Under the pieces are notes generated by a model. It was given only the letters and a program-made list of their open reading frames with translations, was not told the origin of the DNA and ran no database searches. Below, piece by piece: positions 1-64,000 of a DNA stretch of 64,000 nucleotides. The DNA is from Owenia fusiformis (taxonomy: Eukaryota > Annelida > Polychaeta > Sabellida > Oweniidae): the NCBI GenBank assembly GCA_903813345.2, contig CAIIXF020000008.1, forward strand, positions 39,000,867 through 39,064,866, written 5' to 3'. A program made the position numbers and the translations under genes. The stretch's first letter is position 1. The number at the start of each line of letters is the position of its first letter.

Positions 1-480
1 ACAAGTTTTCAGAAGTTCAAATCTTACTTTATATTTAAGATTTGACCTTCAGTGACATTTTCAACGTCAAAAAGGTCTTTTTTCAACTTGCTTCAAATTT
101 TTTCTCAAAACCATCTGCTAGTTATCAGAAGTTCAAATCTGGCTTAAGGTTTAAGATTTTACCTTCATTGACCTTCTCCATTTCTAAAAAGGTCAAAAAA
201 GGTATTTTTTCAACTTGCTTCAAATTGACCAATATTTTTTCAAAATCATCTAGAAGTTTTTAAAACTTCAAATCCGACTATGGATTTGACCCTCAATGAC
301 ATTCTCAAGGTAAAAAAAATTCATCTACAAGTTCTTAGAAGTTCTAATCTGATTTGAGATTTGAGATTTCACCTTCAGTGACCTTCTTGGGGTCAAAAAA
401 TAAAATTTCAACTTGCTTCAAATTGAACAATTTATTTTTTGAAAATCATGTACAAGTTCTCAGAAATCCAAAGCTGACTT
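1..480. repeat. Degenerate ~118 bp tandem repeat in intron
   Basis: About four to five imperfect copies containing tcagaagttcaaatc, then tttgaccttcagtgac, then caacttgcttcaaatt. Copies are diverged. No gene is seen between 1 and 824. Confidence 0.75.
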
Positions 481-688
481 AGATTGAACTCATAATATTG
501 TGCGCACTTGGTGGTGACATTTTGTCATGTTAATGCTTTGTATTGTAACACTGTAATAATGTGCAGGGAATGGGAGGATGAGTCAATACAAAATGACTGT
601 AGTATTACCTTTTAATATGAATAAATTGTTTATTGTGTCTGTTTAATAACCTTGAACTAATTAAAAAAATATATCCAAGTGTAACAAA

Positions 689-824
689 TTATTCCAAAAT
701 TATTCTTGGATTTTGAGCCAATAGCATGATTCTGTATGTTTCATAATGGAGCCAATATAAATAAATCATTGTATTGTTGTATGGATCTTCTGTAGTCAAT
801 ATCCTGTTTTCTTTGCTACTATAG
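689..824 (+). other. Intron sequence before exon 1, no gene
   Basis: Unique AT-rich intron sequence ending in the acceptor of exon 1. A frame on the opposite strand at 689-1048 is only a shadow across the exon. Confidence 0.6.
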
Positions 825-977
825 GATCCAGAGATTCCTGTGTTCTTGCTGCGGAATGTCTGCTTCTTCTGTGATCGCAATGGTGTGCATCTAGCCATGG
901 GGCAGTGTTTTGACAAGGCAACCCCTGACACACTGCCATATACTCTTGCCCACACTCTCATCACAATTATAGCTAAT
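825..977 (+). CDS. USP34: USP34 exon 1 of window
   Basis: Residues 1-51, beginning DPEIPVFLLRN and ending LITIIAN. The acceptor is ctactatag and the donor gtaagt. It enters and leaves in phase 0. Vertebrate USP34 has a closely matching block near residue 200, so this is not the first exon of the gene. Confidence 0.9.
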
Positions 978-3900
978 GTAAGTACCATATTTCTTAAATA
1001 AGAGCCAATGTAATGACTCATTGTTTTTATTAATATCTCATGTTCCAATTAGCACCCTTTTAACTTCAGTTATCTGACAACCACTTTCTATGGTTTGAAT
1101 CACATAACTATGATTATATTAGTAATATTAATTAGTAAACTCAGGGCACAGAGTTATATTGTAAAATGACTTAATTTAAATTGATATGATGTTTTGAAAG
1201 GGTGGACTGTGTGCTTGAATAATAAAGTAGATCATTCGAAATGATGCAATGATTTAAACTAGAAGATATAAATACTCAACTTCATATATAAATGAGATTT
1301 CCTTTTATTTCAGCTTCGTTTGTGGATGAACATCCCAACTGTAATGCAGTACATTGTTCCACTAAGGTCACATGTTATCAGGTATATACATTTTATCTCT
1401 TTAAGTCTATTTTCATGCGAGCCTCTAGAAATGCCCATTCGTCCATCTGTCTAGTCTTCTGTTCATTGGTCCAACCATTTTCACATAAGTTAAAACTTTC
1501 ATTTATATGGGCCAATACACCTATGCTTCATTTTAGTAGTCAATGTTGGTAGTTTACTCCGTGTGAGCTCACCAAATGGTGCTTTCTTGGACACCCTATC
1601 ACCAAATGGTGCTTTCTTTAGCACCTATCACTAAATGGTGTTTTCTTTGGCACCTATCACCAAATGGTGCTTTCTTTGGCACCTATCACCAAATGGTGCT
1701 TTCTTTGGCACCTATCACCAAATAGTGCTTTCTTTGGCACCTATCACCAAATGGTGCTTTCTTTGGCACCTATCACCAAATGATACTTTCTTTGGCACCC
1801 TATCACCAAATGGTGCTTTCTTTGGCTCCCTATCACCAATTGTTGCTTTCCTTGGCACCTATCACCAAATGGTGCTTTCTTCGGCACCCTATTACCAAAT
1901 GGTGCTTCCTTTGGCACCATATCACCAATTAGTGCTTTCCTTGGCACCTATCACCAAATGGTGCTTTCCTTGGCACCCTATCACCAATTGGTGCTTTCCT
2001 TGGCACCTATCACCAATTGGTGCTTTCTTTGGCACTCTATCACCAAATGGTGCTTTCTTTGGCTCCCTGATCACCAATTGGTGCTTTCCTTGGCACCTAT
2101 CACCATATGGTGCTTTCTTTGGCACCTATCACCAAATGGTGCTTTCTTTGGCACCTTTCACCAAATGGTGCTTTCTTTGGCACCTATCACCAAATGGTGC
2201 TTTCTTTGGCACCTATCACCAAATGGTACTTTCTTTGGCAACCTATCACCAAATGGTGCTTTCTTTGGCTCCCTATCACCAATTGGTGTTTTCCTTGGCA
2301 CCTATCACCAAATGGTTCTTTCTTCGGCACCCTATTACCAAATGGTACTTTCTTTGGCACCCTATCACCAATTGGTGCTTTCTTTGGCACCTATCACCAA
2401 ATGGTGCTTTCTTCGGCACCCTATCACCAATTGGTGCTTTCCTTGGCACCTATCACCAATTGGTGCTTTCTTTGGCACCTATCACCCAATGGTGATTCAT
2501 CAGTACCATCTGCAATATCAAACTGGTCACAATTACCTAAAAGATTACGTAATATGAAAACTTTTCAATCCTTTAAAAAACACCAAAAGATCTTGTTTAG
2601 AAATCAAGAAAGTTTTATTAGCACTTCCAAACTCAATCTGAAAAGATCTCATGAAATTCTAATTAACAGATTTAGAGCCGATCTTCTTTTAAAAGCCCAA
2701 CTTTATGCACATAATTTTCACATTTATTGATAATCCAAATTGTAATTGTGGAGCTCCTCACAGAAAAACACATTTTCCTTCAATGTCCTCTCATCAAACA
2801 AAGTATAACCAAATTAAAAACTGATATTATGGATACAACTGGTTCTTCAGACGAACACTCAACTCAGAATGATCTGCTTAATTTAATGAAACATGGTTCT
2901 GAAAATTTTTCCCTTGATTTAAATTCAAAACTCCAAACCCTTATTGCTGAATTCATTGAAACAAACCTATGAGCTCTTTCCCCTCCTTAACAGTACTTTA
3001 AATAATTTTGTCCACAGAGATATGTCCACCCCATGGTCAACCTCAAGTGCAGTGTTAACCCCTTGACCTTATTCATATTGTATTTGTATGATCTTACTGT
3101 ACCCTTCTATAATGCCATTGGACAATTGAAGGGATGTATAATGTAATATCTTGTAATGAAATAAATTTATCTTAATAAAAAAAATCACCAAATGGTGCTT
3201 TCTTTGGCACCCTATCACCAGTTGGTGCTTTCCTTGGCACCTATCAGCAAATGGTGCTTTCTTTGGCACCCTATCACCAAATGGTGCTTTCTTTGGCACC
3301 CTATCACCAATTGGTGCTTTCCTTGGCACCTATCACCAAATGGTGCTTTCTTTGGCACCCTATCACCAAATGGTGCTTTCTTTGGCACCCTATCACCAAT
3401 TGGTGCTTTCCTTGGCACCTATCACCAAATGGTGCTTTCTTTGGCACCCTATCACCAATTGGTGCTTTCCTTGGCACCTATCACCAAATGGTGCTCGTTT
3501 ACATGTTATGGATGTCAAATAGAGACATAAAGACAAGTCTACACTGTCAAAAGTTTTGTTAATAGATTTATATTATGGAATGATTTGTAAGAAAATCAAC
3601 ATAAATCAGTTGAAATGTTTACATATGAAAATTATTTTAATTCAATTATTTTTTTGTAGGTATATGTGTAAACTGTCAGACAGGGACTTGAGAATGGCTG
3701 GGACTCGCAATATGACAGATTTGATGTGGGCCGCTGTAAAGGAGCCAGTTGAAACCACACTTGCGTATGACAGAGAAGGCTTGGATCTTGCCTTCAAATA
3801 TTTCACATGCTCAACATTAACTATACGACTGGCTGGTTTAGCGCAGATAAATGTAAGGAACAAAGTTAACACGATCTACTTGTAGAAAAGCATTCAATTC

Positions 3901-6900
3901 TGATGAATTCTTCACACATCTTTTGAGAATTTTGTGATTTTTATTTGAGTGGACCATCAGTGAATTTTCATTTTAACATTTTGAGTAAAACTGTTTATTC
4001 CATAATAACATGTTTTCCCTGGGAAAATAACAGGGAATAAAAGTGTTATTTGAAAAATCCCGTATCAGATCCCGTATCAGCCAAAATCCCGTATCAGATC
4101 CCGTATTGGATCCCGTATCAGCAAAAATCCCGTATCAGATCCCGTATCAGAAATATTCCCGGTAATTTCTCTTGAGTTTTACGCTTTTCGTCTAGCACAT
4201 CTCTACAGGAAGTAAAAAAATCGTTTGGAAAATTGAAATTATGGAAATTATTATCATCTAGTTTACGTCTATTACTGTGACAAAGGTCTATTACTGTGAC
4301 AAATATGTCTAAGTATGCAACAGAGGATGTTGAAAAATATTATGAAATAAATAGGTTATTGATGGTCGTGATGGAATATGGAATTATTCCTTGAGAAAAT
4401 ATGATATTGGCCTCAGAAAATAACATATTGACACTCGGGCTATCGCCCTCGGTCAATATGATATTTTCCTTGGCCAATATCATATTTTCCCTCGGAATAA
4501 AATCCATATTCCATCCCTCCCATTAAATAACCTCTATTTATACTGTAGTATAAGAAATTCTGTTTGTGCATAAAAATGTGTTTTTGGTGAGCAGGCCAAG
4601 TGCCAATTACTAAACTCAATGACTTAGTGTTAGTATCTTAAGATTAAGGATTGATTCTTAGCACATCAACAGTTTTCAATAATGTTAAATTAAATTGATA
4701 CATAACGTTAAGCAGTACAGTTTAAAAAAGACCAGTCTTCATCTTTTGACTTGAGCATATATGCATTATATGTCAGTACCTGTGAGTGAATATGGAATAT
4801 TGACAACATACATGAGTATGAAATATTTCCTTTGTTTTTGCAGACCCAAATCAACATTTACAATGAATTTCTCAACAATGATAGTATGACAGAAGCTGAA
4901 CAGTAAGTTAGTTTTTATGTAAATACAAGTTTTCATTGAAAATATAGCTTGTAGCCTGATTAAAGTTGTGCTTTAATAGTAGCACCACTCCCAAACTTGA
5001 AATACTTTTTCAGCCAGCCACTAAACAACCCTTGATATGAATAAATACTGTAATTATGGTATTTTCTGTAATAGTTATATTCATTATTCCAGTATTGGTG
5101 TTATTTTCTATAATAGTTATATTCATTATTCCAGTATTGGTGCCCAACTTGCCAACTGGCTTATAGAGAATAAGATAATTGAGCACATGTTTGGTCCCAA
5201 TCTGCATGTAGAGGTGAGTAAACTTAAACAACAGTGTGGTCTTGATTGAAATGGGCACTATGGTCTCTTTGGCATTGTGGGAAATGGGCACTGTGGTCTC
5301 CTTGGCATTGTGGGAAATGGGCACTGTGGTCTCCTTGGCATTGTGGGAAATGGGCACTGTGGTCTCCTTGGCATTGTTGGAAATGGGCATTGCACTTACA
5401 TGAGATTATGAAAATGGGTAAATACCCTGCCACAGTAAACCCACTTGGAAAAATGAAGTCATGTAAAATTGACATATTTTGACAGATTCTGTGTTTTTGT
5501 CAGAATTTTGTATTTTGAACTTGAGGAGATTCCCTTGGAAAACACAAACTTAAAGCATGCAACGTATGACCATATTTTGCCTATTTAATAGGCTAAGTCG
5601 TAGTTACACTACCACCTAATGATTTTAATTCACATTATATTTCAAAATCTCTTGTAAAATTGTAAAAAAAACTTTTTGCATTTTTACTCAGTTGGATCAG
5701 AAAGAGGTAAAACAACATCATTATCTCTTAAATATGTTTATTCAAGTAGCATTTGAAACTGTTTGGTTGTTGATACATGTATATAAAACATATTTACTTT
5801 CAGTTAATCAAACAAGCGCAGCCAATTCTAAACTTTCTAGCTATTGAACAGAAGATTACCAATGAACACATAGACTGTCTTTGGGCAGCAGGGCAGGTAA
5901 GGCTGAATATAGGCTGATTTCACATCGAGTTGGAATTATCAGCACTTTATTATCCCAACGAACGAAGTTCGGTAGGGATATAGTGAAGCCCTCCGTCCGT
6001 CCGTCCGTCTGTCTGTCCGTCCGTCTGTCCGTCCGTCCGTCAGTCAGTCAGTCAGTCCGTCCGTCTGTCCGGAAGATAACTGAAATACTCGTAGACGGAT
6101 TTTCTTCATATTTAATGGAAAGATGTATATTGGTGAATAGTTTTACGCAAACAAAAATTTTTTCAAGATCGCCGCCGCTTTAAAAATGACGGGACTTTTT
6201 CACAAAAATTATAAATTTTTCATTCTGAACCAAAGTAATTAATATTATTGTTTGAAATTTTGGTAGTATATTCACAACATTTATCTATTTCACATATATT
6301 CTGTGTTTTTCATCCTGACCCCCAGGGGCCGTGTATGGGGGGAGAGGAAAACAGAAATTTTCGCTAATTTTTAGATCTTTCTAAAGTATAGCTTTATTAT
6401 ACTCAAATGAAAGGCAATTAAGAGTAGATTGCAAATATTGTATCTTTTTTCTGATTTGAGCCTCGTAGAATTCAAAATGGCCATCTAATGAACAATTTCG
6501 CAATAATTTTTTGATCCCTTCAAAGTATGGCTATATTATACTCAAATTGAAGGAATTTTGGAGTAGATCAGAATTATGGTATTATTTTTCAGATTTGTAT
6601 CTCAGAAAATTCAAAATGGCTGCTTTGCAGGAATTCGCAATTCTAAAATCTCATTTTTTCAATTTTAACCAAAGTAATGAGTATAATTGATTGGAATTCG
6701 CTAATTGATATTTTGTTCGTTGGGATTTGCTACTCCGCGGAGTTGCCGTTATCTAGTTATGTTAATTTCAACAATGATTGTATAGCACTGAACTAACAAT
6801 AATGCTGCACCCTCAGGGCAAAGTTTCTCTCTCGGGATACAGTTTATGGGGGCCTGATACCTAGTAGGTATGGAACACCACCTACTGGCACAAGTGCCCC

Positions 6901-9900
6901 CTATATTAAGATGCTCTCTGATGACGGCAGTGCATTTAGTTCACACTGTCGACAGATACGGGGCAGACAAATATTAAATACATGTAGCTTGATTATTTCT
7001 ATTATCACACTTTGAAATGAGAAGAAGGGTATAACTAGAGTGATATTTACGTGAACTATTGATATTATGGATTGACCCAATTCATGTGAAGGTGAACCAG
7101 AATCATTACCACACATATCATCAACCATACAAGTGGATTGAGAAACCTGTATGTCCGAGCTACTTAAGATTAACCACCACATGTATGTTTTGTGTTCATA
7201 AGAATGAACCACCACTTACATATTTTATGTTTTATTCCAGCTAAAACACTGCAGTAAACAAGTCCATGATGTTATGATTCCTCTGATTAAGAGCCTGGAG
7301 GTTCAACCTGTACAGCATCTTCTAGAGCTGGTCTCCTCACTAGAGCCAATAGCCCATACTGAACAGACACTGTTCCTGGCCTCTGCACTCACAAAGTTCC
7401 TGTGGAACATGATGACCCAGTCAGGGAGTCATGTCACAGCTGTGCCTCACCATTGTCATAATCACTCATTTACTGCTTTAGATAAAGACCATGAAGACAT
7501 TACTAAAGGTATTTGGCCCTGCTTTTCACTAAATGTATTTAATTTATCTAGCTATATCATTAAAGCATTATGCTATATCGGTTCAATTTTGCTGCATCAT
7601 TTGAATCAGATTTTACAAAAATGGAAAAAATATTACAAAATGTTGTGAAACTATGTTGTAAAAGTCAGACAGGTAAAGTGCCTATTTTTGTTTTAAGAGT
7701 GAAAACGTCTGATTCCATTGTTTAAATCTTCCAGTTTACAACTATGTTATTCATCATCCAAATCCAAATCAAAAGTTCTTTCTTTTGGAATCCAAAGTTC
7801 AAGAAGAATCAAATTAATTTTATATATTTTTACTTTAGTTGGATTAGCTGATCTTAAGAGGCACAATGTCAGCAGTAGCGGAGAGGCTTCCGGAAGTGAA
7901 GATGAGGCTCATAGGAGACCAAGGTCACGAAGAGGTCAAGGTCATTCAGAAGTAAGTCACATGATCATGTAAAGAATATAGCCAAAGTTATATTAAGGTC
8001 AAGGTCACATTTTAAATCAAGGTCACTCAGAAATAAGTCACATGGCCACATAGAGGTCAAGTCATTCTGGGATCAGTCATTTGAAATCAAGTCCCATAGA
8101 GGTCAAGTCATTTGAAATCAAGGCCCATAGAGGTCAATTCATTCTGGGGTCAGTCATTTGAAATCAAGGCCCATAGAGGTCAAGTCATTCTGGGATCAGT
8201 CATTTGAAATCAAGTCCCATAGAGGTCAAGTCATTCTGGGATCAGTCATTTGAAATCAAGGCCCATAGAGGTCAAATCATTCTGGGATCAGTCATTTGAA
8301 ATCAAGTCCCATAGAGGTCAAGTCATTCTGGGATCAGTCATTTGAAATCAAGGCCCATAGAGGTCAAATCATTCTGGGATCAGTCATTTGAAATCAAGTC
8401 CCATAGAGGTCAAGTCATTTGAAATCAAGTCCCATAGAGGTCAAGTTATTCTGGGATCAGTCATTTGAAATCAAGTCCCATAGAGGTCAAGTCATTCTGG
8501 GATCAGTCATTTGAAATCAAGTCCCATAGAGGTCAAGTCATTCTGGGATCAGTCATTTGAAATCAAGGCCCATATAGGTCAAGTCATTCTTGGATCAGTC
8601 ATTTGAAATTAAGTCCCATAGAGGTCAAGTCATTCTGGGATCAGTCATTTGAAATCAAGTCCCATAGAGGTCAAATCATTCTGGGATCAGTCATTTGAAA
8701 TCAAGTCCCATAGAGGTCAAGTCATTCTGGGATCAGTCATTTGAAATCAAGTCCCATAGAGGTCAAGTCATTTGAAATCAAGTCCCATAGAGGTCAAGTT
8801 ATTCTGGGATCAGTCATTTGAAATTAAGTCCCATAGAGGTCAAGTCATTCTGGGATCAGTCATTTGAAATCAAGGCCCATAGAGGTCGATGTTATTCAAA
8901 GCTAGCAACCTACAGAACTCCACTAAAATGTAGCATGAAACATGCTCATGAAACGATATAAAAATCAATGCCATCTATATTTGCTAGAATATTATTTGTT
9001 GAATTAATACATAACTTAAAAGACATTAGTAAACCTGTTACAATATTGTGAGTATGAGGATAACTGAATTCTCAGTTTCATTTTGAATGGAATTTCATTT
9101 TCATAATTTGTATTACAGAGAGAGATCTCAGAACACCATCAAAGACTATTACGACAGAAAATCCATCAAAAATCCAAGCAAAAACACCGGTGTCATGATT
9201 CGGATAATAGCAGTGTGATTGCTCATAGTGACCTGAGCAACATCAGCGATGACAGTTTGCCAACTGATATGTCTGAGAATGAGCACATGTGTGGAAGAGG
9301 GGTCAGGAAAGGAAGTGCTCATTTCATTGATGTTAACGACATTGAAGATGAGGAGGAAGATCAGGGAATGAGCACTGAGAGTGAAGGAGATGAAGAGGAT
9401 GATGAAGAAGAGGAGGAGAGTGAATCATGTGAGGAGATCTCAATTGATGAAGAGGAACAGCAGATACTGTTGGAACAAGCCCAGCACAGACGTCACCAAC
9501 AGATGCTGCATCGATTGAGAATGAAAGAGATGAGGCAGCAGGGACATGTGCATGTTCATGATGATGACGAAGATGAGGATGAAGAGGAAGACTCAGATGA
9601 GGAAGATTATGAGACAGATGAAGAGGAGGAAGTGATGAAGAGGATGATGCGACACCGACGTCAAATGGAGGAAGACAGTGAGGATAGCGAGGAGTTTGAT
9701 GAGGAGGATTTATGCGAAGAGGAGCTTGATGTATACCAGCAGGAACTGCTCCTCCAGCAACATTGTCCCCCACTGAGGGTAGTTACCCATAATTCACCCA
9801 AGAATAAATCACCTATCAAATCCCCCCAAAAATCAACAATCAAAGCAACACCGCCTAAGTCTCCTGGGAAGGCTCTGTCTAAATCACCAGAAAAGAAATT

Positions 9901-12900
9901 TGAGAAGACTGACAAAACAAAACCCATTTCACCTAAAAAGACTGGTGACCAGATAAGAAAAATACAACAATCAAAAGTCAAGTCATCCGATTCCAAAAAA
10001 TCTAGTCCAGTAAAAAGTCCTCAAAAATCTCCACTTAAATCCCCTAAGAAGACGACTCCTGTTAAATGTGATAAACCAAAACCTGACAATGTTAGTGCTC
10101 AAGAAAAACAAATGGAAAAAAGTGAACCAAAAATGAAACCACAAATTGATGAACAGAAGAAAGAGAATGATCATTCCAAAGCTGAAAAGTGCAAAGAGGT
10201 GGAACAAGTTGATATGAAAGGAGGGCAAGATGAAGGCAACATGGAAGTTGAAGTTACTGATCTGACAAACTTTCAACCTACAACTGAACAGGATTCAGAG
10301 AAATGGTATGTACACTCAGTCTAAAGTATTAACATTTTTATTACTTACATGTTGTAAAAACAAGTGCCGCATTCTTATAGCATTCTAAACAAACCCAGCA
10401 ATATCAGAGCCGGGTGTGGCATAAGCATTTACAAAAGGGAATAACATTGCAACTTGTACATTATTCAGATGGTGCTAGTAAGTGGAATCTTTTTAAGGGA
10501 AATGAACATGTTGTATTATTATTTTTTTGCAATGTTTTTTAGGGGTTTCCTGATTGAGAAGTCTGAAGAAGAAGGCAGCAACTCATCACGAATGAGTGCC
10601 AAATCAGATAAAAATATGGCTGATTTTGAAGGTATGCAAATCAGTATTATGTTCTTTCAACAAATCAAGACTGAATATATCATATAAATACTGTTATGTA
10701 CATCCAAAAACAAGGCTCAAATGCAAATACTTTTTGGTTGCATTTTAATGTGTCATATACTTCAAGTTAAGAAACCAAATGTGGATAACTGCCAATTCAA
10801 ACACTTTTGGCTGTGTCCTAGGAGCATTTGGATAAACCTTTATATCACATTTCAATTGCTGTTCCATGTATTTTAGGAGAAAAGGGGTTGAGTGATGAAG
10901 AAATTGCTCACTTGACCAGCCATGCTGTCCCAACCTGTAGCACTCCAAGCAGACAGAGACAACCAGCGCATGCTATGGGCTCATATGATAACACATTCTA
11001 ATTGCTGTTCCATGTATTTTAGGAGAAGAGGGGTTGAGTGATGAAGAAATTGCTCACTTGACCAGCCATGCTGTCCCAACCTGTAGCACTCCAAGCAGAC
11101 AGAGACAACCAGCGCATGCTATGGGCTCATATGATAACACATTCTAATTGCTGTTCCATGTATTTTAGGAGAAAAGGGGTTGAGTGATGAAGAAATTGCT
11201 CACTTGACCAGCCATGCTGTCCCAACCTGTAGCACTCCAAGCAGACAGAGACAACCAGCGCATGCTATGGGCTCATATGATAACACATTCTAATTGCTGT
11301 TCCATGTATTTTAGGAGAAGAGGGGTTGAGTGATGAAGAAATTGCTCACTTGACCAGTCATGCTGTCCCAACCTGTAGCACTCCAAGCAGACAGAGACAA
11401 CCAGCGCATGCTATGGGCTCATATGATAACACATTCTAATTGCTGTTCCATGTATTTTAGGAGAAGAGGGGTTGAGTGATGAAGAAATTGCTCACTTGAC
11501 CAGCCATGCTGTCCCAACCTGTAGCACTCCAAGCAGACAGAGACAACCAGCACATGCTATGGGCTCAGACTTTCATAAACAATTAGTCCAAGGTAAAAAT
11601 TGCAAATTGGGAAACCTCTCTAATCCGGAATATAAACAGGTTTTACACGCTTCTCCTAATAACGCCATTTTGAAATTAGATACTCGTTTGAATGTTAATA
11701 TTAATTCACACATAGGAAAGCAAGGTGTGTCCGATTTTAGCCAATCCGAACACAGTATTTCATTTAACTGCAGTGTATTGTATCACCAATCACTGTATGG
11801 AAGGTCATTCCTTATGTGGTTGTCAAGTTGACAACTTGACTCTGCAGATTGAAATTGATACTTTGCCAACTTGACCTTTGCAAAAAGTTTCATTGCAAAT
11901 ATGTGCTTTTAGTGATTTCGTATCTTTTAAGTGACATGTTAGAAAATATTTTGTAATATGTGAAAACAATTTAAGCCCAAGACTCAATGCATTGTGGAAT
12001 GACCATTCCTTTCATGCTTTGTTTCCTAAAATAAACACTTGATATCGATGCTCAGCGCACCTCGTGCAAAATTTGGAAAGCAACACCTTCAAGGAATGGT
12101 CATTCCACATTGCACCGAGTCTAGGGCTTAAATCCTTAACTAACGTAATTTGAGAAAAATACAGAAAAGTGTTCAGTACTTCTGGACCTCTCAACAATCA
12201 AAGTAATTAGACTATAAGAGTAGCAACCACTCATATTTGCATTTAACTCCATTAATAGAGAAAACAGGAATAACTGAAAATATTTGTAAAATATGATGGC
12301 TTTTTATATAGTTATTCTTCAGTGTTGTCATAAATATTTTCCCTGAAAATATAAAAGCTACTGTTAAATGGTAAAGCCATTGTCTCATACTTGTTTGAAT
12401 TATTTCAGGCTCCAGGAAAGTGAATGAGTCTGAAAGCACAAGTAGCAACCCCAATAGCAGCCATATGTTGGAGGATGTATCTGATAGGGGGAATACATTA
12501 CTATGGGACCTCATACAGGATGATACAGTGGTAGGTGATATTGTCAATTAATCAAAATTTTGTGTTGGTGGTGACAAATTGTCATAGTCAATGTTTTTGT
12601 GACCTACTGTCTGTTTTTGGCATCAAGCTTCATCGTTCGGCATCTGTATGTTTATAAGGATAAACAGTTTATAGAACATTGTTCAACATTCTTGAACATT
12701 ATTGAACATCAAATCTCCTTTAAACTGTACTTGTAGCATTTACTGCCAGAAGGGCTCTCAATGGAAGCAGAGAAGATCCTATGTTCTCTGATTTGCTTCA
12801 CCAATGACCATAGGATCAGGATGAGCTTCATTGAGGCATGTATTGACAATGTGGCCCATCACAGGTCTGTCCTCGTCTCTCTGAGGATGCTACCCAAGCT

Positions 12901-15900
12901 ATTTGGATCCTTCCCAGTGTTCACAAGGGCAACTCTGGACACATATCAAGTCACAATGTAAGTCAAGTCAGAATGTGGGTCAAGTCACAGTTTAAATTTA
13001 AGCCTCATGTCAAATGTCATATTAAACGTTGGTCAAGTTATACTTAGGTCAAGTCAAAGTCACTTACTCCACCTCAGTTCATCAATTTGAAATAACATGA
13101 AACACAGTTGCATATCACTATATGACATTTGCACTCATTATGTCTGAATTTCTTTTTTCAGGTGGGCTGAAAAGGAACTGAACATGATGCAGTATTTCTT
13201 TAAAGATTTGGTTTATTACGTTGAGGTGCTACAGAACAGAGAGAGGTCTCACTACATCTACACACACAGGGATGAGATTCAAGTCCGTCTACATTTCCTC
13301 GCATACGTCTTCTCTGCAGTTGGATCACCTGATGCATTCCGTAAGTGTTGAATTCTTCATATGGTTTTAAAGGTGTTGTCGGGAAGAGTAGGTGATGCAA
13401 ATTAAAATAGGAAAGGCAAATTTAGTTTATTAGGCAAATTTAAATTGGTGTGCCATTAAAGTCAAGTGGTAATTAAAATTACCATTGGAATATTCAGTTT
13501 CACTTTAAAAATGTATCAATAAATCAATTTCTGTAAATTTTCTTGAGACATTTTGCCTCACCTGCCTCATAATCTGCCTCACCATTCTTGTGGCATTTTC
13601 ATGATTTCCTTGTTTCACAATGTAAGTTTGCCAATTGAATTCTTGTGTTTGTGCAAAAGGTCCCTTTGAAATAACAAAGATTGCGAATGAATCCCATGAT
13701 GTCTAGATGGAGTAGGGTCAGTCATCCATCCATTCATTGTACTAATACAAATGACAAGTTCAGGCTGCATGAAGAATGACAAAATTATACTCTATTTTGT
13801 GTGAATGTTCTGCAAACAGAAGGTCAAATATCCAATTTAGATCACAAGAATGGATGGTTTGCTGTTGATGCCACAGTGATGCTAAAAATTGGATTTGTAG
13901 ATGTTGGGTCATTTGTGTTATTTCCAATATTAATTCCAGTTTGGTTGTATTTATCCTTATCACTTGAAGTGTTTTTCTTATCACTTGAAGTGTTTTCCTT
14001 ATCACTTGAAGTGTTTTCCTTATCACTTGGAATATTTTCTAACTGTTCAACCTTATCGCCAGCTGCAGTTGTACACATGTTTGGAAATGTTATACTTGAT
14101 GATATAAGGAATGTCCAGAACAGCACCATCCCAATGAAGATTATTAAAATCTGTAAAGTGATCAAAAATATAAAGTGGGGCCTGTACTCGTCCAGGATGT
14201 GCATTCTGTTATCTACAAAATTGAAATAACAGCTTGTGACGTGAAGTCCAATAAGAACCATGCAAAACACAATAAGTAGCAATGTCTTACAGCAGTCGAC
14301 TTTCACTGGCGTAAAACCCAACACCCCATCAACGAGGATTAGCACGCCACCTATAATTCCTGATACACCCAGTGATAAGAGGAATGTTCCTTGTATGCCT
14401 ATGATGCTCAAGAGCAACACTATCATGATGCTTAAAAGTATGACAAGGGCGCCACCTATAGATTTCACCCATGCAGTAATTTTGGCTTTTTTATCGACGT
14501 GTATGTTCTCTCCCCAGAGATTTGTCATTTGAGGGGACATTTTGTTAATTTATTTCTTGTTATTTCCATCAATAAAAACAATGCAGTGTTGCGGAATTGC
14601 AAATGTCACTTCAAATATAAAATGTCTATCAAAATATTCACCTATTTTCCACTCAAACCAAATGTTTTTGTCAATCATTTCTACGCTTTGTGATTCGTTT
14701 ATCAAAATATTTGTGGTTTGTTTATTCAATATTATTTTGCATATTTCCAAATGGCGTTGGGCCACAGTTACATATAGGTTGATTAGCACAAGTCATTGGA
14801 TGACTTCCATAAGTGCATTATATATAAATGAGTTCTCCTATTTGATTTTAATTACAATTCTGCCTTTCATCAAATCTCCATTTTAATTGAAGCGATGCAT
14901 CATTGATATTTATATGAAAACAGTATGTGTTACGTGTTATATACAGTATGTGTTTATTAATATCCTCCGTTTTTGACAATTCAAAATCTGTTTTACAACT
15001 ATTTTTGATCACTTTTGACCAAAATGCTCTGATTTTCCATGTTAATCCATTGTGTCTATTGTAACACCAGCGTCTAGCCAATTCTCAACATAACCACTGG
15101 AGCTAACAATAAACCAAGACATAGAACTAGACTGTTATATCCTTATCTATTACAAACCCTACCTTATCTGACCATTTCCATTTTGATTTTAATATCTAGA
15201 AACCTATAAATGTTGATTGAGTAGAGCTTTTTAGTTTCCATTAAAGGGGCTCACTGGATTTTTTTTTTTTTTTTTTTTTTTTAATTAAAATTTATTCACA
15301 TACAACTCAACATTTCAAAATACAATATTTTATAAAAAATATTTTTAAACACATTTTCTCAATCATCAATGTTTCTTACATATTTTTCATATTCAAACAT
15401 TACAGATATATTTTTTCTTTCATTTGAAAACTTAAAGTCATGTATAGTTTTCTTTATTACAAGTGTCTTATATAGTATTTTTTTATCTAATATTCCTATT
15501 CCTAATTTCTCATTTTCATTCAAATCTACATCTTTCCAAATATTTTTTATAGCATTACAATGTATAAAAAAATGTTCAATATTATCAATTTCATTACATA
15601 GTTTACATAAATCAGATTGTTCTATGTTATATTTTTTTAATAAACCGCCATGTGGATATATACAATGGAAGATTTTCCATTGGATACTTAAAAGACCAGT
15701 GTCTGACGTGCATTTAAAAAGCTGATTCCAAATATCTGAACCAATACTTAAACCCTTAAATTGCACATCACACTGCCTTTCTTTGACAAGCTTATTCCTG
15801 GTTTTCTGTGATGTCAATTTTTGAATTTCTATACCTCGAAATACCAGTGTTTTGCTGGGCTTTGTATTACCATACATATGAATTCTCTCTTGATTTAAAC

Positions 15901-18900
15901 AAGCTCTTAAAATGTTATATTGCATTACAGTTTCAGCATTTTTCCTATTAATTCAGCAATAACCTCATATGGTTTTAAATGTTCATTTACAACGACATCT
16001 GATATATAGATTAACCCCTTTTCTATCCACTTGTGAAAGTACAAGGGATGTCTGCTCAATACAATATTTCTGTTGTTCCATATTATAGATTCATCTGCAT
16101 AATTACTTTTGTTAAGCCATGTACATAATAATTTTTTATAGAAAATACTTAAATGATCAATGCCTTTCAACTGATCAACACTTATATTGCTGTTGAAAAC
16201 ACTAAACTTTTTACCTACTTTTCCGTACATATACTCTGGTATAGCTCTCCAGTGGCCATTACCATTCTCTGTTAATCTTTTGATCCATTGAAACATATAT
16301 GCAATTTGTAAGTCTTTACAGTTAATCATCTTCAAACCACCACAATCATAATCTTGTACTAAAATATCCCTTTTTACTTTATCGGGCACCTTTTTAAGGT
16401 CCTCTTCTTTAAATTTTCCTTTTGCCCATATAAACTTGAACATCATGGTATTTATTCTATTTAGCAATTTATCTGGCAAAATAAATGATTGCAATAAATA
16501 TGAAAATTGAGATAGCAAAAGTGATTTAAGTGGATAACTGTGTTCAAATAACACACCAACATTTGAAATAATACAAGCCGTACATGCATGCATCTTTTAT
16601 AAATTGCATATTGTATGCCACTTCCTTTATCCTGGTACTATATAGTATTTACAGAATAGAAGGATAGCATCAAAGTCTATTGATGGTGCACATATATGCC
16701 TCCCCTTAGGAATAAAGACCGAGATTTTATGATTTATAATATAGGACCAAAGATTTTATTGTGTTCATTGTTAAAGGCCCCATATAAAGTTTAAACCACT
16801 TTGGCTTATATTGTAGCCTATCCCAATGTTATCAAAGTATGATGATTGATTCCTTGAAGGACTTTTTGTTCGAAATATCGTTCATTTATTTAAATCTAGC
16901 TTTTAGAGGTCACACATATCTTTAAATAAGCAATAGTTAATACCAATGCAAAGCATTCATCCTCACTTGTTTTTTGTCAAAAAAATTAAGAAAATTGGTT
17001 TATAAATAGTCGAGAAATGAAATCATCAATGCATGAAAATAGTTCAGAGAAAATGCATTTCAAAATTTTAGTTCTCATAGAAACCAATAGTACAATAATA
17101 TCTAAAACATAATATATTCTTCCTTTTAACCTGGTTAGACAAGCAACATTGGTTTATTTTTGAAGTTTAGCATATTTAGAAAAGATTGACATAGAAAAAT
17201 ATTTCAATTTTTTCTAAAAGTTTTTGCCACCTGAGTGAGTGATGATGTATATAAAATATTTTCGATGTGCTAAAACATTGAATTGGTACGTTAGATATGA
17301 CATTTTATTATTGAAATAGTGTGTCCTTTGTTCAATCTTTGGATTGGTATTAAAAAGATAATCTTTCTTTAAGTGTATGGTAGAATTTTTTTTTGAAAAA
17401 TGGTGGGAAATTTGAGTATTTGAGAAATGAAAAGCTTACAACTCATTTTTCAAAACATTTTTTTTAAAAATCTCTATAATAACTTTTAATAGTAAATGAA
17501 TGATAAAAACATATTTCCAAATTTTCCATGCAATTGAGGACTTCGGCAATGGCCAGAGTAAACTTTGAGGTCATATATTTGCCATGAATCATATAAACAA
17601 GTCTTTGTTACGATTCTAATATGATAATAAACAGACAAGAGAAACAACTATTTGGAATTATCCGTTGATGTAACACCTGCTCGTCGGTCTATATTTCTTA
17701 AGTTTATTTTTACAATTCTGATATGAAACAATATAGCTTACAGAAGAAATATCTTTTACCGAAATATCAAGCATTTTTAGCTAATAAAAACTTATTAATG
17801 CTGCTATCATGGGATAAGCCATGGTATTACATGCCATATTACAGTTCTTTTATGTAAGCTTTTAGGGAACTATTTACTCTGGGGGATTAATCTGCCATCT
17901 GGAATAAATGCACCTATTGTCAAATATCATGATGGTCAGGTTTTAAAGTGGAAAAGAGTGGAATTAGCAAGGAATAAAGCAAACAGGCATGTAGTTAACA
18001 CTCAAAATTATATAGAAATGCATGGAAATTGGGCAGATTAATCAAATTTTAAAGGGAAATGGAGTTAAAGAATCATGAATGGATTGGAATTCCATGCAAG
18101 GGGTTATATGAGATCAATATTACAGTGAAACTTATTTGCATCAAACAGTCATAGAGTTAAGTATCTAAGTTGTATTTAAAATGTAATATTTTATTCAAAT
18201 TAGAAGTAGTACATTGCTTATTGTTCCATCTTAATCTTGCTCATCCCTCTTGGATTTTGAACAACAGGTAAATATTCCAGTTTTTTTTACCAAAATTGCC
18301 TCTTGTTTAATTGTATTTTCAGTATACAGTTTGTAACTTATATTGTATTCTGTCTGTGTATCTGATGCTTATATGAACACTTTTCATAAAACATCTTATG
18401 TTTCACACAAAATAGCTTAGATAGAACCATGAATATTTATTGAAAATGTGTTCACATTTCTTCAAAATCCAGAATATTGCGAATGCAGAAATGGAAATGT
18501 GAACACGTAATCTGAACTCCTTTATTTGGTCCCAATGACGTTAGCATTAGATAGGTTTGACTATTATTTATTGCAATCTTGGTATTGAAAATCCCATTGA
18601 AAAAATAAGTAAGTAAAAAATAACTGGAAAATTTACCTGTTAATGATTAATGGATTTAAATGCACTTCAGGGAATTATCGCTCGGTTTAATAATTTGTGG
18701 CCCCAAAGCAATCACATTGGAAATAATTTATGCACTTAATGGGATGCATTTACCAATGTGACATGGGTATTTTATAAGCATACTGTCTGTGAACTCCTGT
18801 AGCGCATTTTAACCCATTAATTTCTCTATATACTTAATTCATTTTTGTCACAACCCTTGCTAATGCATCATACATCTTACATAGAAAATGAGCCTGTTGT

Positions 18901-21900
18901 TTATGAATTCTATTCATCACCCCATTACTTGTGTTGCATATTAATTGAGTAATAAACAAATTCCATGCCTCTAAGCTGCTCAGAAATTTTGTTCTTAAAG
19001 TTATTATAGTCTGTGCAAATGGCTATTAATAGCTATTAATCTTCTTTCACGTCTAACGTGCTAGTGCATGCTTTTTATTGCACAAAATTCCAGGAAAACC
19101 GCTTACCTGTTCAACTTCAAATTTTAACAGATTCCAGTTGAATTGTGTTTTTCTGTTTTGCCAAATGTGAAAGGATTTGAGGATCTAACCATTGAGTGTG
19201 GGATAGTAGCCTTAATATTTGCTGTGCAGGGTTGTTTGCAACTGTGGATACATTTAAGCTCACTGGATAATTCAATATATCAATATGGTGTTTTAAGTAT
19301 CTGTACATTGTGCAGCATATCTGAAAAATATGGAAGATTACATTCCATATGTCTTGGTTTTTACTGATCCATTTTCAATCACAATTCCTTCACAATTCAT
19401 CAACACTAATATTTGTGACTGGTGTCCACTGTCGGCAATAGGTGTCAGCTCCAGTACTCTTTGTAATTGCAACCAGGTTGTTGTCTTAGTTCTCTGTGTA
19501 ACGTTTATAGAGGGCACTGGAGAGAGCAGCTGAAACTGCGGCAGTTAGAAAACTGATGACGGGGATAAACACATATATTCCATCAGTTAAAATCGTGAAT
19601 ACAATGACAAGAATGAAACATATGACTGCGAGTGTAATAGACAAGCCCAGACATGTCTTTATTAGTCGCCCATTCTTGTATTTAATTGTCTTTATTCCAA
19701 CTATGCCACTAAAGATAAAGATAACTGCTGGGAGGATTGTGACATATAGTTCCATCACTGCTGCGTAAATCGCGAAAGTCAATGCAAGTCCTAATATGGC
19801 AACACCTTCTAGGATTTGTATAATTGCCAACACTCTTACGGCTTGTTCGATGAAATGTTGTCTGACATCCTCTGGTGTTAATTCATGTGGTCGCCCTGTG
19901 CTTGAAGTTTCAATGTTTTTAGAAGATGTGGCTACCACAAGCTGTCTGTGAACATTGGACACATCAGGCTCCTCAGCGATCAGGTGTGTCGTGTTCGGTG
20001 AAAATGTTGTTTCTAAATCATTTGTACTGTTGCAGATTTCCATTTCTGTTTCGATATCCATCTTGGCGCTTGTTGCACCATTAATCAAATCTTTGGTTTT
20101 AAGATCGCATGTATCTGTTTTATCCGTGTCAATATCAATGAGTTTTGCGATAGCATCTTCTTTGTCTCTGGACAAGTCATTCATGCAAATATTTTCAGTC
20201 ATTTTGTTACTTATAGGGACTGTTCCAATTTGCTTTTTTGCTTAAGCTTGTAGCTTTATTAGCTTACCATTGAACGGCATCTGAAATGAACATAAAGTGC
20301 AGATAATTCTTCCGTGAAGAGTTGATTGATGAAGGCTCTCTCTCTATAAAGCAATTAGAGTCTCATAATATGATGAGCATTTTATACTGTGGTTGACAAA
20401 GGCAGCCAGTTAGCTAGATTTAGTATCTTTCATTTTGGAATATTTTTAATATGAATATGTATTCATGTATGAATATGAAATTATAACATGGTAACAGTTG
20501 CAAAATTCCTCAAAATGACAGGTGATTTTGGCAAAAACTGACAGAGAAAAAGCCCGTTGCTATGGAAATATTATGATGAACTTGCCTTTTTACTGTACTT
20601 TACTTGTTCCTTGCTTTTCCTCTCTATTTCTCTCTATCCTTCCAATTTGTATGCGTTCAGTCATAAATATTCTGATCAGCATCCAGGTCTATAGTCTATA
20701 GCATCCAGGACTATTATTTTGCAGTACATCTTCCTTCTCTGAACTTATTATGTTCAGTGACTCAATACAACTTCATTTGCCTTGATGATATATTGCAGTA
20801 TTGATGTTATAATATTTCATCAAATTGCAATTTGACATCAAATGGCAATTTGAAATATTCCAATGCTGAATGATGTGAAACATTGCTGTTTTAGTTAATT
20901 AATACTCAATATGTAAGTTGTAGAGAAAAACTGGAGTTGACACGGTAATGAAAAATTGAGCCAGGAGTCAACAAAAGAACAGCTCTCTTGATGTCTGGAG
21001 ATTCTTTTAATGGAATAAAGAAAAATGGCCGAAATGACTTCTTAAGTGATTTATCAATTTTTAAAAACATATGGAAACATCTTATTGTTATTTAAGTAAA
21101 TACTTCTTTGTCTCAATTTTCTATTTCCATCATTCAAATGTTATACTTTCCACTATGAACATTTAAATGAGTTGTAACTATTGCTGCTTGAAACAGTTTC
21201 TCAAAGTCACAATTATCGATGCTCCATTCAACACGATTGTTCGAAGCCCTTAGTGCGTCAAAAACGCAAGTCTATAACTATTTACTGCAGAAAACTGATG
21301 CAGCATTCCCAGTCCTATGGGTTGAGTGTAATCAAGCTGATTCTCTTCTTGAAATTGATGTGCTATCCTTCATTATGTATTTGATTAGTTATAAAATGAA
21401 AACCCAGTAGAGTATTAAAACGCAAAAACTGGCCCATATTAGAGATCTTACCTCTGTTTAATCTCAAAAGACACAATACAAAATGTATCTCATTTCACTA
21501 ATTTGATTCACTTTGGCTATTCAGGCATCACTGCTTTTACATAAAATGTCCGTCTGCTCAAGCTTATTTATTAAATAACTCTTTAAATTTGAATGAAGTG
21601 TCCAATATTTTTATATTTCTATCTAACTATGAGTGTCAACTACATGCCTGTTTGCTTAATTCCTCACTAATTCACTCTTTTTGCACTATTTTCTAATTCA
21701 AAGGATGACCACTATTATGTCTTGTCTGTGGGTTTAGTCCCTACATGGATTTTCCTTTGACATAAGGCATAAATAACATGGCTTAATGTTCGGTCTCTTT
21801 GCCCTCTTGGGTCTTTAATTGACTTTAACAAAACAAAAGTGTCTCTGGAATCCTAATGCCTCATTACTTTATCACCCTTACAAAATGATGTAATCATATT

Positions 21901-24900
21901 TTCTTAGTTCTATCGATTTGTAGTGGTCTGGAAAAAACTGACTGCCTCTAATACATTTGAATTAACATTTTTTAAGGAACATACTTTTATTAGAATCTTC
22001 AAAGATTGGATTTATACAGGGTGGCTCAAAAGTGGTAGACTGTAAACCTACATTTTGGCCACCCGGTATATTAAAAAAGACATTTCAATTGTATTGTCAT
22101 GTTACTGTGAACAGAGTTTACAGATTGAATCAGTAAACAAGATAGGAGGGAATTCTTTAAATTTCAAAAAATTCAAGAATGGAGGTAGTCCATTCATCTT
22201 TTGGAGGAAAAGTATAGAATAGATATAAGTATGATAAAGATGATGTCATGATTTGGAAGGAATCACAGGCAGGAGTTATAGATTCATAAATATTTAAACC
22301 AAAGTAGCATTCAAGAACCAAAGTAGCATTTTCAAACCAAATTAGCATTCTCAATCCAAATTAGCATTCTCAAAGTAACAGATAATGGCTCACATTTTCA
22401 ATAGAGACTGTTTCTACTGCTGACTTTTAATTTCTCCTTTGAAGAAGAGTTTTCCAATTTCTAGCAGAGTTGTGAACTGTTCAGTTATAATTTGTATCCC
22501 ATGGGGTAACTTGTAGCATTGCTGCACCTTATGGAATAACATCTACCTAATTACAACAGAGAACTTGCGCTTAATTTGTCCGTCTGCTCATGCTTTTTCT
22601 ACTTGTTTTCTCTAAAATTTGGATGACGTCTCTGATATTCTTCCATTTCTGTTCAATTTAGAGTGTTCATTATATGCTTGTTTACTTTATTCCTTGCTAA
22701 CTCCATTCCTTTCTATTCTACTTTGCATTTAAAAACATGACTGTCATTAAATATTTTGTCAGACTTACCTCCCATCTCATTTCAGCTTCTGTTTCCCTTT
22801 TAGCATTAACGAAATCATTAATCTTATATGAGAGAAAATATCTGTTGCCTAACAAAATTATTTTCTGATAGTGATCATATGTTTTGAATGCAAAATGGAT
22901 AGATCCGCTCGGAAAGTATTATTAGATATTCAAGATAATTCTAAATTAAATTGAAATGTGAGGGAAATTTTGTTTGTCAAGGAATTTTGAGGAAAAGGGT
23001 CGAAATATTTAACAGATTGAAATTTAAGAAAAGGATAATGTTCATATCAGCCTAAAAACACTTTCTATTACCTTTTCAAAGTGTTTCTAAGAATTATTAA
23101 GAGTTACTTAAGGGAGAATAACTCCCATGATGTTCCTGGATTGTTTAGACATTGACATTTTGATGTTTCCTTTGTGTTCTATTATACATGTTGAGTGAGA
23201 ATCAGACGATAGTCTCAGTTATTCTTCTTTTCAGTGTGTCATAAAGGTATTATTCCCCAAAATATGAGCAATCAGTTTCCTTAGGATTCAATACACATGA
23301 GATAACATTTTTTCCTGTTGTTTTATTATTGATCTTTGTACTTTAGCATCAGTTGTGTATATGGGCAACTAAATTATCTCTTTAGCAGAATCTATGTACC
23401 ACATGTATTATTAAAAAAAACTCATTTTTGTATCTTATCTCATATTTTTGAGAATTTTTGTGATATTCGTCCATGTTGACATGTCTTATTTACTATTGCA
23501 TCCTGAAAAATGATAAAACCTGACCAGTTGATCAGTTTTGTTTCAAGATAATTTCCCATGAACAGAAAATGATCCTGCAGGGGAAGCTAACTCAGAAAAA
23601 TGTTAAAAAATGATAGTTGGTTGACAATTGCTGTTTCACTTGATGATTGAACATAGTGTGTTAGTGTTCTTTAGATATCGCCTCTCGTGATTTTTGATCA
23701 ATAAGTTCTTAAATATTTGCTTTGATATGGTAGCAATATGGGATAATGTAATAACAGTTTCATTCTAGGCGTGATAGCTTCAACCTAAACATCAAACATG
23801 GGCACCTTCAGTTTGCCCAAAATGAACTGATTTTAGATTTTTATGCCCAGAAACTTGCACAACAGGACTTTATTGACCTGTAACGATAATGGAGGTTTTT
23901 ACACACAATAATTAAATAACAGCAAACATGGGATTATAAATAGAGATTTAAAGGATGGGACAAAAATGGGACCTAAAATTAAAATGAGAATGTTTTAATT
24001 GTTTACTTGCAGGTCTTACCCTTGAACAAGTAGACACATTGTGGAGTTGTTTGGCCACTGATGAAGAATGTTCTGACGATTGTCTTAGTTGGTTCTTGAA
24101 CCAGGCCAAGAGTAAGGACCATCATGCAATGGGGCTAGAGACATTTAAACATCTTTTTATGGAGAAGGTATTTTTTTTTGTGGCACTATATAATTCTTGT
24201 GATCTGCCAAGATGACATCAGAATCTGCACCCCCAAATGCAGATTACTGAATTTGTTCCTTTTCTATTCTGGATCTTCTGACTTCTGCTTTGAAATAAGC
24301 ATTCTAGAATTATTATATAGTATTATTTTTACCATTAATGAAGGTGGCAATACCCCTTTGGTATATTTACATTATATAACATTTGTGTTTTATGCATGTA
24401 ATCATAGGAGACTCACCTGGAAATCTTGCCTTAATATAGCCCTTCGTTTGCTCATTCATTTTTATGTGCATTTATACACTGACATACAGTATAAACTACT
24501 GCCTTTCAGATCACATGGGTAAGCCACTGTAATCAACCACTTGTTATACAAGTTGGGATAACTTAACTGTTCCCTTTTCTGCATAAATGTGTTGCCCCTA
24601 GTCACCATACTAACCAAATTTTTCAGATGCCACAGTTGCGCCCAGAGTCTATGACAATGACGGGACTGAATTTGTTCCAACAGCTCTGTCATTTGGCACG
24701 AATCGCCAACTCCTCCATGGATAATGCGCTCCCAGAGGATAAGATCAGTGGGATGAACCAGCTGTGGGGGATAGCCCTGAGGGCTCAGAATACGGATGTC
24801 AGTATGAATGCGGTCCAGTTCATCAACAATTATTACATCAATTGTAAGTTGTGTTATACAGTATTTTTTATCACTTACATTACTGTCAACATTATATACA

Positions 24901-27900
24901 TACTAGTTTTATTTTATTATGCCACCATCAGAAGTGTTGTACATTAGAAAAAATTCTACAAATCATATCTCACATCTTGCGTGCATGTATACATATGAAT
25001 GAAGACTTTTTTTAGAAATATTATATTATTAGTTGCATATCCTGTAAATGTGTGTTGCAAATCAACTTTTATTATGTGTAGATGTATGTGGTGATCAATA
25101 TTTCATTCATTTTAGATGGTAGCGGCTCTCTAGAAAAGGAGGAAGAATTTGTCAATAAGTGCATGGATTACCTCGTCAATGCCTCCAAGAATATCTCCAT
25201 TGACCCCGAATGTGAACTCATGGTGATCCAGCGTGGTTTGATTCTCTTGAAGAACCACCTTGAAAGCTTTAGGCAGCGTTATGCCTTTCACATGCGTAAT
25301 TGGTTACTGGATGGCATGGGCGTGTTCAGCCATCAGAAAGGTGTGAAAGACAAACAGTCCACACCTATCAGAGTTGTGTTACAACCAGCAGGACATGCAG
25401 AGAAGGTAACATGTTATGCTATGTATGAATTAAAAATTACCACTTAATGATAGGGCCTAAACATTACAAAAGTCTTCTCTGCCAATAAGGTAAACTGTCA
25501 GTCATGGAACTAAGATTTGTCTTCATTGTAAGATTTTGAACTCAATGGGTGATTGGTTTGCATGCTCTCAATGATAAGCATAATAATGCGCCTCATTTTC
25601 TAGATAACCATAGAAATGATGTCAACAGATCAAATAGCCGATTTACGCGCTGAGGTGACCCGCTGGTGGAGTGCTTTACAGAAACAAGAGCAGAAAATTA
25701 AGAAACAGCAAGCTGCTGGAACTACTTCCATGTTGACCCCTATCCTGGGGTCAATGTTAGGTGATGGACCAATCAGAATGATCACTTTGGGCCAGGAGTT
25801 GTCTTTTGATGTTGATGAGAAAACACTTTCTGAAATGCAGTTCAAGGATCAGCAGGTAAATTCCTTTTCAGTAAAAATAAACAGTGTAACTCAGTTTTTG
25901 ACCTCTTGGTATCCTGACACATAAAGTAACTAAAATACATGAATGTTCTCCGACCTCCCTTCGAAGAGGTACAGTGTGATACTAAAGCAATACAATAATT
26001 TATATCTGTGTAACCTATCACTCTAGTCTTGTGCTATTGTACAATAATGCACAATTCACACAGCTCAATATTGCACGAAAATTGAACACTTTCTTTATCT
26101 CTCCAGCTGCTGTTTGTTTCTGTGGGTGCCAGCAGGACCCCCAGGAAGCATGATGGCTCCACCCCCACATCATTCCTGCCTGCCCCAGATAGGGACCAGA
26201 TCCCAATGATGTTGCTGCAGAAGTCTCCACACTTTGAGCAGCTATTCAATCTGCTGCAGCAGCTTGCAAGTCTCAATTGTGATGACTCTATGGTGAGTAC
26301 ATATGCACTAAGCAGTTGCAAGTCTCAATTGTGATGACTCTATGGTGAGTACTAATGCGCTTAGCAACTTGCAAGTCTCAGTTGTGATGACTCTATGGTG
26401 AGTGCACATGCACTAAGCAGTTGCAAGTCTCAATTGTGATGACTCTATGGTGAGTACACATGCACTAAGCAGTTGCAAGTCTCAATTGTGATGACTCTAT
26501 GGTGAGTACACATGCACTAAGCAGTTGCAAGTCTCAATTGTGATGACTCTATGGTGAGTTCACATGCACTAAGCAGTTGCAAGTCTCAATTGTGATGACT
26601 CTATGGTGAGTACATATGCACTAAGCAGTTGTAAGTCTCAATTGTGATGACTCTATGGTGAGTACATATGCACTTAGCAACTTGCAAGTCTCAATTGTGA
26701 TAACTCTATGGTGAGTACATATGCACTAAGCAGTTGCAAGTCTCAATTGTGATGACCCTATGGTGAGTACACATGCGCTTAGCAATTGCAAGTCTCGATT
26801 GTGATGACTCTGGTGAGTTCACATGCGCTTAGCAGTTGCAAGTCTCAATTGTGATGACTCTATGGTGAGTACACATGCACTTAGCAGTTGCAAGTCTCAA
26901 TTGTGATGACTCTATGGTGAGTACACATGCACTTAGCAGTTGCAAGTCTCAATTGTGATGACTCTATGGTGAATACATATTCACTTAGCAGTTGCAAGTC
27001 TCAATTGTGATGACTCTATGGTGAGTACACATGCACTAAGCAGTTGCAAGTCTCAGTTGTGATGACTATGGTGAGTACACATGCACTTAGCAGTTGCAAG
27101 TCTCAATTGTGATAATGGTGAATACATATGCACCAAGCAACTTGCAAGTTCATACTATGACTCTTAGATGGTTGGGTGCACATGCACTTTCAAATTTCAA
27201 CTGTAACATCTCTCTGGTGAGTTCACATAAGTTATATTAGTGCATAAAAGGCTATAATGAACAGTTCAGAATACATAATAGCTGGTTTTATGGTCTATTA
27301 TTGCCAAGGTCAGAATACTTAAAGTTATCTTAGATACATATCTTAAGATTAATCGTTAAAATTCGTGTTCTGCTTCTCATTTCCACACTTTTTTATTGCA
27401 CCCTTGTTGACTGACTAACCTGATACATTTAACTAGTTTTAACCAGTTTGTTTCATAAAGATGGCAGTCTAATAAGAAAAGCTGGTTCAGTTAAAATCGT
27501 TTAGTAAACCAATACATTACTGACATCTAGATGTCTATATCTTAGTGTTGATTATGACAATTTGATTGTTCAAGATTCTCTAGAAAATTTTTGTTAACAA
27601 TGTTGGAAAAGTTATGCCTGATTACTATTGATTACTTTTTCTTTTTTGCATTTGAAAACCTGACCACCATAACATTGTGTTGCTATTTCAGGATTCCCAG
27701 GAGCTATGCAGCATACAAAACAAGGCTAGACTGTTGTCTAGGAGAGTCTGGGAATTGCTCATGTTGCTACCCACCAATACAGACATCTTGCTAGGCTTTA
27801 AGAGTATCATCAATAATGAAACAGAGGTAAATGAAATTAATAAAAAATATTCGTAATTATATAGATTGTATATATATAAAGTAATTCATTACAAAAAAAG

Positions 27901-30900
27901 AACCCTGTAAGTTTGAAACGAGTAATTTCAGAATTTTATGGTTGATCTGTTTTGGGTCTACATTTATTTTATTACCTGAAAATCCCATAACACACCCCAA
28001 GAGGCACTTGGAGACAGATCAATTTGAGAGGAGCTGATTTTTTTTTCTAGTATAAACATTTTTTCTTGGTTTTCAGAAGGCTAGTAAAGAGAAGCAAAGG
28101 GTTGGTGTAGTAGATTGGGATTCTCTTCTATCAACGCAGAGTTCCCACAAGTTGATGTACTCACTACAGATTGTAGAGTCGCTGTCTAGACCACTTAAGA
28201 ACAGAAGGAGATCTATGGTATGTATATTTACCCTATTGCATGTAATGTACTCACTACAGATTGTAGAGTCTCTGTCCAGACCACTTAAGAACAGAAGGAG
28301 ATCTATGGTATGTATATTTACCCTATTGCATATAATGTACTCACTATAGATTGTAGAGTCTCTGTCAAGGCCACTTAAGAACAGAAGGAGATCTATGGTA
28401 TGTATATTTACCCTATTGCATATAATGTACTCTCTACAGATTGTAGAGTCGCTGTCTAGACCACTTAAGAACAGAAGGAGATCTATGGTATGTATATTTA
28501 CCCTATTGCATATAATATACTCACTATAGATTGTAGAGTCTCTGTCAAGGCCACTTAAGAACAGAAGGAGATCTATGGTATGTATATTTACCCTATTGCA
28601 TATAATGTACACACTACAGATTGTAGAGTCGCTGTCTAGACCAGTTATAAGAACAGAAGGAGATCTATGGTATGTATATTTACCCTATTGCATATAATGT
28701 ACTCACTACAGATTGTAGAGTCTCTGTCAAGACCACTTAAGAACAGAAGGAGATCTTTGGTATGTATATTTACCCTATTGCATATAATGTACTCACTACA
28801 GATTGTAGAGTCTCTGTCAAGACCACTTAAGAACAGAAGGAGATCTATGGTATGTATATTTACCCAAATCTTACACATAACAAACTAATGGAGCTCCACT
28901 TGGCCAACAGGCTCACTGTTGACTTGCCCAGTTTGGAGATATGCATTGCATGGAATGTTGTTATATCAAAGTTGGGACATTTTCCAGATATATCATAGCA
29001 TTTTTAGTCTTTGTTGAAATTGTAAGCACTTTCATTGTATGTGTTATTATCACAATTCTAGGAAAACTGTTCATCCAAGAGGAGACGAGGGCTAAGATCT
29101 GATTAGGTTTTGGGCATGCTGGGAAATCATATGACGTCCATGTTGCTCTTCAAAGTACAATATTTATCATGATGTGCCTTTTCTCTTTTTGTACAGATGC
29201 GCTCAGGGGGAGGTGATTCTTACTTGAGCACAGATTCTGAGATGTCAGTAGATTGTGAAACTGCGGAAGAGATTTGGAGTAAACAGGTGAGTGGATAGCA
29301 TAAATGCAATATAAAAATAATTGAGAAATGATTTTTGTCTCCGCTAATTGTTTAAGAGTAAATTGTGAGGATACGCTGTTTTATTTTGGAATTCTTATTG
29401 ACAATGAGTCACTCATTCTGAACTGTTAATCATGTAGTAATTGAAATTATGTTAAAATATGAACCGATGGTTTGTGAGATAAATGTACCATAGGTATATT
29501 ATTTTAATGGATTCAAAGGCAATTTTAGCTTATCTGACTATTTTTCCAATTTTTTTTTTGTTGGCATAACTTAATACTGCTTAGAATAAATCCAAAATAC
29601 AACAAATTGATGATAATTGTATTTATTTATTTTTAGTTTATCACCCAGGGAGGTTTGAAGCATCTCTTTAACATCTTCACATCTGGTGTCTTACAAGTAA
29701 AGGATGGAGACAACTGGAACCAGGTAATATAAGGTGGAAAGTAGGAATTGAGAAAGCGAAACCTGGAAGCAATATTAGGGGGAAAGTAGAAATTGAGAAA
29801 GTGAAACCTGGAGGCAATATTAGGGGGAAAGTAGAAATTGAGAAAGTGAAACCTGGAGGCAATATTAGGGGGAAAGTAGATATTGAGAAAGTGAAACCTG
29901 AAGGCAATATTAAAGGAAAGTGAAATGTGGAGGCAATATTAGGGGGAAAGTAGAAATTGAGAAAGTGAAACCTGGAGGCAATATTAGGGGGAAAGTAGAA
30001 ATTGAGAAAGTGAAACCTGGAAGCAATATTAGGGGGAAAGTAGAAATTGAGAAAGTGAAACCTGGAGGCAATATTAGGGGGAAAGTAGAAATTGAGAAAG
30101 TGAAACCTGGAGGCAATATGAGGGGGAAAGTAGATATTGAGAAAGTGAAACCTGAAGGCAATATTAAAGGAAAGTGAAATGTGGAGGCAATATTAGGGGG
30201 AAAGTAGAAATTGAGAAAGTGAAACCTGGAGGCAATATTAGGGGGAAAGTAGAAATTGAGAAAATAAAATGTGGAGGCAATATTAGGGGGAAAGTAGAAA
30301 TTGAGAAAGTGAAACCTGGAGGCAATATTAGGGGGAAAGTAGAAATTGAGAAAGTGAAATGTGGAGGCAATATTAGGGGAAAAGTAGAAATTGAGAAAGT
30401 GAAACCTGGAGGCAATATTAGGGGGAAGGTAGAAATTGAGAAAGTGAAATGTGGAGGCAATATTAGGGGGAAAGTAGAAATTGAGAAAGTGAAACCTGGA
30501 GGCAATATTAGGGGGAAAGTAGAAATTTAGAAAGCGAAATGTGGAGGCAATATTAGGGGGAAAGTAGAAATTGAGAAAGCGAAATGTGGAGGCAATATTA
30601 GGGGGAAAGTAGAAATTGAGAAAGCGAAATGTGGAGGCAATATTAGGGGGAAAGTAGAAATTGAGAGTGAAACCTGGAGGCAATATTAGGGGGAAAGTAG
30701 AAATTGAGAAAGTGAAACCTGGAGGCAATATTAGGGGGAAAGTAGATATTGAGAAAGTGAAACCTGAAGGCAATATTAAAGGAAAGTGAAATGTGGAGGC
30801 AATATTAGGGGGAAAGTAGAAATTGAGAAAGTGAAACCTGGAGGCAATATTAGGGGGAAAGTAGAAATTGAGAAAATAAAATGTGGAGGCAATATTAGGG

Positions 30901-33900
30901 GGAAAGTAGAAATTGAGAAAGTGAAACCTGGAGGCAATATTAGGGGGAAAGTAGAAATTGAGAAAGTGAAATGTGGAGGCAATATTAGGGGAAAAGTAGA
31001 AATTGAGAAAGTGAAACCTGGAGGCAATATTAGGGGGAAGGTAGAAATTGAGAAAGTGAAACCTGGAGGCAACATTAGGGGGAAATAGCAAAGTGACACC
31101 AGGTAATATTTTAGGGGGATAATAGCAAAGTTTAATAAATATTCGGGAATAGTGAGATGGTACTCTGTTATAGCAGTCAGGGGCACAGATGATAATGCCA
31201 AATCACAAGAATTTTGAGTACTAAAAAACAAGTCTGCAGTGTTCCATTTGATGCTGTGATTTCAGAATCCGGGTTAATGTTGTCATTATTGTTATAATTA
31301 CTTTGTAGCTCTAAATTCATTTGAATGATTTGATTCATATGATGAACATTTGATGTAGTGCCTATGATCTTGTGATATAGTAATGTTGATAAATCACTGA
31401 CCTCCATTGTGTTGATTTGGGGAAAGTGCTGACCCCCTCCCCATCCTTATTCCAGTGGAGTCAAGAATGCCTAGCTTATCTACTAAGACTGGTCAGTCAG
31501 TTTGCTGTTTTGCAATCTGATGGTGAAGATGACGTCTTTGAGACATTTGAAAGCCCAAGGAAGAAAATGAAGCGACACAAAGCCAGCGAGAAAATGAATA
31601 TACAGACTCTGAATCAGGTATAGCAGGAGCCTAGATAGAATCATTAATATCCTTATAAACATTAAATTTTGACTCACATTTGAAATAGTAACTTTCTGAG
31701 ACATGGTATTTACTGTATTTTACCCCATTCATTGAATAACCACTTGAAATATTATCAACTTTATTTGTACATTGTAGGCAATTCTGTCAATGATAAACAC
31801 AGATACTGTACTAAAGATCCTGATGACGATATTGTATGATGCGACTCTGCCAGCTGATCCTAGCCAAGTGCACAGTGGATCATGGGGTAGAACTGAGGTA
31901 GGTATAACCAATGAGGGATTTATTTATTATAAGTTGATTTAGTTTATTTCAGTAACTTGCACAGGATTCCTATATGGTGTTAATTCAAATACTACCTGTT
32001 TTCATTGAAATCTCTCAATATTTCACCCTTTTAGCAGGGTGCAAAAAGATTTTCATTAGGATGGCAAGTAATTTTGGAATATCAATTTGGTGCAGCTGTA
32101 TGCTAGGAGAGATCACTTCATTATAAAATGCAGGATCTCATATCTAGCATGTTATTTTGGAATTTCAATTTGGTGCAGCTGTATGCTAGGAGGAGAGATC
32201 ACTTCATTATAAAATGCAGGATCTCATATCTAGCATGTAATTTTGGATTTTCAATTTGGTGCAGCTGTATGCTAGGAGGAGAGATCACTTCATTATAAAA
32301 TGCAGGATCTCATATTAAGAACATAATTTTGGATTTTCAATTTGGTGCAGCTGTATGCTAGGGGGAGAGATCACTTCATTATAAAATGCAGGATCTCATA
32401 TTAAGAACGTAATTTTGGATTTTCAATTTGGTGCAGCTGTATGCTAGGGGGAGAGATCACTTCATTATAAAATGCAGGATCTCATATTTAGCAAGAGGTA
32501 TCACTTATCTTTATCAGTGAGGAACATGTTCTTGAACATAGAGTGAAAAATGTGATTGAAGTATAAAGTAAATGCTCATACTGTATGTTTGTTTTCAGGT
32601 GGTTCACTATGCCCTGTCATTCCTTGTTTCCTGGGCCTATAGCTGTGATAAGGTGCTCCCTGCTCTCTGTAGCTGTGATAATTTTCCACAGTGGCTAAAA
32701 CGATTAACTCTTGAAGCACCGGAGGTATGTTATTTAGCTGTATTCACTATTCATACTTGTATATAAGGTCCAACCACTCATGGTGAAATCACATATCATC
32801 AGGTTAGTCATGACTGTAAAGCTTAAGCCTTAATACTAGCAACCATTTTTTCAATACAAAAACAGGCAAAATCAGGTCAGATGCCCCATCTGTCATTTAG
32901 AAACCATCAAGGGACTGTCTATTTCACATTGTAGCCATACATGAGACTAGAAGCATGTAGAGGTATAATTAGACTGTTTCTATTTCACATTGTAGCCATA
33001 CATGAGACTAGAAGCATGTAGGGGGATATACAGACTTTGTTTGGGGAGGTCAGATGATGGAAAACTTGGTTACAACTTTCTGATGCCAGTTCTTGCCAGC
33101 CTCCTCAGCTTCCTGAGTAAAACCTTGAAGATGAAGCCTCGTAAACGAGATGTAAGTTTTTGAATAACTTTTGTCTTTTAAATTGCTCACTTCGAGAAAT
33201 TCAATTTTTTCTTCAAGTTCAACATGTCTTGTGCAGTTACATTACAACACACAATAAACGCTACTGTGTCTTTAATACTGATTTTAATTTAGTCAAAAGC
33301 TTTAGTGAATGAGTTTAAAGAAAACAGTTATTTCCTCAATGTCGACGAGTGTTTTTCACAAAATATTTATACTTATTATCATCTGACTGTTTTATTGTCA
33401 TTTTAATGAATAATTAGACCAGATTTTGGGAATATAAGATGAATATTTTTGTGATGAGTAATAAATGTATGGGACGGCATATTATATCACTTTGTGTTAC
33501 TATGCCAACTGATATGTTATTCCATGTTTTTCAGTATGATGACAAGGACAAAGAACTCTATGGACCTGGGTCCAGAGATTACTTCTGGTTGTCATGCCAA
33601 CTAATATATTATTCCATGTTTTTCAGTATGATGACAAGGACAAAGAACTCTATGGACCTGGGTCCAGAGATTACTTCTGGTTGTCCTGCCAACGAATATA
33701 TTATTCCATGTTTTTCAGTATGATGACAAGGACAAAGAACTCTATGGACCTGGGTCCAGAGATTACTTCTGGTTGTCCTGCCAACGGATATATTATTCCA
33801 TGTTTTTCAGTATGATGACAAGGACAAAGAACTCTATGGACCTGGGTCCAGAGATTACTTCTGGTTGTCCTGCCAACGGATATATTATTCCATGTTTTTC

Positions 33901-36900
33901 AGTATGATGACAAGGACAAAGAACTCTATGGACCTGGGTCCAGAGATTACTTCTGGTTGTCCTGCCAACGGATATATTATTCCATGTTTTTCAGTATGAT
34001 GACAAGGACAAAGAACTCTATAGACCTGGGTCCAGAGATTACTTCTGGTTGTCCTGCCAACGGATATATTATTCCATGTTTTTCAGTATGATGACAAGGA
34101 CAAAGAACTCTATGGACCTGGGTCCAGAGATTACTTCTGGTTGTCCTGCCAACGGATATATTATTCCATGTTTTTCAGTATGATGACAAGGACAAAGAAC
34201 TCTATGGACCTGGGTCCAGAGATTACTTCTGGTTGTCCTGCCAACGGATATATTATTCCATGTTTTTCAGTATGATGACAAGGACAAAGAACTCTATGGA
34301 CCTGGGTCCAGAGATTACTTCTGGTTGTCATGCCAACTGATATATTATTCCATGTTTTTCAGTAATTTCAGAGATTACTTCTGGTTGCTATGCCAACTGA
34401 TATATTATTCCATGTTTTTCAGTATGATGACAAGGACAAGGAACTCTATGGAGCTGGGTCTAGAGATTACTTCTGGTTGTCCTGCCAACGGATATATTAT
34501 TCCATGTTTTTCAGTAATTTCAGAGATTACTTCTGGTTGTTATGCCAACTGATATATTATTCCATGTTTTTCAGTATGATGACAAGGACAAGGAACTCTA
34601 TGGACCTGGGTCCAGAGATTACTTCTGGTTGCTATGCCAACTGATATATTATTCCATGTTTTTCAGTATGATGACAAGGACAAGGAACTCTATGGAGCTG
34701 GGTCCAGAGATTACTTCTGGTTGCTATGCCGACTAATAGATGGCATTTGTCACAATGATGCAGAGAAAAGTTGGCAAGAGGTAAAGAGTTTTTTAAAAAT
34801 TTTGCCTATGTGGCTACAATAAAAAGTAAATCTCCTTGAAAGCTAAGGGTATATTTTCTGTATGAGAGCATATAGGTTTGGTTGACAAATGGCTTATCCT
34901 AGATATTAAATTTTAAATTCTGATAAATATGGTTAATATTTTTTAGGAGGAAAGCACAGTGGATTTGGACTGGTTGGCGAGCCATACTATGGGTCTAATA
35001 CTAGATAGGGAATATAAAGAGACTAAACAGTTGGAGGATGATGGTCTCATTGGTCTGTTGAATGTTACATCTGCTGTCATGAAACACAATCCACCTGTGA
35101 AGTTCCAAGAGAGGGGACAGGTGAGTGCCCTAACATAAGGCCATGCATAGAGAGGGGACAGGTGAGTGCCCTTAACATAAGGCCATGCATGGTATTCCAA
35201 GAGAGGGGACAGGTGAGTGCCCTTAACATAAGGCCATGCATGGTATTCCAAGAGAGGGGACAGGTGAGTGCCCTTAACATAAGGCCATGCATGGTATTCC
35301 AAGAGAGGGGACAGGTGAGTGCCCTTAACATAAGGCCATGCATGGTATTCCAAGAGAGGGGACAGGTGAGTGCCCTTAACATAAGGCCATGCATGGTATT
35401 CCAAGAGATGGGACAGGTGAGTGCCCATAACATAAGGCCATGCATAGAGAGGGGACAGGTGAGTGCCCTTAACATAAGGCCATGCATGGTATTCCAAGGA
35501 TAAATACCACCATTGTCATGGTAATTAGTGGTTTGGTAGTCACCATTTTTATAAGTGTTCTAACTCTCTAAGGGATTGTAACCACATTTGCTTTTTGATA
35601 TCAAGTGTCATTGACAGTGCTAATATGACACTGAAACTACATATATACATGTACATATACATATACATATACATGTACATGTACTTAACATCTTCCAAGA
35701 TCAATTGATAATAATTGAAACATTTTCATAATGGATCTTCAAACATGTGTGCAATTAATCATGGAAAGAAAAATTTAAGTTTGATTTTTGAAGTGTATTT
35801 GAAGTTTTATATGAGACCATTTACATACAAACCAATGGGATAGTTGTGAAGTAACCTACTAGAGACAATAAATTGGTTCATATTTTCACCCTCCTCACCC
35901 CGTTATGATGAAATATTGTCTCTCTAAAATCATATGATTAATAAGTCTATTGTTTCACTTTCATTTTCATTTCTTTAATTGAATAGTATGAACTAGAAAA
36001 ATCTGATTTAGATTGAGGAAAACCAATCCAAAACAGACATTGAACCTGTGCGAAACAGTTTGGTCCATCATGATAAACTGCAAACAAATTTGTATTTCCA
36101 CATGGTTTCCACCAGGCAACTTTCCCATATGTGCAACTGGATATTGCATCACTATACCGATCTTTCGTCCAAAATGAGCCATGGTTGTTCCACTTGAATG
36201 AATCTCTGATTGTACTAGTTCCAGTTGAATTGAAGCCTCCCAAAGTTAGTGCATATTTGTTCTTTTCAACACCAATACTAAAGCTGGAATACTCAGCCAA
36301 CCCATTCTCATTTTTCCATCCAACAAGCTCAACTCGTAACATGTAACGTCCCTGCCGAAGAATAGATAAAATAGCCTCAAACCCAATAAAGTATTCTCCT
36401 GGAGTTGAACCAAAACCATTTTTGTAGTCATTCCATGTTCGATTATGGAAGATCTCTTTGCCATTGAAGCGGTGGGCAATCACTATCCATCCATCCTCAC
36501 AATTTGCCAGGACGTGTTTTCCAGATTTTGTAACTATTGTATATGGTCCATCTCTGGCTTGGAAACAATCTTTTTTTGCTGTTAAAATGATAATGTGACC
36601 ACTGTAGTTTACAATTTCAAAATACATCGAGTCTTCGGATATACATGTACTTGTATTAGTGGACATAATTCGGTCAAAGGAAAAAATGTTCCTCACCTTC
36701 GCCACCTCCATTTTTGATTCCTGTTTCCAAAATAGATAATTTTGCAAATATTTTATTAATATCATCCTCCAGTTTTGAAGTCATGGTTCGAATATCCCTT
36801 TTTAGATCAGATATTTTACCCAATAATACATTTTCTGATTTAATGGTCATACTGCCTATTTCATCTTCCAATTTTGTGATATCTTTTCTCTTACATAGGA

Positions 36901-39900
36901 CATTGTTGCATGTTTGACCCTTTATTAGACCTATAACATATAATAATAATAATCATAAGAGATTGAGTCTGTGGCAAACATTAAGTTGATATCAGTACAG
37001 TTAAGCAATTTCAATCCCCTCCCCCGAAAAACAAAATTTGAAAAAATTATTTGCTTGTATCCCCATCCTCCAACAATATTGACTTAGTTCTGCCAAGTGG
37101 ATGCTCTCCTTACATGTAGTAGTAACTATTAAAAGAAGATGCTCATGTACATGTTTTATAAATGAGGATGTGATATGGTGTCTTAATGTGCATTATAATT
37201 TATATTCTTATATTTGATTAACTTACCTGAAACCAAAGCAAAAGCCAAAATGGCCAAAATAACACCATATGGTTGATGCATTTTGCCTTGCTTCAAAATT
37301 GATGCATTAACTTCAAGGCAGTATTAGGAAATGTATAGCTGATTCACTTCAGTAATGTGCTTGATTTGTTTACTCACCTTTTGTGTTGATAACACGAAAA
37401 AACAGTCAGTAAAGATCAGTGTGTTAAAGTTAATTTCATTAAATACATGATAGAACAAGTAATTACATATACCTATTATTAATATTAAAAGGTTACTTTG
37501 AATTACAACAAAGTACAATATGTTATAAACATATGTCTTCTGTCTATATACATGTATATATTGGGAAAAAAATTTCCAAAGTATATGTACAACAAGTTGT
37601 AAGGCAATGTACCTCTAATCCTCACCAATGACAGGAATTAGATCAAGTCTTAGACTTGTTGTCCTATCTTATGTTTTAATCAGTATATCAAATGTTCTAT
37701 TTTTACAGAGTTTTACACTGGAGGTTTTCTGGATGTTGTTTGCGTTACCTACACAAGAGAAGCGCCATCTGCCCAAGTGCAAGTCCCATACAGCCAGGTC
37801 TGCCGCCTATGACCTTCTAGTTGAAATGGTGAAATCTAGTCTTAATAATTATGCTGTCTTCCATGAGAAAATGCTGGCACAACATATGAAAGGTAGTATT
37901 ATTTCACATATTTATGCACAGAGTAACAGAATTAGCTTTTTATTTACAGATAAACAGATGATATTTCCTACAGATCAAGATTAGATTGCCCACTATTATT
38001 TGTCAACTAATTTTTGACAAATGAAGTCTACCATTTTTTTGAACCATATTGTGGTCCATGATGGAGAAATTAGCCTTTTTCACTTTTTGCTCCCTCTGAA
38101 TTGTCCCATTTTTGGCCTATAGCTTTGACCATGACCTTTTTGATATTGATGATAATCTCATTATTATATTTAGATGGCCATTCCCCATATACCTGGGACC
38201 ATTGGCCCCATGAGGATGGCAGATCTACATGTGGCTATGTAGGACTCACAAACCTTGGTGCTACTTGCTATATGGCTACTTGTATGCAGCATCTCTACAT
38301 GATTCCTCAGGTTGGTAAATATAACATCTTGCTTCTTGCTCTCTTTGTGATTCTGGCCATGCTGACTTTATTTCAGTCCTTGAAATGAGTCTATGACATA
38401 ATTTTAAATTTTATATCCTTTTGTGGCTCATTTTTAGACTGTAATCCCCATGCAATATATCAATTATCAAAAATTTCACGAAATGGCGTTAAAGCTTTGA
38501 ATTTTAATTTTGAATGTTTTGTTCAAACTCCTACTGTTTCTTCATTAAACCTGTTCTTGATAAGAATGGAATCAACACTTTGCACGTCTTTCTATTATGT
38601 TTCAGGCCAGAAAATTTGTGCTTGAAGCAAAGTGCAGTCAAAATACTAAACACGAAGGAACATTGACGGAGTTGCAGAAAATGTTTGCATATCTCTTAGA
38701 AAGTGAGCGAAAAGCTTATAATCCCCGCAGCTTCTGTAAAGTATACACAATGGACAAGCTGCCGTTGAATACAGGAGAGCAAAAAGATATGACAGAATTT
38801 TTCACCGATTTGATTACGAAACTTGAAGAAATGTCTCCTGAGCTCCGTAAACTTGTGAAGAATTTATTCGGTGGTGTGATCACAAATAATGTTGTATCTT
38901 TGGACTGTCCACACGTTAGCCGCACGAAAGAGGAGTTTTATACTGTTAGATGTCAGGTGGGTTACAATGCTTTTATATGAAACTATGTCAATACATGCTA
39001 ATAACCATGTTATTTTATGTTTATAAGCTGCCTTTGAAAATATAGCCAAATAAGAAATTTCCCTTAAATAGAAACTTGTCCGAAAAGTGAAGGGGTTGTG
39101 AGTTCAATCCCCACTAGGGTCGACTGACTTTTTCACATCAGCCCTTAGCGCAGAATTTTGTTCTGTGTTTTCATTAAACATGCGAGGCCAGTACCCATTG
39201 ACTTCTGACATTTTGTAGGTGACAGATATGAAGAATCTCTATGAATCCCTTGATGAGGTTACAGTCAAAGACACACTGGAAGGGGACAATATGTACACAT
39301 GTTCAAAATGCCAAAAGAAAGTCCGTGCAGAAAAGAGGTACGTGAGAAAAAAAATTTCAGAATTTTTGACTTACAAAGTTGATTTACAAGAATGCAAGTA
39401 TGGTGACTTGAGAAACACTTATAGATTAAAATCATGTTTTGAAGAAAAGAGTAGCATTGATTAAGATGAAGGCTTTAGACTTTTCCTTGAATTGGAAGTG
39501 GCATTTGTGCTTGCTTCTGACAAGATGTTTCAACACATTGAGGCACACATTCAACATGTGAAATAACCCTTCTCATATTTCCAGGGCCTGTTTCAAGAGA
39601 CTTCCTAAGATCCTATGTTTCAACACAATGAGGTATACATTCAACATGCTAACAATGATGAAGGAGAAGGTCAACACACATTTCTCATTCCCCCTAAGGC
39701 TGGATATGTCAGGCTACTTAGAGAAGAATCTGCTAGAAGCCAGTAAGCTAAGTGGTAAGTTTGCTAAACTGTCTCTACTCACAATGTCTGGCTCCTCATG
39801 ATATGTGTCCACTCATAATGTCTACCTACTCAAAATGTTGTTCACTCAAAATCTCGATCTACTCAAAATGTCAGTATAATCTCTGTCTACTCAAAATGTA

Positions 39901-42900
39901 TCTTCTCAAAATGGTGGTCTACTCAAAATGTCTATTTACTCAAAATGTTGGTTTTCTCTTATTATCTACATACTCAAAACTCTAGTTTGCCACAAGTGTT
40001 GAGGGTGCACCAAGGTTAATTTTTGCACTTTATATCCACTTGCCACAATTGATTAAAGGTACATATCAATTAACCTATTTTCCATGCATTTGTCATTGAC
40101 CGAAGTGTAATACATATCACCCAACATTTACAAACATGAGTTTCGGTAATTCCTTTTGAGATTACATACTATATATAAAGCCTTACATGTTTATAGTATT
40201 TATATATTGATGTTTGCACAGAAATCAGGAAACTAGATTTGCTGGATGGATTCTGTGGAGGTATTAACTAAGTTGTAGGATATAAGAGTGTTTATCTAGC
40301 TACAGGCTGGGTCAAAATGTCTTTTCTCCAAACTAATTTAATAGAAGCTCACCCCCTCCCCCCCCAAATTCATAAATCTTTTTGCAGCTTTCAAGGCATG
40401 TTCTACAGTAAAATCATAAAATGATTGCCATGTACTGGTACTATGTGCTCTCCCTTAAAAATGTTTTGAAAAAATCATCAACTTTATTGTCATCAATTTC
40501 TAATGCTTTTTTGGCATATAAACCTGCCTTTCTAGCCCTCCCTTTAAATATTAGTTATGAGAAAAGTTTTGTTCAGTGATGTATTCAGATTACAAGAAAG
40601 CAATTTGCACTCGGTTCTTGTATTTGTATTTATTTAAATGTTAATTGTTATATTGGTTTTGTTGTTGCATTTGATAATTATAATTTCAGTTCAATAATGA
40701 TCATAATATATAAGAGCTCCTTTTCTTTTCTAAAAGATTTTCCTTGACCTAAATATTGAAATGAATGTATATTTCTTATGATGACGTTATTAAGAAATAA
40801 AGACCCGAAGAGCAGGTGTTATATCGAAGAATACATCCCGCAGGGCTAGGCACAAACATTTTCTGTAACCCAAATGACCGAACGGAGTGAGGGGTTCGAA
40901 AGCTTTTGTGCCTAGCCCAATGTTGACTTTGTTCACAGTTTATAGAAGGGGTGAATACAGTCATGTTCGAATGATTAATATTTCCGCGATGAATATTCTC
41001 TTTTGCTTGGCCATTAACCAGTCAAGTTAGTCATTCCAATTATTGGTCATAATGCCATTCTTCTAGGTTTAGGGCCAAAACATATTGCCAAAATTCAAAA
41101 ATCTCTTTCTAATTTGTTTACATTAATGTTGCTACCTGCATTCTTGGATGATGGCATCATGAATATATATATCAATCACTCCTGTTCTAGTTTCTTTGGT
41201 TTACCAAAAAGGGTCAGGATTTATAAGAAATAAGAGTAATTCGCAAAATTGGCCCAAGTTTTGAAATTTTCAGATGATGACGAGGAGGAAGCTAATAAAC
41301 AGGAAGCGGAAGAATTTGGTGAAAATATTGAGGTGTACTCTTACGAGTTAATAGGTGTCACTGTACACACGGGAACTGCTGATGGCGGCCATTACTATAG
41401 TTTCATACGAGATCGTTTGAACAAGAATGAGACTGGCCAGGATAAGTGGTATCTGTTTAATGACGCTGAGGTGAAACCGTTTGACCCTAGTCAACTGGCC
41501 TATGAATGCTTTGGTGGAGAAATGACGGTAAGTTTTTTTTGAAAATAGATCAAATTCTCAATTTGATATAATTAACATTTTTAAGTGTACATATGGATGT
41601 CAAATTCTTTCATAGCCCACATTTTTCTTCAATATTGTTTACCACTATCATGTGCCATCATCTGTCATTGACTTGTATTTTCAGAGTAAAACATATGATT
41701 CTGTGACTGACAAGTTCATGGACTTCTCTTTTGAAAAGGTAAGTTCAGAATGCTAGCTGCATGGTTGAAACTTTTCAAATGGCTAGAATTAAACATTTAT
41801 TAGTAGATATTGTTAAATGCTGCAAAATAGCTATAAACTGCTTGATTGATTTATACTTGAGCCTGTATTATTCTTATCCTCATGGATCTTACAAATCATC
41901 AAGATGTTTTTTGTGATTAATGAGAAACTAATGCCCATTAGTGTTCAACCGTGCCATCTAAACAATTCTATGATAAGGTATGTGTAGTTTTTCATTGCTT
42001 AACTTTCAGACAAACAGTGCCTATATGTTGTTCTATGAGAGACGAAAACAAACTGATGAAGAATCAGAGCCTCAATGTGAGCAAACTGAAAATGAGGCTG
42101 CAACAGATACCTATAGAGGGCAGGTCAATCTCTCCAAGGAACTTGCAGAGGTAAATTATTACATAGATATGAAAATTATTAAGGAAATTTTGTTTCAATA
42201 GCTTATTGTATTATTTTCTGTAAAGAATTAATATACAAATAATATTAATATTTTGGATGGACTGTGTTTAGAAAATATTATTTCCTCCATTAACTTACAT
42301 GTAGTTAGAATTTTAATTCAAATCAAAAACGTTTATATATAAGAGATAGTATTATATCATTATTTTTATTATCTAATGCTTTCATTTGTGTTTCCTTTCA
42401 GTGGATATGGCAAGATAACACCCAGTTCTTGCAAGATAAGAACATATTCGAACGAACCTATTTTGAGTAAGTTAATATTTTCTTTGATTATGTTATCCAT
42501 GCTCCATAAACAATGTTTTGAAAAAAAAAAATGTAAAGTGCAAAAGTTATACCAGGGTTGGGTTAAAGACATTGGGCATTTGGTGTAAATTTCCATATGG
42601 CCATTTGTACTTTAAAGTGTGATATTTTTTGTTGCAGGTTTATGTGGCAGATGTGTTCTTATATCCCAACCACTCTCATCAAAGAAGACCCAGTCACTGT
42701 GCCTTTATTAGCAGCTAAACTAGGAACATCATTTGTGCTAGAGACTCTCATACACTCAAAGGAGAAACCTCTAATGGTCAGCTGGATAGAACTGATATCA
42801 AACAAGTTTAATTCTTGCCATGCAGCGTGTGAGGTAATAATATTGCAGTGTCAGTTCAATTATTCAATGTCACCTAAACATTGGGCATTATGCAACAATA

Positions 42901-45900
42901 AAGTAGTTGCTAACATGCTCATACCAAAACATATCATCAAACAATTGAACATAATTACAAGTGTACATGTATGTGCACTTGTAAGAGATACAAGGTGGTA
43001 ACATTTCTTCATATTAACGATGTGCTTCAAACACATAGCTGCTTGATTTCTGGTGACAATCACTTTTCACTATTTGTAATAATCTTGAAAAAACAAATTG
43101 CCAATTGGGCAATAGACTGAATGCCAAGATGTTAAATTGGGCACTTTTCACTGTTGGCAATGAACTTGGAAAAATAAAATGTCTATTGGGCAATGTCCTG
43201 AATGTCAATATGCTAGTTAAATTGGGCAATCACTTTTCACTCTTGGACTCGGAACAACAAGTTGCCTATTGGGCAATAGCTTGAATGCCAAAAATGCTTA
43301 ATTGGGTAATCTACCATGTTTGTATTTCAGTGGTTCCTGGACCATATGGCATCCGATGATTGGTGGCCAGTTCAGATCCTCATCAAATGTCCTAACCTAG
43401 TTGTCAGACAGGTAATATATTCATACCCTCAACTCTTTTAAATGTTTAGAACCATATTTTCAGATGCAGTCTTCAAATATGATATCACTTTGACTGAATT
43501 TGAATATTTAATGATGAAATGATTATTCTAATTTTGCTATAAAATGACATATAATTAATTGATCTGTTAACGAGTTATTTAACAAAAAAGGCTGAACACC
43601 ATAACCTCTATCTCAGTCTCCTTGCATACATTGCCATACATTATATCACACTTGGCCATGTTATTCTGTGTGTTTTAGATGTTCCAGAGGTTGCTTATCC
43701 ATGTGATAACCCAACTAAGGGCTGAACACCATAACCTTTATCTCAGTCTCCTTGCATATATTGCCATACATTATAACACACTTGGCCATGTTATTCTGTT
43801 TGTTTTAGATGTTCCAGAGGTTGCTTATCCATGTGATAACCCAACTAAGGGCTGAACACCATAACCTTTATCTCAGTCTCTTTGCATATATTGCCATACA
43901 TTATAACACACTCGGCCATGTTATACTGTGTGTTTTAGATGTTCCAGAGGTTGCTTATCCATGTAATAACCCAGCTAAGGGCTGAACACCATAACCTCTA
44001 TCTCAGTCTCCTTGCATATATTGCCATACATTATAACACACTTGGCCATGTTATTCTGTTTGTTTTAGATGTTCCAGAGGTTGCTTATCCATGTAATAAC
44101 CCAACTAAGGGCTGAACACCATAACCTCTATCTCAGTCTCCATGCAATGGAAAGTGATGGGGAGGAGTGTGAGCTTGCAGAGTTGGGCTCTCAGTCATGC
44201 GTCACACGATTCATCAAGAAAATGCTTACTATTGTAAGTGTATAAGATAAGACACTCTATTTATAAAAATGAGAGAATTAGAGAAAATGATCCTAGTATA
44301 ACTTAGAGGTAACATAGTAATTTTCTATCAGTGGGAGTACCTTGTTGATTGACTCAAATGTACTTTGTTTTAATGTCTCCGCCAAGAGGTAATGATATAT
44401 CGTAATTGCCACCATTTGTGACTAGCATACAGTGGCTACATCTATAGCAATTGTTACATTTTTGTAAACCTACTTGGTGTTGTCATGTATTGTTTTGTTT
44501 TAGATCGAGAATGTGAAGCCCAGTAGTAAACATCTCACAGAGTACTTCGCATTCATGCTAGACTTTGCCAAAATGGGAAGCAATGAATGTATCTTCCTCA
44601 TCCACATCAGTGCAATATCAACATTCATCAACTTCTACATGGGACATAAGCCAGCTGATTATAATGTAAATCTTAGTTTATATTATGAAATAAGATGAAA
44701 ATAATTATTATTAATACTTATTACTGGCCAGTGTGGTCACCATATTTTTATTGAAAGTATATTCTCACAGCATTACCCATTTTACTTATTATGAAGATCT
44801 TGTGTAGAATTTTCCAGAATTACTGAGTTTGTAACATTTCTGAGCATTATTATCTTAAGGACTAAGACAGTTATATTGATTTTTCATTGTGTGACAACAA
44901 TGTCCAAAGTTTACAACCTGGCCTTACACTTCAATGTTGTTTATCTGACATATACTTATTTCCTAACATTTCTTTCCATAAGCATGCAGAGGCAACATCC
45001 GAAGATGACGAAGATGAGGATGATGATGTCATTCCACTCTCTGATGAAAAATACCGTCCCCAAGCTCTTGAGAAAATGATCACTTTGATCGCAATGTTAG
45101 TCGAGAATGCAAGGGGGGAAGATAACAAACTGGAACTGCCAGAAGATGATCTCCAAGCTCTTATAGATAGAAACTACACCCAAATTAACTACCCGAATAT
45201 GACGGATAAGGAATTCTTCAATTCTCTCGGAAATACCATGAAATTGGTGAGTAATTAAGTTTTTCTCCATAATTTGAAGTAAAATATAGAAAAACCTTGA
45301 TGCACTTAATCATCACATTGCATGTTTATTATCTTAAAGATTACTTTAAACTATATTATAAAATGAGTAATTCTAAACATTTGATTGGTTAACACTTTAT
45401 ATGTGATAGAGAGACACCACAAATTTGTTTATGTTTGATCCATGACATGTATATTTCAGGAGTTTCCATTCCTGTTCAGTCAAATCAGAGACTGTATCAA
45501 TGTGAGGCAGACGTGTAATCTAATATTTAGTCTATCCAGGTGGAATGACAGATTGGCATATGCTGTGAGTACATATTATTATCAGAATTTGTATATCAAA
45601 TCATCATGTCTGTATGCATAATGAAAAAGTAATTAACCTGTGAAGTGGACTTATATACTTTTTGCCATGCATGTTGCACCAGCCTGTTTATCAATGACAT
45701 ATTTACATACCTCCTAGATTCAAAAACAATCTGCCCCCAAAAAGATTTGTAAATGATTGTTTTCCCCACATACCTTAATATAATTGTACTGCTTCTCTTA
45801 CTGAAATACCATGATTTATGATTATAGATTGTCAATATGATGTTCAACTCCATCACAAAGCTGAACTCAGACCAAGCCCAGCCATTCTTTAAACTTCTCT

Positions 45901-48900
45901 CCTGCTTAGTGGAATTTGTCGGTGGTCCCCCAGGCATGCCCCCATTCACGCAGTTCATACTGAGAAAATTCTGGGAAGTAAGTATGTTAAGTATTTGATG
46001 AGGTAATCAAGAGCTGCATCAATTAGTTGTGTTAACCAACCTCTCTTCCAAACCCATATGCAATTTTCCCTTTTAGGCGATTGTATTGAGAATGGCTTAC
46101 ATAAATGATCACTTTAGATTAATCTCATAATGATGTGAGCAACTAGGTGATGACAATTTGTCATGTTAATGTCTTGTGTAATTTTATGTAATAAATTTTA
46201 TAAGGTATGTTGTCTATGTCTGTCTGTTGGCAAACAAAACCTAGTATTTAAATTTTAATCGGACATTCATAAATCGACAGGGGGCTCTGTTAGTTAGTGT
46301 CAGATGGATATTAACAAATGCATGTACTTAGTCTCAACTTTTACTATGTTGGTTTCAGTTAACTGAATTCTGCCCCCAGCAGTGTCTAGAATGGCTGAGT
46401 AACCAAGTGACCAGGAACAAGTTAGTCCACAATTGGGTCCTGAAGCACATGAATGTCTGGGTGGAGCAGTACCTCATGGCAAACTCTAATATAAGAGTCA
46501 GAAATGGTAAGTGCCCCTTGCATGAATGTCTGGGTGGAGCAGTACCTCATGGCAAACTCTAATATAAGAGTCAGAAATGGTAAGTGCCCCTTGCATGAAT
46601 GTCTGGGTGGAACAGCACCTCATGGCAAACTCTAATATAAGAGTCAGAAATGGTAAGTGCCTCTTGCATGAATGTCTGGGTGGAACAGTACCTCATGGCA
46701 AACTGTAATATAAGAGTCAGAAATGGTAAGTGCCCCTTGCATGAATGTCTGGATGGAACAGTACCTCATGGCAAACTCTAATATAAGAGTCAGAAATGGT
46801 AAGTGCCCATTGCATGAATGTCTGGGTGGAACAGTACCTCATGGCAAACTCTAATATAAGAGTCCGAAATGGTAAGTGCCCCTTGCATGAATGTCTGGGT
46901 GGAGCAGTACCTCATGGCAAACTCTAATATAAGAGTCAGAAATGGTAAGTGCCTCTTGCATGAATGTCTGGGTGGAGCTGTACCTCATGGCAAACTGTAA
47001 TATAAGAGTCAGAAATGGTAAGTGCCCCTTGCATGAATGTCTGGATGGAACAGTACCTCATGGCAAACTCTAATATAAGAGTCAGAAATGGTAAGTGCCC
47101 ATTGCATGAATGTCTGGGTGGAGCAGTACCTCATGGCAAACTCTAATATAAGAGTCAGAAATGGTAAGTGCCTCTTGCATGAATGTCTGGGTGGAGCTGT
47201 ACCTCATGGCAAACTCTAATATAAGAGTCAGAAATGGTAAGTGCCCCTTGCATGAATGTCTGGGTGGAACAGTACCTCATGGCAAACTCTAATATAAGAG
47301 TCAGAAATGGTAAGTGCCTCTTGCATGAATGTCTGGGTGGAACAGTACCTCATGGCAAACTCTAATATAAGAGTCAGAAATGGTAAATGCCCCTTGCATG
47401 AATGTCTGGGTGGAACAGTACCTCATGGCAAACTCTAATATAAGAGTCAGAAATGGTAAGTGCCTCTTGCATGAATGTCTGGGTGGAGCAGTACCTCATG
47501 GCAAACTCTAATATAAGAGTCAGAAATGGTAAGTGCCTCTTGCATGAATGTCTGGGTGGAACAGTACCTCATGGCAAACTCTAATATAAGAGTCAGAAAT
47601 GGTAAGTGCCTCTTGCATGAATGTCTGGGTGGAGCAGTACCTCATGGCAAACTCTAATATAAGAGTCAGAAATGGTAAGTGCCCCTTGCATGAATGTCTG
47701 GGTGGAACAGTACCTCATGGCAAACTCTAATATAAGAGTCAGAAATGGTAAGTGCCCCTTGCATGAATGTCTGGGTGGAGCAGTACCTCATGGCAAACTC
47801 TAATATAAGAGTCAGAAATGGTAAGTGCCCCTTGCATGAATGTCTGGGTGGAACAGTACCTCATGGCAAACTCTAATATAAGAGTCAGAAATGGTAAGTG
47901 CCCCTTGCATGAATGTCTGGATGGAGCAGTACCTCATGGCAAACTCTAATATAAGATTCAGAAATGGTAAGTGCCCCTTGCATGAATGTCTGGGTGGAAC
48001 AGTACCTCATGGCAAACTCTAATATAAGAGTCAGAAATGGTAAGTGCCCCTTGCATGAATGTCTGGGTGGAGCTGTACCTCATGGCAAACTCTAATATAA
48101 GAGTCAGAAATGGTAAGTGCCCCTTGCATGAATGTCTGGGTGGAACAGCACCTCATGGCAAACTCTAATATAAGAGTCAGAAATGGTAAGTGCCTCTTGC
48201 ATGAATGTCTGGGTGGAACAGTACCTCATGGCAAACTGTAATATAAGAGTCAGAAATGGTAAGTGCCCCTTGCATGAATGTCTGGATGGAACAGTACCTC
48301 ATGGCAAACTCTAATATAAGAGTCAGAAATGGTAAGTGCCCATTGCATGAATGTCTGGGTGGAACAGTACCTCATGGCAAACTCTAATATAAGAGTCAGA
48401 AATGGTAAGTGCCCCTTGCATGAATGTCTGGATGGAGCAGTACCTCATGGCAAACTGTAATATAAGAATCAGAAATGGTAAAGAATGACATAAAATACAT
48501 TCAATTAAAGGAGTGTTGGGAAAAAAAGGAATGGGGCCGGGCAAAAAATCAGCTCAAAACAGTTGTTAAAAATTATTTGAATAACGAGTCTTGCTGTTTA
48601 TATATAGTGTCAAATAACTACTTTCTCCCCACTGTTTAAGAAATTCATATATTTCTTCATTGTAATATATATTATGGATATTATTTGTAGCTGCTAGCCG
48701 CTTATTGTTGCACATTAGCCTTTCATAATGATGAGATACATATTTACACAATGGAATTTGAATTTGTAGCTGCTGGCCACTTATTGGTGTCCCTTGTGCC
48801 TTGCAATCACTTCAGACAGGTCTACAGATCAACCAGGAGTCTCCCTAGTCCACACAAAGACATGCATGTAAGTGCAAATCATGTTTCAATTATGGTTCTA

Positions 48901-51900
48901 TAAATATTTGAATGATTTACAAAAAATTTGAATCCATCACATGTTTTGTCCAGTATGAGCAATGAGTTTTAAAGGATTTTCCGGCAAAATTTGTCTGTTG
49001 CTAATATACATGTACCCCTTTTATCTGTATGATTTGATTGAATTCTAATTATTAAACTCTGGCTATTTCAACTCTGCTCTTAAATATACATTTTGAACAT
49101 TTCAGATGTCACCAGAAGCATTAATCATACTGCACGAGATCTATAAACATCTCCTCAACCTGCTGCCAAATGCCAAACTCTATGTGGACACCGCCTGCCA
49201 TGGAACAATGAAACTGATGCCTTACTTCTTGCTTATGATGTACTGCTTAGTGAGCAAAACAGAGAAACTCATGGTAAAGTGGCTTACCACTTAATTGTGA
49301 GCAATACAATGAAAGGCCAGAAATATTCTATGAAAGTACAGAAATATGAAATGAAAGGCCAGAAATATAAAAAGAAATAAAATGAAAGGCCAGAAATATA
49401 AAATGAAAATCCAGAAATATAACACGAGAGGCCAGAAATATAAAATGAAAGTCCAGAAATATAACATGAGAGACCAGAAATATAAAATGAAAGGCTAGAA
49501 GTAAATATGAAATGAAAGAGCACAAGTGAAAGGCTAGCTGTATAAATTTAATGAAAGCTGCAATATAAAATGAAAGGTTTGCAATAAAAAGGCCATAAAT
49601 ACTGACCAGTACATAAATTGACTTATGAGAGAGACCTTTTGAGATAGTTCACACACATAAATGTTGATTTTTTTAAAAATAGTGCCTCACTATTTTAATT
49701 GAAACAAGGTCTTCTTGTTTTATCTCCCAAGTTCTGTATTTTTTATGTCTTACAAAAGTCATGTTTGTAGAACAGTGTTTTACAATCTGTTTTGAATTTT
49801 TTCTTTTCAGTTTTCGTGCCATTTTCAAGATCTGTGGACATTATTCCAACCCAAGCTGTCAGAGCCACCTATCTCCACCCACCAGAACAAACAAGCCCTC
49901 CTGTTGTTTTGGTATCAGGTCTGTGTTGACTGCCCAGAAAATGTGAAGCTGATTGTCACAAATGCTCATGTCACAAAGAACATTGCCTTTAACTACATCC
50001 TGTAAGTAGAACATGCGGTGAACTCCCTCCCAAAGATTCTTGTCAACAGTGTGCAAGTTGGCCTATTTGAGGCATAATAAACCAATATTCATAGTTGTGT
50101 TAACAGATTTGCATGAATTTTAACATGATGCAGCTATGCTCTCATGCAGTTAAGATCACTGCTATTTTTGTAACTTGTAATCATACTGCAGATTTGCACC
50201 CAAAGATTGTCTGCATGTGGATTTTATCAAATAACCAATCCAGTCATTTTGATGTGTAGTAGTGAGCAGACCATGGTCTCCGATTATGTAAAAAAATGTA
50301 CCCAACATATCTGTGTCTGTTAATTAGTGGCACCCATTCAAAGCAGTAGATGATTTTATGAATCAATTTGATTATTTGTAGAGCGGACCATGAAGACCAA
50401 GATGTTGTTATGTTCAACAGATGTATGCTCCCAGCCTATTATGGTATTCTGCGTATGTGTTGCGCCCAGTCTAGGACATTTACACGGCAGCTTTCTCAGC
50501 ATCAGAACATTCAATGGGCTTTCAAGAACATCTTACCATACTCAATGAATTACACTGCTGTAAGTTAAATTTAGTTTTTTTCTTACACCTTTTTGACTCA
50601 CTTGGAGCCTATGGAATCATCTACTCGTCCATCTGTATATCTCTCTTCTTTTGTTATTTTGTTTTTATAAACATGCGCATCAAACATACATTGTACATTG
50701 GAGATTCATAGCTAAGTGCACCTGTGGTAATTCATGAATTGTTCCTCTTGGGAGGAGTTCCACTAACAGAGGTTCATTTAACCATGGGCATTCAATAGAT
50801 TTGGGCATTCTATTGTAAGCCCATGATTTAACAATAAGTCATAGGTTGCGGGACTTATGGAGGTGTATACACTTACAGAGGTGTTCCACTTTACAGGTTT
50901 TACTGTATACTATCACATGTTTCCTTTAATATATTCCAGGCTGTGGATGAACTGTTTAAGATTATGCGTATTATGGTCACCAAACACCAAGATGCCTCAG
51001 ATGAGGAGCTACGAAGTATTGCAGCATTTCGTAGCAACACAATTCGACTGTTTATGCAGAATATTGACTCAAGAGCTTGGCAGACAATCATACAGTAAGA
51101 TTTTAGATATTTTCTTTCCAAAACTTAGTTTTGGATTATTTTTTTCATAAACTTTGTGTACATTTATACTAACTGCCATTCATTGATTTTTTTGTTTAAT
51201 TCAGCAATTTACTGTACCATTTTGAATTAGCATTAAAGCAAACTATTCTTGTCTTATATAACACTCATATGCTATGATTATATTTACAGGGCATTGAAGA
51301 TTGTAGTTGAGAGTCTTGAGGACAGACTTCTAGTAATCTATCATGTGCTATGATTATATTTACAGGGCATTGAAGATTGTAGTCGAGAGTCTTGAGGACA
51401 GACTTCTAGTAATCTATCATGTGCTATGATTATATTTGCAGGGCATTGAAGATTGTAGTCGAGAGTCTTGAGGACAGACTTCTAGTAATCTATCATGTGC
51501 TATGATTATATTTACAGGGCAATGAAGATTGTAGTCGAGAGTCTTGAGGACAGACTTCTAGTAATCTATCATGTGCTATGATTATATTTACAGGGCATTG
51601 AAGATTGTAGTCGAGAGTCTTGAGGACAGACTTCTAGTAATCTATCATGTGCTATGATTATATTTACAGGGCAATGAAGATTGTAGTCGAGAGTCTTGAG
51701 GACAGACTTCTAGTAATCTATCATGTGCTATGATTATATTTGCAGGGCATTGAAGATTGTAGTCGAGAGTCTTGAGGACAGACTTCTAGTAATCTATCAT
51801 GTGCTATGATTATATTTACAGGGCAATGAAGATTGTAGTCGAGAGTCTTGAGGACAGACTTCTAGTAATCTATCATGTGCTATGATTATATTTACAGGGC

Positions 51901-54900
51901 ATTGAAGATTGTAGTCGAGAGTCTTGAGGACAGACTTCTAGTAATCTATCATGTGCTATGATTATATTTACAGGGCATTGAAGATTGTAGTCGAGAGTCT
52001 TGAGGACAGACTTCTAGTAATCTATCATGTGCTATGATTATATTTGTAGGGCATTGAAGATTGTAGTTGAGAGTCTTGAGGACAGACTTCTAGTAATCTA
52101 TCATGTGCTATGATTATATTTGCAGGGCATTGAAGATTGTAGTCGAGAGTCTTGAGGACAGACTTCTAGTAATCTATCATGTGCTATGATTATATTTACA
52201 GGGCATTGAAGATTGTAGTCGAGAGTCTTGAGGACAGACTTCTAGTAATCTATCATGTGCTATGATTATATTTGCAGGGCATTGAAGATTGTAGTTGAGA
52301 GTCTTGAGGACAGACTTCTAGTAATCTATCATGTGCTATGATTATATTTGCAGGGCATTGAAGATTGTAGTTGAGAGTCTTGAGGACAGACTTCTAGTAA
52401 TATATCAGCAAGGATTCACTTTACTCTCTGATGTAAGTAAATATAATTCAAAAAAATAAAAATAAAATATGTATTATGACTTAAAGATAAAGTATTCAAA
52501 TTAGGCAGATGACTTTAGACGCCTATCTCAACTAATGTTTATGTTTATTCTTATAATGATCTTCCAGTAATGATTTACAAATGCTTTTGGCTTTTAAACC
52601 TTGTTTCATTCTATAGTTCATTCTTATTTCAGTGTTTCCAAACCCTCCACAGTATGTACCATGAAGCTACAGCCTGCCATGTAATCCAAGAGATACTAGA
52701 CTTGTTACATATCATCATACCTATACTTAAAGTCGGCAAACTCTACCAGGAGAAAAAAAGTAAGTATTTTAAAAATAAAAGTGTTAATCGTCACAGTCCG
52801 TGTAAAAGTTTATGTTATTCTTGCTATGTTTTGCACTGAACATACTTAGCTATAAAAAGGTTCTGTCGCAGTAACCATGAGGTCGTGAGTTCAAGACGCA
52901 TTTACTCCATTTATTGTTTCATCGTTTTTATTATTTATAGTGGCTGATGTGAGAACCTGCCTGGTGGGCTGGAAGGGGAGGATGGATTTTGTGCGTCGCC
53001 TGCTCACTCTACTCAACACCTACACTCCACCTGAAATCCGCATAGCAACATCAGGTAGTTAACCCTTATCATACTTGATCACATACTCTCCACCTGAAAT
53101 CCACATAGCGACATCAGGTAGTTACCCTTATCATACTTGATCACATACACTCCACCTGAAATCCGCATAGCGGCATCAGGTAGTTAACCCTTATCATACT
53201 TGATCACATACACTCCACCTGAAATCCGCATAGCAACATCAGGTAGTTAACCCTTATCATACTTGATCACATACACTCCACCTGAAATCCGCATAGCAAC
53301 ATCAGGTAGTTAACCCTTATAATACTTGATCACATACACTCCACCTGAAATCCGCATAGCGACATCAGGTAGTTAACCCTTATCATACTTGATCACATAC
53401 ACTCCACCTGAAATCCGCATAGCGACATCAGGTAGTTAACCCTTATCATACTTGATCACATACACTCCACCTGAAATCCACATAGCGAAATCAGGTAGTT
53501 AACCCTTATCATACTTGATCACATACACTCCACCTGAAATCCACATAGCGACATCAGGTAGTTACCCTTATCATACTTGATCACATACACTCCACCTGAA
53601 ATCCGCATAGCGACATCAGGTAGTTAACCCTTATCATACTTGATCACATACACTCCACCTGAAATCCGCATAGCAACATCAGGTAGTTAACCCTTATCAT
53701 ACTTGATCACATACACTCCACCTGAAATCCGCATAGCAACATCAGGTAGTTAACCCTTATCATACTTGATCACATACACTCCACCTGAAATCCGCATAGC
53801 AACATCAGGTAGTTACCCTTATCATACTTGATCACATACACTCCACCTGAAATCCGCATAGCAACATCAGGTAGTTAACCCTTATAATACTTGATCACAT
53901 ACACTCCACCTGAAATCCACATAGCAACATCAGGTAGTTAACCCTTATCATACTTGATCACATACACTCCACCTGAAATCCGCATAGCAACATCAGGTAG
54001 TTAACCCTTATAATACTTGATCACATACACTCCACCTGAAATCCACATAGCGACATCAGGTAGTTACCCTTATCATACTTGATCACATACACTCCACCTG
54101 AAATCCACATAGCGAAATCAGGTAGTTAACCCTTATCATACTTGATCACATACACTCCACCTGAAATCCGCATAGCAACATCAGGTAGTTAACCCTTATC
54201 ATACTTGATCACATACACTCCACCTGAAATCCGCATAGCAACATCAGGTAGTTAACCCTTATCATACTTTATCACATACACTCCACCTGAAATCCGCATA
54301 GCAACATCAGGTAGTTAACCCTTATAATACTTGATCACATACACTCCACCTGAAATCCACATAGCAACATCAGGTAGTTAACCCTTATAATACTTGATCA
54401 CATACACTCCACCTGAAATCCGCATAGCAACATCAGGTAGTTAACCCTTATCATACTTGATCACATACACTCCACCTGAAATCCGCATAGCAACATCAGG
54501 TAGTTAACCCTTATCATACTTGATCACATACACTCCACCTGAAATCCGCATAGCAACATCAGGTAGTTAACCCTTATCATACTTGATCACATACACTCCA
54601 CCTGAAATCCGCATAGCAACATCAGGTAGTTAACCCTTATCATACTTGATCACATACACTCCACCTGAAATCCGCATAGCAACATCAGGTAGTTAACCCT
54701 TATCATACTTGATCACATACACTCCACCTGAAATCCGCATAGCGACATCAGGTAGTTAACCCTTATCATACTTGATCACATACACTCCACCTGAAATCCA
54801 CATAGCGACATCAGGTAGTTACCCTTATCATACTTGATCACATACACTCCACCTGAAATCCGCATAGCAACATCAGGTAGTTAACCCTTATCATACTTGA

Positions 54901-57900
54901 TCACATACACTCCACCTGAAATCCGCATAGCAACATCAGGTAGTTAATCCTTATCATACTTGATCATATTGTCACCAGGAGCAGAAGGGTTCATCAAACA
55001 TATGTTGTACTTTTCATCATATTTCTTGTGGGCCTTTGCAACAGACTAGGCAGTAGGTCCATCAATCTATCCATCCATTAGTCCGTCCATCTGTCCGTAA
55101 ATCATCGTTGTGATTTTTGGCCTTTTGTTAATGTGTGGTCATGGTCTCTATTTTAGTCTTCCTTTCCAATCCCTATATCTAGGTGTGTACATATGTATCT
55201 GTATAATATCTAATAGCTATTAACAGGAATATTGAAATTCCCCTCTTGAAACAGTATGTTTCTTTTGTTCTGAAATGATATGTATTTGTAGTGAAAAAAA
55301 TATGATGTAAAAATATTGCTTTGTGTAGCCATCTGTTTTTCATTTAAAAGCGCACTATACTTAATTTAGAACAAAAAGTAAAAAGAATAATCATTGAAAC
55401 ATGTTACTCAAACACTTGCTCAAATCTGACACAAAGTCTGATTTGCTTTAATATTGGACCAAGGAAAAAATAACTCCCATAGAAAAAGGCATATGAAGTT
55501 CAGAGATCATTAGACGTGCATGCACATGTTAAACAAAGAGCATGTTTTAAATTACTATTGATTTAAAAGATGGCGACACTTCTATAAAAATGAATGTATC
55601 ATGTAATACAAACAACTTCGCCATCTTTCAATGACATTGATAAAAACTTGATATATAAAGCTTGACAGATCAAAAATATTTTTTGACAATTTATTGTAAG
55701 CTTTGACGTGGTCCATTTGAGCTGTTGTTGGTGTCAAATGAAAGATAAGGTTCTTATCAATACATTGGACATATATATGAAATTTAAATGTATGTCTTTA
55801 TTTTGCCCAAAAATGTTGAAAATTCCCAAAATGGGCCTTTAATACCCAAGTTAAGATTACTTGAATGGGTGAGGGGGGACAAGAAAATTGGAAGAACATT
55901 TAGCCGAACCTTTGAATTAATAAAAATGTAAAACTGTCTCTATATAATTTTGATGACTGGGATTTTTTATAATGAATATGTAAAACAATTTATTTTATTT
56001 CAGATGTACTGAGGGAAATGATAATTATCTACCCTAACGACGCTCTCAACCATTTAGTGCCAATATTACTGAGCAGTCACATGACCTTCCAGGAACAGGG
56101 TATCTGTCGTAAGTGATTTGAATGTTTTGTCAATGAAGGCTTAATATGCCAGTTATTAAACTATAATGAAAGGCATTTGTGTACCAAAAGTGGCCACTAT
56201 TTGCATAAAGAAATGTTACCCTTTCCCTAATAATCAAAAAATGTTGATGTTGTTATTTTACTTCAATAGCTCCAATGGGTCCATATTTCCCAAAGAGAGG
56301 CCAGAAACCGATCAGTTCGAAGGCGTCCATACGTCCTCCCAGGCCACAGTTCCAAATGTTCCTGCATCACAACCAGCTAGAGTCAAATAAGGTAATGTTC
56401 AACTATTATACAGCAGCACAAAGCACTGCTTGTTACAAAAAATCCAATAAACCATCTTATGATCCAACGTTTCAATGGTCAAGTGATTCCTCAACCCTCC
56501 AGGAACAGTTATTTAAATTAACCACTTTCAGTATGGGCAACTGCTTACAGCATTTTATTCACCATATTGTCATTGTCTCCCCTATAGGGTGTTGATGAGC
56601 AGTATGACCAGGCTTTATGGGATTTCTACACCCAGTATGGGCAACTGCTTACTGCATATATTACCCATATTACCATTGTCTCCCTATAGGGTGTTGATGA
56701 GCAGTATGACCAGGCTTTATGGGATTTCTACACCCAGTATGGGCAACTGCTTACTGCATATATTACCCATATTACCATTGTCTCCCTATAGGGTGTTGAT
56801 GAGCAGTATGACCAGGCTTTGTGGGATTTCTACACTCCGTACTACCTGGTTGTGGACCTTCTAGTCAGAATGGCAGTCAATCAAAGAAACCTCAATGATG
56901 ATGTCATCAATCTTAGTAAGTTACCATAGCAACCGCATCTTTTGACCTATTTGAGAACAACTACTTATTTTTTGTTTCTTAATGCATGGATATTTTTTGC
57001 ATATTCTGTGAAAGTCTTGAGAAACATTGAAAACAAGAAAATAAGACTATTTTTGCATAAATGACCTGTACATCATTTCTAGCAAAATTACCAACTAGCA
57101 AAGTGAAAGATAATGTTTAATTGTCAGTGTTGCATTAATTTAACTGTAACTGGTAGAATCTGTCTAATCTGGATGTCATTGGGACTAGACAAAAGTGTTT
57201 GGATTAGCAGGTTTCACATTTAATGTTTTTTTCATTTGTGCATCAATGGGAAAACTATTACTGAGAAAAAGTTTTCGCATCAAAAGGTATTTGGATATAT
57301 GTTTTTACTGTATTTGTCTTACATATGTTTAATGTTATTTCAGGTGCAATGGTAGCATATGAAGGTGTTCCTCTACATGTGCCATACTTTGGTAAACTAT
57401 GGTATGAGATCTACCATGTACTGTATTTATCTCACATATGTTTAATGTTATTTCAGGTGCAATGGTAGCATATGAAGGGGTTCCTCTACATGTGCCATAC
57501 TTTGGTAAACTATGGTATGAGATCTACCATGTACTGTATTTATCTCACATATGTTTAATGTTATTTCAGGTGCAATGGTAGCATATGAAGGGGTTCCTCT
57601 ACATGTGCCATACTTTGGTAAACTATGGTATGAGATCTACCATGTACTGTATTTATCTCACATATGTTTAATGTTATTTCAGGTGCAATGGTAGCATATG
57701 AAGGGGTTCCTCTACATGTGCCATACTTTGGTAAACTATGGTATGAGATCTACCATGTACTGTATTTGTCTTACATATGTTTAATGTTATTTCAGGTGCA
57801 ATGGTAGCATATGAAGGTGTTCCTCTACATGTGCCATACTTTGGTAAACTATGGTATGAGATCTACCATGTACTGTATTTATCTCACATATGTTTAATGT

Positions 57901-60900
57901 TATTTCAGGTGCAATGGTAGCATATGAAGGGGTTCCTCTACATGTGCCATACTTTGGTAAACTATGGTATGAGATCTACCATGTACTGTATTTGTCTTAC
58001 ATATGTTTAATGTTATTTCAGGTGCAATGGTAGCATATGAAGGTGTTCCTCTACATGTGCCATACTTTGGTAAACTATGGTACGAGATCTACCACTCAGA
58101 GCAAGTAGACAAGAAGTGTATCCAGCATTTATGTGCTAGTAATGCCCTGGTTGAGTATGTTGATGCTGTATTACTTGATGAGAGATTGTCTCTGAGTGAT
58201 AGCCACATCTATCAGTTCTTCTGTAACTTCTTCCCTAAGGTGAGACACCATTTCCAGATTTGTTCTTTTCTGACCTTATTATTTTCCCAATTTTAGATGT
58301 TTTTAGACAGAATTAATCCATAACCCTTACATGTAGTTCTAATGTTATACTGTCTACATGCCATGCCATGATTTGAAACTGGAGTGTAATTCTGTGTTGA
58401 AGACTAGTGTGAAAAAGTATGTCTATTAGATTGTGGTTAAAACCCACATTACCCACCCATATGGGCACTGTGTTTATTGCCCTAACATAGGTGTACCAAC
58501 CAATCATTTAATCAAGATTCCATATGGGCACTGTGTTTATTGCTCTAACATAGGTGAACCAACCAATCATTTAATCAAGATTCCATATGGGCACTGTGTT
58601 TATTGCTCTAACATAGGTGTATAAACCAATCATTTAATCAAGATTCCATATTGGCACTGTGTCTATTGCTCTAACATAGGTGAACCAACCAATCATTCAA
58701 TCAAGATTCCATATTGGCACTGTGTTTATTGCTCTAACATAGGTGAACCAACCAATCATTTAATCAAGATTCCATATGGGCACTGTGTTTATTGCTCTAA
58801 CATAGGTGTATTAACCAATCATTTAATCAAGATTCCATATGGGCACTGTGTTTATTGCTCTAACATAGGTAAACCAACCAATCATTTAATCAAGATTCCA
58901 TATGGGCACTGTGTTTATTGCTCTAACATAGGTGTACCAACCAATCATTTAATCAAGATTCCATATGGGCACTGTGTTTATTGCTCTAACATTGGTGAAC
59001 CAACCAATCATTCAATCAAGATTCCATATGGGCACTGTGTTTTTGCTCTAACATAGGTGTACCAACCAATCATTTAATCAAGATTCCATATGGGCACTGT
59101 GTTTATTGCTCTAACATAGGTGTACCAACCAATCATTTAATCAAGATTCCATATTGGCACTGTGTTTATTGCTCTAACATAGGTGTATTAACCAATCATT
59201 TAATCAAGATTCCATATGGGCACTGTGTTTATTGCTCTAACATAGGTGAACCAACCAATCATTTAATCAAGATTCCATATGGGCACTGTGTTTATTGCTC
59301 TAACATAGGTGTACCAACCAATCATTTAATCAAGATTCCATATGGGCACTGTGTTTATTGCTCTAACACTGGTGAACCAACCAATCATTCAATCAAGATT
59401 CCATATGGGCACTGTGTTTTTGCTCTAACATAGGTGTACCAACCAATCATTTAATCAAGATTCCATATTGGCACTGTGTTTATTGCTCTAACATAGGTGA
59501 ACCAACCAATCATTTAATCAAGATTCCATATGGGCACTGTGTTTATTGCTCTAACATAGGTGAGCCAACCAATCATTTAATCAAGATTCCATATGGGCAC
59601 TGTGTTTATTGCTCTAACATAGGTGAGCCAACCAATCATTTAATCAAGATTCCATATGGGCACTGTGTTTATTGCTCTAACATAGGTGAACCAACCAATC
59701 ATTTAATCAAGATTCCATATGGGCACTGTGTTTATTGCTCTAACATAGGTGAACCAACCAATCATTTAATCAAGATTCCATATGGACACTGTGTTTATTG
59801 CTCTAACATAGGTGTATAAACCAATCATTTAATCAAGATTCCATATTGGCACTGTGTCTATTGCTCTAACATAGGTGAACCAACCAATCATTCAATCAAG
59901 ATTCCATATGGGCACTGTGTTTATTGCTCTAACATAGGTGAGCCAACCAATCATTTAATCAAGATTCCATATGGGCACTGTGTTTATTGCTCTAACATAG
60001 GTGAACCAACCAATCATTTAATCAAGATTCCATATGGGCACTGTGTTTATTGCACTGTCTAACATAGGTGAACCAACCAATCATTTAATCAACATCCACA
60101 TGATGACTCTTTCTAATGGTACTATATATTTTCAGGTTTACCAACAAGTTCTCAATGACCAGGGTAAGGCCTTAATGGAGAGTATTGTGGCCTCAGTTGT
60201 GGCAGAGAGGGCAGCCTTGGACAATGTACGCAGCGATAGGGATTTCAATAATATAGCTCAGAGAATTAATGGGGTAGGTAGATTTAATTTTCCAGCAAAC
60301 ATTTGTTCTCTGCTTGTTGATGATCTATGAATCTCCTCTTTACATGTAGAAACTAAATTCACTTTTCTAGGATGGATATTCTCAGTGTAGCCTTCGATAA
60401 ATTTAAGAGATTTCTGTTTGGTACATAAAGAACCTTAACCTTATGGGGTTTAACCTTTGTCTGAACTTAAACCTTTCTTTAACTTTTGTATGATCTTTCA
60501 CCTTTGTATGACCTTGACAGAAACATTTATATGACCTTTAACCTCTAAATAAACATTTAACATTTAAATGACTTCAAATTAATCTTTTAATGACATGTAA
60601 TCTTTATCTGATTCTTGTAGGATGTACGTGCAATGTTACTGATTTTCTCAGTCCAACCTCCCAAGAGTTTTGGTGGCATCTTAAAACAAAACCTTCAGTC
60701 GATTCTAAAAATTTGCCAGAAGTACCAGCAAGCCAAGAGGGCCAGGGAAGAGCAGGAGAGAAAGCGAGAAGAGCAGGAAAGGAAACTGGAAGAGCAGGAA
60801 AGAAAGAAGCTTGAAGAGGAGAGGGAGAAGTTGGAAAGGAAGAAGATTGAGATAGAGCAGGAGATAGAGGCGGAGACGAGGAAGAAGCGAGGAAGTGTGG

Positions 60901-62579: not shown

Positions 62580-63260
62580 TGTGGAAATAACAACATCAAA
62601 AATGTCATGACAGTATTTTTAATGTTAATAATACAGTGAACCTGTCTAATACGAACACCAGTAATTTTCAGATTAGCAGGTGGCCACATTTCAAGTTTTT
62701 TAATCAAATTTGAGACAGACAGAAAGCATTTAGATTGAGAGGTGTTTCATGGATTAGAGAGGTGTTTGGATATACAGGTTTAGTGCACAATGAAAATATG
62801 GTAAATATAATATAAGATTTTTTCAAAATGGTTGTAAATGTTCACAAAGTTTGTCAAGATTGTATTCAATGCTATGGAGATCACTGAAAAGAAATGTGAG
62901 AAAATAAGACTAATATTTTTGAGAGAAATTTAATGAGTACATGTGCACTTTGTATGATTGTTACAAAATTGAAAACATGAATGTCGTTTAATAATTGGCC
63001 AGGGTGTCCTCTGGATTGTGTTATATTATGCATTTTATGGAATATATAAGCGAATCATCGTACATGTACATGATGTTGTGCGTATGTGTTCATATTCCTG
63101 ATGTTCTTATTCTACAAGAAAATAGAGACAGTTTGATAAGTAAAAGGAACTGTACAATGTATGTATTAAATGGGTTAATTTGACTTTTTCATCTCAATTT
63201 TACTAGCTGAATTTTAGATTCCCATTTGTTTTGAATAAATTGTAATTAAAATTTAAATTT
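62580..63260 (+). other. 3' UTR and candidate poly(A) signal
   Basis: No coding sequence is seen. An AATAAA lies at 63234-63239, a reasonable candidate poly(A) signal about 655 bases after the stop. The start of this stretch (about 62625-62790) resembles the end of a TIR transposon (see separate entry), so some of the UTR may be transposon-derived. Confidence 0.4.
62625..62790. mobile_element. Possible pogo/Tigger-like transposon end
   Basis: tacagtgaacctgtctaata then cgaacacc and later gattagcaggtgg resemble the terminal repeats of pogo-type elements. A related stretch in intron 57 (about 57150-57215) also has tctgtctaatctgg and ggattagcagg. No transposase frame. Confidence 0.35.
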
Positions 63261-64000
63261 AAATTTTGACTGAAATATGTTGCATTTAGAAGTTTGACAC
63301 CTGTCTTTATTATGAATAATTTGTACAATTCATTGTTTGAATTTAAACATATAGAATACATGTGGATACACTTCAATAAGGTATTGCTGAAATAACATAA
63401 TATAAACAGTTTATATAAAACATGATTGGAGTTTGGATGTTTCTTCAATCCTCTCTCAAAAGGCCACATCTATGGACTATTTTTGTTGATGAATATGTGT
63501 ACCAATGTCATGAAAACTTGTTTAAAAGGACTTAATAAGTAATATACATGTACTATGTCCATAGTGTTAACAAGAAAACTTATTAACTATTTAGTGAAGT
63601 CACAGATCCACTAAGATGGATTCAAAATATGTTGCCCCAGCAAGTTGTATTGATGTGTTTAGATGCGTCAACAATAGATGGCAGTCTGTGAAGAGTTAGT
63701 AGACAAACCACTGGTGCCATCTAGTGCCAACAAGGAAATGCCTAAAATGAATGAGAAAGTCTAATCTGAATGCCTGAAATTAAAATTACAGTAATCTGAA
63801 TGCCTAAAATGAAAATTACAGTAAAACCTATTAATCCGAATGCCTATGGAAACGGCTAAGAGTTAGAATAAATGGATTTTAATATTTTGAGGTTTTTTGA
63901 ACACAAAAGTCCTTGGCAGATAAAAAAATGAGTAGCTTTCACATTGAGAGCTATTTGATTAAGAGAGTTCAGATATACAGGTGTTCAGCTATACAGGTGT
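63261..64000. other. Downstream flank with transposon-end-like sequence
   Basis: No gene seen. Around 63760-63850 ctgaatgcctaaaatgaaaa and attacagtaa occur more than once. From 63818 tacagtaaaacctattaatc then cgaatgcc resembles a pogo-like terminus, running off the window. Confidence 0.4.

Follow-up and report, generated by a model that had tools for sequence, protein, structure and literature searches.

Tandem arrays on exon-intron junctions of the USP34 gene in the annelid Owenia fusiformis

Fourteen exon-intron junctions of one Owenia fusiformis gene, USP34, were found inside tandem arrays within a single stretch of 64,000 bp (the whole stretch analysed, hereafter the window). These arrays are probably neutral, locus-specific minisatellites, the survival of which is filtered by splicing. 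The first-pass annotation of the window had proposed a mechanism or tolerance specific to exon-intron boundaries; a mutation mechanism of this kind is not required by the data, as overlap with junctions in 29 other regions was at the level of randomised positions (See below).

Junction arrays in the USP34 gene

The gene model was built on the window with every array collapsed to about one copy, so that the repeats would not mislead the gene finder, a small self-trained exon-chaining program. This ab initio model gives a single plus-strand gene with 67 exons, a coding sequence of 11,505 nt and a stop at 62579. Both ends of exon 8 and of exon 18 are weak, and the exon numbers differ from those of the first-pass annotation. 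The translation of the catalytic domain identified the gene as USP34 (best PDB match 7w3r, 597 bits), and the same region also matches Pfam UCH. The source is one haploid assembly, and some 199 kb of the contig lie beyond the end of the window. If the contigs are taken in the order 1, 10, 11, 12, 2-9, the 38 forkhead matches in this assembly are on chromosomes 1, 2, 3, 5, 6, 7, 8, 11 and 12, with tandem groups on 5 and 7 and a tight pair on 11, in agreement with the Fox-gene map published for Owenia (PMC9539403). Long minus-strand open frames are present at 15362-16596 and 19489-20241, between exons 17 and 20; our guess is that they are transposon remnants.

Arrays were called with TRF, which returned 90 rows for the window, many of them mutually overlapping. 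Twelve junctions had been named as lying in arrays from a first reading of the sequence, and all 12 were placed on junctions by TRF and the gene model (Table 1). The acceptor arrays among them start at 10842, 33503, 43590, 51265, 56529 and 57306, and the donor arrays at 26258, 28155, 35149, 46448, 53017 and 60921. The extra two are two-copy acceptor duplications (5060 and 32918). The TRF start of the array at 35149 was moved by hand to 35104 to include a 46-bp variant first copy, and an exact-match search ends the 43590 array one copy sooner, at 43939. Unit and copy number vary from one junction array to another.

Purely intronic arrays are also present in the gene. One of them (58457) was considered as a junction array and rejected; the gene model joins 58239 to 60136 in phase. 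The periods of the arrays at 8044 and 29722 were set by hand.

Table 1 Tandem arrays and catalytic-domain exons of USP34 (positions in the window)
Feature	Position	Strand	Unit and copies	Remark
Intronic arrays (two)	1569-2494 and 3184-3495	+	29-30 bp	Purely intronic; common unit
Acceptor junction array	5060..5142	+	42 bp x 2	Predicted functional acceptor before 5135
Intronic array	8044..8897	+	46 bp	Purely intronic
Acceptor junction array	10842..11567	+	146 bp x 5	Predicted functional acceptor before 11461
Donor junction array	26258..27149	+	52 bp x 17	Predicted functional donor after 26292
Donor junction array	28155..28865	+	90 bp x 7.9	Predicted functional donor after 28217
Array scored as intronic	29722..31131	+	45 bp	Edge case; starts at the exon 28 donor without clearly spanning it
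Intronic array	32064..32493	+	86 bp x 5	Purely intronic
Acceptor junction array	32918..33036	+	61 bp x 2	Predicted functional acceptor before 32996
Acceptor junction array	33503..34738	+	92 bp (60-bp variants too) x 13	Predicted functional acceptor before 34667
Donor junction array	35104..35498	+	51 bp (first copy 46 bp) x 7.7	Predicted functional donor after 35120
Ubiquitin-hydrolase domain exons	38174..42150	+		Gene model, PDB and Pfam matches
Acceptor junction array	43590..44146	+	130 bp x 4.3	Predicted functional acceptor before 44069
Donor junction array	46448..48481	+	73 bp x 28	Predicted functional donor after 46506
Acceptor junction array	51265..52407	+	76 bp x 15	Predicted functional acceptor before 52354
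Donor junction array	53017..54966	+	63 bp x 31	Predicted functional donor after 53054
Acceptor junction array	56529..56835	+	102 bp x 3	Predicted functional acceptor before 56792
Acceptor junction array	57306..58094	+	113 bp x 7	Predicted functional acceptor before 58022
Intronic array	58457..60092	+	63 bp x 26	Purely intronic; ATAG|GTGAAC motif, no gene-model junction
Donor junction array	60921..61660	+	32 bp x 23	Predicted functional donor after 60924

Comparison with known systems

To judge from their sequence, the Owenia arrays are of the anatomy of amphioxus 'mirages', a known kind, in another phylum. Mirages are described as minisatellite-like tandem duplications of the exon-intron boundary on the donor or the acceptor side; many of the repeats keep AG/GT, and normal splicing is reportedly undisturbed (PMC3087553, PMC3902484). 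The portions of these sources available to us name Adh3, the globin genes BflGb6 and BflGb9 and PGBD5, with more genes cited (PMC3087553, PMC3902484). According to the same portions, data on Adh3 and RT-PCR suggest regular splicing, and the mechanism is called unclear (PMC3087553). As in mirages, the Owenia unit spans the exon-intron boundary (14 arrays in the window and 10 in the sample described below), and both 5' and 3' boundaries are hit, with 12 donors and 11 acceptors among the 23 junction arrays measured in window and sample. The Owenia units, 30-146 bp in length, are inside the mirage range given as 10 to about 160 bp (PMC3087553). The two systems differ in extent: the amphioxus accounts, as far as available, concern a few chordate-gene boundaries, whereas Owenia has 14 in one gene, with up to 31 copies, in addition to the 10 in sampled genes. 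When the literature was searched (mostly open-access text, in part as excerpts), no annelid junction arrays were reported among the matches listed, and mirages were described in amphioxus only.

Intron gain by tandem genomic duplication, as outlined in the available parts of two papers, likewise involves duplicated splice-signal sequence that is hidden by splicing (PMC4974935, PMC3443670); in Owenia, in contrast, existing introns appear to be lengthened. For earthworms, an account available in part describes minisatellites in the first intron of metallothionein genes and mentions no array over a junction there (PMC12783039). Their unit size is similar and USP34 has intronic arrays too, whereas the USP34 junction arrays include the exon edge.

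Introners and transposed intron elements are units dispersed at many loci. The USP34 junction arrays were not found to be dispersed in this manner: 0 of the 14 had a match in other sampled regions, and the 13 matches to the 73-bp unit at 46448 were all within its own array, in a search that skips very common words. The 29-bp unit matched only in two intronic arrays of USP34. Dispersed tandem units of 135-162 bp, with matches at several sampled loci, were observed at L008 (2336), L012 (2145) and L039 (3573 and 7027), unlike the junction arrays of the window.

Overlap with junctions in the window and in sampled genes

For the null expectation, each collapsed array was placed randomly in the array-collapsed gene, and positions wholly inside exons were barred. 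About two copies are left by the collapse in a few arrays (e.g. 26258 and 58457), and the null is conservative as a result. The window contains 33 arrays, of which three were dropped (two wholly exonic and one outside the gene), giving 30 scorable arrays. A collapsed residue of 60-170 bp has a chance of about 18-45% of junction contact, and this is high because introns are short (median of about 300 bp in the array-collapsed sequence). An earlier hand estimate of one in seven (14%) is therefore too low, the proper null being 24% for all arrays and 30% for long homogeneous ones.

Junctions were overlapped by 14/30 window arrays against 7.2 expected (P=0.004), and by 13/17 arrays with a unit of at least 40 bp and a match of at least 90% against 5.1 expected (P=7e-5); these values are uncorrected for the choice of the window by eye for its arrays. 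With unit length replacing residue length in the null, the expectation fell to 5.6 (14/30, P=3e-4). The earlier statement that most arrays are on junctions corresponds to 47% of all scorable arrays, or to 13/17 in the long, homogeneous class. The intronic arrays of the window (n=15) did not differ from uniform in their distance to junctions (KS P=0.48).

An independent sample of 29 regions of 9.9 kb was selected blind to array content. It consists of 18 dynein heavy-chain genes (grouped from 88 AAA_6 matches) and 11 myosin genes (the first 11 distinct genes in E-value order, as grouped by us), and covers 0.29 Mb of the 498-Mb genome, with little power for long arrays. Among the 379 predicted exons, 332 were verified against paralogues; regions L016, L018, L031 and L032 have three or fewer verified exons each. 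A total of 80 arrays was found and 21 were dropped (19 beyond the predicted gene span and 2 inside spurious-looking exons), leaving 59 scorable. Three arrays were re-scored by hand after sequence inspection, L012 7277 and L038 1129 to not junction and L014 3555 to junction.

No junction excess was observed in the sample, with 10/59 arrays on junctions where 12.6 were expected (9.9 if unit length is used) and 7/47 against 9.4 when verified exons only were used. Junction arrays were present in 7/29 regions. For long homogeneous arrays the count after hand corrections was 6/12 against 5.1 expected; at the window rate of 13/17, the chance of six or fewer is 0.04. Those that were also locus-specific gave 7/8 against 3.8 (P=0.019) before hand correction and 5/8 against 3.8 (P=0.29) after it, and 1/20 of the sample test rows was just under 0.05 (6/9 against 3.2, P=0.049). 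Thus, the sample does not support a strong preference for junctions across the genome. The first-pass annotation had named genome-wide overlap no higher than in shuffled controls as one result that would speak against its proposal. In the 29 regions the overlap was indeed not above the randomised level, and on the other side the intronic arrays of the sample were closer to junctions than a uniform distribution would place them (KS P=0.01, n=40), which leaves room for a weak junction-proximal bias.

A boundary-tied mutation process could seed junction duplications through transcription- or splicing-linked breakage, a nucleosome edge, or recombination limited to exons if introns are too divergent between homologues. 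This explanation is unlikely but credible. It is favoured by the excess among long homogeneous window arrays, by the lean of the sample's intronic arrays and by the two-copy arrays at 5060 and 32918, which are already on junctions (2/7 of the scorable arrays in the window that have under 2.5 copies). Units also lean towards the exon, with a mean exon share of 0.59 (n=23). Against it, the blind-chosen regions are without excess, donors and acceptors are hit alike, and the junction is found at 0.12 to 0.93 of the unit (KS against uniform P=0.09, n=23), so that the units show no centring on the splice site. In addition, short-unit arrays (20-39 bp) had no excess in the window (1/10 against 1.0 expected) or in the sample (3/39 against 4.3). 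It seems quite unlikely that a process directed at boundaries or exon edges, perhaps strongest near chromosome ends, repeatedly seeds the junction duplications in Owenia and also gave rise to the mirages of amphioxus. An example would be recombination restricted to exons, in a genome of high polymorphism. Array content was not correlated with distance to the chromosome end across the 29 loci, one of which is within 1 Mb of an end (Spearman P=0.23).

USP34 is rich in arrays as such. Long homogeneous arrays numbered 17 in the 64-kb window, compared with 13 in 287 kb of sequence outside it (P=2.8e-6), and junction arrays per junction were 14/130 in the window against 10/704 in the sample (P=1e-6). 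The GC content of the window's intronic arrays was 0.425 against an intron background of 0.319 (unit of at least 25 bp, match of at least 85%, n=6), and that of exons is 0.436. When the null was weighted by GC, 13.6 junction arrays of 20 were expected and 14 were seen, in a post hoc calculation from six arrays. A preference for GC-rich arrays can therefore account, post hoc, for the junction excess of the window. This preference was not seen in the sample (slope 4.0, LR 1.1), and with window and sample pooled the GC weighting still left an excess (23/40 against 15.6, P=0.008).

Repeated coding segments were also observed at other loci. At G000:C9:37986009-37994334, 12 consecutive matches to one short myosin-head stretch (about positions 18-84) are located upstream of further myosin exons and look like a large alternative-exon cluster. 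Three similar exons of one gene in L004 (2463-8109; G000:C9:7082562-7088208) match one dynein AAA_6 stretch and are possibly mutually exclusive. A doubled stretch is also present in the proteins predicted for L010 and L014. In a Hox gene (L024; G000:C1:18290400-18290880), a single duplication seems to have affected the sequence before the homeobox, and possibly its acceptor; it is visible solely as a repeated peptide in translation. The Hox protein of L023 has a KLTGP tail, which we take to be the spiralian Lox5 mark.

Exon depletion, spare copies and origin of the arrays

Arrays wholly inside predicted exons were scarce, at 2/61 against 9.5 expected in the sample (P=0.002) and 2/32 against 4.8 in the window (P=0.12). 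The two exonic arrays of the window have units of 21 bp, divisible by three, and are located in coding sequence of low complexity, and the exon predictions that host the two of the sample look spurious.

Across 24 junction arrays, GT or AG was retained in 219/230 copies. The splice dinucleotides were off the unit consensus at 17/460 positions (3.7%) against 470/15,259 (3.1%) at other positions (P=0.41), in a count for which a fallback rule put the L014 junction at a doubtful AG. In the 19-array set, which omits L014, the predicted functional copy keeps GT/AG in 19/19 arrays and all 7 losses are elsewhere. When spare copies only were counted in these 19 arrays, 9/384 dinucleotide, 78/2304 exon-side and 60/2289 intron-side bases were off consensus, and no three-base (codon) rhythm was found on the exon side. 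In this respect spare copies behave like intron. In the gene model, the reading frame is continuous through the outer copies, and the conserved domain DUF3517 is continuous across the junction of the 43590 array if the last acceptor is used. The scarcity of exon arrays, the intact outer copy and the lack of constraint on the other copies support the earlier suggestion that selection lets through only those duplications that do not alter the mRNA.

A selected function of the extra splice sites, e.g. as back-up or regulated alternative sites, is very improbable. The high retention of GT or AG would agree with such a role, but the dinucleotides change about as often as other positions, spare exon copies are without codon rhythm, and unit and copy number differ between junctions. 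An assembly artefact, by which repeats were expanded or collapsed, is hardly credible: copy numbers may be inexact in an assembly made with Canu from PacBio Sequel reads, but the arrays reach at most about 2 kb against a read N50 of 25.75-30.75 kb in the available part of the assembly report (PMC9977687), copies carry point changes and variant units, and junction arrays recur in unrelated genes.

Neutral minisatellites filtered by splicing are the most likely reading. Short tandem duplications would arise along the gene and grow by slippage or unequal exchange. Duplications internal to exons would alter the protein and mostly be purged, whereas arrays that are intronic or straddle a single junction would leave the mRNA unchanged if the outer copy on the exon side is spliced, i.e. 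the first donor where donors are repeated and the last acceptor where acceptors are. The choice of this outer copy would be favoured by exon definition. The remaining copies would merely lengthen the intron, as reading frame and homology suggest. USP34 would hold so many junction arrays because long, homogeneous arrays abound at this locus; in addition, there seems, post hoc, to be a preference for GC-rich DNA in array formation or retention here, by which segments that extend into the GC-richer exons would be over-represented. Tolerance by splicing can explain most of the junction arrays.

Mirage-type arrays are now recorded in an annelid, including genes chosen blind to arrays. For gene annotation they mean decoy splice sites by the dozen, and they bear on models of intron growth and gain. 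They also offer a natural test of how the spliceosome chooses one site among many near-identical ones.
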